Positions 1-64,000 of a stretch of 64,000 nt of DNA are shown in pieces (positions within the stretch are counted from its first letter, which is position 1; every line of letters begins with the position of its first letter). The notes beneath the pieces are model-generated. The model worked only from the letters and a program-made list of their open reading frames with translations. It made no database searches and was not told the DNA's origin. This DNA is from Malassezia japonica (taxonomy: Eukaryota > Basidiomycota > Malasseziomycetes > Malasseziales > Malasseziaceae). A program made the translations under genes and the position numbers. The DNA lies in assembly GCF_029542785.1 (NCBI RefSeq), contig NC_083371.1, positions 930,001 through 994,000 on the forward strand, read 5' to 3'.

Positions 1-1
1 G

Positions 2-1282
2 CCGTGTGAGGCCGTCGCCGTCGCGGCGCCGCGCGCGCTTGTCGGCTGCCAGCGCGCGATTGTCGAGGTGGACCTCGCGGCGCTCGCGCAGTGGCCGACG
101 CTCGGCCTCGAGCCGGCCGACGGCCCAAAGCGGATGCATGTGTGTGCGGTGCTCGTCGGCGACGTCGACGCCGAGGCCGTGCACCAGTGGATGGTCGGCC
201 TGCAGCGTGCGTACAGCCGCTTGCGTCTCGGCGTGCTTGTGCTGAGCGACCTGTTCTTTTTTCGCAGCGCACAGCTCGAGCACCGGCACAGCGGCCCGGC
301 CGTGCTGCTCGATGCGTTCCAGACCGCGACGCCGGCCGATGCGCGTGCCGTGCTGCTCGTCCATGCGCCCGACACCGCATCCGAGCGCGCTGCCGAGCAC
401 GGCTACGAAATGTGGCACAGGGCCTATGCCGTACTCCCTCTGCCCCGCGCGGCCGTGCAGCCCGAGTCGCTGCAGGATCCGCAGCGCCTTGCTAAGCAAG
501 CGCGCATCCTGTACGATGCGGCGCCCCGCGCCAATGCGAATGTGCGCCCAGCGGTGGCCTTGTCGCCAGCGCACTACGATGCGTGCCGCTTCCTGCGTGC
601 ACGGTGTGCGTTGCGCCTTGCGCCGGCCGGCCCCCGCGACGTGCTGCAACACGGCGCAGTGCTGCATGTCGCCTACGACGTTTGCCGCCGCGCAAATGGG
701 GCGACGGTGCGCATGTGTGGCATCGACGACCGCGCACAGCGCACCTTTATGCACACCTGGGCTGCGTCCGGCGCGCGAACCGATGTCGCGCGGATATGGG
801 AGGTGGTGCGTACCGAGATGCGAGTCGCGCCCGACGTCGCCTGGCACGTCGTGCTGTGCCGCGCCGGCGCGATGCCCCTCGACGAGGTCGAGGCGTGGGA
901 GCAAGCGCGCCCTTCCGAGCCCGCACAGACGCTCCTCGACGTGGTTGTGGCCTGCGTCGAGCTGGGCGCGCCGCTTCTCGAGGCGCTGCCCCATACCGAC
1001 GGCCTCTGGAGCGTACATGCACCCGTGCCGATGGCCGTGGGCGACACGCCCACGCTTGGGCTACGCACGGCGCATGTCGCGTGCGGCGCGCGCATCGACG
1101 AGGCCTGGACCGTGCACCTAGTCCACGTATACCCCGCGGATGCGAGCCGGCAAAACGCGCTGGACGCGTACCTTGCCGATGTTGTCCTGCACCTTGGCGC
1201 ACTGCAGCATGTCACGACGCTGCGGTGGCCCGTGTGTCGCGGCACGCTGCCGTGGCACTTGGCGGTCTTGTCTATTCCTTAA
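2..1282 (+). CDS. MED13: Mediator subunit 13, C-terminal part (5' end outside window)
   Basis: Frame 2 is open from the first bases of the window to a TAA at 1280-1282, so about 426 C-terminal residues of a longer gene are visible; no start codon belongs here. The stretch with WPTLGLEP near residue 30 resembles the Piwi/MID-like region of Med13, and the later block LHVAYDVCRR followed by MHTWAASG resembles the family's C-terminal beta-sheet region. Med13 is the scaffold of the CDK8 kinase module and links CDK8-cyclin C to core Mediator in the nucleus. The gene is convergent with the secreted-protein gene, 43 bp between stops. The assignment rests on remembered family features, not an alignment. 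Confidence 0.72.
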   Translation, partial: PCEAVAVAAPRALVGCQRAIVEVDLAALAQWPTLGLEPADGPKRMHVCAVLVGDVDAEAVHQWMVGLQRAYSRLRLGVLVLSDLFFFRSAQLEHRHSGPAVLLDAFQTATPADARAVLLVHAPDTASERAAEHGYEMWHRAYAVLPLPRAAVQPESLQDPQRLAKQARILYDAAPRANANVRPAVALSPAHYDACRFLRARCALRLAPAGPRDVLQHGAVLHVAYDVCRRANGATVRMCGIDDRAQRTFMHTWAASGARTDVARIWEVVRTEMRVAPDVAWHVVLCRAGAMPLDEVEAWEQARPSEPAQTLLDVVVACVELGAPLLEALPHTDGLWSVHAPVPMAVGDTPTLGLRTAHVACGARIDEAWTVHLVHVYPADASRQNALDAYLADVVLHLGALQHVTTLRWPVCRGTLPWHLAVLSIP

Positions 1283-1325
1283 CCCTGTGATTTAAAATAG
1301 CCTATACAATCTCTAGTTCTGTGAA

Positions 1326-2591
1326 TTAGTTGCGCGAGTGGTGGCGCGAGCTGTCCGACTGCGTGCGCACAAAGTCAAAGTCCGCCGAGCTGCCCTGCGA
1401 CACGATCACCGCGTGCGACGGGTGGGCACCGCTGGCCGAAGCAGTCTTGTGCGCCTTCTTGCGGCAGCGGCGAACGCTCGGGGTCGAGCTCGAGTTGCTG
1501 CTGCTGCTCGAAGCGTGCATAGAGCGCTTGCGGGCCGCGGCCGCGGGGTCGCTGTCGAGCACAGGAGCCGTCGAGTCGCCGCCGTCGGTGCTCGAAGGCG
1601 CCGCGTCCGAGCTGGCGCTGCTGGAGCTGCTGTCAGTAGAGTCCGACGAAGAGGCCGCTGTGTCAGTCGCGCTCGAAGTAGGCGCCGCCGAGCTCGACGA
1701 AGCCGAGTCCGTCGCCGAGCTCGAGGCGCTCGACGAAGGGGAGCCGGACGACGACTTGCTCTTGTGGTGCTTCTTCTTGCTCGAGGTCGCCGCCGAGGAG
1801 GCACCCGAGGCCGAACCCGAGGCAGAGCCGGTCGCCGCAGCCGAGCTCGACTTGTGGTGCTTGTGGTGCTTCTTCGAGGAAGAAGCGCCCGAGGCAGCCG
1901 CCGAGGTCTGCTGCGCGTTCGCCGCATTGCGGTGACGCGAGCCCGAACCAGTCGCAGCACTCGTCTGGCTGTTCGACTGCGCGGTACGGTGGTGACCGTG
2001 GCCAGTCGAAGTGCCAGCGAGATTCTCGACGATGCCCGAGATGGACGACGCCTGCTGCTGGTTCAGGTTCATGGTCGCCGCTTGCGACTGAATCTGCGAG
2101 GCCATGCGCTCACGGTTCAGCCTGTTCAGGTTGTCCATTGACGGCACAGTGCTGGCGAGGTGGCCGTTGGGGTATTGCTGGCCCTGCGAGCCCTGCGAAC
2201 CGGCCATCTGCGCAAGCGCCGCGCTGACGGCCGACTCCTGCGAGGAGGACTGGCCCGAGGAGCCCGACGAACCCGACGAACCAGTGGTGCCCTGGGGCAC
2301 GGCGGCGCCGTTGGCAATCGCCTGGCGGCCGTGGCGGACACCACCGTTATCCGTGCCCTCAATGGGGCTCGAGTTCGACGAGCTGCCCGAGCCATAGTTC
2401 TGCTCGGTAGTCTTGCCGTTGTGCACGGTGCCGTAGCTGATGCGGTGGGCGTTGGTGCTCTTGGCGTGGTGACGACCAGCGCTGCTCGAGGAGGCCTGCA
2501 CACTCGAAGCGGCACGCTGGTCAATGGGGGCGGCGCTAACGCCGACAGCGGCGAGAGCAACAGCAAGAACAATGGCAGTGGAGAACTTCAT
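1326..2591 (-). CDS. Ser-rich secreted protein of unknown function
   Basis: A 421-residue protein starting at ATG 2591-2589. Residues 1-20 (MKFSTAIVLAVALAAVGVSA) form a clear signal peptide with likely cleavage after VSA. The mature protein is dominated by Ser, Ala, Gly, Asn and His tracts. One more ordered segment near residues 150-190 is Gln/Asn-rich (NLNRLNRERMAS, then QQQASSISGIVENL). Basic patches KKHHKHHK and KKKHHK sit inside the Ser/Ala tracts, and an ARKRS site near residue 350 could be cut by a Kex2-type protease. No GPI-attachment tail or membrane segment is visible, so a soluble or wall-associated secreted protein is likely. I do not recognise the family. Low complexity makes homology searching unreliable. 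Confidence 0.75.
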   Translation of the reverse strand: MKFSTAIVLAVALAAVGVSAAPIDQRAASSVQASSSSAGRHHAKSTNAHRISYGTVHNGKTTEQNYGSGSSSNSSPIEGTDNGGVRHGRQAIANGAAVPQGTTGSSGSSGSSGQSSSQESAVSAALAQMAGSQGSQGQQYPNGHLASTVPSMDNLNRLNRERMASQIQSQAATMNLNQQQASSISGIVENLAGTSTGHGHHRTAQSNSQTSAATGSGSRHRNAANAQQTSAAASGASSSKKHHKHHKSSSAAATGSASGSASGASSAATSSKKKHHKSKSSSGSPSSSASSSATDSASSSSAAPTSSATDTAASSSDSTDSSSSSASSDAAPSSTDGGDSTAPVLDSDPAAAARKRSMHASSSSSNSSSTPSVRRCRKKAHKTASASGAHPSHAVIVSQGSSADFDFVRTQSDSSRHHSRN

Positions 2592-2915
2592 GATAAGAGG
2601 GAGAATGTATAGACAACGGTAGCCAGTACCGTGTGATCAAGGGTAGGAAAGGTGTAGCCAAACCAGTTGGCTTTGAAAGTAACAAGGAGAAGCGGGTGGG
2701 CGAGGAGGGTGGGGAAAGGCCGAAACGCGATGTGTCTTCTTAAATCATTGTCGCTGCTGCGCCTTGTTCCATGAAAGTGGCCTACAGTAGATTCTACACG
2801 AACGATCGTCTCTACGCACGGTCCACATCGCGACACAGGCGCGCCCTGAGAGGCCCCTTGGCATGCCTCCACAATTTTATCGCCAATGAGAAGGGCGCGT
2901 GGGTACTGTACACGT
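2592..2915. other. Intergenic region, 324 bp
   Basis: This lies between the start of the secreted-protein gene and the stop of the next minus-strand gene. It should hold the promoter and 5' leader of the secreted-protein gene and the 3' region of its neighbour. I see no RNA gene or repeat in it. Confidence 0.5.
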
Positions 2916-4259
2916 CTAGCTAGACAAGTAGAGGACTCGAACGAGCCATGAGGTAATGAGGCCCATCAAAAACCGCTCAAGGTTGTAGACTGGGTTAGCA
3001 AACGATGACGTACACAAAGACAGGAACGGGAAAAAGCCATCAATTAGCTCGCGCATGCTCCACGAATCTTCGTGGCGGACAATCCGACCTGCTTCGTTAA
3101 ACTCGAGGCGGCTCAGCAAACGCAGTTCCACCGAAAAGATCGAACGGAGCGTGCGCCCCGGCGAAATGAGGTTGTACAACAGAATCCACATTGTGCTGCG
3201 GCCAAGACCCTGAGGCGCAGACCAGTGGGGTATGCCGGCATCGATGGGCATCGCGGGGTGCGTATCAATCATCGGCGCGGGAGTCGCCACCGAGTCGCGG
3301 CTCGTGCTGGGCGGCATGCCGGTCGTGTCGAGGGATATGGGCTCGGCACTCTTTGGCGTCGAGCCAAACACCCCCTCGTCGGCCCCGCTCGGGAGCGGCG
3401 ACATGTCGCTCGGCTGCCGCGTCAGGTGCACACCGAGCTCCTGCGAGCCAGGCGTACGCGGCCGCGAGCCCCATCCGCCGCCACTAAACGACCCGGTGCG
3501 CTGGAAGGGCGTCGCGGGCGTCGCGGGGCTCATTGCAGAGCTGAAACCCATAGAACGCGCGCGCGAAAAGCCGCTGCCTTCCGCAGTCGTCGGAGTCGCA
3601 TAGTTGGCAAAGGGGTGTGGGGTTATGCTGCCCTGGCTCATCAGCGGGCCCGGTGTAAAGAGCCCGTTTCCGCCTTGTTCCGACCGACGAGAACGGAAGA
3701 GGTTTGGAAGAAAAGAGACAGTGATGGTATGGTCAATGATACCCGCGCGTGTCCCGTCAAACTCAAAATCGCTGCAGATCACATCGCGGAGCTCGGAGCG
3801 GACCTCTATGCCGGGGACGGCAAATGCGAGGATAAACTGGTTCACGATCCGGTTGCGACCATGCACCGAGACAAGCGGGCTGTCAAACACCGCATCGCCG
3901 TCATAGTAGCGCCAGACCATCTCGCGGATCTCGTCCACGCTCCGTTTTGCGCCGTACAGGGAGGCATGCAGCGTGAGGATTATGTCGGTGAGCGTGCTAG
4001 GGCTCGGCGGCGCACCACCGCCGAACTCACTCGACTCATCCACCGCCGAATTCAAGTCTTTAAGGTTGATGTTCATAGGTTGGGGTGTCGTGCCGTGCTG
4101 GGGCAGCGAGAGCATCGGCTCGACGGCCGGCGCAGAGTGGATCACGCTCGAGCGGCGCTTAAGCACGCCGCCCGAGCGAGGAGCAGAGCTCGGAAAATAC
4201 GACTCTGTCGGTGTTGACCGCGCATGGCTCCAGCTAGGGGAGCGCGAGTGTGTGGCCAT
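2916..4259 (-). CDS. SigF-like NTF2-like domain protein
   Basis: A 447-residue protein read from ATG 4259-4257; the frame is open further upstream but only with a non-ATG start. Residues about 90-180 form a SnoaL/NTF2-like fold segment (LTDIILTLHASLYG, then VWRYYDGDAVFDSPLVSVHG) of the kind annotated in basidiomycetes as SigF-like NTF2-like domain. A Ser/Pro/Gly-rich linker of roughly 150 residues follows. The C-terminal region (ISPGRTLRSIFSVELRLLSR, then LVRVLYLSS) continues the domain and ends with a hydrophobic stretch that may contact a membrane. The biochemical role of this family is not known to me. The start is 112 bp from the divergent UBA1 start, suggesting a shared promoter. Confidence 0.65.
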   Translation of the reverse strand: MATHSRSPSWSHARSTPTESYFPSSAPRSGGVLKRRSSVIHSAPAVEPMLSLPQHGTTPQPMNINLKDLNSAVDESSEFGGGAPPSPSTLTDIILTLHASLYGAKRSVDEIREMVWRYYDGDAVFDSPLVSVHGRNRIVNQFILAFAVPGIEVRSELRDVICSDFEFDGTRAGIIDHTITVSFLPNLFRSRRSEQGGNGLFTPGPLMSQGSITPHPFANYATPTTAEGSGFSRARSMGFSSAMSPATPATPFQRTGSFSGGGWGSRPRTPGSQELGVHLTRQPSDMSPLPSGADEGVFGSTPKSAEPISLDTTGMPPSTSRDSVATPAPMIDTHPAMPIDAGIPHWSAPQGLGRSTMWILLYNLISPGRTLRSIFSVELRLLSRLEFNEAGRIVRHEDSWSMRELIDGFFPFLSLCTSSFANPVYNLERFLMGLITSWLVRVLYLSS

Positions 4260-4371
4260 CCCCGCAAGGCACCGTTCCCGACCCCGGATGGCGGTTGCGG
4301 ACAAACGCTGGCTGACCAATACTTAGTAAAAAAGCGCGCGCGGACCCCCCGGGTGGCAACCGTCGACGGCC

Positions 4372-7300
4372 ATGTCATCCCAGGATCAGATCGATGAGTC
4401 GCTCTATAGCCGTCAGCTGTACGTGCTGGGGCATGATGCGATGAAGCAAATGTCTTCTAGCAGTGTGCTAATTGTTGGCCTGCAGGGTCTCGGCGCGGAG
4501 ATCGCCAAGAACACGGCCCTGGCTGGTGTCAAGAGTGTGACGTTGTACGACCCCGCGCCCGTGCGCATCGAGGATCTCAGCACGCAGTTCTTTTTGCGTG
4601 ATGAGGACGTGGGCAAGGAGGGAGTGACGCGTGCGTCTGCTACGGTGCCGCGCCTCGCCGAGATTAACACTTACGTACCGATCAAGGCCCTCGACGTCCC
4701 GGAGCTCACCCCGGACGTCCTCGGCCAGTTCCAGGTCGTGGTGCTGTGCAATGCGACGGTTGCTGAGCAGCTGCGTGTGAACGATGTGACGCACAACTCG
4801 GGCACGCACTTCCTCGCTGCGTCCGTGCACGGCCTCTTTGGCAGCGTTTTTGCCGACTTTGGCAAGGACTTTGTGTGCAAGGACGTGTCCGGCGAGCAGG
4901 CGCTCTCGGGTATGGTCGTCTCGGTGGAAAAGGACGGCGAGGGTCTCGTTACCACGCTCGACGAGACGCGCCACGGGCTCGAGGACGGCGACTATGTCAC
5001 CTTTAGCGAAGTCCAGGGCATGACGGAGCTCAACGACATCGAGCCGCGCCGCGTCACGGTCAAGGGGCCGTACACGTTCACGATCGGCGACACCTCGTCG
5101 TTCGGCGACTACCAGCGCGGCGGTATCTTTAAGCAGGTCAAGCAGCCCAAGACGTTGCACTTCCAGTCGCTGCGCGAGAGTCGCCAGGCGCCCGAGTGCA
5201 CGATTTCCGATTTTGCCAAGATGGACCGCCCCCCGCTGTTGCACGTTGCGTTTGAGGCGCTCTCGTCCTTCATTGAGCAGACCGGAAATGCGCCGCGGCC
5301 CCGCAACAAAGACGACGCGGCGGCTGTGCTGCAGCACGCCCAGGCGCTCGCCCAGGAGCGCGGTGTGACCCCCAGTGACGAGCAAGGCACCAAGCTCTTT
5401 TCGATGCTTGTCGAGGAGCTCGCGTTTCAGGCGCGCGGCAACCTCTCGCCCATGGTCGCCTTTATTGGCGGCTTTGTCGCGCAAGAGGTGCTCAAGGCGT
5501 GCAGCGGCAAGTTCCACCCCTTGATGCAGTACATGTACGTCGATGCGCTCGAGGCGCTCCCGACGAATGCCGCGTCGCTGCCCGAGAGCGAGTTTGCGGC
5601 GCAGGGTTCGCGCTACGACGGCCAGGTCGCCGTCTTTGGCCGTGCGTTCCAGGAGCGCATTGCGAACGCGCGCCAGTTCCTGGTCGGCTCTGGTGCGATT
5701 GGCTGCGAGATGCTCAAGAACTGGAGCATGATGGGCCTCGGCTCTGGCCCGAACGGCCAGATCTTTGTCACGGACATGGACACGATCGAGAAGAGCAACC
5801 TGAACCGCCAGTTCCTCTTCCGCCAGAAGGACGTGGGCAACTTTAAGGCCGACACGGCCGCTGCGGCGGTGGCCGAGATGAACACCGATCTGCAGGGCAA
5901 GATCCACTCGTTCCAGAACCGCGTCGGGGTGGAGACAGAAGACGTGTACGGCGACGACTTCTTTTCGAAGCTCGATGGTGTGACGAACGCGCTCGACAAT
6001 GTCGCCGCGCGCCAGTACATGGACCGCCGCTGCGTCTACTACCAAAAGCCCCTGCTCGAGTCGGGCACGCTCGGCACCAAGGCAAACACGCAGGTGGTGG
6101 TGCCAAACCTCACCGAGTCGTACTCCTCGTCGCAGGACCCTCCGGAGAAGTCCATCCCGGTGTGCACGCTCAAGAACTTCCCGAACCAGATCGAGCACAC
6201 GATCCAGTGGGCGCGCGAGCAGTTTGACGAGCTCTTCCAGAAGCCGGCCGAGAACGTGAACATGTACCTGACGCAGCCCGATTTTGTCGCGTCACTCGGT
6301 GCGTCGGACAGCACCTCGAAGCAGCAGCTCGAGCAGGTCAAGGAGTACCTCGTGGACCAGCGCCCCCAGACCTTTGACGCGTGCATTGCGTGGGCGCGTC
6401 TCAAGTTTGAGGAGAACTATGCCAACATGATCAAGCAGCTGCTCTTCAACCTGCCCGCCGACGCGGTGACCTCGACGGGCCAGCCTTTCTGGTCGGGTCC
6501 GAAGCGCGCGCCCACGCCGATTGCGTTCGACATTGAGAACCCGATGCACCTCGAGTACATTGTCTCTGCGGCGAACCTCCACGCGGAGAACTATGGTCTG
6601 AAGGGCAACAGCGACCTCGCCGTGTACCGCCGCGTGCTCGAGCAGGTGTCGGTGCCTGCCTTTGCGCCCAAGACGGCCAAGGTGCAGATCAACGACAACG
6701 ACCCTGCGCCTGTGGCCGGCAACGCGGCGGAGGACGAGGCGAGTGTCGAGGAGCTCACTGCGAGCCTCCCGGCCCCGGCGGAGCTGACGGGCTACCGCAT
6801 GCACCCCATCGAGCTCGAGAAGGACGACGACACGAACTACCACATCGCCTTTATCACGGCGGCGTCGAACCTGCGTGCGGTGAACTATTCCATCAACCCG
6901 GTGGACCGCTACACGACCAAGGGTATTGCCGGCAAGATTATTCCGGCCATTGCGACGACGACCGCGCTCGCGACTGGTCTCGTGAACCTCGAGCTGTACA
7001 AGCTGCTGGACCACAAGACGGATATCGAAAAGTACTCGAACGCTTTCGTGAACCTCGCGCTGCCATTTATTGCTTTCAGCGAGCCGATCGCCGCGCCGAA
7101 GCAAAAGTACAACGACACCGAGTGGACGCTCTGGTCGCGCTTCGACATCGACCGCGACGTGACGCTCCAAGAGTTCCTCGACTACTTTAAGGCGAAGCAG
7201 CTCGAGGTGACGATGGTCTCGAGCGGCGTCTCGATGCTCTTCTCCGACTTTATGCCGCCGAAGAAGAAGGAGGAGCGCCTGGCGATGCCGCTGAGCGAGC

Positions 7301-7428
7301 TTGTGCAGACCGTGTCCAAGAAGCCGATTCCCGCACACGTCAAGAGCATCATCGTCGAGATCATGGCCGACGATGCCAGCGGCGAAGACGTCGAGGTGCC
7401 CTACGTCAATGTGCGTATCCGCCCGTAG
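4372..7428 (+). CDS. UBA1: Ubiquitin-activating enzyme E1
   Basis: A single-exon gene of 1018 residues, the usual length for Uba1. It activates ubiquitin by ATP-dependent adenylation and then forms a thioester before transfer to E2 enzymes, in cytosol and nucleus. Visible parts in order: inactive adenylation half (SRQLYVLGHDAMKQM near residue 12, VLIVGLQGLGAEIAKN near 28), active adenylation half with VGSGAIGCEMLKNW near residues 437-450 and TDMDTIEKSNLNRQFLFR, catalytic Cys598 in SIPVCTLKNFP, second catalytic-cysteine half-domain, and the C-terminal ubiquitin-fold domain ending YVNVRIRP. The ATG at 4372 follows an in-frame stop-rich leader. Its stop codon TAG directly abuts the stop codon of the convergent UCS gene. 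Confidence 0.96.
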   Translation: MSSQDQIDESLYSRQLYVLGHDAMKQMSSSSVLIVGLQGLGAEIAKNTALAGVKSVTLYDPAPVRIEDLSTQFFLRDEDVGKEGVTRASATVPRLAEINTYVPIKALDVPELTPDVLGQFQVVVLCNATVAEQLRVNDVTHNSGTHFLAASVHGLFGSVFADFGKDFVCKDVSGEQALSGMVVSVEKDGEGLVTTLDETRHGLEDGDYVTFSEVQGMTELNDIEPRRVTVKGPYTFTIGDTSSFGDYQRGGIFKQVKQPKTLHFQSLRESRQAPECTISDFAKMDRPPLLHVAFEALSSFIEQTGNAPRPRNKDDAAAVLQHAQALAQERGVTPSDEQGTKLFSMLVEELAFQARGNLSPMVAFIGGFVAQEVLKACSGKFHPLMQYMYVDALEALPTNAASLPESEFAAQGSRYDGQVAVFGRAFQERIANARQFLVGSGAIGCEMLKNWSMMGLGSGPNGQIFVTDMDTIEKSNLNRQFLFRQKDVGNFKADTAAAAVAEMNTDLQGKIHSFQNRVGVETEDVYGDDFFSKLDGVTNALDNVAARQYMDRRCVYYQKPLLESGTLGTKANTQVVVPNLTESYSSSQDPPEKSIPVCTLKNFPNQIEHTIQWAREQFDELFQKPAENVNMYLTQPDFVASLGASDSTSKQQLEQVKEYLVDQRPQTFDACIAWARLKFEENYANMIKQLLFNLPADAVTSTGQPFWSGPKRAPTPIAFDIENPMHLEYIVSAANLHAENYGLKGNSDLAVYRRVLEQVSVPAFAPKTAKVQINDNDPAPVAGNAAEDEASVEELTASLPAPAELTGYRMHPIELEKDDDTNYHIAFITAASNLRAVNYSINPVDRYTTKGIAGKIIPAIATTTALATGLVNLELYKLLDHKTDIEKYSNAFVNLALPFIAFSEPIAAPKQKYNDTEWTLWSRFDIDRDVTLQEFLDYFKAKQLEVTMVSSGVSMLFSDFMPPKKKEERLAMPLSELVQTVSKKPIPAHVKSIIVEIMADDASGEDVEVPYVNVRIRP

Positions 7429-9465
7429 CTACAACTTCTGTGCATCTTGCAGGACATCCACAGCGATCGTGAGCGCCTGCTGCCGCATCGATGCGAGGCG
7501 CGGCTCGCTGCTGTCGCGCGCAAAGCGCGCATTCTCGGCCACATAGTCGCGGCACGCGCCGAGCAGCGCAGACTTTTTGACCTCGGCACTCGTCGCGCTG
7601 TCGTTGTGTTTCTTGCGGTAGGCAGCGTATTGTGCGAGACTCGCAGCAATGACTAGGCCACGCAGCGCGAGCTGGTGGGCGTCCAGCAGCGACACGGTAC
7701 ACTCGGGGAGCACGAGGCTCGCGAGCGTCTCGTCGGCAGAAGGGGGAAGCGCAAGCAGGCGCTGGCACGTCGCAGGCGACGAGGAGAGCGTCGCGAGCGC
7801 TCCGGCTGCCGCGAGCGCCAGCGCCAGCGTCGTGGGCTCGGGAGGGCTGTCGTCCAAGCGGCAGAGCGATACAAGGAGCCGCAGGCGCCCTTGGGCTGTG
7901 TGCAGCCGCAGCGCCACGTCGCTCGAGCCAGCAGGCTGCGGCTCGCTTCCTTCGTCGCCTTCGACGAGCTCCTTGCTGGGCTCTTCTGCCTCGCCCGACC
8001 AGAACGCAAAGACCTGCTCGTCCTGCACGAGGTTGCAGAGCAGCTCGACAAGCGCGCGGCGCACCATGTCTTCGTCGTGCATCAGGAACTGGGATACAAG
8101 CGAGCTCGCAATGTCCTTGTGCTCGTTCGCATGCGGCGGCGGCGCACGCCCCACGACGCCGGCCATCTCGGGGCTGAGCGACGCGAGGTTCGTGAGCGCC
8201 ATGGTCGCCTCAAAGAGCTGCAGCAGGCTCCCTTGCGGAGCAAAGTAGAGCGCGGCGAGGTACTGCACGCCCTGTGCCGCGGAGCCGTCCATGCGGTACA
8301 TGAGCGAGGGATCGGTGGTGATGGTGAGCTTGGCGAGCGCCTGCAGCGGCGCCAGGACGGCTGCCGGCGCATCGGGCTTGGCCAGCGCAGCATACGCATC
8401 GCGGCTCAGCACGAGGAGCGCACGCGCGACGCCTTGCTGCAAGAGCTTTCCACGTAGCTGGCCGTCTTGCTCCGTGACAAGGGCGAGAAAGAGGGACGAG
8501 AGTGTGCGCCGCAGCTCGTCCTCGGACGTGCTCGAGCGCAGCGCCACTGCAACAAGCGGCGCAGCGAGGCCTACGCTGACCAGCGCACGGCACCGCCGCG
8601 CGGCGTCTTGGGGTGCGATGTCCTGCTCGGCCGTCCGTACAGCGGAGCGACGCAGTGCCTCGACGCGGCGCTGCTCCTCGGTGCGAGGAGGCGCATACGC
8701 AGCGACCGTCGCGAGGATAGAGGCGACTAGGTACGGCAGCGACGACGTACTGACGGCCTCTTTGCGCGCCTTGCTCTGCAGCAGGCGAACAAACACCGCC
8801 AGCAGCGCCTTGTCGTCTGCGACGCGGTCACGCAGCGCAGGCAGTTTGACTAGGTAGTACAGCCCCTCGAGCGCATCTGTACAGGCCGCTGCGCGCGCAT
8901 CAAAGTCGAGCAGGCCCGCGTCCGGCGCTGCAGGGCCGTCGACGAGGCTGCCCCTTAGGGACGTATAGAGTGCCGTGCATGCGTCGCCATCGAGGCCCAG
9001 CGGCCCTTTTCCCTCCTCAGTCTGAATAGCGAGTTTGATGCGAACGAGGTCCGCGGACGCTGTGGCACTTGCATCCGCGTCCACTTCGGTGATTTTGGCC
9101 TGCGACGAGTGCGCCGCAACCCATGCCTCGACAGCCGGATCCTTGGCGAGGATCGCGCGGAGCGGAGCATGCGATGCGGCGCCGGCGAGCATGTGCCCCA
9201 TAGCACATGCCGCGTCGCCCTTTTGCGCCTGTGATAGGAATTGCTCGAGGAGACCGTCGTGCGCAAGCACGCGCTGGACGACGGGTGCCTTGAGCAGGCT
9301 CAGTATATGCAAAACGACAAGAGCGCGCACCACATCGTTCTTGGCAGCGTCGCGCAGTGTCTCGGCAATCTCTGGAGCGTCGCTCGGTTCAAGTTTCTGG
9401 ACGCGCGTGAGCGCCTCTGCGCGCCCCGTCTCGCTGCCCAGCAGCTGCGTCACGACGTCGGCCAT
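7429..9465 (-). CDS. UCS-domain myosin chaperone (She4/UNC-45/Cro1 type)
   Basis: A 678-residue protein from ATG 9465-9463; the frame extends upstream only through non-ATG codons. It is built of helical armadillo-like repeats. The C-terminal half has the UCS signature region: LLQLFEATMALTNLASLS, then MVRRALVELLCNLVQDEQVF, where human and fungal UCS proteins carry closely similar motifs. Family members (yeast She4, S. pombe Rng3, animal UNC-45) fold and stabilise myosin motor heads, supporting actin-based transport, endocytosis and cytokinesis. There is no N-terminal TPR domain, as in other fungal members. The gene is divergent from RPC1 (136 bp between ATGs) and convergent with UBA1 with no spacer. 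Confidence 0.82.
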   Translation of the reverse strand: MADVVTQLLGSETGRAEALTRVQKLEPSDAPEIAETLRDAAKNDVVRALVVLHILSLLKAPVVQRVLAHDGLLEQFLSQAQKGDAACAMGHMLAGAASHAPLRAILAKDPAVEAWVAAHSSQAKITEVDADASATASADLVRIKLAIQTEEGKGPLGLDGDACTALYTSLRGSLVDGPAAPDAGLLDFDARAAACTDALEGLYYLVKLPALRDRVADDKALLAVFVRLLQSKARKEAVSTSSLPYLVASILATVAAYAPPRTEEQRRVEALRRSAVRTAEQDIAPQDAARRCRALVSVGLAAPLVAVALRSSTSEDELRRTLSSLFLALVTEQDGQLRGKLLQQGVARALLVLSRDAYAALAKPDAPAAVLAPLQALAKLTITTDPSLMYRMDGSAAQGVQYLAALYFAPQGSLLQLFEATMALTNLASLSPEMAGVVGRAPPPHANEHKDIASSLVSQFLMHDEDMVRRALVELLCNLVQDEQVFAFWSGEAEEPSKELVEGDEGSEPQPAGSSDVALRLHTAQGRLRLLVSLCRLDDSPPEPTTLALALAAAGALATLSSSPATCQRLLALPPSADETLASLVLPECTVSLLDAHQLALRGLVIAASLAQYAAYRKKHNDSATSAEVKKSALLGACRDYVAENARFARDSSEPRLASMRQQALTIAVDVLQDAQKL

Positions 9466-9601
9466 GACGTCCTCCACTTGCGCACCGGCCACGTTTTGGA
9501 GGGCATTTTTGCATTTGCGAAGGCGACAGAAATTTTGGCCGAGCTCCCCTGCGCCACAACGCTCGTCGCGCACGCAGTGCGACGCCGCGAGAGTCTCCAA
9601 G

Positions 9602-12600
9602 ATGAAGGAGCTGGTGTACGTTGATGATGCAAGCTGACCTCAGGATGCAAGATGCGCCCAAAAAGATGTGCGTAGCGCGACTGACCGCAGAAAAAACATC
9701 CAGTTTGGCGTGATGTCACAGGAGGAGATTGTGAACCTCGCCGAGCTCGAGGTGATCACGCGCGATATCTACGACCTACCCAACCGGCAGCCGCGCGTTG
9801 GTGGTGTTCTGGACCGTCGCATGGGTGTGAGTGATAAGGTGTCGACGTGTGAGACGTGTGGACATCGCATGGCCGACTGTGTGGGGCACTATGGCTACAT
9901 CAAGCTCGTTCTGCCCGTCTTTCATATTGGCTTCTTTAAGCATGTGATTAGCATCCTCCAGATGGTGTGCAAGTCGTGCGCGGGGATTCTGCTGGACGAG
10001 AGCGACCGCCGCAAGTTCCTGCGCCGCTTCCGGCGACCGAACCTCGAGAATCTACAGCGCACGCAGACGTTCAAGGCGGTGAACGCAACTGCGCGCAAAA
10101 TGCTCTATTGTCCTCACTGTGGTGCGACCAACGGCACGGTGAAAAAGGCGGGGCCGCTCAAGGTCGTCCACGAAAAGTTCCGCCAGAAAAAGACGGAGGA
10201 GGAGCAGATCGAGTTCCGCAAGACTTTTATGACGGCCGTGAGCATGGGCGGCGGCGAGCTTGCGCCGCATCTGAGCAAGGCGCAGGAGGATCTGAACCCA
10301 CTGCGAGTGCTCGACCTGTTTAAGCGCATCAGCGACGAGGACTGCGAGCTGCTCGGACTCAAGCCAGAGTATGGGCGGCCAGAGGAGTATATCTGGCAGT
10401 ACATCTGCGTACCCCCGGTCTGTATCCGCCCCAGTGTCGCGCAGGACGGCGCGACGAACGAGGATGACCTCACCGTCAAACTCACCGAGATTGTATTTAC
10501 GAACAACATCATCAAGTCGGGTCTGTCCAAGGGCAGCAAAGGCACGACCACCGCCCAGCTTGTCGAACAGTGGGACTTTTTGCAGCTCAGCGTCGCCATG
10601 TACATCAACTCCGAGATGCCGGGTGTCCCGCCGATGAGCGGCCACAAGCCGATCCGCGGTTTTTGCCAGCGCCTCAAGGGCAAGCAGGGGCGTTTCCGTG
10701 GTAACCTGTCGGGCAAGCGTGTCGACTTCTCCGGACGTACTGTCATTTCTCCAGACCCCAACTTGGCGATCGACGAGCTGGCCGTGCCGGAGCGCGTCGC
10801 CAAGATCCTGACCTACCCTGAGCGTGTCTTTTCGCACAATATCGAGGCGATGCGTGCCGCGGTGCGCAATGGTACGGATACGCACCCAGGTGCCAATTAC
10901 CACATCAACGGACGCGACGGCTTCAAGCGCTTCCTCAAGTTCCCCCAGATGCGCGAGGAGCTCGCGGCGAACCTGCACGTCGGCGACATCGTCGAGCGCC
11001 ACCTGCGTGATGGCGATATCGTGCTCTTTAACCGCCAGCCGAGTCTGCACAAGCTGTCGATCATGTGCCACCGAGTCAAGGTACGCCCGTGGCGTACGTT
11101 CCGTCTGAATGAGTGTGTCTGCAACCCATATAATGCCGACTTTGACGGTGATGAGATGAATATGCACGTCCCGCAGACCGAAGAGGCACGGACCGAAGCC
11201 CTGACACTGATGGGTGTCAAGCACAACCTCGTCACGCCGCGTAATGGTGAGCCGATCGTCGCGGCGATCCAGGACTTTATCACGGCCTCTTTCTTGCTCT
11301 CGCGCCGCGACCGCCTCTTTACGCGCGCACAGTTCTCCCAAATCTGCTCGTACTTTGGCGATGCGATGCTGCATATTGATATCCCGCCGCCTGCGATCCA
11401 AAAACCGGAGCGTCTCTGGACCGGCAAGCAAGTGTTTGGCTGCATGATTCGGCCCAACAAGCAGTCGCCAGTCTTGGTCAACTTGGAGGCACGCTGCCGT
11501 ACATTTGAGAAACCGACTGGCGGCCACATCAAGGAGATGTCGCCGAACGATGGCTACCTCGTCATCCAGAACTCCGAGGTGCTCTGCGGTGTGATGGACA
11601 AGGCGACGGTAGGTGACGGCAACAAGCACTCGCTCTTTGGTGTGATTCTGCGTGACTACGGCCCAGATGCCACGATCCAGACGATGAACCGTCTCGCGAA
11701 GACTTGTGCGCGCTGGCTCTCCAACCAGGGCTTCTCACTCGGTATAAACGACGTGACGCCTGGCCGCCAGCTGCGCGAGACCAAAGACCAAAATGTCGAG
11801 GTCGCCTACCGTCAGTGCCGCGACCTGATCGAGATGGCGAAGCGCGGGAAGCTGGAAAACCTGCCGGGCTGTGACCAGGAGCAGACGCTCGAAAGTAAAA
11901 TTTCGGGTGTCCTCTCGAGCGTCCGCAGTGACGTGGGTGAGATCTGCATGACAGAACTCAGCCGGCACAATGCGGCACTAATGATGGCCGTGTGTGGTTC
12001 CAAAGGCTCCAAGATCAACGTCGCTCAGATGGTCGCGTGTGTCGGCCAGCAGATCATTTCCGGCTCGCGTGTGCCGAACGGCTTCCAGGACCGCTCCTTG
12101 CCGCACTTTCCGAAGAAGAGCAAGGACCCGCCCAGCAAGGGTTTTGTCCGCAACTCCTTCTTCAGCGGGTTGGAGCCGACCGAGTTCCTCTTCCACGCGA
12201 TCAGTGGACGTGAGGGCCTGGTCGACACGGCGGTCAAGACCGCCGAGACGGGCTACATGCAGCGCCGTCTCATGAAGGCGCTCGAAGACTTGTCGACGCA
12301 CTACGACTTCTCAGTGCGCAACTCGGTCGGTGGTGTGGTACAGTTCTTGTACGGCGACGATGGTTTGGACCCTGCCGAACTCGAAGGCAACGCGCTCCCC
12401 GTCGAATACCACCGCACCTTCCGGCACGCGTCCGCCAAGACGGCGCACATCGCGGCGCCGATCCTGATGCCGTACGAGATCATGAAGATCGTCGACAAGG
12501 CGCTAGCTAACGATCGCTACCAGCGCGTGTGTACGAGCAAGTACATCGACCAAGTGCGTGAGTTCTGCCTGGTACAGATCGCCGAGCACGTTGCCAAGGT

Positions 12601-13901
12601 GCGTGAAGCCTATGGCATGTACGCTGCGCTCGAGCAGGACGGCGACTGGGACGAAGATACCGACCTGTCGCTCGGCGCTGACGAGGCGCAGTGGGCGATC
12701 GTCAACAACAAGGCGCGCGTTACTAAGCCGATCCTCGACGAGTTCCTCCAGCAGTGCTGGGAAAAGTACATGAAGGCGAAGATCGAGCCGGGTTCGGCCG
12801 TCGGTGCCGTCGGTGCTCAGTCGATCGGTGAGCCGGGTACGCAGATGACGCTCAAGACTTTCCACTTTGCTGGTGTAGCCTCGATGAACGTCACGTTGGG
12901 TGTTCCGCGTATCAAGGAAATTATCAACGCCGCCAAGGTGATCAACACGCCCATTATTGCCGCGAAGCTCGTCAGTGAGCACAGCGAGCAGGCGGCGCGC
13001 ATTGTAAAGGGCCGGATTGAAAAGACCTACCTTGGCGATGTTGCCTCGGTGATTGAGGAGGCATGGGCCGGAAACTACACGTACCTTGGCATTCACATCG
13101 ATATGGATGCCATCCAGAAACTCCAGCTGGAGGTTACCCTGGACGATATCAAGAATGCCATTGTGCAAATGCCGCGGCTCAAAATCCGCGACGAGCGCGT
13201 GACCATTCTCCCACGCAAGAACCAGCTCCGGATCCACGTGTATCCCGATGAAAAGGAGAAGGATGTATATTATACGCTCAAGTACCTCAAGCGGCTCTTG
13301 CCCAAGGTCGTGATCAAGGGTATTCCCAATGCAGCACGCGCCGTGATCAGCGACGAGAAGGGCGAGCGCAAGCTCTTGGTCGAAGGCTACGGCCTGAAAG
13401 ACGTCATGACGACAGAGGGCGTCATCGGCACGCAGACACAGACCAACCATGTGATGGAAATGCAGCAGGTGCTTGGTATCGAAGCCGCTCGCAATGCCAT
13501 CTACCGCGAGATTGACTATACGATGGCCTCGCACGGCATGTCGATCGACCCTCGTCACGTCATGCTGCTCGCCGACGTGATGACCTACAAGGTACGTATT
13601 TATACTAACATCAGGGCGAAGTGCTCGGCATCACACGGTTCGGTGTCGCAAAGATGAAAGACTCGGTCTTGATGCTGGCGTCGTTTGAAAAGACGACCGA
13701 CCACCTGTTCGATGCCGCTCTCTACGGAAAGTCGGACGCGATTGCAGGCGTCAGTGAAAGCATCATCATGGGTAACCCTGCTCAGACTGTGGGAACTGGC
13801 ATGTACGTATGGATTTTATGTGCCTTGCTGACACCAGGCCGGCGTTGGTTAGCCAACCGCCCACGCTGCCGCCCCCGCGCCCGCTTGTATTCGACCGATA
13901 G
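9602..13901 (+). CDS. RPC1: RNA polymerase III largest subunit (five exons)
   Basis: Exons 9602-9615, 9644-9667, 9691-13591, 13615-13802 and 13838-13901 give 1396 residues; introns are 28, 23, 23 and 35 nt. Splicing the first two introns yields the N terminus MKELVMQDAPKKIKNIQFG, which parallels the conserved start of yeast Rpo31; without them the conserved start is lost. Visible features: zinc-binding cysteines ([27 protein letters not shown]), the absolutely conserved catalytic [12 protein letters not shown] near residue 495, the bridge-helix/trigger-loop region ([20 protein letters not shown]), and C-terminal [20 protein letters not shown] spanning exon 4. It transcribes tRNA, 5S and U6 genes in the nucleus. 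The second intron starts GTGCGT, a less common donor. Confidence 0.95.
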
Positions 13902-14002
13902 GCCTCCACATGTAGACGTTAGTAAGCGTGCAGGATGCAAAAAAAATTACGGACAAAAATTTGTGGGAAGCGCCACTTGGCTTTTGCACTCCCTATACTA
14001 CT

Positions 14003-15571
14003 ATGGGCAAGAAGGACAAGTCTGTTGCCGCTGCGGCGCCCGTGAAGGACACCAAGACCAAGTCGACCAAGACTGAGAAGGTGTCTTCGAAGGCTGCTGC
14101 TGCTCCTGCCAAGAAGGAGACGAAGTCGAAGTCGAAGAAGACCGCTCAGCCCGAGTCGTCGTCGGAGGAAGACTCTGACGACTCTGACGACTCTGATGAC
14201 TCTGATGATTCTGATGATTCTGATGACTCTGATGACTCTGATGACTCTGATGACTCTGATGACTCTGATGACTCTGATGATTCTGATGACTCTGATGACT
14301 CTGATGACTCTGATGACTCCGACGACTCCGACGATGACGAGGAGGATGAGAAGAAGGAGACCAAGAAGGACGATGATTCCGACGACTCCGACGATTCCGA
14401 TGACTCGGATGACTCCGACGACTCTGACGACTCCGATGATGACGAGGAGGACGAGAAGAAGGAGACCAAGAAGGACGACGACTCCGACGACTCTGACGAC
14501 TCCGACGACTCCGATGACTCGGATGACTCCGACGACTCTGACGACTCCGATGATGACGAGGAGGACGAGAAGAAGGAGACCAAGAAGGACGACGACTCTG
14601 ACGACTCCGACGACTCCGACGACTCGGATGATTCCGACGACTCTGACGACTCTGACGACTCTGACGAGGAGGAGGAGAAAGACTCCAAGAAGCGCAAGGC
14701 CGATGACGAGGAGCCTGCCACTGCCAAGAAGACCAAGACCGACGCTCCCGCTGAGGCGGAAGAGGAAGGCATCAAGACGCTCTGGGTCGGCCAGCTCAGC
14801 TGGAACGTCGACAACGAGTGGCTCAAGAGCGAGTTCGAGGAATACGGCACCGTTGTCGATGCTCGTGTGCAGTGCGACCGTGACACCGGCCGCAGCCGCG
14901 GTTTCGGCTACGTCGACTTTGAGAACGCTAGCGACGCCCTCAAGGCCTCGCAGCAGGCGCAAGGCAAGGAGGTCGACGGCCGCAACCTTCGCGTGGACCT
15001 CCAGACCCCTCGTGCTCCCAAGGAGCGCAGCGAGGGCCGCGCCAAGCAGTTCAACGATGAGCGCAGCGCGCCTTCCAACACGCTTTTCCTCGGTGGCCTC
15101 GCCTGGTCGCTCACTGAGGACGATATCTGGAACACCTTTGCCGAGTACGGCCAGGTGTCAGGTGTTCGTCTCCCCAAGGATATGGAGTCGGGCCGCTCGA
15201 AGGGCTTCGGCTACGTCGAGTTCGAGACGGAGGACAACGCTACCCAGGCGCTCGAGGCCCTCAACGGTCAGGACCTCGGTGGCCGCCCCGTCCGCATCGA
15301 CTTTGCGGGCAAGCGTGACAACTCCAACTCGCCCCGCGGTGGCTCGCCCGCCGGTGGCTTCGGCGGCCGTGGTGGTGGCCGTGGTGGTGGCCGTGGCGGC
15401 TTTGGTGGCCGTGGCGGCGGCCGCGGCGGCGGTGCTGGCCGTGACTCGGGCTGGGGCGGCCGTGGCGGCGGCGGTGGCGGCCGTGGCCGTGGTGGCTTCC
15501 GCAGCGCCTCGGGCAGCGCACGGACGGGCGCCATTGCGGAACCTTCGGGCAAGAAGATGACCTTTGACTAA
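14003..15571 (+). CDS. NSR1: Nucleolin/NSR1/Gar2-type nucleolar protein
   Basis: A single-exon gene of 522 residues starting at ATG 14003. Layout: a Lys/Ala-rich N terminus (about 1-55), a long acidic Ser-Asp-Asp repeat region (about 56-225) broken by three [10 protein letters not shown] linkers, a Lys-rich nuclear-localisation stretch ([10 protein letters not shown]), RRM1 ([10 protein letters not shown] ... RGFGYVDF), RRM2 ([10 protein letters not shown] ... KGFGYVEF) and a C-terminal GAR domain of repeated RGG, ending GKKMTFD. This is the order found in yeast Nsr1, S. pombe Gar2 and nucleolin, which act in pre-rRNA processing and 40S assembly in the nucleolus. The Ser residues in an acidic context are typical CK2 sites. 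The repeat tract is unusually long and tandemly organised at DNA level. Confidence 0.93.
14171..14667 (+). repeat. Nested Ser-Asp-Asp coding minisatellite inside NSR1
   Basis: A 9-bp unit (TCTGATGAC or variants) is repeated in four blocks. The first block holds roughly 18 copies and is the most uniform, using mostly TCT and GAT. Later blocks of about 7-8 copies use mostly TCC and GAC. A near-identical linker encoding [14 protein letters not shown] follows each of the first three blocks, making a higher-order repeat of about 105-115 bp. Frame is kept because the unit is a multiple of three. Copy number is likely to vary between strains. Confidence 0.9.
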
Positions 15572-15758
15572 CTCTCCTTTAACAAAAGGTGATTGTCCTA
15601 CTCGACACTCGCTACCATAGCATATTCCCCCCGATTGGGTAACATGTACGATTTGAATCCTATTCGCGAAAGTGACCTAGAAAAAATAAATGGGCAAATT
15701 AGAAGAATGAGCCAAGTGGAGGTAGAGGGGTGGAGGAGCGTTGCGTCGGTGCACGGGC

Positions 15759-17000
15759 TTATGCGTCCAAAAGCCAGTCGTTCGGAGTAAAGAGTTCAAA
15801 ATGCACCCTGTCCTTGGGCACATCCCATGCGTTCAACGTGGTACGCAACGACTGCAGGAACTCGTTCGCACCGCAAAGATAGTATTCGGCGTCCGCAGGG
15901 ACCGACTGTGAGCTTAGATCGAAGCGGCCCTGGTTCACCTCGGTCTGTGCATCGCCATCAGTGTACCAGGTGTCGACGGAACCCTGGGCAAGCTGCGAAA
16001 CAAGACGCTTGCGCTCTTCGTAGAACGCATCCGTCGATGCACTCTTGTCTGCGTGCAAGCTGATTACCCGGCGCGACGACGCAGTCTCGGCCAAACGAGA
16101 AAGCATACCGAGCATAGGAGTGACACCAATGCCGGCAGAAATCAGCACAACAGGGGTCTGAGCCTCCTCGTTCAGAACGAGGTCGCCAAACGGAAGCGAG
16201 ATCTCCAAGTCATCGCCGACTTTGGCATTCTGCACGAGCCAGTTCGACACCTCACCGGCGGGCGCATCCGGCGTCTCGGTCAGTGCCTTGACTGCAAAGC
16301 ACAGTTGACTGCCCTTTACACCAGAGTCAATCAGACTGTACTGACGTAGCTGGTGCGCTCCATCTGGCAGGTCGGCGCGGACAGAGACGTACTGCCCCGG
16401 CTGATGCGCAGGCAGGGGCTTGGCAGCATCTTTGCTCTCGACGCTGAAACGAACGATGCCTCCAACGCGCTCGTCGCGGTCGACAATGCGCGTGGACACA
16501 AACACCTTACCAGGAGCCACACCAGCGCCTGAGTAGAGGTCCTTCTCCATGTTGATGAGCGTCCGTGCCATAATCCAAAACACGTCGTCCCATGCTTCGG
16601 CGACCGGCTGCGTCACGACATCCGCGCCAAGCACCTCGACAATAGCCCCAAAGAGGTTGTCGTGCACAATTTGATATTGGTCTTCCGTGACGCCCAGCGA
16701 CACGTGCTTGTGGCCAATACGAGAGAGGAGCTGCACCGGCGACGGAGCGTCAGGGTTGACCAGCAGCGACGCAAAAGTCGCGACTGATGCGGCCAATGCC
16801 TTTTGTTGAGCGCCCTGCTGCTGGTTACCGCGGTTGAATAAGTTATTAATGAGCTCAGGATGGGCCTTGAACATTGTCGCATAGAATAGCTTGGCGATCT
16901 TTTCAATGTTCGCGCCGACGAGGGGAAGCGTAGCGCGGATGACTTCCGCATGCTCGGGCTTCAGCTCAGAGCGGCACTGTTCCATACTGGATACTGACAT
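15759..17000 (-). CDS. YHB1: Flavohemoglobin (nitric oxide dioxygenase), bacterial type
   Basis: A single-exon gene of 413 residues from ATG 17000-16998. It converts NO plus O2 to nitrate using NAD(P)H. The globin domain (about 1-150) has the distal Tyr40 (LFYATMF), distal Gln65, and proximal His99 in GHKHVSLG. The reductase domain follows: FAD-binding RQYSL near residue 217 and the NAD-binding GIGVTPMLGML near 291. The C terminus has the expected VHFELFTP motif. Published work on Malassezia describes a flavohemoglobin acquired from actinobacteria (Corynebacterium-like donors) and needed for NO resistance; this gene is presumably that one. It is intronless and flanked by the longest non-coding region in the window, which fits insertion of foreign DNA but does not prove it. 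Confidence 0.95.
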   Translation of the reverse strand: MSVSSMEQCRSELKPEHAEVIRATLPLVGANIEKIAKLFYATMFKAHPELINNLFNRGNQQQGAQQKALAASVATFASLLVNPDAPSPVQLLSRIGHKHVSLGVTEDQYQIVHDNLFGAIVEVLGADVVTQPVAEAWDDVFWIMARTLINMEKDLYSGAGVAPGKVFVSTRIVDRDERVGGIVRFSVESKDAAKPLPAHQPGQYVSVRADLPDGAHQLRQYSLIDSGVKGSQLCFAVKALTETPDAPAGEVSNWLVQNAKVGDDLEISLPFGDLVLNEEAQTPVVLISAGIGVTPMLGMLSRLAETASSRRVISLHADKSASTDAFYEERKRLVSQLAQGSVDTWYTDGDAQTEVNQGRFDLSSQSVPADAEYYLCGANEFLQSLRTTLNAWDVPKDRVHFELFTPNDWLLDA

Positions 17001-17886
17001 TGTAAGTAGGTGGATGAACTGGTGTCTCCTACTCTATCCCCCCCGTATTGCCCCTAATGTAGTGTACATTTGCCACTAGTCACTTGAGCACAGACTATGT
17101 CTCCTCCGAACGTGCTTCCGCGCATAGCCGACTTGAGTGTTCTTGGCCGGAATCCTCCCCTTTACACAAACTTGAGCCAATCGTTTTGAATTTATTGGAA
17201 ACTCCGATTTGTTCCTACTCCACCCCCAGCCCCTCCACGGGGCTTCCGATCCAAGCTTGGCATAACGCTGATTTCGCGTCTTTACGGAACGCCCTCTACT
17301 GTCCTGGGTCACGCCCGGTCCTCTTGTCTGTACCCCACATTTTTACTGAGCAGTCCTATCGAGACGGCGCTGGATATAGAAGCATTGGTTAGGACTAGCG
17401 AATTACAAACGGCATTACACAACGCGCCACAGCGTGGGTTCCTTGTGCGCCGCAGATCAACACCTGTGGGTTGGGCTATGTAGCCTATACGAGTGAGTCC
17501 CCCATTCCCTCAGTGCAAGGATTCACGCAGTGCCCTGCACCAGCGCATGTGTGGCGCGCATAGAAAGGGGTGCTTACACAAGCATACATACATTCCTGGT
17601 GTAATATATCATTCTCCACTCAGGGTATTTCAGAATTTGACACAATGTATAGCACGCGAAGACCGAACAGACGCGTCTTTGAAACGCGTGAAAGGGACAA
17701 CCCGAATGCAGGCTAGTCGGGGGCGTCGCGTCTGTTTGTATGCGGTTGTTTCGCGCGCTGCATCGATTGCAGTCTGGCACGGCACTGCCTTGCTACAAAG
17801 CTAAATAGCTATTCTTACCGCAGATACAACCTCCCAACCTACTACTACCCATCAGGCGCTGGCCGTCTATTCACTTGTCTTTAACG
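17001..17886. other. Longest intergenic region, 886 bp, between YHB1 and the glucanase
   Basis: This divergent promoter region serves YHB1 (minus) and the GH128 gene (plus). It is visibly less GC-rich than the coding DNA around it. Only short ORFs without recognisable protein sequence occur. I looked for a tRNA T-arm (GGTTCGA-like) on both strands and saw none. A TAAATAG motif near 17801 could be the TATA element of the glucanase gene. Confidence 0.5.
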
Positions 17887-18891
17887 ATGAAGTTCCTTTC
17901 CACTTTTGCCGCGGCTACCTCTGCCGTCGTCGTTCTTTCTGCCGCCCCTGCCTCGGCTAAGTTCGGCAACGGCCTGCCCTGGGCTGCTGACAACACCTGG
18001 GCGAAGAAGATCCCCGAGGGCGCCATCTCTTGGTACCACCACTGGGAGAGGGGATACGTCCCGGACATGCCCAAGGGTGCCGAGTACGTGCCCACCTTCT
18101 GGGGTCCCGAGAAGTGGGACGACTGGAACCAGCGCAAGGACGAGATTTCCAAGCACAACTCGAAGCACATCCTTGCCTTTAACGAGCCTGACGTTGCTTC
18201 GCAGGCCAACATGTCGCCTGATGAAGCTGTCAGCCTGTTCATGAAAGAGCTCCAGCCTTACGCTGAGCAGGGCATCCGCGTCAGCTCGCCTCAGATGGTC
18301 TTCAACATGGACTGGCTCAACCAGTTTATGAACAAGTGCCACAGCGCCGGCTGCAACGTGAGCTTCATGGCTCTCCACTGGTACGGTTCGTACAAGGACA
18401 TGGACAAGTTCAAGCACTGGGTGAAGAACGTCCACAAGAAGTTCAACCTCCCCGTTTGGGTCACCGAGTTCGGTATCACTGCCGAGTCGAACCCCAGCCA
18501 AGACCAGGTCAACAAGTTCGCCGACGAGGCGATCAAGTGGATGGCCAAGCAGGACTATGTTGAGCGCGCTGCCTGGAACGGTTGCTACGACATCTCGACT
18601 CCTCCGGACCAGTACGCCACTCCTCTGAACGCCATGTTCAACAACGGTGGCTCGTTCCGTCAGCTCGCCAACATTTGGCTCCCTGCCCTCGCTGCCGCCG
18701 GTCTTAGCCACAAGGAGAACCACTCGTCGGGTAACTCGCGCCGTCACGCCCAGATGATCAAGCGCTCGCCTTCGTTCAAGGCCGAGACTGCTAAGCGTAA
18801 CAACAAGGCCGAGAAGAAGGAGCGCAAGCCTGCCTACTCGTTCGGCCCCGGAAAGAAGCCGCTGGTTCGGATTGCTTTCCCTAAGCTCTAA
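17887..18891 (+). CDS. Secreted GH128-type beta-1,3-glucanase (Asl1-like)
   Basis: A single-exon gene of 334 residues from ATG 17887. Residues 1-22 (MKFLSTFAAATSAVVVLS then APASA) form a signal peptide. The catalytic domain (about 25-275) matches the glycosyl hydrolase catalytic core seen in fungal Asl1: WYHHWERG, VPTFWGP, the acid/base Glu in LAFNEPDVASQANMSP, the HWYGSY motif and the nucleophile Glu in VWVTEFGI. It should cut beta-1,3-glucan at the cell surface or outside the cell. After LPALAAAGLSHKE there is an unusual Lys/Arg-rich tail of about 55 residues with dibasic sites (IKRSPS, AKRNN), ending LVRIAFPKL. No GPI signal is seen. The basic tail may be cut by a Kex2-type protease or bind the wall; this is inference. 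Confidence 0.86.
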   Translation: MKFLSTFAAATSAVVVLSAAPASAKFGNGLPWAADNTWAKKIPEGAISWYHHWERGYVPDMPKGAEYVPTFWGPEKWDDWNQRKDEISKHNSKHILAFNEPDVASQANMSPDEAVSLFMKELQPYAEQGIRVSSPQMVFNMDWLNQFMNKCHSAGCNVSFMALHWYGSYKDMDKFKHWVKNVHKKFNLPVWVTEFGITAESNPSQDQVNKFADEAIKWMAKQDYVERAAWNGCYDISTPPDQYATPLNAMFNNGGSFRQLANIWLPALAAAGLSHKENHSSGNSRRHAQMIKRSPSFKAETAKRNNKAEKKERKPAYSFGPGKKPLVRIAFPKL

Positions 18892-19216
18892 GTTATTGGA
18901 GCGAGTGTTGACCGCATCTTTACTATTGCTTGAGTTTATTCATGCTATAAGTGTATACGAGACCGTCCGCCTTCAACATAATTTACCCTTGTGTTGAGCC
19001 GTTGATGGACGGCATATTTATACTGAGAAAAAAACTAGGCATTGATGTGGTTCATATCCCCCCTTCTGTTATGGCTCCCGTAGATCTTTTTCGTATGTTG
19101 TTTTTTAGTTCTTTGATTGGGACTTTTGTATGCGACACTGCGCAAAAGTACACGATCAAGTAACGCGTCATTAATGCACATTAACTGGAATGTGGAGGTA
19201 TTAAAGAACACGGAAC
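18892..19216. other. AT-richer intergenic region, 325 bp
   Basis: This lies between the glucanase stop and the tRNA gene. It presumably holds the glucanase 3' UTR. One 70-codon ORF (18951-19163) lacks an ATG start at its 5' end and resembles nothing known. No other feature is seen. Confidence 0.5.
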
Positions 19217-19224
19217 AAAAAAAA
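19217..19224 (-). terminator. Pol III terminator of tRNA-Lys
   Basis: Eight consecutive A on the plus strand give a run of eight T on the transcribed minus strand, directly after the tRNA 3' end. This is a standard RNA polymerase III termination signal. Confidence 0.9.
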
Positions 19225-19324
19225 CTCCCAACGTGGGGCTCGAACCCACGACATTCAGATAACTCTTCGTAACCGAAGAGACCCCTTTAAGAGTCTGACG
19301 CTCTACCGACTGAGCTAGCCGGGA
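19225..19324 (-). tRNA. tRNA-Lys (anticodon CTT) with a 27-nt intron
   Basis: Read on the minus strand from 19324. The acceptor stem TCCCGGC pairs with GTTGGGA (two G-T pairs), followed by discriminator G at 19225. D-arm GCTC/GAGC, anticodon stem TCAGA/TCTGA with loop CTCTTAA, and T-arm GTGGG TTCGAGC CCCAC are all intact. The anticodon CTT is at 19291-19289. A 27-nt intron (19287-19261) interrupts the anticodon loop one base after the anticodon, the canonical site for eukaryotic nuclear tRNA introns cut by the Sen endonuclease. The mature tRNA is 73 nt before CCA addition. It decodes AAG, the favoured Lys codon in these GC-rich genes. Confidence 0.95.
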
Positions 19325-19458
19325 TGTGTACTTACCAGTTAGGTACATCGCAGTGTACATAACTCTTCTGGTAATTGAAAGCCACGCGAAGCGCGGCGCG
19401 CCTCGCGCTCCACCCGCTCTTCTTTGTGCCACGCGTTTCGCGGTGCGAGAAGCGCAGA

Positions 19459-22400
19459 ATGGCATCGCTCACTAGCGACGACGTGCACGTTCAGGTAACG
19501 CACACAGCGGGTATCACCCGACTGCTTTATCTTCCCAAGGCTGCGCCTGTTGAGTACGTCTCTATCAAGTGCTAACGCAGACGTCTTGTCACGGCAGGCG
19601 AGGACCATCTCGTCCGTATTCTTCCCTCAGAGGCGACGGCCTCGGATGTGAACCCTGTGGTAATCGAAGAGGCTACGCGCCCAATGACATGGGTGGATGC
19701 CGATGCACAATACCTCGTCACAGCGTCGGAAGACGGCGCAGTGCGCCTGTACAAGCACGAATCGGCTGAGCTCGTGCATATCATCCGCCGCGAAGTACTG
19801 CCCGTGCGCTGCGTCGCGATGGAGAGCGCAAGCCGTGCGGGTGCGTCTCCCCGTACTGCGGTCTGCTCTGACGAGCTGATCGTCCGCGTGGTGAATGCTG
19901 CCGATCCTCGCAACATTACGCTTCTCACGGGACACACGCGTGGCGTCCGCGCGGCGAGCTGGAGCCCCGCACTCTCGCTCTTGTTGACGTGCGGTGCAGA
20001 TGGTGATATTCGCGGCTGGGACATGTCGGGAAACGAGCCCCAGTGCGTCAAGGTCATTTCCAACCAGCTTCCTGCGCTGCGTCCCGAGAGCGAGTTCTCG
20101 TCGCAGGTCTGCTGGCATCCGTCCGGTGCCGTGTTTGCGGCGCCTCTCAAAACACAAGAGGTTGCCCTGATTCGAGCACCGATCAGTGCAGAAGAATTCC
20201 GTGGCGAACACGTTTGGGAAACGGTTGCTGTGCTGGGCGCTTCAAACGGAACGACCTCGGCTGAACAGCGCATGCCTAGCGGCCTGATCTCTGCCATGTC
20301 GTTCTGTCCCAATGGTCGGTACTTGGCTGTGGCGACAGAGGATAACCAGGTGACGGTCTGGGCGCTGGATTCGCGCCGTGTCTTGCGGACGCAGCAGGCC
20401 GAAGGCATCGTTACCGGCCTCAGTTGGCACCCCACGAAAGACATGCTGGCATGGACTGATATGCAGGGCCAGCTGGTGCGCTGGGATACTGTCATTGGTA
20501 CCACGCTGCCCAGTCCTTTTGAAGAGCTGCAGTTTGCGAGCGCCCAAGCAGAGGAAGAAGCACCCGAAGAGGATCTCGACCACGAGCTCGACGACCTGTT
20601 TGATGACACGCCGCTGGACGAGCCTGCGGCAGTGGAGCGCCCGACGCGCCAGCGTCCCAGTGCGCGTGCCGACGCGCCTGGTCTTGTCCAGAATGTGTTC
20701 CAGCCGGCGTCGACCCCGATGGAAGCGCAGCGGCGCTACTTGAGCGTGTCGCCTCTCGGCACTCTCACCGCTGTGGACCAAGATACGCACCAGACGATCT
20801 CCTTTGAGTCGTACGACACGTCGCAGCGCCGGAATTTCCGCTTTACCGACCACTATGGCTACAAAATGGCGAGCATGGCCGCACAAGGCATCCTCTTTGC
20901 GTGTGAGGCCGAGTCGGGCAGCCCCAGCAGTGTATTCTACCGCCCCTTTGACGACGTGCCTGGCATCCAAACTGAGTGGTCGATTAATCTTGCGGCGAAC
21001 GAGAATGCCGTGGCCGTGGCACTGGGTGGTATTGCGAATGCTGGCTCGCATGCGGATGTGCTCGTCGGTCCTGGCGGCGTTGTGGACGAAGGCCGGACGA
21101 CCGCTGCGACGGCGGTCGTTGCGACGTCACAAGGCTATCTGCGCTTCTTTGGCACAAGTGGTATGCAGGTCTATGTGTGGGCGCTCGGACTCCCGGTCGT
21201 GACGCTGGTAGCGAGCGCGACATCGGTGCTGGTCGTGTACCGCTCGGCGAATGCTGCGTCGAACCAGGTGCACCTCGAGTACCTGTTGATTGAGCTGTCG
21301 CAGCTTGCGACGATGCAACAAGGCACTGTACCGCTCCCCCCCAATGCAACGCTCTCGTGGGCCGGCTTCAACGAGCTCGGTGCGCCGTGCCTCTTTGACT
21401 CAACTGGGACGCTCTTTGTGTTGGACCGTGCATGGCGCCCCGGCCAAGGGCGCTGGGTGCCTGCGCTGGACACGGCGCAAGCCTTGCTTCCGACACGCAG
21501 CGACCAAGACGACGACGAAGCAGTGCGTGTTCCCCGCGTCCGCTGCTGGCCGATCGGCGCGACGGCGACGCACCTGCTTGGCCTGCTCCTCCCTACGTCA
21601 CAAAAGTACCCCAGCGTCAGCGGCCCCCGGCCCATGGTCCAGGAGCTGGCGCTGTCGCTGGTTCTCGCGCAGCGCGACAGCACGGCGACGCCGCTGGAAG
21701 AAACCGCGCTGCGCACGTCGCTCCTTGCGAATGCGACACGCGACGCGCGCGCTGCGACCGGCGACATGAACCTCGGCCCGGCCGGCCTGCCTGCAGACCG
21801 CGCGGACCCCGTCGCCCAGGAGATCGAGGCAGACAAGGCGCTGCTGCAGCTCATTCAGCTCGCGTGCAAGGCCGACCGGTACGCACGCGCGCTCGACGGC
21901 TCGCGTGCGCTGCATTCCGAAGCGACGCTGGATGCCGCGTTGAAGATCGCCTCCTTCTTCCACCTGCCGAGTTTGGCGGACCGTCTCGAACTGGTTCGTG
22001 CGCCGCTGGCCGTGCGAAAAGAGCTCGAAGAAGAGACGACGGACCGTGCGTGCGGAGTGGATGCCCTACTCCGCAACACGGCGCGCCTCCCTGTGCCGAC
22101 CGCAGCGCCGGCGGTGAGCGAAGCGCCGGCGAACCAAGACTCGCGCTCGGCGCTCCTCCAGCAAGGCTTTGTCCCCCGGCGCTCCTCGAGCGAGGTGCAT
22201 GGCCGTTCGGCGCTAGCGCGCGAAGGCCTTGCGCAAAAGCAGGTCGCCGATGAGTCGCCTGCGCCGGTGCCCAGCAGCACGCTGTCCTCGCTGGAGCCGA
22301 CGCCGAGTGCCGACGACACACTGCCGACGCCCGCGCCGGCGATCCGCACGAACCCCTTTGCGCGGACGCACTCGGTGGCCAAAGAGCGCCAGCTGCAAAA

Positions 22401-22632
22401 GAGCCAGTCGTTCTTTGATCGTGTCGAGGCGCCGACGAAGCGCAAAGCACCCGAAGAGGAGCAAGGCACTCCGGAGAAGCGCGCCGCATCTGGGCGGCAG
22501 TCGACGCTGGCGAGCTTTGCGTATGCACCGTCGATTCCGTCGGTGCCGCCATCGTCGGGCGTGCCCCCCCCGTCTGCGCCGGGTACCGGCGAGACGCTGG
22601 CTGGTGCGTCCGATTCGGAGCCCGAATCCTAG
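19459..22632 (+). CDS. CTF4: Replisome adaptor Ctf4/Mcl1/AND-1
   Basis: Exons 19459-19553 and 19581-22632 (intron 27 nt) give 1048 residues. Splicing joins PVE to RLVTAGEDHLVRILPS, restoring the first WD blade. Domains: N-terminal WD40 propeller (about 1-330), central SepB/Ctf4 propeller region (NFRFTDHYGYKMASMA onward, about 440-800) with a helical segment (LLQLIQLACKADRYARALD), and a disordered Pro/Ser-rich C terminus. The protein trimerises and couples the CMG helicase to DNA polymerase alpha and other replisome clients; it also supports sister-chromatid cohesion. The far C terminus (RAASGRQSTLASFAY) looks like a PCNA-interacting motif (QxxLxxFxx), which I infer from pattern alone. Stops of CTF4 and SER1 are 6 bp apart. 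Confidence 0.9.
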
Positions 22633-22638
22633 TTACGT

Positions 22639-23850
22639 CTATACCTTAGCAAACTGTTCCATGACCGCCACGAGCGTCTTGGCGTCTTCCAGCGTCGAAG
22701 CGTTGTAGAACGAAGTGCGCAGACCGCCGACCGAGCGGTGTCCCTTGACCTGGACGATGTGGTGTTCGCCACAGAGCTTGATGAACTTGGCCTCGGCCTC
22801 GTCCGACGGCTCGCCGTTCGCGCCGAGCACGCGGAACGTAATATTCATCTTGCTGCGATAGTCGGCGTGGGCGACGAGCGGGCGGAAGGTCGACGAGTGC
22901 GCGTGCAGCGCGTCGTACACGATCCTGCTGCGCTCCTCGGCGCGCTGCTGCGCGCCTGGAACACCGCCCTCGTCCAGCAGCCTGCGGAAGACCAATGCCG
23001 AGACGTAGATCGGGAACATGGGTGGCGTGTTGTATAGCGATTCATTGTCCACCGCGTTCTTGTACACGAGCGTCGTGGGAATCAGCGGCGTGTACGACGT
23101 GCGCACCGCATCAGGGTCCACGACCAGGTCGCGGCGCACGACGGCCATCGTCAGACCGCTCGGGCCAATGTTCTTTTGCGCACCAAAGTAAACCACGGCG
23201 TGCTTGCGCACGTCAATCGGGCGGCTGAGAATGTTGGACGAGCAGTCGGCCACGATCGGCACGCGCTCGCGGTAGGCCTGCGGCAGGCGCGCGATAAAGT
23301 CCTGAGGCAACTCGAAGCCGCCGATAGTCTCGTTGTCGCAGTAGTAGAGCATCGCCGGCGCTTCGTCGACCGGGCTCAGCTTCCACTCCTCCGGCGGCGG
23401 CACCTTGGCGTTCGTGTCCGAGATGATCGGGCGCATGTCGCAGGCGATGTTCACACGCGGCGTGAGGCGCTGCGCCTCTTTGATCGCCTTGCTCGACCAC
23501 GCTCCGCTCACGACGTAGTCCACCGGGGGCGTGCCCTGGTACGAGGGGTTGCGTGCGGCGTGTGCAGCAAGCATGTTGAGCAACGTCGCAGAGAACTGCT
23601 CCGTGCCGCCGCCCTGCAAAAAGAGCACCGCGTACTCCTCGGGAATGTCGAGCAGCTTGCGCAGGTTGTCCTCGGCCTCCTGCAGCAGGTTCTTGAAGGT
23701 GGACGAGCGGTGGCTCAGCTCGGTAAGCCCCATACCCGTTCCTTCATAGTCGATGATACCACGTGAAGCCTCCAGAAGCACAGGGGTAGGCAGCGTCGAG
23801 GGGCCAGCGCCCAGGTTGATGGTCTGATCGCGCGCAGCCGTCGAAGACAT
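22639..23850 (-). CDS. SER1: Phosphoserine aminotransferase
   Basis: A single-exon gene of 403 residues from ATG 23850-23848. It converts 3-phosphohydroxypyruvate and glutamate to O-phosphoserine and 2-oxoglutarate in serine synthesis (PLP-dependent, class V aminotransferase). Visible features: N-terminal NLGAGPSTLPTPVL, TGMGLTELSHRSSTF, the PLP-pocket GGTEQFSATLLN, VADCSSNILSRPID, and the PLP-binding Lys226 in YFGAQKNIGPSG. The C terminus MRPI... GHRSVGGLRTSFYNA is typical. The gene is divergent from TFG2 with 53 bp between the ATGs. Confidence 0.96.
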   Translation of the reverse strand: MSSTAARDQTINLGAGPSTLPTPVLLEASRGIIDYEGTGMGLTELSHRSSTFKNLLQEAEDNLRKLLDIPEEYAVLFLQGGGTEQFSATLLNMLAAHAARNPSYQGTPPVDYVVSGAWSSKAIKEAQRLTPRVNIACDMRPIISDTNAKVPPPEEWKLSPVDEAPAMLYYCDNETIGGFELPQDFIARLPQAYRERVPIVADCSSNILSRPIDVRKHAVVYFGAQKNIGPSGLTMAVVRRDLVVDPDAVRTSYTPLIPTTLVYKNAVDNESLYNTPPMFPIYVSALVFRRLLDEGGVPGAQQRAEERSRIVYDALHAHSSTFRPLVAHADYRSKMNITFRVLGANGEPSDEAEAKFIKLCGEHHIVQVKGHRSVGGLRTSFYNASTLEDAKTLVAVMEQFAKV

Positions 23851-23903
23851 CGTAGTGTGGAGTCACCGGTAGAAGCTTAGTCAGCACCATCCCACCGACG
23901 GCC

Positions 23904-25099
23904 ATGTCCGCCTTTGAGGACGACGTCGAGGCGATCCCCGAGCCTGCCACCGAGCCGAGCACTTCGGCGTTGCGGCACAATAACCCGGACCGTGACCTCT
24001 CGCCAGAGCCCGACCAGGACCTGAACACCTCCCGCGGTGCACACCAGGTCTGGCTCGTCAAGGTCCCCAAATTTCTCATTGACGGATGGAGCCAGGTGCA
24101 CCAGGACGATGTGCGCCTCGGCACGGTGCGCGTATACGAGTACGTTCCTACGCTAATCCAGCCCCGACAACGAGGGAAACCAGCGCATGGAGCTGCTGCT
24201 CCCAGACGGCCCCCAGCCCGCGATTCCGGTCACGGACCCGAGCCAGCGTGCACAGTACAGCCACGTCCCGCGTGCCTACGATATGCGGCTCACGTCGAGC
24301 ACGCAGGATACGTACGTGAAAAATTTGTACGCGTTCCAGGAGCAGCTCCTGGATGACGACGAGGGCAGCGATGCCAACGACGACGACGATGTGGCGGAAA
24401 TGAGCGCGACCGACTTTTACCGCAAGCGCGCCCTCGGCGCGGGGCCCGCCCGTACGCCGAACAAGAAGAAACGTACGTTTCGAAACTTACCCAGGTGTCA
24501 CTGCGCTCACCGGCACCGTGTCGAACGAAACCGCACTGCAGCCGAAGCGCACGATGCCGGTCAAGGCCGAGTCCAAGAAGCCGATGCTCGGCTCGCGCTC
24601 GCTGATCACGCCCGAGTACCGCGAGATCCTCCGCAACCGCCACAAGAGCTCGACGACGCCAAAGCGCAGCGTCAAGATGATGGAGGAGTCGGACGCGGGT
24701 GTGAACAATATGCTTGCTGCGGGTGTCGGCAAGGGCCACGTCAAGTCGCGTGCGGCGAACCTCGTGGCGCAGGCCTCGCAGGCGCGCTCGAACCAGCCCC
24801 CGGAGAAGTTTGCGCGTATGCCCCGCAACGAACTGCTCGACCTGCTCTTTACGCTCTTTGACCGCTACAAGCACTGGTCGCTCAAGCGGCTGCGTGAGGA
24901 GACGCAGCAGCCGTACGACTACCTGCGCCAGGTCCTGCAGTCGATCTGCGACCAGCACCACAACGGGCCGTACGCAGGTACGTGGAGCCTGAAGCGGGAG
25001 TACAGCGAGGCACGGCGCGAGGAGCCATCGTCTAGCGCCGCGCCCGCGCCGCCAAAGTCAAAAGAGGGCGAGGATGCCGACATGGAAGACGTGATCTGA
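23904..25099 (+). CDS. TFG2: Transcription factor IIF beta subunit (RAP30/Tfg2)
   Basis: Exons 23904-24139, 24162-24472 and 24495-25099 give 383 residues; both introns are 22 nt. The N-terminal dimerisation domain starts VWLVKVPKFLIDGWSQV and continues across intron 1 as VRVYDPDNEG. Intron 2 joins KKKR to VTALTGTVSNE, matching the GVTGLSGTV-like block of the family. The C-terminal winged helix is RMPRNELLDLLFTLFDRY, then WSLKRLREETQQPYDYL, then GPYAGTWSLKREY. TFIIF binds RNA polymerase II and helps it join the promoter complex. An acidic patch (DDDEGSDANDDDD) interrupts the middle, as in other fungal Tfg2. Confidence 0.93.
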
Positions 25100-25116
25100 T
25101 GCCTATCATACATATA

Positions 25117-25944
25117 TTACATAGCCCGAGCCACGCTCGGTTCGTCGTACTGCACCCAAGGACTGCTGTCGTACTGGTCGAGGCCGAGGCCTCCGCGGCC
25201 GCTGCGCACAAACATCTCGATCTCGTGCACGAGATGCTGCGCATCATTCGCATTGCCAATCCACTCGGTAAGGCGCTCTTTCACCGCGTCGGAGCGCACG
25301 TCCACGTGGGACAGGAGCGCAGGGATATAGAACGAGAGAAAGGGGATATCAAGGTGCGGCCACACTTGCAGCTCGCGCTGCAAAAAGACGGACAGCAGCC
25401 GCGCATAGGTGGGGTTCGCCCGGAAACCTGCCGGGCCGGGGTAGGGCCGGTACTTGGTATACCGATTCGACGCGACGTGTTTCGCGTAGGATTGGTGGCG
25501 GTAGATACGCCGCCGCTTTTCAAGCGCTTGGTTCATCTTACGCCGGTGTCTCTGCTCTTCGCGCCGGCGCAGATTTTCGAGATTCGTGCGGGGATCCGTG
25601 CAGGGGACGGCTGGGCGGCCGGGCGCCTCGTCCTCTTCCACCTCTTCGTCTGGTTCCGAGTCGGGCTGCGGCGGCGGCTTGTCCGTCACATAATGCAGTG
25701 CAAACTTGTGCACGGTCGGATCGAGGTTATGCAGGATATAGGGACCGAGTGGCGTGACGCAGAGGGGGCACGTCTTTTTGGTTAGCTGGGTATCGATCCA
25801 TTCTACAATGCAATGGAAGCAAAAGCACGAGTGAAAACACCGCGGAAGGACGCAGCGGTCCGATACTGGCTCGAGGCATATTGCGCAGTTCTGCTCGTCA
25901 AACTGCACGGCAGAAATATCCGGAGCGGGCGCCTCGTCGTCCAT
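25117..25944 (-). CDS. RING-finger E3 ligase, Topors-like
   Basis: A single-exon gene of 275 residues from ATG 25944-25942. The N terminus carries a C3HC4 RING: CAICL, then CFHSCFCFHCI, then CPLC. A linker rich in acidic and Arg residues follows. The C-terminal domain (FLQRELQVWPHLDIPFLSFY, then LTEWIGNANDAQHLVHEIEMFV) resembles the C-terminal block of Topors-type ligases, which act as ubiquitin and SUMO ligases near chromatin in animals. The RING is certain; the Topors link is by remembered pattern and should be checked. The ATG is 65 bp from the divergent RRP36 start. Confidence 0.7.
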   Translation of the reverse strand: MDDEAPAPDISAVQFDEQNCAICLEPVSDRCVLPRCFHSCFCFHCIVEWIDTQLTKKTCPLCVTPLGPYILHNLDPTVHKFALHYVTDKPPPQPDSEPDEEVEEDEAPGRPAVPCTDPRTNLENLRRREEQRHRRKMNQALEKRRRIYRHQSYAKHVASNRYTKYRPYPGPAGFRANPTYARLLSVFLQRELQVWPHLDIPFLSFYIPALLSHVDVRSDAVKERLTEWIGNANDAQHLVHEIEMFVRSGRGGLGLDQYDSSPWVQYDEPSVARAM

Positions 25945-26009
25945 CCTTCGCCATGGACGCGCACGACATCCGCCACTTTAAGTGCTGACTAAAGAAAATT
26001 GGGACGACC

Positions 26010-26135
26010 ATGCAATCCATGTCGAAAAAGTCGGGGCGTGCGCACTCGCCGCCGCAGGAATGGCACCAAGACGAGATGGACGACGTGGACGACGTAGAGA
26101 GCGGCAGTGAAGATGTCGATGACAGCGATGTGGAA

Positions 26136-26167
<32 letters not shown>

Positions 26168-27284
26168 AGACGAAGACGAAGACGAGGTCGAAGGGCCGGG
26201 GTACGCCCAGTTTGTCGACGAAGACGAGCTCGAAGACGACCAAGAGTCGGACGAGTCCGAGGCGGAACCCGAATCGGACGCCGAGTCCGAGTCCGAGGTA
26301 TGTATCTGCGCTCACCCAGACACAATTGCGAAAGGGTACGCAGTCCCACTCACACAGAAATCGAAGCAGTGCCGTTTGCCAAGCTCCTCAAGGCCCGCCG
26401 CGCGATGCACGAGAAGCGCGACGACCAAAGTGCTGTGGACGACGATACCCTGCGTGCTCGCCGCGAAGCTGCCAAGCAGCAGCTGCGCAATATGGACGTC
26501 CACAAGCCTGCGCCCTCGAAGGACACCGAGTCGAAGCGCCGTGCGGTGCTCGAAGCACGCGAGCACAAGAGCGCGCCGACCGTCATGTCGTCGCGCCGCC
26601 CCGTGTCGCGTGCGCGCCAGGTCGTCGAGCCGATCCAGCACGAGAAGCGGCGCGATCCCCGCTTCGACTCGCTGTCGGCGGGCCCTGTGAACTTGGACTT
26701 GCTCGGCAAGTCGTACAAGTTCCTGCCAGAACTGTACGAAACCGAGCTCAAGTCACTCCGCGACACGCACAGCAAGCTCAAGCGCATGGAGGCGCACCAC
26801 GCTGGGCCACACGCCAAGAGCGAGCAGGCGCTGCGCATTCGCGAGGAGCGCCAGAACGTCGAGCTTGCGCTGCGCCGCGCCGAGAGCCAGCGCAACGAGC
26901 GCCTGCGCCGCGACACGGAGCGCTCGGTCAAGTCGAATATCAAGAAGGAGAACCAGCGCCGAGTGGACGCCGGCCTCCGGCCCTACTTCCCCAAGAAAGG
27001 TATGTGCCGCTACTTACCCAGCCGAACGCGAGGCCCAAGTGCTGCGCCACAAGTACGAGCACCTCTCGGGTGGCAAGGAGGGCAACACGTCGGCCGCCGT
27101 CAAAAAGGCCATGGAGCGCAAGGTGCGCAAAGACGCCCAGAAGGACCGCAAGTCGCTCGATGCTGCGCTGGGCGGTGGGTCGCGTACCGACCTTGGCCCG
27201 CCCAGCCGCGGCGGATCGGCGCGCCTGGCGCCGGGCGGACACACGCCGAGCGGCCCGCCGCGCAAGCGGGGCCGCCGCGGCTAA
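26010..27284 (+). CDS. RRP36: rRNA biogenesis protein RRP36
   Basis: Exons 26010-26297, 26320-26335, 26358-26999 and 27022-27284 give 402 residues. All three introns are 22 nt and the second exon is only 16 nt. The joined protein reads ESETQLRKEIEAVPFAKLL across the micro-exon, giving the conserved entry to the Rrp36 domain. Features: an acidic Asp/Glu-rich N terminus (about 1-95), SSRRPVSRARQVVEP, KRRDPRFDSLSAG, YKFLPELYETELKSL and a long basic coiled region ending RRVDAGLRPYFPKKAERE. Rrp36 is an SSU-processome component needed for early pre-rRNA cleavage to 18S in the nucleolus. The tail after the last intron (KKAMERKVRKDAQKDRK) is typical. Confidence 0.92.
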
Positions 27285-27349
27285 TAATTGCCATAGCTCG
27301 CGTCGCCCCACGCACGGATCTCACGTGGAGGTTGCCCTGAACGTCGAGG

Positions 27350-28056
27350 ATGGGCGCCTCGAGCTCGAAAGGCCCGCAGATCACGAAGCAGGACCGTGCG
27401 GTGCTGGAGTAGGTCATCGAAACTTATACAGTCTGAAAATCCAGCGCGACCGCGTGCGGCAATACCAGGTCAAGGTAGGCCGGCGCACTGACCCAGTTGC
27501 AACATGTCCTCGACCAAGAGTATGCGATCGCGCGCGACGCCGTTGCGCGTGGCGACAAAATGCGCGCCAAGGTCGCACTGCAGCGGCGTGCGTACCAACG
27601 CGGGCTCATTGAAAAGACCGACCAGCAGCTCGCAACGCTCCAGGGGCTGGTAGGTGCCTTGGCTCACGCAGGTGTCTACGATCGAGTTTGCGCAGCTGGA
27701 GCAGAGCATCATGTATGGCTTGGAGCAAGGCAACCAGGTCCTAAAAGAAATTCACAAGGAGGTCAGCATCGAGCGCGTAGAAGAGCTCATGGACCGCACC
27801 GCCGAAGCGCAAGATTACCAGCGGGTAGGTGCTCTGGCTCACGCAGGAAATCGACGAGCGGCTTGCTTCGCAGCTCACCGCCGACGAGCAGGAGGAGGTC
27901 GAGAACGAGCTGGCAGCACTCGCCGCCGAGGCCGCCAAGCCCACACGCACACTGCCAGAGGCGCCGACGACGCCCGCGATGCCTGCGGCGCCGACTTCAG
28001 TGCCAACGGTTGCTTCTTCAGAGCAGAACGACGTAGCAGAGCTACAGGAAGCCTAA
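27350..28056 (+). CDS. VPS20: ESCRT-III subunit Vps20/CHMP6
   Basis: Exons 27350-27408, 27432-27474, 27497-27649, 27672-27824 and 27847-28056 give 205 residues (CHMP6 is about 200). Introns are 23, 22, 22 and 22 nt. The N terminus MGASSSKGPQITKQDRAVLD has a myristoylation-ready Gly2, as in Vps20. Then come KIQRDRVRQYQVKLQ, LQRRAYQRGLIEKTDQQL, STIEFAQLEQSIMYGLEQGN and the helix IERVEELMDRTAEAQDYQRE. Vps20 nucleates Snf7 polymerisation on endosomes for multivesicular body formation. A CACGTG box lies at 27322-27327, 22 bp before the ATG. Introns 3 and 4 are almost identical in sequence and the exons on either side are both 153 nt. Confidence 0.94.
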
Positions 28057-28132
28057 GAATCGTACAGGAATACCGTCATGTATAGGGGATCAAAAGGCCA
28101 AGGCCTCGGGTAATATCGTATGCGCAAACCCA

Positions 28133-28742
28133 TTACACAGCGCCAGAGCCGACGTGCGCCGCAGCGTGCGTCTGGCCGGTGGCAACATCCTGGGTCACCT
28201 CGATGTGGCCCTGCTTGGTGTTGCCCGTGAGATCACGGCGCTTCTTGTAATCCTTGATCGCGCTCTTGATCGCATCCTCCGCAAGCATAGAGCAGTGGAG
28301 CTTGACCGGGGGCAGCGAAAGTTCGCGAGCCACCTCGGTGTTCTTGATAGCGCTAGCCTCATCGAGAGTGAGGCCCTTGACACGCTCAGTCATGTAGCTG
28401 GAGCTGGCAATCGCCGAGCCACAGCCAAAGGTCTTGAACCGCACATCCTCAATGATACCGGCTTCGTTGACCTTGATGCTGAGCTTCATCACATCGCCAC
28501 ACGCCGGCGCACCGACGAGGCCGATACCGATGTCCTGATCGGTCTTGAGGAAAGAACCCACCTGATCGTTAGCATCTCGTATCATTTCTTGGTATACGTA
28601 CATTGCGCGGGTTGTTGTAGTGGTCGAGCACCTTTTCGTGGTACATGCGGGCATGGCGCGGGGCGGCAGCCAGGGCAGCACCCGAAGCGCGCATCATGCG
28701 GCCGCGCACCATAGAAGTAGCCATATTCGTAAGAAGCGTCAT
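28133..28742 (-). CDS. ISU1: Mitochondrial Fe-S cluster scaffold Isu1
   Basis: Exon 1 is 28742-28602, the intron 28601-28562 (40 nt, the longest in the window) and exon 2 28561-28133; 189 residues. Splicing gives YHEKVLDHYNNPRNVGSFLK, the conserved IscU N terminus. Cluster ligands are visible as Cys in GAPACGDVM, TFGCGSAI and LHCSMLAED, and the LPPVK motif bound by the Ssq1/HscA chaperone is present. The first ~30 residues are Arg/Ala-rich and fit a mitochondrial presequence. Two in-frame starts exist, at 28742 and 28724; the second (MATSMVRGRMM) is also plausible. The C-terminal tail after YKKRRD is longer than in yeast Isu1. Confidence 0.95.
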
Positions 28743-30657
<1,915 letters not shown>

Positions 30658-30761
30658 CCTGTAGGAGAGAAAACGACGACGCGGCGGTCGTTCACCACGT
30701 GACTTTGTCTTCCGACCCCAAGTCGAGTGGAGGACGGGCGTGGCGATTTTTTTTGGACAAA

Positions 30762-33082
30762 ATGTCGGCGACGCATGAGCCGGCGCAGGTGTACATTGTC
30801 TCGGGCGGGTCCTCATCAGGGCCCGGCGAGGCATCGTACAACTCTACGTCTCTTCCAGATATCCTACGCCGCTCCGGATCGTCCAACAAGCGCAAGAAAC
30901 GGCGTGCGGCGATCGAGAATGACAAGATCCTCTCGAAAATTGAGCTGATCCAAGACTTTGAGTTCCCCGAGGCGAGTAACAAGATCCGCTTCACGCGCGA
31001 TGGCCTGCACATTATGGCCACTGGTACATACAAGCCCCAGATCCGTACGTGGGAGTGCGAGCAGCTCAGTCTCAAGTTTGAGCGGCACACGGACGCCGAA
31101 AACGTCGACTTTGTGGTACGTCGCGCATGCTCACCCAGATGTTGTCCGACGACTGGACCAAGTCGCTCCACCTGCAGAGCGACCGCTCGCTCCAGCTGCA
31201 GGGACAGGGCGGCACGCACACGAGCGTGCGCCTGCCGCGCTTTGGCCGCGCCTTGGCCTACCACTTCCCCACTGCCGACGCGCTGGTGGGCGCGTCGGGC
31301 AACGAGATCTACCGTTTGAATCTGCACCAGGGCAGGTACATGGCGCCGTTCGTCTTGGGCGAGCGGGGAAATACCGTGACGGGGTGCAACGCGATCGACG
31401 TAAACCCTGCCCACGGCCTGCTGAGTTTCGGCACCGAGGGCAGCGGAATAGTGGAACTATGGGATACCCGCATGCGCCGCCAGGCGGGTGCACTGAGCAT
31501 TGCGACGCAGACGGTCCTCGACGCTGCGCTCCTCTCGCAACGGCGCCAGCTTCCGGGCGTGTACGGCACCGAGGCCGAGGACGAGGCGGTGGCGCGTGCT
31601 TCGTCCGCGCTTGCCGTCACGTCGCTGGCGAGTGCCGAGGACGGACTGAACATGGCGGTCGGCACCAACACCGGCCACGTCCTCTTGTACGATCTGCGCA
31701 TGGACAAGCCGTACACGACCAAGGACCAAGGTTTCGGCCTGCCGGTCCACTCTCTTTCCTGGCCCGGCGACTGCAACGCGGCGGCAGCGGCAGGCAACAT
31801 GGGTGCGGACGCACACGCACGCTCCGAGTCGGCCAACAAGGTGCTCAGTGCCGATGCCAAGGTCATCAAGGTCTGGGACAAGAACACGGGCGAGAACCTC
31901 GTGTCGGTCGCGCCACCTGCGCCCACCACCAACCTGAACGACGTGCAGCACTACCCCGGCAGTGGTCTGCTCTTTGCAGCGGTTGAGGCGACACAGATGG
32001 CCGCGTGGTACGTGCCTGCACTTGGTCCTGCTCCCCGCTGGTGCAGCTTTATCGATAATGTCACCGACGAGATCGACGGTGCGGATGCGGCCGGCGTCGG
32101 CGGCAATGCTAATGCGTACGAGGACTTCAAGTTTGTGGACCAAGCCGAGCTCGAGCGTCTGGAGCTTACGCATCTGGTCGGCACGCCCTTGTTGCGTCCG
32201 TACATGCACGGCTACTTCTTGTCGCTGCGTCTGTACGAGCGTGCGCGTCTTATGGCGCATCCCTCGGCGTACGACGAGGCGAAGCAGCGTGCGATCAAGG
32301 CCAAGCTCGACCGCGAGGCCGAGAGCCGCGTGCGCAGCGTCGCCAACCGCAAGTCCCAGCGCAAGGTCCCAGTCAACCAGGCGCTGGCCGAGAAGCTCGC
32401 CAAAGGCGACACAAAGCACAAGGAAGATACCGGCCTGCTCGACGACCAGCGTTTCAAGGAGCTCTTTACCAACCCCGAGTTCCAGGTGGACGAGTCGAGC
32501 CACGAGTTTGCGATGCTCAACCCCAGCACCGCCGCCCAGGCGGCGACCAAGCCCGCGCTGCGCCAGTCGAGCCGCGAGCTGGTGCCTGCTGCGGCCGAGG
32601 AGATCGAGAGCGATCGCGAGTCGCTCGATCCCGACCAAGAAGAGCAGATGGACGCGTCCGAGGACGAGGCACCGCCGAGCCCCCCGCCGGTGCGCGCGTC
32701 GCAGGCGCTTGCGCAGCGTCCTGCAAAGAAGGCGCCGCGCCTCGTCGACGAGGACGATGCGCCGCTCGAAGAGCGCACGCAGACGCTCGGAGAGCGCGCC
32801 GGCAAGCAAAAGAAGCGCGCGCAGCACGTCGAGGAGGATGTGGGTGCCCAAGGCGCCTCGAGCATCTCGTGGACGCCGTCGCAGTCCAAGTCGGCGCAGC
32901 CCAAAAAGAGCAAGCGTCCCACCAAAGAGGATACATTCGGTATGGGTCTATCGAAAGGAGCCGGAGCCGACCAAGGCTACGGCGTCGATGCACTGTCGGA
33001 CCAGGCGCGCTTTGGGCGTAAGCAGCGCCGCACGCCCGGCCGCAGTGCGAGTCGCAACGTGATGCGGTCTACGACCAAGTAG
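30762..33082 (+). CDS. ENP2: Nucleolar WD40 protein Enp2/NOL10
   Basis: Exons 30762-31115 and 31139-33082 (intron 23 nt) give 765 residues. The N terminus has VYIVSGGSS, then [19 protein letters not shown] and [20 protein letters not shown], matching NOL10/Enp2. Splicing joins DFV to [15 protein letters not shown]40 propeller spans about 60-400 ([33 protein letters not shown]), followed by the NUC153-like basic segment near residues 470-500 ([18 protein letters not shown]) and a Lys/Asp/Glu-rich tail. Enp2 acts in the SSU processome during 18S maturation. Confidence 0.94.
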
Positions 33083-33119
33083 TCTTTAGAGCGCCAAACT
33101 GGGTCAGCATGGATACGTA

Positions 33120-33860
33120 CTAGTCCTTCACCTCCTGCTCCGTCAGCCGGCGGAAGACGGGCTGCGGCTCGTTGCCGGCGCCGACCAGCGCCTTGGTTGC
33201 CTGGCCGATGATGCCGATTTCGAGCGTCTTTTCCGTCATTTGGCCTTCGAAGCCCTCCTTGAGCGTGAGGATCGCCGTATGAATCGCATCTTCAAGCGAA
33301 ATATCGTCGCTGTACCGCTTCTCCAAGAAGGTCTTGGCATTGGTCATGTTCTTGCCCATCGCGCTCGCCTTCCACATAAAGTAGCTGCCGCTGGGGTCGA
33401 CCTGGAAGAGCGCGGGACCGCGCACGCCATCGTAGCCGGCCACCAGAAGCGACACGCCAAACGGACGCACACCACCGCTCTGTGTCGCGTCCTGCATGAT
33501 CGTCGCCAGCTCCTGCACAAGCACCTTGGTCGTCGGATATTCGCCGTAAATCTTCCAGTAGGACTGCGCGATCTTGCGCGCCTTGGCCAGCAGCACGCGG
33601 AAGTCTGGGCTCATTCCCGAGTACACAATGCCGATGTTGGGACACACGAGCGCCACCTTTTCCAGCGCCGCGTCATCCACGAGCGGCGAGGGCGCCCGCT
33701 TTTCCGTCGCAATCACCACCGCGTTGGACGCCTTGATGCCGAGGCTCGTGGTTCCCTGGCCAACAGCTGCAAGAGCATGCTCGATCTGGACCAGTTTCCC
33801 GCTCGGGGAAAAGGTCGTGAGCGAGAAACTGTACGCGCCTTCGCCCGCACCCGCACTCAT
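33120..33860 (-). CDS. PRE8: 20S proteasome subunit alpha-2
   Basis: A single-exon gene of 246 residues from ATG 33860-33858; the upstream in-frame extension starts with GTG and is not used. The alpha-subunit N-terminal signature is [20 protein letters not shown], followed by [18 protein letters not shown] and [19 protein letters not shown]. The block [13 protein letters not shown] is typical of alpha-2. It forms the outer ring that gates the 20S core. A perfect 14-bp palindrome centred on CACGTG lies at 33902-33915, 42 bp before the ATG, and is a candidate regulatory site. Confidence 0.95.
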
Positions 33861-33901
33861 CGTTGTCGAGGCACAGGCGAGGCCGCGCGGCTGATCGACG
33901 G

Positions 33902-33915
33902 GTATCACGTGATAC
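33902..33915. promoter_or_regulatory. Perfect 14-bp palindrome GTATCACGTGATAC upstream of PRE8
   Basis: The sequence is its own reverse complement and contains TCACGTGA, the classical E-box bound by Cbf1/USF-type bHLH factors. It sits 42 bp upstream of the PRE8 ATG and 17 bp before the stop of the HAD phosphatase gene. Function is inferred. Confidence 0.5.
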
Positions 33916-33932
33916 TACGCTGGGGCCATTCG

Positions 33933-34688
33933 CTACGGGTTCGAGTTGGTGGTGATCTCCTCGCGAGACATCTTGCCCGAGAGCAGGTCCTCGAGCATCT
34001 TCTTGGGGATGGTCCAGTCCTTGAAGAGATGGTAATTAATGTTGTTGGTGTTGCAGTAGGTAGCAAGGTCGTTGTCCTTCTTGTCCTTCACAAAGAGGAC
34101 GTCGGCGTGACGCGCAGCGGACATGTCCGAGATACCGTCACCGGCAAAGAAGAGCATGGGGCGGTTAGGAAGGTCGCGGTAGGGGAGAATGCTGAGCGAC
34201 TTGTCGTGGCCGAACCAGTTCTCGGGGTGACGGTACACCAGCTCCCAGGTCTCGCCCTTCTGCTCAGCGTCGGTGAACTTGACATCGTTCGAGATGATCT
34301 CGATCTCGCTCGCGTCCTTGTCACCGATGAGGTTCGCAAAGATGGAGCGGATGATGGGGGTCATACCCGACGACACGACAATCACCGGGATGTTGTTGGC
34401 CTTGGCGAACGCGTAGAACTCCTTGAAACCAGGGTCCAGCTTCACGTCGCGGCGCACGAGCTCCTCCATCTCGTGGAAGGGGCGCTTGACGGACTCCATC
34501 ATGCGGCGGAAACCATCGCGGAAACCAGTCTTCTCCGAGATGATCTCCTCGTTGATCTTGCGGCGCTCGGTGTAGCCCATGCCGACGGTGTCGACCATGT
34601 GGTCATTCGAGTCAAGGAGCGTGATGGTGCCATCAAAGTCCGTCAGGAAGACGTACTTGGCATCGGCATACTTCGGCGTGGCAGACAT
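33933..34688 (-). CDS. HAD-family phosphatase, Pyp1/YNL010W-like
   Basis: A single-exon gene of 251 residues from ATG 34688-34686. HAD motif I is FLTDFDGTIT near residue 15-24 (nucleophile Asp and general acid Asp), motif II is VVSSGM near 108, and motif IV is FAGDGISDMSAA near 195. The cap insertion contains KINEEIISEKTGFRDGFRRM. This pattern is the HAD-IB MtnX/PHOSPHO-like group; the closest remembered fungal protein is yeast Pyp1 (YNL010W), a polyol-phosphate phosphatase. Substrate is inferred. The gene is divergent from the kinase gene, sharing 192 bp. Confidence 0.8.
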   Translation of the reverse strand: MSATPKYADAKYVFLTDFDGTITLLDSNDHMVDTVGMGYTERRKINEEIISEKTGFRDGFRRMMESVKRPFHEMEELVRRDVKLDPGFKEFYAFAKANNIPVIVVSSGMTPIIRSIFANLIGDKDASEIEIISNDVKFTDAEQKGETWELVYRHPENWFGHDKSLSILPYRDLPNRPMLFFAGDGISDMSAARHADVLFVKDKKDNDLATYCNTNNINYHLFKDWTIPKKMLEDLLSGKMSREEITTNSNP

Positions 34689-34880
34689 GATCAAGGGAAG
34701 GGTTAGGATTCGCCCTCGCACACCCTGGCGCAGCACCCGGGTCAACACGTGCAGGCGATCCCTTTCGCGCACGCGCCGTCCGAGGATTGGACACCCGAGA
34801 CATCGGCTGAGTCAGCGTCAGGGACCTAGGGTCGCACTCGCGGCGGCCGCTCCGAGTGGAGGCAGTGAGGCCGATCGACG

Positions 34881-37475
34881 ATGGCGGATCTTCGGAACCG
34901 TCGCGCACGGCTCACCTCGGCGTACCATGAGCTAGGGAGACAACTTACATCGGGAAAGTTTACCATCATCGGTAACTATACGCTGCAACGTACTATTGGG
35001 CAGGGGACCTACGGAAAGGTCCGCCTCGCGACTCACCGCCTCACCAACTCGCGCGTCGCCGTAAAACAGATTCCCAAAGAGCACGTCGCGAGTCTCACGA
35101 GAGAAATTCACCACCACAGGCGCCTGCACCATCCGAATGTTTTGCAGCTGTACGAGGTAATCCAGTCCGAGTCGTGCATCTGGATGGTGACGGAGCTGTG
35201 TGCGGGGGGGGAGCTGTACGACTACGTCGTCGATCGCGGCTCGCTGTCGGAATACGAGGCGCGCGATTTGTTTGCGCAGTTGTGCTTGGCGGTGGCATAC
35301 ATCCATGCAAATGGTATTGTGCACCGCGACCTGAAACTCGAAAATATCCTGCTCGACGCGCACAACCGCATCAAGCTCAGCGATTTCGGGTTCACGCGCG
35401 AGTACGAGCCCCACCAGCTCTTGCGGACACGGTGCGGAACAACGGCATACGCTGCTCCTGAAATGCTCGCGGGAAAGCGCTACCAGGGACCCGAAGTCGA
35501 TATTTGGTCGCTCGGCGTCATCTTGTTTGTACTCCTCTGTGGATTCCTGCCGTTTGACGACGACAACGAGGTACAGATGCAGTGGAAAATCGTGAATACG
35601 CCTTCCGTCATCCCGACGACCTTATCGGACGACGCGCAGAACCTCTTGCGTTTGTTGCTCAACAAAAATGGGTCAGAACGGCCGACCATTCGCCAGATCC
35701 TCTCTCACCCTTGGTACACGCGTCCCAGGACCTCGCTTTCCGCCTCGCGCTCATCCTCCTTGGACCTGCCACGGTACCCCACATTGCGCCCTTTGTCTCC
35801 AACCGAGTCAGAGAGCGTGGGAACGGGGCCTGTCAACTACCTCGCGATGCTCACCCAGCCTTTGTACGAACCCTTCGAGGGGGCTGTCGAGCAGCAGCTG
35901 TTTCACTCGCTTCAGATGCTCGGTTTCGCCGTCGGCCAGATCCGGCACAGCGTGCAGACCAATGCATGCGACGCGGCAGGCGCCTTATGGTGGCTCTTGC
36001 TCCAAAAGGCGAAAGAGGCATCCGCGCCACAGACCCTCGCCTTGGGCATTACGGGCGCCGAGACCCCGGTCCAGCAATCGACCGAGTCACTCGTGCCGCG
36101 GAACCTGTCGGTGACGCAGCGCGACAGGACGTCGCATGAAGGCGCTGCACCGGCGCTCCGCTCGCCCGAACCTGTTGCGCCCCCAATGCCGCTGAACAAG
36201 CCTCCCGCGCCTCTTGAATTGCATGCGCCCCATCCCATTTCGGGTGCAGCCTCTTTTGCTAGCGAGGAGAGCACATCCAGCCTAAAAAAGCACCGCTCGA
36301 TCATTTCCTCCGTCAAGTCGTGGCTCAAAAAGGACCGCAAGGACTCGGACTCAGACGACCTGTCGCAGCCACATTGGACCTCGGAAACCGTAAACGAGAC
36401 ACCGTTCGTGGAAGAGCCGGGAACAGCACCGCTGGCGCCCCCGCTCCTACCTTCGATGCTCGTGTCGAACAACACGTACGGCCTGGCGCCTACGGCGGGC
36501 CGATCCGGCGCCGTCACACCATCCGACTCTCTTTCAGCAGAGCGGCCGTGCGCGCCTGAACTGAGCCCAGTCCTTGCCTCGCGACTGCTCGACACGCCGT
36601 CTCTGCGTCGTACATCGAGTTTGGCGAGACCGGGAAGTGCGTACGGCCGTCGCGTCTCGGTAGGCAGCGCAACTTCGACGCCGCTGCGCAGGGAGCGATC
36701 GTACAGTCTACACAGCCGGCAGTCGTCGTGGGGCTCGGGGCACCTGCGCAGCCGGCAATCGTCTTGGAACTCGAATCGGCCAGTACGCTCTCGCCGCGGC
36801 TCCGAGTCGACCGTGTTCCGCAAGCGTGTGGTCCCTCAGCGTGGTTCAATGCGTGTGCCCGACTCACCAGCGCAGCTGTCGCGCCGCATGTCGGTGATGA
36901 GCGAAACGAACGACACGCGCCCTACGCGCCCGATTTCCATGGACGAAGAGGCGCTCGCTTCCCTCCAGCGGTACGACAGCTCTTCGTCGGTGGCCAAGGA
37001 TGCGCCCACGACGCTGTTCTTTTCACGGCGGAATCCGTCGCCCTTCCAACCACCGCGACCGCTGCCGCCGGCCTCGCCCCGGACACGTCCTGCACTACCG
37101 CGCAATGTGGGAGGATCGAGCGAGACGGAGCCCAAGGTCGTCTCGCCGCCTGCGACAATCCCACGCAAGAAGAAGGTCCTGGCGCCTCATACAGAGGACG
37201 ACTGGATCGACGAAGAAATACAATATGCGGGTGGAATCGGACAGCTGAATGAGCATGTACCACGCCCTGCAGATCCAACGAACCCAGAGCAGCAGCGCCA
37301 GCGGCGCGGATCGCCCTGCCCGCCTCGCATGCTGCGCCCCACTCGTACTACAGACGACGAAATGCCCAAGCCCTTGCCTGCATTGGACACGGTCCTAGGC
37401 GCGCCTGTCGCGATGCGCGCCAAAAAAATTCGACGTGATATGCAAGCACCCGTCATCGAGGAGGAGGAGCCATAG
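34881..37475 (+). CDS. CAMK-like Ser/Thr protein kinase (Kin4/Ppk1-type candidate)
   Basis: A single-exon gene of 864 residues. The kinase domain (about 33-290) has the Gly loop IGQGTYGKV (39-47), Lys62 in VAVKQI, HRDLKLEN with catalytic Asp150, DFG at 168-170, CGTTAYAAPE before 194, and HPWYTRP at the end. All catalytic residues are intact. Next comes a UBA-like segment near 340-370 (QLFHSLQMLGFAVGQIRHS), common in AMPK/MARK/Kin4-type kinases, then a long disordered Ser/Pro/Arg-rich region with repeated RSRRGS/SRQSSW motifs that look like phosphorylation sites. The exact orthologue is uncertain; a Kin4-like or cell-polarity kinase is my best guess. Confidence 0.78.
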   Translation: MADLRNRRARLTSAYHELGRQLTSGKFTIIGNYTLQRTIGQGTYGKVRLATHRLTNSRVAVKQIPKEHVASLTREIHHHRRLHHPNVLQLYEVIQSESCIWMVTELCAGGELYDYVVDRGSLSEYEARDLFAQLCLAVAYIHANGIVHRDLKLENILLDAHNRIKLSDFGFTREYEPHQLLRTRCGTTAYAAPEMLAGKRYQGPEVDIWSLGVILFVLLCGFLPFDDDNEVQMQWKIVNTPSVIPTTLSDDAQNLLRLLLNKNGSERPTIRQILSHPWYTRPRTSLSASRSSSLDLPRYPTLRPLSPTESESVGTGPVNYLAMLTQPLYEPFEGAVEQQLFHSLQMLGFAVGQIRHSVQTNACDAAGALWWLLLQKAKEASAPQTLALGITGAETPVQQSTESLVPRNLSVTQRDRTSHEGAAPALRSPEPVAPPMPLNKPPAPLELHAPHPISGAASFASEESTSSLKKHRSIISSVKSWLKKDRKDSDSDDLSQPHWTSETVNETPFVEEPGTAPLAPPLLPSMLVSNNTYGLAPTAGRSGAVTPSDSLSAERPCAPELSPVLASRLLDTPSLRRTSSLARPGSAYGRRVSVGSATSTPLRRERSYSLHSRQSSWGSGHLRSRQSSWNSNRPVRSRRGSESTVFRKRVVPQRGSMRVPDSPAQLSRRMSVMSETNDTRPTRPISMDEEALASLQRYDSSSSVAKDAPTTLFFSRRNPSPFQPPRPLPPASPRTRPALPRNVGGSSETEPKVVSPPATIPRKKKVLAPHTEDDWIDEEIQYAGGIGQLNEHVPRPADPTNPEQQRQRRGSPCPPRMLRPTRTTDDEMPKPLPALDTVLGAPVAMRAKKIRRDMQAPVIEEEEP

Positions 37476-37512
37476 TGTATTCTAGCAACGCTTATGAATA
37501 TGAACAGATAGT

Positions 37513-39012
37513 TTACAAACGAGACTTTCTGGAGGGAGACACGGTGGGGTTCTTGGGATGGCCAAAGAACACCAACTTGTTCATCGACTTCTGGAGCAGG
37601 GCCAGCTTGGTTGCAGAGTAGGGAGGGTAGCGCAGCGACATCATATTCTCGACGGCCGATCCAAGCAGGCCCGAGGCTGGTGCGTCGACAAATGCGCGCT
37701 CGTGCGTAAAGCAGTCAAAGCCAGCCCTGCCGTGGTAGGTTCCATAACCCGACGGACCCGTGCCGCCGAACGGAAGCTCGTTGATGGAAAAGTGCAGCAT
37801 AAAGTCGCCGCGGACCGCGGCACCGCTGCGCGTATACCTCAGAATAAAGTCCGTCGTAGTTTGCGTAGAGGTAAAAAGATAGAGGGCCAAGGGCTGGTCA
37901 CGGGCATTGACAAAGTCCACAGCATCCTGCACATTGTCCACTGGAACGAGGGGCAGGATGGGGCCAAAAATTTCTTCTGCCATGGTCGAGTCCTGACCAT
38001 CAACGTCCTTGAGAATCGTCAACGGAAGGAACTTGGATGATTCGTCTCCGGCATCCACGCCACCATAAACGACTTGCCCTTTGGACGCACGAAGCATCGA
38101 GGCCAGGCGGTTCCAGTTGCGCTCGTTGACGATACGGCCAAAGTCGCGCACATTCCTGTCCATCGACGGCCAAAATTCACCCGCTGCCTTTTGCAGCTCG
38201 GCCACAAACTTGTCCTGCACCGACCGATCAATCAAGACATAGTCCGGCGCAATGCACGTTTGACCCGCATTAAAGGCTTTGGCCCAAACGAGACGGTGCG
38301 CTGCAATGGCAAGGTCCGCAGTGTGGTCGATAATCACGGGAGACTTGCCGCCAAGCTCGAGCGTCGTGGGGCACAGCCACTTAGCGGCCTTCTCGGCAAT
38401 GATGCGGCCGACGCGGCCGCTGCCCGTATAGAAAATGTGTTCAAAGCGCTGGTCGAGCAGCGCAGTCGAATGCTCCACTCCTCCGTTCACGACGCGCGTC
38501 AATTCGGGGTCCATGTACTTGGGCCACAGGTCCGCAATGAGCTGCGCAGAGTGCGCAGAAAGCTCTGAAGGTTTGAGCACGACCATATTGCCCGCCGCCA
38601 ACGCGCCGACAACAGGTCCGATTTGAACCGTGATCGGGTAGTTCCATGCACCAAGCACGAGCACTGTGCCTTGCGGATCCTTGATCGTCTTGGTCGTGTG
38701 CGCAAAGTAGGCCAGCCCCCCGGAGACCTTGGTCGGCTTTGCCCACTCGTCGACATGGGAAATGGCGTCGGCAATCTCATTCTTTACCGACACAATCTCG
38801 CCAAACTCGGTCTCCATTGGAGGGCGACCCAGGTCATTTTTAATGGCCTCGACAAACGCTGTTTCGTTTTCCTTCACCAAGAAATAGAGCTGCTTGAGCT
38901 GCTTCTTGCGATACTCGACGCTCCTCGACTTGCCCGTGAGGAAGCTGGCACGAAGCCCTTCCACCACCTCGGGGATTGCCTCGACGGGTGTATTCTTCAC
39001 TACAGTCGACAT
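37513..39012 (-). CDS. Fatty/long-chain aldehyde dehydrogenase, copy 1 (no tail anchor)
   Basis: A single-exon gene of 499 residues from ATG 39012-39010. It belongs to the ALDH3/Hfd1 group: LVLGAWNYPITVQIGP, LKPSELSAH, FYTGSGRVGRI, catalytic Glu219 in LELGGKSP and Cys253 in GQTCIAPDY, and C-terminal LPFGGTGPSGYG. These enzymes oxidise fatty and other aldehydes to acids with NAD. The C terminus ends GHPKNPTVSPSRKSRL without a membrane segment, unlike the neighbouring copy. The two genes are in the same direction and clearly a tandem duplication; many 10-20 residue blocks are identical. Confidence 0.93.
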   Translation of the reverse strand: MSTVVKNTPVEAIPEVVEGLRASFLTGKSRSVEYRKKQLKQLYFLVKENETAFVEAIKNDLGRPPMETEFGEIVSVKNEIADAISHVDEWAKPTKVSGGLAYFAHTTKTIKDPQGTVLVLGAWNYPITVQIGPVVGALAAGNMVVLKPSELSAHSAQLIADLWPKYMDPELTRVVNGGVEHSTALLDQRFEHIFYTGSGRVGRIIAEKAAKWLCPTTLELGGKSPVIIDHTADLAIAAHRLVWAKAFNAGQTCIAPDYVLIDRSVQDKFVAELQKAAGEFWPSMDRNVRDFGRIVNERNWNRLASMLRASKGQVVYGGVDAGDESSKFLPLTILKDVDGQDSTMAEEIFGPILPLVPVDNVQDAVDFVNARDQPLALYLFTSTQTTTDFILRYTRSGAAVRGDFMLHFSINELPFGGTGPSGYGTYHGRAGFDCFTHERAFVDAPASGLLGSAVENMMSLRYPPYSATKLALLQKSMNKLVFFGHPKNPTVSPSRKSRL

Positions 39013-39220
39013 GTCGTAGGTCGTTATGGGGCCCACGCTTATTATATGTGTGGGGTAGGGAAACTGCTCCGTGTTAATTAGCTAAGGCCGAGGCGAGCAC
39101 GGGTGAAAGTGGCACGTCCGCGGGCGGCACCTCCACGGAGGTTGCGCTGGGCATCGCACTGACCACCTCACACGTCGCACACGGCCATGTAAAGTGATGT
39201 TTATTCTCTATCCAAATTAC

Positions 39221-40842
39221 CTATGCGCGGTTGAACTTGAGGATGACCGCAAGGATCACGATCAGAATCGCAAGCGGCTTCAGCTTGCAGCACGCCGAGC
39301 ACTGCATTAGTCACGTCCATTGTTTGTATCACGTACCGACTTGATCGGGCGGTTCGCCGAGGTGGTCGACACCGTCGGGTTCTTGGGGCGGCCAAAGAAC
39401 GCCGGGTACGACAGGACCAGGCGGAAGAAGTTCGCCTTGGCCTGGCTGTACGGCGGGTAGCGCAGAGCCATGATCTTTTCGACGACATGGCCGAGTACAC
39501 CCGAGGCCGGGGCGTCGACAAACGCACGCTCGTGGGTGAAGCAGTCAAAGCCGGTCTTGCCGTGGTAGGAGCCGTAGCCCGACGGGCCCGTGCCGCCGAA
39601 CGGCAGATCGTTGATGACAAAGTGCAGAAGCATGTCGCCACGCATCGCGCCACCGCTGCGCGTGTACTTTAGAATATACTCGCTCGTCGCATTCGACGAG
39701 GTGAACATGTAGAGAGCCAGGGGCTGGTCGTGCGCGTTCACGAAGCGGACCGCAGCGTGCACATCGTCGACCGGGAGGATGGGCAGGACCGGGCCAAAGA
39801 TCTCGTCGCTCATCGTCGAGTCATCCGGACGCACATCCTTGAGGATCGTGAGCGGGAGGAACCTGGTCGCCTCGTCGGCCTCGGCGAGGCCGCCAAAGAC
39901 CACCTCGCCCTTCGACTGGGTGATGAGGTCCGCAATGCGCTTAAAGTGGCGCTCATTGATAATGCGGCCCAAGTCGCGCACGTTCTTGTCCATCGACTTC
40001 CAGTACTCCTTCGCCGCCTTCTGCAGCTCGGCGACAAACTTGTCCTGGACCGAGTGCTCCACGAGAATATAGTCCGGAGCAATGCATGTCTGACCCGTGT
40101 TATACGCCTTCGCCCACAGGATGCGGTGTGCGGCGATCTTCAGGTTCGCGGTCTTGTCGATAATCACGGGCGACTTGCCACCAAGCTCGAGTGAGACGGG
40201 GCAGAGCCACTTAGCGGCCTTCTCGGCAACAATGCGACCCACGCGGCCGTTGCCTGTGTAGAAGATGTGCTCGAAGCGCTGGTCAAGCAGCGCAGTCGAC
40301 TGCTCAATACCACCGTTCACGATGCGCGTCAGCTCGGGGTCCATGTACTTGGGCCACAGGTCGGCAATGAGCTGCGCAGAGTGCGCAGAAAGCTCGGACG
40401 GCTTGAGCACCACCGTGTTGCCCGCGGCAATCGCCGCGACCACCGGGCCAATCTGTACCGCGATGGGATAGTTCCAGGCGCCGAGAACGAGCACGGTGCC
40501 CTTGGGATCCTTGCGCACCTGCGTCTTGTGCAGCAGGAAAGGCAGGCCGCCCGACACGTTCGTCGTCTTCGACCACTTGGCGACGTTGTTCACGCACTCG
40601 ATAATGTCGTTCTTGATCGTAATGATCTCACCAAAATCAGTTTCCATCGGCGGGCGACCCAGATCCTTCTGGATGGCCTTCACCAAGGCCTCCTCATTGT
40701 CCTTCACGAGGAAGTAGAGTTGCTTCAGCTGCTTCTGGCGGTATTCGACACTGCGCGTCTTACCGGTGAGGAAGCTAGCACGAAGGTCATCAATGACCTT
40801 CGGAATAGCGTCCACAGGTGTGTCTTTCACGATGCCAGACAT
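39221..40842 (-). CDS. HFD1: Fatty aldehyde dehydrogenase, copy 2, tail-anchored
   Basis: Exon 1 is 40842-39337, the intron 39336-39302 (35 nt) and exon 2 39301-39221; 528 residues. Catalytic Glu219 and Cys253 are at the same positions as in copy 1. The last exon encodes 26 residues: a Cys-rich CSACCK, then LAILIVILAVIL and KFNRA, a single hydrophobic helix followed by basic residues, which fits a C-terminal tail anchor as in Hfd1/FALDH of ER, lipid droplet or mitochondrial outer membrane. If the intron were missed the protein would end in a short hydrophilic tail. Malassezia relies on host lipids, so a membrane-bound fatty-aldehyde enzyme is plausible. A TATA box (TATAAAAA on the minus strand) lies at about 40988-40995. 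Confidence 0.9.
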
Positions 40843-40987
40843 GATCGTTCGACGTACTACAAAGCGCGGCCCTCCGGCCGGTGGGGCACCGGCCTGGGAC
40901 GCCACGCGCTCATTGGGCCGATCTCAGCCGCGTGACCCATGACACTGGTATCACATGGAGGAGCCGTGCGGAGCGCACGGCCGCTGT

Positions 40988-40995
40988 TTTTATAA
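40988..40995 (-). promoter_or_regulatory. TATA box of aldehyde dehydrogenase copy 2
   Basis: TATAAAAA on the minus strand, about 146 bp upstream of the ATG at 40842. It is one of few clear TATA elements in the window. Assignment is by position and sequence only. Confidence 0.5.
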
Positions 40996-41116
40996 AGTGT
41001 AGCTCTCCTACATTCCAGGATCATGGGCATGGAGCGGGTACCCGCAGCCCGCCCCATGCCAGTGTAAGTACATAGGCGGGTAGGGTATGGACAGCTCGCA
41101 CTGTGCCATTCTGACA

Positions 41117-42129
41117 TTAGGCAGCGTCAGGAACAGCCTCGGAGCTGGGCGCAGCAGTCGATGCGCCACTCTCGTCCTGGGCCTCTTCCTTTGGCTCGGG
41201 CTGCAGGGCCACTAACATAAGTCAGTATACGTACCGGAAATAGCGATGGTGCGACCATGGAACTCTTTTCCATTCAACTCTGCCAGCGCTTTTTGTTGAG
41301 CCTCTTCGTTAGGGAAGTCGACAAACGCAAAGCCACGCGAATGCTTAGGCTGTTGGCGGTGGTACACAATGTTGGCACTCACTGCAGGGTAGGGCGAGAA
41401 GAGCTCCATCAGGTCCGCATTCTGCACCGAGTAGGCCAGGTGCGAGACGTAGAGGAGCGTCTTGCTCGGGCTGCCTCGGGCCGCCTTGGTCTTTTTAGGG
41501 GCCTTGGCTTTGGCGGAGTTCGTGCCCGTGGTGGCGGGCGCCTCAGCAGAGGCATCCTGGGCCGATGGGGCCGTGGGATGCTCATCCGAGGCAGGCGCGG
41601 CAGCATCCGTGCCCGTCGTTCCCTCCTCGCCCTCATCCTGGCGGGGGCGGCGCGAGGAAGCCGCGCCGCGCGCCTTGCCTCCGCGGCCACGACCACGCGT
41701 GGCAGTCGCCTCACGCGCCGGTGCAGAGCGTGCCGCATTGCCCCTCACCAACGCAATGTTCAGCTGCGCGTCGTCGAGCGATGCGTTGGCAAACTGCTCG
41801 ACGGCGGCCTCGGCCACCTGCGGCGACTTGTACGTAACGACCCCCGAGATCTGAGATCGGCTTTCGCGCACGGTGATGCGCAGTTCCACGCTGCGTTAGC
41901 CGTACTCTCTGTGTACGTACATTTCGCCTGCACGTGCAAATAGCGCCTTTACGTCTTCGATACGCGTCGTAACGGGAATGTTGTCCACGTGAATCTAGGT
42001 AAGAACTGCCGTTGGTAAAGCACATACCTTGGTCGTAGTAGCACGGCCAGTCGTTGGCACGTTTGGCACGACGACTGCCTCGGCGGCGGTATCGGATACT
42101 GGAATTGTAGCTGCGGCAGGGTTGGCCAT
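41117..42129 (-). CDS. Two-RRM RNA-binding protein
   Basis: Exons on the minus strand: 42129-42028, 41994-41921, 41890-41235 and 41211-41117; introns are 33, 30 and 23 nt; 308 residues. RRM1 is split by introns: IHVDNIPVTTRIEDVKALF, then VELRITVRESR and TYKSPQVAEAAVEQFA. A RGRGRGGK-type Arg/Gly patch and a Ser/Ala/Pro-rich acidic linker follow. RRM2 is TLLYVSHLAYSVQNADLMEL, then RGFAFVDF and LNGKEFHGRTIAIS, with the last strand continuing across intron 3 as VALQPEPKEE. The C terminus is acidic. I do not know the specific orthologue; S. pombe Rnp24-like nucleolar or mRNA-binding proteins have a similar layout. Confidence 0.82.
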
Positions 42130-42692
42130 GGTAATGAAATCGAAATTGAATCGGGTACCCCGGCGATAAAGCGAAGAACTGCGCCCTGGCCTCTCCATGT
42201 GCCTTGCTACGAGTCCAACACTAGCGCCTGTTTCCAGGCTGAATTACGCGGCCTAAAAGGACAGCACCGCACGTGGAAGTCACGAGCTCTATTGCTGCTG
42301 CGCGTTCCAAGAGTGACGTCATACTGTGGCGAAGTGCACCGGGTGGACAGTGGCGTCGGCGAGCAGCTGCGTCTAGGGCCCTGGGCCCCTATTCGTCATA
42401 ACCCATTACTGACGTCGACTCGCACTCCTGCGTAACGATCTTAGGGCTACGCGTCGTACCTTCTGTGTACGAATTGCAAGCGACAACGCGATTCGAAGCA
42501 CCTGTTCGACGAAACAGCGGTTGACGTGTATGTACCCCGCACGCGTTTCAAGGACAGAAAACTAACTCCTACTAGACCCTTGGTGGTCTACACGCGCATC
42601 GGTAGCAGGCAGTCGGATTGACGCGTACGCCCTGTCGTGAGACTCTCGTATCGAACGACACCGTATTGTACCACGCCTGTGCCATCTCTTCT
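42130..42692. promoter_or_regulatory. Divergent promoter region, 563 bp, RRM gene / bZIP gene, with CRE sites
   Basis: No gene is visible. The region holds a perfect palindromic cAMP-response element TGACGTCA at 42314-42321 and a second near-match TGACGTCG at 42410-42417, 372 and 276 bp before the bZIP ATG. TTGACGTGT near 42518 is a further half-site. CREs are the known targets of ATF/CREB bZIP factors, the class encoded next door, so autoregulation is plausible. Confidence 0.55.
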
Positions 42693-44252
42693 ATGATTCG
42701 CAACCCTGTGGCATCTAGTTCCATGGAGCTGCCTCACAGCGAACTTAACAACCATTCGAACGGACTCCAACCTGCAGATGCAGTGTCTGACATGAGCCGC
42801 AGCCCGCTGGGTGCCTCGCCGAACCCCTCTGACGACGCACAGACCTCCAACACGATGGGAAACAAACGAGAATTGGCGACCCGCAACTGGGATACCAACG
42901 GTTCTGCAGGCATGTCGCCCATGGGCTCGGTTGCACATGTGCCGATGAACAACTTGCCCTCGTCGGTCGGAGGGCCAAGCTCTGCTACTAATGCGCCAAT
43001 GACCACCAATGCCATGTCCCTTCAGCCCGCCGTATCGGCCGCCCCTGCCATGATGCCCATGGGAGGCGCCTCGCCGTTAAAGTCGAACGCACCTACCTCT
43101 TCCTCCCTCCTGGGCGGCAACGACATGGCCCCATTCTCTGGCTCCTTCTCCGATGGTGCTTCTGCCCCGACTTCGTTTCCACTCAACGTCCCTGGAAACT
43201 TTTCTGACATGATCCGCCAAGGAAATGGAATGATTAGCTCTCAGCCTGTGAGCTCGCTCCCGTCGTCCCTGTCGGCTGTGCCGCTGGGATCGACAGTGCC
43301 TTCGTCCGCCGGCGGAACGGATCTAAGCGCCTTGACGGTATCCACACCGCAGGCCGCTCCTACCTTGCCGGAAGAGCAGCAAAAATCCAACAAGGCGGCT
43401 GACCCTCGCGGTGTCGGCGAGATCGGTGCTGCGTCTGGCCTGTACATGCTGAGCCAGAGCATCAGCGACCCCAAGCTGAAAAAGGAAGGCGAAGAGGAAG
43501 AAAAGACTGTAAACGGAACGTCGAAAGACGCTGCGAAGCGGAAGCGCGATGATCGTGGAGGCAAGAGCATGGTCAATGGTGATGCATCGCCCTCGAAGCA
43601 CGGCTCTGAAACGACTCGCTCCCTGAAGCGCGATGCCGAACATGGCACAGAAGACGACGAAGTGCATTCGGACAACGACTCGGACAACGACTCGAAGCGC
43701 AAGAGCTTCCTGGAGCGGAATCGTCAGGCGGCCTTCAAGTGCCGGCAACGGAAAAAGGCCTGGCTCGCATCACTGCAAGCCAAGGTCGAGTACCTGCAGT
43801 CGGACAATGAGTCGCTGCAGAACACGGTCGAGGCGCTGCGGGCCGAGGTCCTCTTTCTCAAGTCTCAGCTGATGCAGCACCATGGCCACTCTGCGATGGA
43901 TGGCGACGGGAAAGACGTACATGCTGACTCCAACCGTTCGCTGTCTGGCCCCTACTCGCCGATGAACGTCAGCGTTCCAAGCAGCTTTGTCGGCTACCCT
44001 GCGCAAGGCAATGTGTCGCACCCTCTCTTGCCCAACATTTCGCCTGTACCGCAGGTTTCACATCCCCCTCAACCTTCCATGTCCCAACCGGGGCTTGACA
44101 GTGCGATGTCGAGTGTGCCGGCTACCGGTGCGCTTGCCGCCTATGCGACGCCGGGCTTGCCTCGCATGACGCAGATGCCTGCGACACAGCCGATGCTCTC
44201 CCCCTATGCCCAAGCACCGCATGGCTACGCTGCTGCGCGAGGCAACGACTAA
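42693..44252 (+). CDS. ATF/CREB-type bZIP transcription factor
   Basis: A single-exon gene of 519 residues from ATG 42693 (upstream frame lacks an ATG). The bZIP domain is near residues 338-395: KRKSFLERNRQAAFKCRQRK (basic region with the NxxAAxxCR signature), followed by a leucine zipper VEYLQSDNESLQNTVEALRA and LFLKSQLMQHH. The N-terminal part is Ser/Pro/Met/Asn-rich with SP sites, as in S. pombe Atf1 and yeast Sko1, which respond to stress MAP kinases. An acidic/Ser stretch (HSDNDSDNDSKRK) precedes the basic region. It is convergent with HSP104. Which ATF paralogue this is cannot be settled here. Confidence 0.88.
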   Translation: MIRNPVASSSMELPHSELNNHSNGLQPADAVSDMSRSPLGASPNPSDDAQTSNTMGNKRELATRNWDTNGSAGMSPMGSVAHVPMNNLPSSVGGPSSATNAPMTTNAMSLQPAVSAAPAMMPMGGASPLKSNAPTSSSLLGGNDMAPFSGSFSDGASAPTSFPLNVPGNFSDMIRQGNGMISSQPVSSLPSSLSAVPLGSTVPSSAGGTDLSALTVSTPQAAPTLPEEQQKSNKAADPRGVGEIGAASGLYMLSQSISDPKLKKEGEEEEKTVNGTSKDAAKRKRDDRGGKSMVNGDASPSKHGSETTRSLKRDAEHGTEDDEVHSDNDSDNDSKRKSFLERNRQAAFKCRQRKKAWLASLQAKVEYLQSDNESLQNTVEALRAEVLFLKSQLMQHHGHSAMDGDGKDVHADSNRSLSGPYSPMNVSVPSSFVGYPAQGNVSHPLLPNISPVPQVSHPPQPSMSQPGLDSAMSSVPATGALAAYATPGLPRMTQMPATQPMLSPYAQAPHGYAAARGND

Positions 44253-44505
44253 ACACCCTCCTTGCTCATTGTATATTGTATATTCCTGCCCATTTGGAGG
44301 GGACATACGATTCCCTCCATCCCGACATGCCTTGTGGATGATGATTGACATACATGCTGGCCGTCTTTCTCAAGACCCGAGGCACGATTACCGTTTACGC
44401 TTGACTTGTATAATTCCGGGCACCTGTTTCTATAACTGTACTTTAGATTGAACACTTTGTGAGACGGAAAGAGTGGTTGTAACTAGCCTACTTCTGGGTA
44501 TCTAT

Positions 44506-47232
44506 TTAGTCAAGAGGCTCTTCGAGGTCGTCCTCGTCCATAAAGTCCTCGTCTTCGTCATTCATCGACACTGTCGGCTCGTGATTCGGCTTGATGAGCA
44601 GTGCGTTGCGGTGCTGATCAAACGTGACGTGGATCTCAGGGTCGTCGTTGTGGATCTGGCCACGGAGCAGGAGCATGCTAAGCGGGTGCAGCAGCTGGTC
44701 CTGGATCGCACGGCCCAGCGGGCGCGCGCCCATCGTCGGCGAGTAGCCGACGCTGCCCAGCCAGTCCTTGGCTGCCTCGTCGACCACCAGGCGCGAGTGG
44801 CGGCCATTGTCAATGAGGCGCTTCTGCAGCTCCTTGATGCGGATCTCGACAATGCGGCGCACATCGACGCGCGTCAGCTTGCAGAAGATCACCGTGCTGT
44901 CGATACGGTTGATAAACTCCGGCGGGAAGTGCGCGCCGATTGCGCCCTGCACCAGCTCACGGACGTGCGGCGTGATTTGCTCCTCGTCCGACTCGTTGAT
45001 GAAGCTCGAGCCGAGGTTGCTCGTCATAATGATGATCGTGTTGCGGAACGACACCTGACGGCCCTGGCTGTCCTGCAGGCGGCCCTCGTCGAGCACCTGC
45101 AAAAAGAGCTGGACAAACTCGCGCGAGGCCTTCTCGATCTCGTCAATCAGCACGATCGAGAAAGGACGGCGGCGCACCGCCTCGGTCAGCACACCACCCT
45201 CGTCGTGGCCAATGTAGCCCGGGGGCGCACCGACCAGGCGTGAGATGCTGTGCTTCTCCGAGTACTCGCTGGCGTCGATGCGCACCATAGCCTCGGGGTC
45301 GTCGAACATGTAGGTCGCGAGCGACTTGCTCATGAGCGTCTTACCGGTACCCGAAGGGCCACAGAAGAGGAAGCTCGCAATTGGGCGCGACTGGTTCGCG
45401 AGACCGCTGCGCGACAGGCGGATCGCCTGCGCGACGGCCTTCACCGCCTCGTTCTGGCCGACCACCTCGCGCTGGAGAATCTTTTCGAGCTTGAGCAGCT
45501 TGGTGCGCTCGCTCTCGAGCATGCGCGAGACGGGAATGCCGGTCCAGCGCGCAACGATCGCGGCAATGTTCTCGCTCGTGACCGAATTGGCCGCGTTGGT
45601 CTTGCCCTGCTCCTCGTCCTGGCGCTCCTGTTCCTGGAGCTCCTCGAGGCGCTTCTCCAGATCGGGGATCGCGTAGTAGGTCAGGTCACTGGCCGTCGCG
45701 AGGTCGTAACGGCGCTCAGCATCGGCCGCCTTGGCGCGCAGCTCGTCAATCTTGCGGCGCACATTGTTCACCTCGTTACCCTTGGCCTTCACCGCCTCAA
45801 ACTCGGCCTTGAGCGGCGCAAGCTCGTCTTCGAGCGCGGCGAGGTCCTTGCGCGTCTCGGCGAGGCGCTCCTTGCTCTGGGGGTCCTTCTCGCGCTCGAG
45901 CGCGTGCATCGCAATCTCGAGGCGAAGCTTGCGGCGCTCGAGCGTGTCGATGGCTTCTGGCACCGTCTCGCGCGAGACGGTCACGTCCGCACAGCTCTCG
46001 TCGACCAGGTCAATGGCCGCATCCGGGAGCTTGCGCGCAGTGAGGTAGCGCTTGGCGAGCTGCGCGGCCGAGACGAGCGCCGCGTCGAGGATGCGCACAC
46101 CGTGGTGCACCTCGTACTTCTCGCGGAGACCACGGAGGATGGCGACTGTGTCTTCGACGGTCGGCTCCTCGACGAGCACCTGCTGGAAGCGGCGCTCGAG
46201 TGCGGCGTCCTTCTCGATCGACTGGCGGTACTCGTTGAGGGTCGTCGCACCGATGCAGCGCAGCTTGCCACGCGCCAGCATCGGCTTGAGGAGGTTGGCC
46301 GCGTCCATACCCGTGTCGCCGCCCTTGCCGGCCATCATCAAGTGCATCTCGTCGATAAAGAGAATGCACGGCGTGCCGTCGCTGGTCATCTTTTCAATGT
46401 CGGTGAGGACGGCCTTGACGCGCTCCTCGTATTCACCCTTGTACTTGGCGCCGGCCATGAGCGAGCCCATGTCCAGCGAGAGGATCTTGCCGAGGAGGCT
46501 CGGCGGCACGTCACGGTTCACGACGCGCTGTGCGAGGCCCTCAACGACGGCCGTCTTACCCACACCGGGCGAGCCGATGAGCACCGCATTGTTTTTGGTG
46601 CGGCGCGAGAGAACGCGCACGACGCGGCGGATCTCATTGTCACGGCCAATCACAGGGTCGAGCTTGCCTTCCGCGGCGAGCTCCGTGAGGTCCGTGCAGT
46701 ACTTGCCGAGGGCGTCGTAGCCGGCCTCGGCGGACTTGGAGTCGATATGGCGGCCACCTCGTGCTTGGTTGATGGCGTTGCGCAGCATCTCGTCGTTCGC
46801 GAGGCCACACTCCTTCAGCATCGCGCTGATCGTCGAGTCGTCGAGGAGCGCAAGGAGCAGGTGGTCCTGCGCTATGAACGAGTCGCGCTGCGTCTTCTCA
46901 TAGTGTTGGGCCTGCTTGAGCACCTTGTTCGCGGCGCCCGTGAGGCTCACATCGTCAGGGGCAGGGGACTGCTGGGGAATCTTGCGCAGGTTCGCACGCA
47001 GCTTCTCCTCCAGCGTCTTGTAGTTCACGCCCGTCTTCTCGCAGAGGCTCTTGAAGAGGGACTGCGAGTCCTTGTTGGTGCTCTGCACACCGGTCGAGTT
47101 ACTGGTATCATCGGTCAGCAGCGCCAGTGCAATGTGCGCAGGCGTAAGCTGTGCATTGGCATGGTCCTTCGCCAACTGGAACGCCTGTTCCAGCGACGAC
47201 TGGGCACGCTCGGTAAAGTCGAATCCAGACAT
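44506..47232 (-). CDS. HSP104: AAA+ disaggregase Hsp104 (ClpB family)
   Basis: A single-exon gene of 908 residues from ATG 47232-47230. N-terminal Clp repeat domain ([20 protein letters not shown]), NBD1 with Walker [12 protein letters not shown] near residue 217, a coiled-coil middle domain (about 410-530), NBD2 with Walker [13 protein letters not shown] near 625, and a C-terminal acidic tail [16 protein letters not shown] like that of yeast Hsp104. It extracts proteins from aggregates with Hsp70/Hsp40 and propagates yeast prions. A heat-shock element TTCTAGAA lies at 47317-47324, 85 bp before the ATG, between two CACGTG boxes. The gene shares its 138-bp promoter with SWD1. Confidence 0.97.
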
Positions 47233-47295
47233 GGTTGGGGACGGGGCCGTGCCCCGGCCCTGCATTTAAACGCACGGCCGGCCCCCAACCGCCTC

Positions 47296-47332
47296 CACGT
47301 GGAAAGTGCGGCAAGCTTCTAGAACCCACGTG
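47296..47332. promoter_or_regulatory. Heat-shock element flanked by two CACGTG boxes in the HSP104/SWD1 promoter
   Basis: CACGTG at 47296-47301, the inverted HSE dimer TTCTAGAA at 47317-47324 and CACGTG at 47327-47332. The element lies 85 bp from HSP104 and 47 bp from SWD1 start codons. HSF recognises alternating nGAAn units; only two perfect units are seen, so binding strength is uncertain. Confidence 0.55.
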
Positions 47333-47370
47333 TATTTTCCCGATCGCCCGATGGTTCTTCGCGCGACGCG

Positions 47371-48775
47371 ATGAACGCGCAGCTACTGAGTAGGTGCACG
47401 AGCTGACGTAGATCCGTTTGCGCGCGGCACGCCCGAGCGTGTCGAGGCGACACTCGACAATGCGTTTGCAAATTGTCTTGCGTACAATGCGGGCAGGGGG
47501 CTGTACTGCGGGAGCTACCTCGCCGTCGGACGCACGGACGGATTCGTGACGATTTGGGACATCGAGACGCGCAATGTCCTGCGGTGGCTCGGCGGCCATG
47601 TCAAGACGGTGACGAGCGTGAGCTGGTCTCCGCTGAGCCGGTACCTTGCGTCGTCGTCGCTCGACTGGAACGTGCGCATCTGGGACCTCGGTGACGAGTA
47701 CGGAACGTGCGTGCGCACGGTGCGCTTCGACACGCCCGTCACGCAAGTGCTCTTTGCGCCGGACTCGAGCCGCCGGATGGTCGTCGTGCTCGAGTCGCGC
47801 GAGGCGGTGCTCGTGTCGCTGCCGGACATACCGACGTCGAGCGAGCCGCTGCGCACGACGCTCGACACGCACGGCGACGGCGCAATGTCGGCCTGCTTTT
47901 CGCCCTCTGGCAAGCACCTGTTGGTGGGTACCAACAAGGGCTCGGTGCAGGTGCTCGACGCCCGAACTGGCGAGGTACGTCGCCCGACTTATGCAGGCTC
48001 TCGGCACGCCGCTCTCGATCGGCGCCTCGTCCATCCGGCAGCTTGCCTTTGACCCGTCCGGGCGGCACCTCATTGCGAACCTGAACGACCGCACGCTACG
48101 CACGCTGAGCGTTGCAGACGGTGTGGACGGCGCGCCGCTCGCGCTCACCCCGCGACACAAGTTCCAGGACCTGGTCGGCCGCACGCCGTGGAGCGGCATT
48201 GCGTTTAGCGGCGACGGGGAGTACGTCATGGGCGGCGCCGCGCACGATGCCGCGCACAATATCTATCTGTGGGACCGAGACGCGGGCGTCTTGGTCAAGA
48301 TCCTCGAAGGGCCACGCGAGCCGCTCATCTCGGCGCAGTGGCACCCGTCGCAGCCCCAGCTCGCGTCGATCGCGTCGTCCGGCGACGTGTACCTCTGGTC
48401 GACCAAGTCGACCGAGATTTGGAGCGCATACGCGCCCGGCTTTGAGGAGCTCGAGGAGAATGTCGAGTACGAGGAGCGCGAGGACGAGTTTGATTTGGCA
48501 CGTATCATTTTCTGACCCAGCAAGATGAGCACGAGCTCAGCCGCAAAAAGCGCGACGAGGAGGGTGAGGCGGTCAACATCTTTTCCACCGGCCCCGCATC
48601 AGACGCGTGGGTGGTGCGCAGCCTGCGCCCGGTCGAGCGCCCACTGCCGCGCTCCGCGTGGGCGCCGGTGCTGAGCGGCGCGCCGCCTGCGCCGCCTGTT
48701 GACGACGACAACGAAGCCGCATTTTTTATCTCGCCGCTGCTTTTGGATGCTACCGAGGTGCAACACCGTACATAA
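47371..48775 (+). CDS. SWD1: COMPASS subunit Swd1/RBBP5
   Basis: Exons 47371-47389, 47412-47974, 47997-48497 and 48521-48775 give 445 residues; introns are 22, 22 and 23 nt. The 19-nt first exon plus exon 2 gives MNAQLLNPFARGTPERVEAT, matching the RBBP5 N terminus. WD40 blades include LAVGRTDGFVTIWDIETR and LASSSLDWNVRIWD; FQDLVGRTPWSGIAFSGDGE and LEENVEYEEREDEFD are RBBP5 hallmarks. The third intron uses a GC donor (GCACGT ... CCCAG at 48498-48520); without it the protein would end three residues on at RIIF. Swd1 is a core subunit of the Set1 complex that methylates histone H3 Lys4. Confidence 0.93.
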
Positions 48776-48788
48776 TCTATACCAGCGC

Positions 48789-49279
48789 CTAGTCATACAC
48801 TGCGTCAGTCACTGCACGTACCGTGGACGATGCCGTACCAAAACGTCCACCAGAGTAAGAAGCTCAGCGCATTCTCCTGCGCGCCTTGAAGGAGCACCCA
48901 GCGCGCGAGCTGCAGCGCGGACTGCACCGGCGTCGGCGGCGCGCGCAGCTGTGCGGCCTTGGCCGGGAGCAGCCGTTCGCTCGGATCGGTGATGGCCGGC
49001 AGGCTGCCGAGCACAAAGAACGCGCGGGGATCGCCTTTGGCGTTGACGAGCACCAGCACCGCGTTCACAAACACCACCGAGCAGAGAAAGAAGGCGAAGC
49101 CGCTCAGGTTCTGCAGCCCGAGCACGCCGGCGATCGCGCCTGCGAGCGAGAGCGTCAAGGAGCGGAAGCTACATGAGTCAGGATACGTACGAGAAGGCCT
49201 GGGCCATATTGTAGCCCACATTCTCCGCATTGTATTGCTGCACCCACGGCGTGGGCTCCGGCCGTGCACTCACCACCAT
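48789..49279 (-). CDS. EMC6: ER membrane protein complex subunit 6
   Basis: Exons on the minus strand: 49279-49191, 49168-48822 and 48799-48789; both introns are 22 nt; 148 residues. The last exon is only 11 nt and converts the end to WTFWYGIVHVYD, which matches the conserved WTFLYGMVHVY end of human EMC6. The N-terminal part is YNAENVGYNMAQAF, joined to SFRSLTLSLAGAIAGVLGL (first membrane helix), then a second helix (FFLCSVVFVNAVLVLVN) and a third near the C terminus. EMC inserts tail-anchored and multipass proteins in the ER. The protein is longer than human EMC6 (110 residues) because of a loop between helices 2 and 3. An upstream in-frame ATG at 49312 would add 11 residues. Confidence 0.88.
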
Positions 49280-49317
49280 CGTTGGGTGGAACGAGCAATC
49301 ACGTGGCACCATCCGCG

Positions 49318-50621
49318 ATGAGCGTCGTGACGCTCGAGGAGTTTCTCGAGGTAGGTCGCGCAACTGACGCAGCTCTTGAATGAGGAGCAGTACGTCGCAC
49401 TCCTAACGCAGGCACCTCGACCTCGGAAAGCTGCGGAACTATGCGCGGCACGGGATCCATCCCCAAGTGCGCGGAGTACGTCGCGCGACTCACGCAGGAA
49501 GTCTGGCTGTACCTCCTTGGCGTCCTGTCTGCGGACAAGAGCCAGGAGATGACGACGGTGCGGAACAAGTTCCTCGAGTACGAGTCGGTGAGCAAGCGTA
49601 TCCCGTTTGTCGAGAAGCAGGTGCGCACCGAAGTACTGCGGTACTACCGGCAGCGGCTGAGCTCGAACTCGAGCGAGCGCGAGCGCTTCGGCGTCTCGAT
49701 CATACGCGGCCCGCGGCCTGCGCCAACGACATCGAGCACATTTGACGCGGAGCAGGCACAGGACGTGCAGCGTGACGAACCCAAATATCCCCGCATCCTG
49801 CCCTCGACGCAGTACGGGCTCGTGACGATGCGCTCCAATCCGATGGTCGATGACTCAGAGGCTGTGTACGACCAACGGCGTCTCTCGCAGAATGTCGAGA
49901 ATGTGCTGTGTGCCTACCTCAACCGGCACCTCTTGAATCCCGCACAAGAGGGCGAGCATCCGCAGGCGGAGCGCGATGAGGAGTACGCGGCGCTGCAAAA
50001 GACGATGGAGTCGCGCATGCCGCGTGTATACCAGTGGGCGCCACAGGCGAGTCTCGTCCCAGGGACGAACCTCGGCGACTTTCACCCGTCGCTCGTCTAC
50101 CTCTGCGCGCCATTTGCGCAGTGTGTCCGGGCAGAGGCGGGCATCTACTTCGCGTTTGAGCGCCTAATGACCATGATTGAGGAGTACAACACCATCCATC
50201 CTCTCCCACAGCGCGTCGCCTCATTCCTGACGCTCTTCCGCACGACGCTCCCGGAGCTCCACGCGTACTTTGAGGCAGAAGAGGTCGACCTGCTGGCCGT
50301 CGCGACCAGCTGGCTGCAGCACCTCCTCGCGCGCGAAATGCAGATGGACGATTTGATGCGCCTCTGGGGTACGTCACCATACTCACCCAGACACCTACTT
50401 TGCGATGCCCGACCTGCTCGACCTGCACCTCTACGTCTGCCTTGCGATCCTAACCAACTGTAAGGACGCTCTCGAGGACCTCGACCGCTCCGAGACGACC
50501 AGCATGCTCTTCTCACTCCCGTCGCTGGACGTCGACCGTGTACGTCGCCGCACTCACCCAGATTATCAGCGACGCAATGAACATCCGCCTCTCGCTCGAG
50601 CACGACCCGCTCTACGAATAG
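49318..50621 (+). CDS. TBC-domain Rab GTPase-activating protein
   Basis: Exons 49318-49350, 49373-49389, 49412-49475, 49498-50368, 50391-50539 and 50562-50621 give 397 residues; all five introns are exactly 22 nt and exon 2 is 17 nt. The N-terminal part reads LDLGKLRNYARHGIHPQVRG then EVWLYLLGVLSADKS, the entry motif of TBC domains (RxxxW-LLG). Near residues 200-340: NVENVLCAYLNRHLLNP, YLCAPFAQCVRAEAGIYFAF and LLAREMQMDDLMRLWD, then TYFAMPDLLDLHLYVCLAIL. The catalytic Arg of the IxxDxxR finger is not obvious, so GAP activity is uncertain. Target Rab unknown. The start lies 38 bp from the divergent EMC6 start. Confidence 0.82.
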
Positions 50622-50714
50622 GCCCGTGCGCATTCGGCCGTGGAAATAGCCTAGTAGGTAGGTCGCTTGTTGCAGGCATAGTGTTATTTTCCGCTGCCGT
50701 GGCGACGTTCCCTT

Positions 50715-53700
50715 ATGCGCGAGCCTCTGTCACCGAGCCCGCTGCGTGGACCGCGCCCGCCTCGCGGCGCGCGTGGACTGAACCAGGCTGCACAGATTGC
50801 AGCCGAGCGCGAGCCGCTGCGGCAGGGTGGCGTGCCGCTCGACCATGCCGCAGACAGCGACCTGGAGTCGGACTCGGGCGAGCTCGTGCTGCCAGAGGAC
50901 ATGCGCGCGATGCGCGCGCGCGCTGCCGAGGCAAGACGCGTACGCATGGGCCCGCGCGCTCGCGAGTCTCAGAGCGCGAGTGACACGGTCGAAGAACTGA
51001 TCCGGGCATCGAGTCCGGAACCGTCGACTGCACCGCCGGCACCCCGGGCGGGAGGACGGGCGTTGCCGCGCGTACCCCACACGGCGCCGCGCATGGAGCC
51101 GGCACCGGCGCTGCGTGCAGCGACACCGACGCTGCTGGGGCCCCGCGCAAGTATGGCGCGGGATGGGGATGAGGACGTGATGCGCCGTCCTTCGCCGAGC
51201 TTGCCGGGCGGCCTCGGGCCGGTGCTCACACGGGGGCGTGGTGCGGGGACGGACGTGCGCGAAGGGCGCAGCGCGTCGGTCGACGACAGTTGGCGTGCAG
51301 ATGCGAGCACCACGCCGCCAGGTCACCCGGCGCCGGTGTTTGCGGCATACCGTGCCGGGGTGCCGAGCGCGATGCAGAGGGCGGCATCGGCGGGCGGCGT
51401 GCGCGCGGTAGAGGAGAGTGCCGCACCGGTCCCGCCCATGCCTCTCGGGGCCGGTCCTGTGCGCCAAGAGGCGCGTGCTGGCGATGAGCCGGCCGGCCGC
51501 CAAGAAGAGCGCCGTGTGCCGGCCGATGAACACAATGGGCCGCCGGCGCCGCGGGAGCAAGCAGAGTCTGCTGAGCCTGGGCCTGCCGAGCATGCACGCC
51601 CGGCAGCTCCCGAGCCTGCCGAGCCCATGCGCAGGCTCTCGGAGCCCGAGCCTGGTCGGGAACCCGCTCCTGAGCCAGCTCTTTCCCCTGATCTGGCCGC
51701 TCCCCCAGCGCCCCCGTTCGCTGCGCCTCCGACCCAGACGCGCTCCGAGCCTGCATCGCGTGCCGATTCGCCTGTGCTCGCCGACGCGCGGACGCAGACG
51801 CCGCCTGTCGCGTCGACACCTCATGCCGATGCCCAGCCGCGCCCCGAGACGCCCGAGAACCAAGAGGTGCCTGGCGCATTCCCTGCGCCGCCGCTAGTCC
51901 CGTTTGCGGTGCCGGAAACGTCTACGGCACGTACGCAGCAGGGCGGGCCAAACGGCCGCATGACACGTACGATGCTGGCTGCGCTCTCGACGCAGACGCG
52001 TATCCCCGGCAACCCCGTGCCCTCAATTTACGGCCTGTTTTCCGACGAGCCCGCGCCGACGTCCTTCCGCCCTGCTGGCGCGCAGCGCAACTGGCGTGAG
52101 GAGGAAACGCCGAGGCCCGATGCCGGGCGTATCCCCCCTGCGCTCGCCGAGCGCGTGCTTAGCAGTGGTCCCAGCGTGTCGAATCTGCATCCCACCTCGG
52201 CCAGCCTGCTCCTCTCGCCCGGGGCCGGCGCGCGGAAGACGGCGGCACAGCTGCGCAAGAGCGCCGTGCAGCCCGGATCGGTGACCTTCCCTGCCGGTAC
52301 ACTGAGCCATCTCGGCGACGGCGAGGCGCCCGAGGCGAAGCTCTCGCACAAGTTTGAAGAGAACAGCATCTACTCGTTTTCATGGACCATTGACAAGCTC
52401 GACCAGTTTGTCGACGAGGTGCAGCACGGGCGCGAGGAGCACGAAGTGTGGTCAATGCGCCCCCTCTTTGGCGCCGAGCGCTGGCGCCTCGAGCTCAGTC
52501 GACGGCACAAGAAGAGCGAACACTCCGTGTCCAAGAAGCGCCCCGAGTGGGTGCTGCAGCTGACGTGCCTCGGGCTGATGGGCCTGCCGTTCCACGCCGA
52601 GCTCCCCACCGAGATCATGCTGGGCCTGCGTGTGCCGCGGATGCAGCGTGTGCCGAGCCTGCTGTCGAGCGACTATCTCTGGCGCAAGTTTCTGCCGTGC
52701 ACCTTTCACCAGAAAAAAGACACGCTAGTCTTTTCCGCGTTCCCCCCCCTGGCCGAGTTGCTGGCGGACAGCGAGCTGAGCGAGCGAAACGCGCTAGAGC
52801 TTGTCGTGCAGGTCGCATGCGGCCCGTCGGTGCTCCCGGAGCGTGGCGAGGAAAAGAGCGGCGAGATGCGCATGCCGTTCGAGACGCCCGACAGCGTGCA
52901 AGTGCCGCGGAGTCTGGTGCATTCGCTTGCGAACCTGATCGACGACGCCAGCACTGGCGATCTCATGATTGTCGTCCGCGAAAAAGGGCTGCAGCAGCGC
53001 CCCACCGACGAGCTCGCGCAGAGCGTCGGCCTCAAGACTTTTGTGCAGCCGTGGCCGACCGGCACGCCGATGCCCGACCAGGGCGAGTACGAGCCCGAGG
53101 TCTTTGTGCGCGACCGAGTGCTGTGGGCGCACGCGGCGGTGCTGCGTGCGCGCAGCGAGTTCTTCGCGACAATGCTCGAGTCGAGCTTTAGCGAGAACTT
53201 GCAGTACGACGCGCCGACGAGCGGCCGCGGGCAGAGCTGGCGCCGCCCGTACCGCCTGCTGCGTATCCCCGACGCGGACTATGTCACGCTCTACTGGTTC
53301 CTGCGCTACCTCTACACCGGCGAGGTCCAGTTCCGCACCGACGAGGACATCGAGGCGGTGACGCTCGACGACCACTGGATCCTCGGCCAAGAGGCCGCAT
53401 CGAGCCGCCCCGAGTGGAAGTGGAAGCCGGTCGAGACGCTCGACGAGGACGAGAGTCTCGCGTCCTCGCCCGAGGACACGAGCTTCTCGCGGCACTCGCA
53501 GCCCCCCGCGCTGCTCAAGAGCGCCGCGGTGAACCCCGTGCTCTCGGACCTGCACTCGGGTCGCCACGTCGAGGTCACGACGCACACCGACACCGACGGG
53601 ACCGTGCACCCCCGCGCCGGTACGCAGACGAACCGCGGCCGCCAGCGCTCCGTGTCGGCGGCGAGCAGCACACCGTGTGCGTCCGACCCTCATCCGCACC

Positions 53701-54069
53701 CCCCCATGCTGCCGGTGCCGCCCGCCTCTGCGCTTGCGCTGTACCGCCTTGCGCACCGTTACGACCTCCTCCCCCTGTGCGATTTGGCCACTGCGCACAT
53801 CATTTCCCAGCTTACGCCCCAAAACGCGGTCAACTACCTGCTATGTACGGCGCTGTTTGAGCAGCTGCAGTATGCGATCCAGCAGTACATCTGTGCGTAT
53901 CCTTGCTAACTTAGTACAACACCCCAAAGAAGTCGGCTCGAGCCCCGAGTTTGTGCACTGCTGCACCCAGGTCTCCAACGGCGAATGGGGCCCCGCGGCG
54001 GGCCAGACCATCGCGTCGCTCATGCGCATTTTGCTCCACAAGAATGGCGCAGCAACTCCTGGTACATAA
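50715..54069 (+). CDS. BTB/POZ-domain protein with MATH-like region
   Basis: Exons 50715-53892 and 53915-54069 (22-nt intron with a GTGCGT donor) give 1110 residues. The first ~500 residues are disordered, rich in Pro, Ala, Arg and Glu. Around 555-680 is a MATH-like segment (SFSWTIDKLDQFVDEV, then RPLFGAERWRLELSR). The BTB fold follows near 795-880 (FVRDRVLWAHAAVLRARSEF, YWFLRYLYTGEVQF), is interrupted by a ~100-residue low-complexity insertion, and resumes with ALYRLAHRYDLLPLCDLATA. Splicing replaces the short CAYPC end with about 50 more residues (VGSSPEFVHCCTQVSNGEWG). BTB proteins with MATH often recruit substrates to Cul3 ligases; here that is inference. Confidence 0.72.
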
Positions 54070-54106
54070 TTCCCCGTGGGCGTTGCCGCCCCACCGTATT
54101 TACATC

Positions 54107-55175
54107 ATGGCCAAGCTGATGAAGAGCCTGCTCTCGGTAGTTTCCCTGTCGTTTGTGGTGCTGACCTTTGCGTCGGCCCGCTCGCAGCGTATACGTTACT
54201 ACCTGAATGCTACGCTGTACATTCTTTCGCTCGGCGTCTGCAGCACGCTCGGCGTGTTTTACGCGGTGATCCTCGGCCTGACCGGCAACCGCTACAACAC
54301 GAACCTGTGGGTGGCCCGCTCCTTTGCGCGCATTGCCGGCACGCTCATCGGCTACAACGTCAAGATCGAGGGTGCCGAGCACCTGAAGCAGCGCCCGGCG
54401 ATCATTGTCGGCAACCACCAGAGTTTCCTCGATATCCTCTATCTCGGCGCAATGATGCCGGCCCACTCGGTCATTATGGCGAAGAAGGAGCTGCGCATGG
54501 CGCCGCTTCTCGGCCAGTTCAGTACGTCGTCTTGCTAACACAGTGTGGCTCGGTGGTGCAGTGTTCATCGACCGCAAGAGCCGCAGCAGCGCCATCAAGA
54601 CCATGCGCCAGGCGGGTGATCGCATGCGCCGCGACAAGCTCACGCTCTTTGCGTTCCCGGAGGGCACGCGCTCGCACTCGGCCCTGCCCGAACTGCTGCC
54701 GTTCAAGAAGGGCGTCTTCCACCTCGCGCTGCAGAACAACCTGCCGATCATCCCGGTGGTCTGTGAGAACTACCACCGCCTGTACGACAGCAAGACCCGC
54801 TTCGAGGGCGGCGACCTGCACCTCGCGGTCCTTCCCCCGATCAGCACCGAGGGCATGACCGAGACTGACACGGACAAGCTCATCGCCCTTGTCCACGACG
54901 CGATGCTCCGCCGCTTGCTCCAGTTTGATGTACAGAGCGACGCGCAGGACGTGCAGAGCACGCTGCACCCCGCCAAGCAGCCGCGCACGCAGGTGCGTGG
55001 CCTCGCCGGCCTCGCCGCGCGCATCATCGGCGACGGCAGCAAGCAGCAGCACGACCGCACCGTGCGCCGCGTCCAGCAGGAGGCCGAGGCACTGCGCCCG
55101 GATCACGCGGGCGCGTCCAACCCCAGCGATTACGGGCTGGTCTCGGCCTCGGAGCGTAGTGCGCCGGCTTCGTAG
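54107..55175 (+). CDS. SLC1: 1-acyl-sn-glycerol-3-phosphate acyltransferase
   Basis: Exons 54107-54521 and 54544-55175 (22-nt intron) give 348 residues. Two or three hydrophobic helices occupy residues 1-60. The acyltransferase motif NHQSFLD carries His104 and Asp109 (H-x4-D). Splicing joins LLGQF to MWLGGAVFIDR, and motif III FPEGTRS follows at about 177-182. PEELPFKKGVFHLA-type block LLPFKKGVFHLALQNNLPII is intact. It makes phosphatidic acid from lysophosphatidic acid in the ER. The C-terminal ~90 residues are hydrophilic and longer than in bacterial PlsC. The ATG lies 37 bp after the BTB gene stop on the same strand. Confidence 0.94.
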
Positions 55176-55206
55176 ATGGGAATTATGCATTTGTCGTTCG
55201 TCCAAC

Positions 55207-56878
55207 ATGCACTGGGCCGCGTTTGTAGCAGCAGCGGCGGGAGTGAGTGTGTGCGCGGCACAGGTGCCGCGCGGCGTCGCGCCACAAGGTGCGTTTGCGA
55301 TTCTGACCCAGACGCGGGACTCTATGCGCCGCTCCCGGACCAGGGAAAGGGGCCGATGTTCAAGTGCCTCGGCACGGACCAAATCATCCCTTATAAACAG
55401 ATCAACGACGACTACTGCGACTGCGCGGACGGCTCGGATGAGCCGGGTACGTCGGCATGCGACAACGGCCGCTTCTACTGTGAGAACAAGGGGCACATCC
55501 CGGCGTACATCCGCAGCTCGCAGGTGAACGACGCCGTGTGCGATGAGGCGTGCTGCGACGGCTCGGACGAGACCGATGGCAAGGTTCACTGCCCGAACGT
55601 CTGCGCGGAGGTGAACAAGGCTTACCGCAAGGAGCGCGCGAAGCAGGCCAAGGTCTACGCCGCCGGCGCCAAGATCCGCGACCAGTACGTCCAGACCGCC
55701 CGCAACGACCGCGAGTTTCACGAGACGGCGCTCGCGCGCCTCCGCGCCGAGCTCCCGGGTGCAGAGGAGACCGAGGCGCAGCTCAAGCGCGCGCTCGAGG
55801 CGGCCGAGAACGTCGGCAACTGGTTCGAGCAGCAAAAGCGCCAGAGCGCGCTCTTTGCGCAGCTCGAGCTGCGCCAGTCGACGCTGCGCTCGCAACGCGA
55901 CGCACTCGGCTCGCTCGTGGGCGAGCTGCGTGCAGTAGGCAACATGCTTGAGCGCCTCAGTCCCGAGTCGTCCAAGGAGGACCTGGAGAGCGTCGCGGAA
56001 TCCTTCCGCATCTGGCGGGGCCAGGTCTTTGACGGCGACGACGAGCGCGACGCGACGCTGGAAGAGAAGCTCGCTGCGCTCACGAATGTGGGCGAGCTCA
56101 GCGACGAGGACCTCGAGACATTGATCAACGAAGACCCCCTCCTCCTCCTCGATGGCGCGCCCGACTTTAGCCAGGGCGCTCCGCAGGTGCCGGATGCTTG
56201 TACGTAACAATGGCTAACGCAGTGCGCTCCATCCCATCGTACCTCCCCGATGCGTTCGTGCCGCTGTACGAGCGGGGCGTCGCGTGGCTCGTCGACACGC
56301 TCATCCGCCTCGACGTGATCTCGCCGCAGCAGCGCGAGAATGCCGGCCGGCCATACCAGCACGCCAAGGGCCTGGCGGCTGCGCGCGAGGCACACGAAAA
56401 GGGTGCCGAAGCGCTGAACAAGATCAAGAACGACATCCGCTACCACGAACAGCGCATGCGTGAGCGCGCCAACAAGATCGGCCGCGACGGCGAGTTCCAG
56501 GAGATCGACGGAACGTGCCTCAAAAAGGACATGGGCGAGTACACCTACGAGTTCTGCTTTGGTGGCACCACCAAGCAGATTTCGAACAACGACGGCTACA
56601 CCTTCAGTCTGGGCCGCTTTGAGAAGTTCGACGTGAACGGCCAGTTCAGCACCGACGACCCCCGCCACTATCTCACGATGCTCTACGCGCACGGCCAGAC
56701 CTGCTGGAACGGGCCGCCGCGCAGCACGCACGTCAAGCTGGAGTGCAGCGACACCAACGAGCTTCTGCACGTCTTTGAGGCGGAAAAGTGCACCTACTCG
56801 ATGCGCGTCGCGACGCCCGCCGTGTGCTTCCCGAAGGAGGCTGTGCCCGAGGTCAAGGTGGAACACACCGAACTGTAA
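55207..56878 (+). CDS. GTB1: Glucosidase II beta subunit (PRKCSH/GTB1)
   Basis: Exons 55207-55288, 55312-56199 and 56223-56878 give 541 residues; introns are 23 nt each. The first exon holds a signal peptide (MHWAAFVAAAAGVSVCAA) and PRGVAPQ, joined to DAGLYAPLPDQG. Two LDL-receptor-like Cys-rich modules follow (NDDYCDCADGSDEPGTSAC; NDAVCDEACCDGSDE), then a coiled coil (about 140-290) and the C-terminal MRH (mannose-6-phosphate receptor homology) lectin domain (YEFCFGGTTKQ; GQTCWNGPPRSTHV; CTYSMRVATPAVC). It pairs with the alpha subunit to trim glucose from N-glycans in the ER. The C terminus is HTEL, a variant of HDEL-type retrieval signals. Confidence 0.94.
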
Positions 56879-56885
56879 ACCGTAG

Positions 56886-57175
56886 CTACTTGACACTGAT
56901 TTCCTGGTTGGGCTCGATCGTTTCACTGTGTGAGCCGGACGACGTACATCGAGTCGTGCTTGCCGCCCTGCACGGACGCCTCGAGCTTCTCCGCATACTC
57001 CTCGGGCATGCGCGCCGCAAAGCCGCGCAAAAAGTCGGCATTGTAGCGTTGCTGGATAATACCGCCCTGCTGCTCGACCTCGGAGACATACTTGTCGACC
57101 TCGGCAGAGGACGCCGACTGGCGGAACATGCTGCGTCAGCCACCACACCTACACCACAAACGACTTAAGACCCAT
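56886..57175 (-). CDS. PBI2: Proteinase inhibitor I9-type small protein (Pbi2-like)
   Basis: Exons on the minus strand: 57175-57153, 57130-56948 and 56925-56886; introns are 22 nt each; 81 residues. The 23-nt first exon gives MGLKSFVVMFRQSASSAEVD, the beta-strand that starts the inhibitor I9/subtilisin-propeptide fold; the rest is YVSEVEQQGGIIQQRY, DFLRGFAARMPEEYAEKLEA and DSIETIEPNQEISVK. Proteins of this type (yeast Pbi2/LMA1) inhibit vacuolar proteinase B and help vacuole fusion. There is no signal peptide. An ORF scan would show only the middle exon with a wrong tail. It is convergent with GTB1 (7 bp) and divergent from MED5 (46 bp). Confidence 0.88.
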
Positions 57176-57221
57176 CGTGTGCACGGGGAAAGTCGATCGG
57201 GCGATCGGGCCTTTGGCTACG

Positions 57222-59832
57222 ATGGCGTATTGGCTTCGGGGGACGGTCGTCGCGGCGCTCGGCGGGGGCTGGGCGTCGGTGCAGCTCCTGGAGCGCGTGC
57301 AGGAGGAGGCAAAGGAGCGGAATGAGCCGGTAGCTGCCGCGCTGCATGCGCTGCCGGATGCGCTGCTTGCTACAGCGTTTGCCGTCGCACCGCCGCCCCG
57401 AGGCGTCCTCGAGTACGTACGCACGCTGTGCGTCGCGCCGCCGCCGCATACGGACCCGGCAGAGCACGATATGGGGACGCTTATGCTTGCGCTTCTTGCG
57501 CGCGCGGAAAGCAACACACAGACCGCCGACCAAATCTGTGCGCTGATCCTTGAAGGCTGCGGCGACGACGTGCCGCGATCGCTCACGCCGGCGCGTCTCG
57601 CGGAGCACGCGCCGGAGCACCGCTTCTGGGAGCAGGGTCTCCAGCTTGTTTCCGTCGCACTCGCGCTCGCGGCGCCGCAGGGCGCTGCCGCAGCGCTCTT
57701 CCAGCGCCTCGCCGCGCATCCCCACCACGAAGTACTGCCGGAGCGCTTCGAGAACATTGTACAACAGGTGGATAGCGCATGTGCTCATGATGCGGCATGG
57801 ACAAGCGTGGCACAGGCACTCGTCGCCCTCGAAAAAGAGCCCGAGGAAATGGCCGTGCGCCCGACGCACACGGGCCTCCCGGACCTCTGGAGCGGCCGCC
57901 AGACGCTTCCGTACGCACTCGCGCTCGTCGCCGCGGCGGAAAATAGGCATACGGGCAACGTGCGCGTCGCGCCGCTTCCCCCGCCGCCGGAACCGGAGCC
58001 GGAAATGATATACCTCGTGCACCGCCTGTCGTGCGATGTGGTCGACTGGCAGGACAAGTGCGCCATGGCTGAAGGCATGCTCCAGACCCGCCTCGCGCAT
58101 GCTGACGCAGAGCCAGACAAGATGCGCCTCTCTTTCTACGTCGAGCTGCTGATTGCGACGGCGCATGCGGCGCAGACCTGCGTCGGCCACGCGCAAGAGG
58201 CGGCGCCAGCGTGGCGCGCGGTCATCGGCGGCGTTCTTCCTCCGCTGCTGCGCTTCCTCGACAGCGAGAGCGAGGTCGAGGCGCAACGCAGCCTCTATGG
58301 CGCGATATCCGCCTTTGTCCAGTACCACACGCCGCTGAGCCAGTGGGCGATGCTCGAGCCGCCGACCGAGCCCGCGCTCCCCGAGCATATCCTGCGGTGC
58401 ATGGCGAGCTGGGGCCTCGCCGAGACCCATGCGTGTGAGCCAATCTCTGCGAGCGAAATTGTGCTCGCAGCAGATCCGAATCTGCAGCAATACCGGTCCT
58501 CGGTCCAGGCCCAGCTTACGACGCGGGGCGGAATTGCGCCGCTCGCTGCACAGGCCGTGTCGGACCCCGCACGCCAGCTATGCTTTGCGCTCGCCTTGGC
58601 CGTGGCCGGTTCACAGTGGACGCGCGAGGCAGCAGACATGGACCAGGTCGCCGAGGTGTGTGCCGCGCTCGACACGCCTGGTGCGTGCGAGGCGCTGTTC
58701 TTCTTTTATAGCCGCGCATCGCTCTGCAATGCGCTCCTCACCGCGCTGGAGCAGCTGCGCACCGCGGAGTGGCAGGACGCTGTGGATCTCGAGACGATCG
58801 GCACAGTGATCCTCTTTGTGCAGCGGATTGGCGTGCCGACCGACAAGCCGAGCGCAGCCACGGTGTTTCTGACCTTCACGCAGGTGCCTACTCTCCCGCG
58901 TGAAGCTCTGTCGGACAAGCGGCGTGACCTGCTGGACCGGTGGTGCAGCGCGCTGGTTTCGGACGGCGTCTCGGACGCCTTGCTACGGTACGTACTGCGA
59001 CTGACCCAGCGACTCGCCGCCGTGGACTGTATTCCGCCTTGCACCGACCCTGCTCCAGCAACTGATGGGCGCCTACCGGCAACAAGAGTTCGATCTCGCC
59101 ACACTGCAATCCGCACTGTCCTACTTTTTGCAAGCACCGCTGCGCTACACACTGCCGTGCATTTTGCACTGGCTTGTGCAGCAGGTGCAGTACGCATCCG
59201 CAACATCCATCTATGTATCCGCACCGCACAGTACCGTGCATCTCGAGATGCTCGTGATGCTTCTTGGCGCCGAGACGTGCCCTCCGTCCGTCCGTGCTAT
59301 GTTTGCGCCTACCGTGCTTCCGCTGCTAGGCGACGCACACGGCGAGTTACGGGACCGTCTACGAAGCCTACCCCCCTCTTTTCTCGTGCCGTGGCCAGGC
59401 GCGAGCTTGGCCCTGGCCCTGGGCCCCGACGCGACCGCCTCGGACGCCGCTGCGGCCTTTCTCCAACAGCGCGGCGCGTCGGCGGCGGCGCGCTGGGCCC
59501 TGTACGCTGCACTCCATACCGATATCCACGCAAGTGCAGCGCGCCTCGTCTGCGCCACGCTTGCCCTCGCACCACCCCACCCTGGCTCGTTGGCCCATGC
59601 GGCGTTGGGGTGTTGGGACATGCCACGTGCTTCGGCCAGTGAGGTGCGCACGGTGGCCGCGTGCTGCCTCGAGAGCGCTGCGCTCGCGCGGAGCATGCCT
59701 GGCGACCCGCAGGCCGTGGACCACCTCTTCGCCCTCCTTTCCAGCCGCGCATCAATGCTGCGTGAACTGCTGGCCGGTGCACGCCCCCCGCTGGCGGTTC
59801 TCGCTGGAGCACTGCCGAGTACAGAGCCATAG
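57222..59832 (+). CDS. MED5: Mediator subunit 5 (Nut1) candidate
   Basis: Exons 57222-58987 and 59010-59832 (22-nt intron) give 862 residues of helical repeat protein. Splicing replaces a spurious frame with LLRDSPPWTVFRLAPTLLQQ then LMGAYRQQEFDLATLQSALS and YFLQAPLRYTLPCILHWLVQ; this block, with HLEMLVMLLGAETCPPSVRA, resembles the most conserved region of fungal Med5. Med5 belongs to the Mediator tail module, which receives activator signals. Low overall conservation makes the call less sure than others. No catalytic motif or membrane segment is seen. Confidence 0.7.
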
Positions 59833-59949
59833 ACCTACTGGGCCCTCTATTGCCTCCACATCCCAAAAAACAGCCCGGGTTTTTCTCGGGCTAAACTCGC
59901 AGGGCGCACGGACGAAGCGGAGCTCTCTTTTTCATTTTCCACTGTCATC

Positions 59950-61612
59950 ATGTTGTACGCACAATCTGCGACGTCGCAGCTGGAATGGTTCGCGTCGATG
60001 AACCCCATCGAGCACAAGGTGGATAACCTGTATATGCGCAAGACGTACGTCCTCATAGCCCTCTAACTCCAGCGCTATCGTTGCGACGATTGGGCCAAAG
60101 ACAAACAACGTTAAGATGTTGCACAAGCTGCGCAACACGGGTATGAACATTGTGCGCTTGAATGCTAGTCACGGTGATCACTCGTACTTCCAGAGTGTGA
60201 TTGACAATGCCCACCAAGTCGAGCGCGAAGCACCGGGCCGTCCGCTGGCAATCGCGCTTGATACCAAAGGCCCGGAGATGCGTACGGGTGTTATGGTTGG
60301 CAATGAGGACCAGTCGATCGAGGAGGGCCACGAGTTCATCGTGACGACCAACAAGGAGTACGCGGAAAAGTGCAGCGCAGACCATCTCTACATTGACTAC
60401 GAGCATCTGCCCGAGAAGGTGCAGCCGGACCGCATTATTTACATTGACGACGGTATCCTTGCGCTGCGCGTCCTCTCGATTGACGGCCGGGACGTGCGTG
60501 TGGTGGCCGAGAACAGCGGTGTGCTCTCATCGCGCAAGGGTGTCAACCTCCCGCTGACCGAAGTCGACCTGCCCGCCGTCTCGGAAAAGGACCGCCGCGA
60601 CCTGGAGTTTGCACGCGACCAGAACCTGGACATGATCTTTGCCTCGTTCATCCGCTCTAAGGACGACGTGCAGAGCGTGCGCGAGATCCTGGGCGAAAAG
60701 GGCTCGCACATCCGTGTGATTGCCAAGATCGAGAACCACCAGGGTCTCGCCAACTTTGACGAGATTCTCGACGCGGCCGACGGTATCATGGTCGCGCGTG
60801 GTGATCTGGGTATTGAGATTCCTGCGCCGCAGGTCTTTATGGCGCAAAAGATGATGATTTCGCGCTGCAACATTGTGGGCAAGCCCGTAATTTGTGCGAC
60901 GCAGATGCTCGAGAGCATGACGGTCAACAACCGCCCCACGCGTGCCGAGGTCTCGGACGTGGCCAACGCGGTGGTCGACGGCGCGGACTGTGTCATGCTT
61001 TCTGGCGAGACGGCCAAGGGCAAGTACCCCGTCGAGGCCATCAAGATGATGGCCGAGACGACCTACATTGCGGAGCAGAGCCTTTCGTACCAGGCACTCT
61101 TTAACGAGATGCGTGGCCTGACGCGTGTGCCGACCAGCACTTCGGAAACCATCGCCCTGGTCGCTGTCTCTGCCTCGCTGGAGCAGCGTGCGGGTGCGAT
61201 TCTGCTCATGTCGACCTCTGGCCAGACCGCACGCCTCGTGAGCAAGTACCGGCCTCAATGCCCGATTCTGATGGGTATGTATCCCGACTGACCCAGTGAC
61301 GCGCAACGCCGACACGGTGCGCTCGTGCCACTTGTATCGCGGCACCTACCCCTTCCATTACCCCCTGCCCCACCCTGATAGCAACTCCAAGTGGCAGGAG
61401 GACGTGGACAACCGCATCAAGTTTGGTCTCTCGGAGGCGCTCAAGCTGCACATTCTTCGCAAGGGCGACACCGTGATCTGTATCCAGGGCTGGCGCGGCG
61501 GCAAGGGCCACACCAACTCGCTGCGTGTGGTGGTACGTATCTCGGCTAATCACAGACTGTTCCTACGTCCACCGAAGGTTACATTCTCGAAGACACCTCG
61601 ACGGCGATCTAA
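59950..61612 (+). CDS. CDC19: Pyruvate kinase
   Basis: Exons 59950-60044, 60073-61274, 61297-61532 and 61556-61612 give 529 residues; introns are 28, 22 and 23 nt. Splicing joins YMRKT to [12 protein letters not shown] and restores [12 protein letters not shown]. Active-site motifs: [38 protein letters not shown] (catalytic Lys in KIEN), [12 protein letters not shown], and [19 protein letters not shown]. The C-terminal regulatory domain runs through intron 2 (ILMG to [16 protein letters not shown]) to LEDTSTAI. It makes pyruvate and ATP from PEP and ADP, the last step of glycolysis, in the cytosol. The 117-bp upstream region has a small hairpin at 59872-59892 and a pyrimidine-rich stretch before the ATG. 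Confidence 0.96.
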
Positions 61613-61625
61613 ACGACTACATAGC

Positions 61626-62007
61626 CTAGGGGTAGATCTGGTTCAAGTAGTTCATGTCGAACGAAGCGGCGAGCTCGGGCGCGGCCTTGGCCAGCGCCTG
61701 GAACTCGGGCGCAGCCTGGTGCGCCTTCAGCGCCTCAGCATTGTCGTACTCTTCAAAGACGACCAGCTTCAGGCCCTCGCTGTACTCACGGGAGAGGCGG
61801 TACTGGATTAGTGCACTGGCCACCTACCGTCTTCGTGCCGGGCTCCTCGTTCGAGTTAGCACGCTTCGCGACAGCAGTAACAAGTTCGGCAAGCTTTTCA
61901 GCCTCGCTCTTGCCCTTGCCAATCAGACTGCGTTAGGAAGGAGGGTGGGGGGGGACGTACGTAGCCACGAGAATAAACGGTCCTTGTGCGGGGGGCTGAG
62001 CAGACAT
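61626..62007 (-). CDS. ABM-domain (antibiotic biosynthesis monooxygenase-like) small protein
   Basis: Exons on the minus strand: 62007-61961, 61927-61828 and 61802-61626; introns are 33 and 25 nt; 107 residues. The joined protein reads [20 protein letters not shown], then [20 protein letters not shown] and [20 protein letters not shown], the dimeric ferredoxin-like fold of ABM proteins. Members act as heme-degrading or quinone monooxygenases or have unknown roles. No signal peptide. The first intron contains an unusual run of eight C after GTACGT. Two CACGTG boxes (62031-62036 and 62050-62055) lie in the 76-bp promoter shared with the divergent unknown gene. Confidence 0.8.
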
Positions 62008-62083
62008 GGTGGGTCGGTGCACGGGACGACCACGTGGTGTGTTACTTTTCACGTGGCGATCCCAACACGCTCGGCGCGCGGCC

Positions 62084-62653
62084 ATGTCGGAATGGTTCGA
62101 CCTGCTGAATTTTGGCACGCCCGTAGACCGGTGCGAGGACGCGACACCGCGTAGACACCGGAGCGCGTCTCCGTCGCCTCGGGGGCGCGTGGCATGGCGC
62201 GACACGCAGCAAAGCTCGTCGCCCCACGGCGTACCGGACATGCGGCCAGACACGCCGAGCGCAAAAGGCCACGACGAGGGGCCTGCCCCCGATCTGTTTG
62301 CGCAGGAGAATGCGCCGCTGCAGGTGAGTCCAAGCACTGTGCGTACCGTGCGTGCGCGGCGCCAGGCGCGACGCGCGCAGGCGCACACGCCGTACGCCTA
62401 CCCCATGTACACATTCGCACCCGCCACCAAGTCTGCGGCGCCTGAGCGGCGAAAGGCGGCGCCGCCCAAGTCGCCACGGCCATCGACACCACGCATGGCG
62501 CGTGTGCATAGCGAGCCTGTGGCCATTTCGCCGTATCAGCCCAAGGATACCCAAGACAAGCCCGACTCGGACGATAGCTTTACGCGTCTGGTCGGCGACG
62601 ACGATTTCGACGCCGCTGCTGTAGAGGAGCTAGCGCGCCGCGAAGGCTGGTAG
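62084..62653 (+). CDS. Uncharacterised Ser/Pro/Arg-rich protein
   Basis: A single-exon gene of 189 residues from ATG 62084. The N terminus MSEWFDLLNFGTPVDR is the most ordered-looking part; the rest is disordered, with many SP and TP sites, Arg-rich patches (VRARRQARRAQAHTPYAY) and an acidic end (SDDSFTRLVGDDDFDAAAVE). I recognise no family. No signal peptide or membrane segment. The TAG stop directly abuts the stop of the convergent GPI10 gene. It could be a regulatory or scaffold protein; there is no evidence for a specific role. Confidence 0.6.
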   Translation: MSEWFDLLNFGTPVDRCEDATPRRHRSASPSPRGRVAWRDTQQSSSPHGVPDMRPDTPSAKGHDEGPAPDLFAQENAPLQVSPSTVRTVRARRQARRAQAHTPYAYPMYTFAPATKSAAPERRKAAPPKSPRPSTPRMARVHSEPVAISPYQPKDTQDKPDSDDSFTRLVGDDDFDAAAVEELARREGW

Positions 62654-64000
62654 CTATATACCTGGAACGACTGTATGATTTTTGAAGAAACGCGTGCGCT
62701 CGTCCTCAAACTGGAGCACGACAATGTCTCCACGGCGGTTCCAGTCCGGGTGCGAGAGCGCGTTCCAAATCCGCCGTGTCTCGACGTAGCCGCGGCGGCG
62801 CAAAAAGGCGCCGACCGTGTCGCCACCGTCACTTTCACGCATGTCGAGGAGCGACGTGTACAGGACGAGGTGCGACGGCCACGTATGCCGCCAGCCCAGG
62901 TCGCTCTGTACATGCTGGGACACGGCGTCGGTCGCGTTAGTAGGCCGCGGCTTGTGAAAGTGGTACTGCCGCATAGGAGGAAACTGGGTATCGACGCGCG
63001 CAGGGAAGCGGTCGCGGAGGTAGCGGACGGGATCCGCAAAGAAAAAGTCGGACTGGTCCCAGTACGTGGCGGGGTCCTTGTTGCGTGGCGGGGGACACGC
63101 GAGGAACCACGCGCGCCCCACGTCGCCGCTCATCAGTTCACTGTCCATGTCGGTCATCTCGAGGACACGTGCGTGCATGTGGCTCTGCCACGGCGTAGAG
63201 TGGCACGGCATGAGGAAGCCAAACGTTGTGCGGTGCGTCGCAATAGCGTGCACGTATTGCACGACCTCGATCTGCCCTTTGGCGTGAAAGGCCGCGAGAT
63301 AGAGCGTCACCGGGACCTGGGCGAGGAGAAGGAAGCGCAGCGCCCGTGGAAATGCACGCCACGCGGTGCCCCATCCGCCGCTAGGAGGCGCGATCGCGCT
63401 CGCAGCAAACAGGTGAAAAATGGGCAGCAGCGGCTGCAAGAAGCGCGCCTCTTTGTGGCTCAGCAGCGAATAGGCGCCGACGGTCCACGCACAGAGGCCC
63501 CCGAGCGTGGCCATCGCGCTGGAGCTCGGCTGGTACAGCGCGTTGCTCCAACCCTTTTGCGCCCACGGCATCGCGACAGTGAGGATCAACGGCAGCCCTT
63601 GGGATAAGTACCAGTGCCACGGATGCGCGCCGTAAAAGACAGACAAAGATTGCACGACGTTTTCGTAGAAAAAGTTCCACACCGTCACGACACGCTCGCC
63701 ATAGTACCACGAGTCGAGCGCAATGCCTGCACACAATACTAGCGACCTGGGTCAGCAAGGTAACGTACCCCACGCACGCCGCGTGCGCAACGAGCGCTGC
63801 TGTGCGCTTTGGGCCGCCCCACTGCGCTGCGTCCCGCAGCGCCTTTCCCCCAAGGAAAGCCCAGAGCAAGAGGCTTGTCGGACGCAGGAGCACGGCGGCG
63901 AATGCCGCAAATACGCCTACGTCAAACACGAGCAGGCTCCCGTGTGCAGCTGCCGCTGGCGTCAAGGGCCAGTACAGCAGCGCGATGCTGCACAGCGCCG
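62654..64000 (-). CDS. GPI10: GPI mannosyltransferase III (GPI10/PIG-B), 5' end outside window
   Basis: Exon 63769-64000 (continuing past the window) and exon 62654-63746 are joined over a 22-nt intron; about 440 C-terminal residues are seen. The first part is a chain of hydrophobic helices (VFAAFAAVLLRPTSLLLWAF). Splicing gives HAACVGSLVLCAGIALDSWY, then GERVVTVWNFFYENV and FYGAHPWHWYLSQGLP, a block typical of GT22 dolichol-phosphate-mannose transferases of the PIG-B group. A further helix set and SHKEARFLQPLLPIFHL follow. It adds the third mannose to the GPI anchor precursor in the ER lumen. Confidence 0.9.

What the first reader, a model, noticed from the sequence alone, without database searches (positions are those of the whole stretch)
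9616..63768. Population of ultra-short introns with a sharp peak at 22 nt
I could place 46 introns from reading frame and protein conservation. 25 are exactly 22 nt: 24140, 24473, 26298, 26336, 27000, 27475, 27650, 27825, 30404, 47390, 47975, 48800, 49169, 49351, 49390, 49476, 50369, 50540, 53893, 54522, 56926, 57131, 58988, 61275 and 63747 (lower coordinate of each). Nine are 23 nt (9668, 13592, 27409, 31116, 41212, 48498, 55289, 56200, 61533). The other 12 are 25-40 nt. Spliceosomal introns this short are at the low extreme known for eukaryotes, and a modal length of 22 would be exceptional for a fungus. I do not recall it being described.
Basis: partly seen in the sequence, partly recalled or inferred. 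Interest (0 to 1): 0.85.

Follow-up and report, generated by a model that had tools for sequence, protein, structure and literature searches.

The report
A yeast with 22-base introns
The skin yeast Malassezia japonica appears to cut thousands of tiny introns out of its gene messages, about half of them exactly 22 bases long and hardly any shorter, which puts its splicing machinery at what looks like a hard size limit and leaves room for coding pieces as small as three bases.

Summary
All 34 introns with stated coordinates carry U2-type signals there (33 GT-AG, one GC-AG). The assembly is Malassezia japonica. Genome-wide, the strict 22-nt motif occurs 2,329 times, reversed pattern 0. A narrower motif occurs 5 times at 17-21 nt (control 2) and 461 times at 23-53 nt (control 15). 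A codon-bias test gives the frame shift expected from removal in 64 of 77 callable 22-mers and 10 of 13 23-mers. Homology joins cleanly at all 17 of 34 junctions that matches cover; 8 lay outside any match, 9 were not tried. The mode is the corner of two floors: first G to branch A 16 nt, branch A to last G 5 nt. Elsewhere in the genome three consecutive 22-nt introns enclose 3-nt and 7-nt exons that encode Rieske CPWH. Shorter introns are known in other lineages: a new variant of a known kind. No RNA data.

The parts
2990..3013 (-).
   Evidence: motif, spliced ORF
9616..9643 (+). 28-nt intron
   Evidence: motif, spliced ORF
9668..9690 (+). 23-nt intron
   Evidence: motif, spliced ORF; homology not tried
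13592..13614 (+). 23-nt intron, gene with RNA polymerase large-subunit domains
   Evidence: motif, spliced ORF; homology not tried
13803..13837 (+). 35-nt intron, same gene
   Evidence: motif, spliced ORF
19554..19580 (+). 27-nt intron, Ctf4/Mcl1-like gene
   Evidence: motif, spliced ORF
24140..24161 (+). 22-nt intron
   Evidence: motif, spliced ORF; homology not tried
24473..24494 (+). 22-nt intron
   Evidence: motif, spliced ORF; homology not tried
26298..26319 (+). 22-nt intron, RRP36 gene; followed by a 16-nt exon
   Evidence: motif; exon fits the frame at both window sizes; outside the Pfam match
26336..26357 (+). 22-nt intron, RRP36 gene
   Evidence: motif, spliced ORF; outside the Pfam match
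27000..27021 (+). 22-nt intron, RRP36 gene
   Evidence: Pfam RRP36 stretch spans the junction
27409..27431 (+). 23-nt intron, VPS20
   Evidence: deposited M. japonica protein P0001 equals the spliced model; orthologs
27475..27496 (+). 22-nt intron, VPS20; same site holds an 8-aa insert in two relatives
27650..27671 (+). 22-nt intron, VPS20
27825..27846 (+). 22-nt intron, VPS20
   Evidence: M. psittaci P0006 lacks 9 residues next to this site
28562..28601 (-). 40-nt intron, gene with NifU_N domain
   Evidence: motif, spliced ORF
29207..29243 (+). 37-nt intron, putative short-chain dehydrogenase gene
   Evidence: motif, spliced ORF; gene name recalled from the sequence, not tested
29931..29961 (+). 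31-nt intron, same gene
   Evidence: motif, spliced ORF
30404..30425 (-). 22-nt intron, mitochondrial L11-type gene
   Evidence: PDB alignment of uL11m runs across the junction
31116..31138 (+). 23-nt intron, NOL10-like gene
   Evidence: motif, spliced ORF; homology not tried
33099..33120 (-).
   Evidence: motif, spliced ORF; the one PDB alignment printed ends before the junction
39302..39336 (-). 35-nt intron, putative aldehyde dehydrogenase gene
   Evidence: motif, spliced ORF; gene name recalled
41212..41234 (-). 23-nt intron, RRM-type gene
   Evidence: motif, spliced ORF; gene name recalled; homology not tried
41891..41920 (-). 30-nt intron, same gene
   Evidence: motif, spliced ORF
41995..42027 (-). 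33-nt intron, same gene
   Evidence: motif, spliced ORF
47390..47411 (+). 22-nt intron, SWD1-like gene
   Evidence: motif, spliced ORF; ortholog alignment not informative here
47975..47996 (+). 22-nt intron, SWD1-like gene
   Evidence: 5 of 7 homologs align without gap at the junction, 2 with a one-column gap nearby
48498..48520 (+). 23-nt GC-AG intron, SWD1-like gene
   Evidence: GC 5' end; 6 of 7 homologs align across the junction, M. furfur P0249 has an insert
48800..48821 (-). 22-nt intron, EMC6-like gene
   Evidence: motif, spliced ORF; outside the Pfam match
49169..49190 (-). 22-nt intron, EMC6-like gene
   Evidence: motif, spliced ORF; Pfam stretch only begins at the junction
49351..49372 (+). 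22-nt intron, GYP1-like gene; followed by a 17-nt exon
   Evidence: four named Malassezia orthologs
49390..49411 (+). 22-nt intron, GYP1-like gene
   Evidence: four named Malassezia orthologs
49476..49497 (+). 22-nt intron, GYP1-like gene; read through in gene calls P0123/P0124
   Evidence: four named Malassezia orthologs
50369..50390 (+). 22-nt intron, GYP1-like gene
   Evidence: four named Malassezia orthologs
50540..50561 (+). 22-nt intron, GYP1-like gene
   Evidence: four named Malassezia orthologs
53893..53914 (+). 22-nt intron
   Evidence: motif, in two overlapping spliced ORFs of which at most one is real; homology not tried
54522..54543 (+). 22-nt intron, acyltransferase gene
   Evidence: Pfam Acyltransferase stretch spans the junction
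55289..55311 (+). 23-nt intron, glucosidase II beta gene
   Evidence: Pfam PRKCSH-like stretch spans the junction
56200..56222 (+). 23-nt intron, glucosidase II beta gene
   Evidence: motif, spliced ORF; outside the Pfam matches
56926..56947 (-). 22-nt intron, small protein gene
   Evidence: motif, spliced ORF (also in a second, spurious-looking ORF); no Pfam match
57131..57152 (-). 22-nt intron, small protein gene
   Evidence: motif, spliced ORF; no Pfam match
58988..59009 (+). 22-nt intron
   Evidence: motif, spliced ORF; homology not tried
60045..60072 (+). 28-nt intron, pyruvate kinase
   Evidence: PDB alignment across the junction
61275..61296 (+). 22-nt intron, pyruvate kinase
   Evidence: PDB alignment across the junction
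61533..61555 (+). 23-nt intron, pyruvate kinase
   Evidence: PDB alignment across the junction, which lies 2-3 residues from its end
61803..61827 (-). 25-nt intron
   Evidence: motif, spliced ORF
61928..61960 (-). 33-nt intron
   Evidence: motif, spliced ORF
63747..63768 (-). 22-nt intron, gene runs off the window
   Evidence: motif; removal gives one frame open for 440 aa, best unspliced frame stops at 205; homology not tried

Best explanation
The segments are U2-type spliceosomal introns of Malassezia japonica, shrunk to the smallest size its major spliceosome accepts. The typical one carries GTANGT, 7 free nt, a branch site CTNAY, and YAG one nt later, so branch site and 3' splice site are practically fused with no room for a pyrimidine tract between them. 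Two floors (first G to branch A 16 nt, branch A to last G 5 nt) add up to 22 nt, and about half of the motif introns found sit in that corner. Each intron is recognised as one unit (intron definition), so exon size hardly matters and exons of 3-17 nt can lie between two such introns. Shown: motifs, length spectrum, both floors, frame restoration, homology across junctions, U2 and U6 genes with canonical core motifs. Inferred: removal in vivo, steric cause of the floors, intron definition.
For: Motif and coordinates. Spectrum with zero at 14-21 nt and 85 at 22 in 264 kb; 2,329 genome-wide against 0; 5 at 17-21 (control 2) and 461 at 23-53 (control 15) for the GTACGT pattern. Frame shift equals length mod 3 in 64 of 77 callable 22-mers (99 in all, 22 too weak to call), 10 of 13 23-mers, 3 of 3 24-mers, 6 of 6 25-mers (binomial against 1/3: 3e-19 and 0.0016 for the first two). 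17 of 34 listed introns are covered by an alignment or domain match and all 17 join cleanly. Deposited M. japonica VPS20 equals the spliced model with four introns. Floors in the spacer/tail grid. U6 with ACAGAGA and U2 with GUAGUA. The 3-nt and 7-nt exons between 22-nt introns restore Rieske CPWH: 34.9 bits spliced, 18.3 unspliced, cut-off 20.3.
Against: No RNA reads or peptides were available. The frame test disagrees for 13 of 77 callable 22-mers and 3 of 13 23-mers, and for single cases at 28, 33 and 36 nt; the caller was right in 1,113 of 1,210 windows of its own training set. The relaxed motif (GTRNGY) gives 8 hits at 14-21 nt against 4 in the reversed control, and the GTACGT motif 5 against 2 genome-wide at 17-21 nt, so rare shorter introns are not excluded. 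In the grid 9 hits have spacers under 7; 6 are known introns read with a second upstream CTNAY, 3 are unexplained, with 6 such hits in the reversed control. 17 of the 34 listed introns have no homology support: 8 lay in searched proteins but outside any match, 9 were not tried. A spliced-ORF fit (47 of 48) is weak alone in GC-rich DNA, where long chance frames abound. U1 was not found. A relative seems to have an intron with a 0-nt tail (P0127, 36 nt), so the tail floor need not hold genus-wide. Micro-exon frames fit in 6 of 7 cases at 60 nt but only 4 of 7 at 90 nt.
Confidence: 0.92

Rival explanations
1. The 22-nt mode is not a spliceosomal limit but a by-product of genome compaction (deletion bias) that happens to end near 22 nt.
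For: Malassezia genomes are small and gene-dense (PMC7426719, passage).
Against: Deletion bias alone predicts a smooth decline. Counts fall from 98 hits at a 7-nt spacer to none at 0-6 nt with a tail of 0-4 nt, and no hit has a 0-nt tail.
Confidence: 0.25
2. The segments are removed by a non-spliceosomal route (tRNA-type or HAC1/XBP1-type endonuclease).
For: Very short segments and near-fixed length.
Against: GT/GC-AG ends, 5' splice-site and branch motifs at fixed places, and a continuum with 23-40 nt introns bearing the same signals.
Confidence: 0.02
3. They are assembly errors or coding inserts that stay in the protein.
For: Five proteins (four of named relatives, one unnamed) hold such inserts.
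Against: 2,329 copies of one structured motif, frame shift equal to length mod 3, orthologs without the insert at the same sites, loss of the Rieske CPWH motif when retained.
Confidence: 0.02

Closest known systems
Encephalitozoon cuniculi (microsporidian) introns, 22-76 nt (PMC3629993, passages)
   Different: 37 introns against thousands here; mean 35.8 nt (PMC2483917, passage) rather than half at the minimum
Chlorarachniophyte nucleomorph introns, 18-21 nt (PMC10245619, passages)
   Same: Many introns in a narrow ultrashort range in a compact genome
   Different: Shorter; no branch signature reported for B. natans (PMC2483917, passage), while motifs here are strict; M. japonica is an ordinary fungal nucleus
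Heterotrich ciliate introns 15-16 nt and mikrocytid introns 16-17 nt (PMC10245619, passages)
   Same: Intron population pinned at a minimum
   Different: 5-7 nt shorter and narrower; distant lineages
Paramecium and Nyctotherus introns, about 25 nt (PMC5014332, start of abstract in listing)
   Same: Ultrashort introns as the main class
   Different: Ciliates; no branch signature for P. tetraurelia (PMC2483917, passage)
Introns annotated in other Malassezia: M. restricta median 30, mean 37.2 nt; M. arunalokei median 40, mean 68.1; M. globosa mean 76-79 (PMC9241646 and PMC4634964, passages)
   Same: Same genus, 'very short introns' noted in general terms (PMC7426719)
   Different: Annotated lengths are longer; annotation settings may have missed the shortest (M. 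restricta work lowered AUGUSTUS to 15 nt, PMC6473144, passage). A 22-nt mode was not seen in the passages read

Membership tests
U2-type (major) spliceosomal introns | GT-AG or GC-AG ends | tested here: met
   33 of 34 GT-AG, 1 of 34 GC-AG
U2-type (major) spliceosomal introns | Branch site matching the U2 branch-recognition sequence | tested here: met
   CTNAY present in all 34; U2 gene with intact GUAGUA
U2-type (major) spliceosomal introns | Removal restores the reading frame and the conserved protein | tested here: met
   64 of 77 and 10 of 13; 17 of 17 junctions covered by a match, 17 of 34 not covered or not tried
U2-type (major) spliceosomal introns | U1 snRNA present and pairing with the 5' splice site | tested here: inconclusive
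   No U1 found by RF00003 (only 41 of 132 candidates scored), by the word ATACTTACCTG (0 hits), by ATACVTACCTG (17 hits, no U1 match in Rfam and none U1-like by eye) or by a gapped Sm-site pattern (4 hits; the only one fetched had no Rfam match)
U2-type (major) spliceosomal introns | Excision as a lariat in RNA | not testable with these tools
   No RNA data
Ultrashort-intron genomes (population near a minimum size) | Dominant narrow length class below about 30 nt | tested here: met
   85 of 166 GTANGT motif introns of 57 nt or less are 22 nt, 28 are 23 nt
Ultrashort-intron genomes (population near a minimum size) | Sharp lower wall | tested here: met

The most novel reading that the evidence does not exclude
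M. japonica runs pure intron-definition splicing pressed against a two-part mechanical floor (16 nt + 5 nt), so that a 76-nt stretch can hold three introns and two exons of 3 and 7 nt encoding iron-sulphur ligands. The floor differs between species (a 21-nt intron is implied in M. obtusa by protein back-translation), and U1/U6 pairing has been re-tuned for GUACGU, since +4 A is nearly absent although METTL16-family and SNRNP27 homologs exist.
Probability: 0.35. Interest if true: 0.82.

Novelty: new variant of a known kind. Interest (0 to 1): 0.66.

Why it matters
Ultrashort introns have mostly been described in organisms that are hard to work with (nucleomorphs, parasites, ciliates). Genetic tools exist in this genus (transformation and gene deletion in M. 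furfur and M. sympodialis, start of abstract of PMC5654937 in listing), so the question 'what sets the minimum intron' becomes testable by minigenes. [quoted passage not shown] In practice, default minimum intron lengths will damage Malassezia gene models; what look like in-frame ultrashort introns already appear as inserts in proteins of four named relatives.

Tried and rejected
Rejected: sequencing error, coding inserts and non-spliceosomal removal (see rivals). The idea that loss of METTL16 or SNRNP27K explains the lack of +4 A was tested and not supported: a METTL16-family gene (PF05971, C8:266958-267695, E 6e-41) and a partial SNRNP27 match (28 of 56 profile positions) are present. The +4 preference itself is real (A 3 of 166 in motif introns against 27 of 274 in other GTANGT, Fisher p 0.0007; C 117 of 166 against 132 of 274, p 5e-6) and unexplained; the 'other' group may hold undetected introns. 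In PMC10581693 the words Malassezia, Basidiomyc and Ustilag do not occur. Attempts to find U1 led nowhere. The absence of one 11-mer shows only that U1 does not carry that exact 5' end; the second search varied one of its 11 positions. A plasmid search with the Rieske peptide found nothing. Genome-wide counts of other lengths rest on one 5' motif (GTACGT) because searches were capped. The first 100 of 461 longer hits (all on C1) were tallied: 45 of 23 nt, 14 of 24, 14 of 25, the rest longer, a few of 46-53 nt spanning two introns.

Full report
WHAT WAS CHECKED. The window is C2:930001-994000 of an 8,433,779-base assembly in 9 contigs. A protein identical to a window gene product is deposited as Malassezia japonica VPS20 on a contig of 1,414,235 bases, the length of C2, so the organism is M. 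japonica, a basidiomycete skin yeast.

THE SEGMENTS. At the 34 coordinates given, 33 segments are GT-AG and one (48498) is GC-AG; all carry CTNAY before the end, in all 25 22-mers at positions 14-18. A loose scan gave 48 further hits of 20-60 nt. The 34 dropped hits are mostly overlapping alternatives or weak sites, including one 22-mer (59630) and one 23-mer (36853); three over 40 nt may be real. Removing all 48 leaves 47 inside spliced frames of at least 60 aa, two of them in more than one frame; the last, at the window edge, gives a frame open for 440 aa against 205 unspliced. This fit is weak alone, because chance frames are long in DNA of 62% GC.

CHANCE. In 264 kb (both strands), GTANGT...CTNAYNYAG has 0 hits at 14-21 nt, 85 at 22, 15 at 23, 4 at 24 and 6 at 25; the reversed sequence gives 0-1 at each length and Markov simulations 0-0.3. 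With the looser GTRNGY there are 8 hits at 14-21 nt (reversed: 4) and 99 at 22. Genome-wide: GTANGTN7CTNACNCAG, exactly 22 nt, 2,329 (reversed 0); GTACGT pattern at 17-21 nt 5 (reversed 2), at 23-53 nt 461 (reversed 15). The density in the sample (99 per 264 kb) extrapolates to roughly 3,000 introns of 22 nt, an inference.

READING FRAME. A codon-usage model trained on 49 long ORFs calls the frame of 90-nt stretches correctly in 1,113 of 1,210 windows of the same ORFs. Across the 22-mers the frame moves by +1 in 64 of 77 callable cases (99 in all, 22 too weak), by 0 in 3 and by +2 in 10. For 23-mers it moves by +2 in 10 of 13, for 24-mers by 0 in 3 of 3, for 25-mers by +1 in 6 of 6; among the 13 callable hits of 27-36 nt, 10 agree and one each disagrees at 28, 33 and 36 nt. 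Single motifs, taken without regard to introns, give mixed shifts: all GTANGT 118/88/56, all CTNAYNYAG 39/72/24 for 0/+1/+2. So the shift follows the length mod 3, as removal demands.

HOMOLOGY. Of the 34 listed introns, 17 are covered by an alignment or domain match and all 17 join cleanly: VPS20 (four), GYP1-like (five; named orthologs P0121, P0122, P0125, P0126), SWD1-like (47975, where 5 of 7 homologs align without gap, and the GC-AG one, 6 of 7), pyruvate kinase (two, plus the 28-mer), mitochondrial L11, RRP36, acyltransferase and glucosidase II beta (one each, by the span of a Pfam match). Eight lay in proteins that were searched but outside any informative match (26298, 26336, 47390, 48800, 49169, 56200, 56926, 57131); nine were not tried (9668, 13592, 24140, 24473, 31116, 41212, 53893, 58988, 63747). 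The PDB alignment printed for 33099 stops before the junction. In the GYP1 alignment P0123, P0124, P0128, P0129 and P0130 are divergent or incomplete at some sites and were not counted.

THE SHAPE OF THE LIMIT. Counting spacer (GTA[CGT]GT to CTNAY) against tail (CTNAY to first YAG) in 264 kb, 85 of 174 hits sit at spacer 7, tail 1. Spacer 7 has 98 hits; no hit has tail 0; spacers 0-6 have 9 hits, all with tails of 5-10. Six of the nine are known introns read with a second, upstream CTNAY; three remain. The reversed control has 17 hits scattered over the grid, 6 of them at spacers 0-6. Thus, apart from such scattered hits, the first G to the branch A is not under 16 nt and the branch A to the last G not under 5, and 22 is 16 + 5 + 1. 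In the 99 aligned 22-mers, position 4 is C 70, G 19, T 9, A 1. Many longer introns listed have T or C runs in the spacer, which suggests growth by slippage (impression, not counted).

MACHINERY. U6 keeps ACAGAGA and U2 keeps GUAGUA. U1 was not found. A METTL16-family gene and a partial SNRNP27 match, families linked in Saccharomycotina to the base at +4 (PMC10581693, passages), are present, so their absence cannot explain the lack of +4 A.

MICRO-EXONS. At C1:403157-403232 (minus) three exact 22-nt introns follow each other, separated by CCC (3 nt) and GTGGCAT (7 nt); two more 22-mers flank them in the 501 bases fetched. With all five removed, the frame reads VVCPWHQYDF downstream of ACPHLG, the two ligand motifs of a Rieske centre (motif roles recalled). 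The Cys codon itself spans the junction into the 3-nt exon. Pfam Rieske scores 34.9 bits over residues 26-78 when spliced, and 18.3 bits, under the cut-off of 20.3, over only the first half when unspliced. The PDB Rieske protein 3d89 aligns across VVCPWH (E 1.7e-5); the unspliced peptide finds nothing at E up to 1. In 264 kb, 7 of 194 gaps between neighbouring motif introns on one strand are under 20 nt (8-17 nt). With the exon kept, the frame fits in 6 of 7 at 60-nt flanks and 4 of 7 at 90 nt; two of the seven (12 and 15 nt) would fit if skipped too, two rest on margins of 0.02-0.03 at 60 nt, and the 14-nt one fails at both. The 17-nt exon of GYP1 is confirmed by orthologs. A 3-nt exon leaves no room for exon definition, so recognition across the intron is the natural reading (inference).

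RELATIVES. Proteins of M. yamatoensis and M. psittaci (VPS20), M. obtusa and an unnamed record (GYP1) and M. furfur (SWD1) hold inserts of 8, 7, 12 and 8 residues exactly at these intron sites. Each of the four inserts can be reverse-translated to an intron with the same signals (24, 21, 36 and 24 nt); random peptides can in 17, 632, 83 and 17 of 200,000 trials. So in-frame ultrashort introns appear to have been annotated as coding, and a 21-nt intron is implied in M. obtusa. The 36-nt case needs a 0-nt tail, against the floor seen in M. japonica. M. psittaci VPS20 also lacks 9 residues beside the 27825 site, unexplained. DNA of these species was not seen.

WHAT IS IN PRINT. 'Very short introns' in Malassezia (PMC7426719, one passage); annotation of M. 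restricta with a 15-nt minimum (PMC6473144, passage); medians of 30 and 40 nt (PMC9241646, passages); M. globosa means of 76-79 nt (PMC4634964, passages). PMC7025860, on Malassezia karyotypes including M. japonica, does not use the word intron. The passages seen in PMC8476143 (M. sympodialis as an intron-poor species) and PMC11649378 (no mention of Malassezia) describe no ultrashort class. Searches were listed whole; others showed only the top 15-20 of 267-615 papers; most listed papers were not opened. No listing or passage gave a 22-nt mode, but only open-licence papers are held and three key papers were not.

VERDICT. The introns are real at high confidence short of RNA. The steric floor is the likeliest cause of the mode but is inferred. 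The kind is known; the combination (a fungus of a genus with genetic tools, thousands of introns, strict signals, about half at one length, a 3-nt exon) is a new variant.

Noticed in passing
G000:C1:403157-403232 (L053, minus strand): Three consecutive 22-nt introns around a 3-nt and a 7-nt exon; together they encode CPWH of a Rieske domain.
   Followed up: yes
5' splice sites of 166 motif introns in C1:1-200000 plus window: +4 is C in 117 and A in only 3, although a METTL16-family gene and a partial SNRNP27 match exist.
   Followed up: partly
whole genome G000: No U1 snRNA gene found by Rfam or by 5'-end patterns; the 11-mer ATACTTACCTG gave no match in the assembly.
   Followed up: partly
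P0003, P0006, P0128, P0249, P0127 against window 27475, 50369, 48498, 50540: Public protein models of other Malassezia contain inserts that look like unspliced in-frame ultrashort introns; one implies a 21-nt intron in M. obtusa.
   Followed up: yes
window 48498-48520 (+): A 23-nt GC-AG intron with conserved flanks; its M. furfur counterpart could be a GT-AG 24-mer.
   Followed up: partly
P0006 (M. psittaci VPS20), beside the site of window 27825: Nine residues are missing next to the intron site, a different 3' splice site or an annotation slip.
   Followed up: no
hits, e.g. G000:C1:257518-257547 and 1812579-1812606: Introns of 25-32 nt often have T or C runs in the spacer, as if lengthened by slippage; not counted.
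   Followed up: no
G000:C1:209967-209992: Two 5' splice-site motifs 4 nt apart (GTACGTATGT) allow 26- and 22-nt introns with one 3' end.
   Followed up: no
window 19225-19324 (-): A tRNA gene match of 100 nt, longer than usual, probably with its own intron.
   Followed up: no
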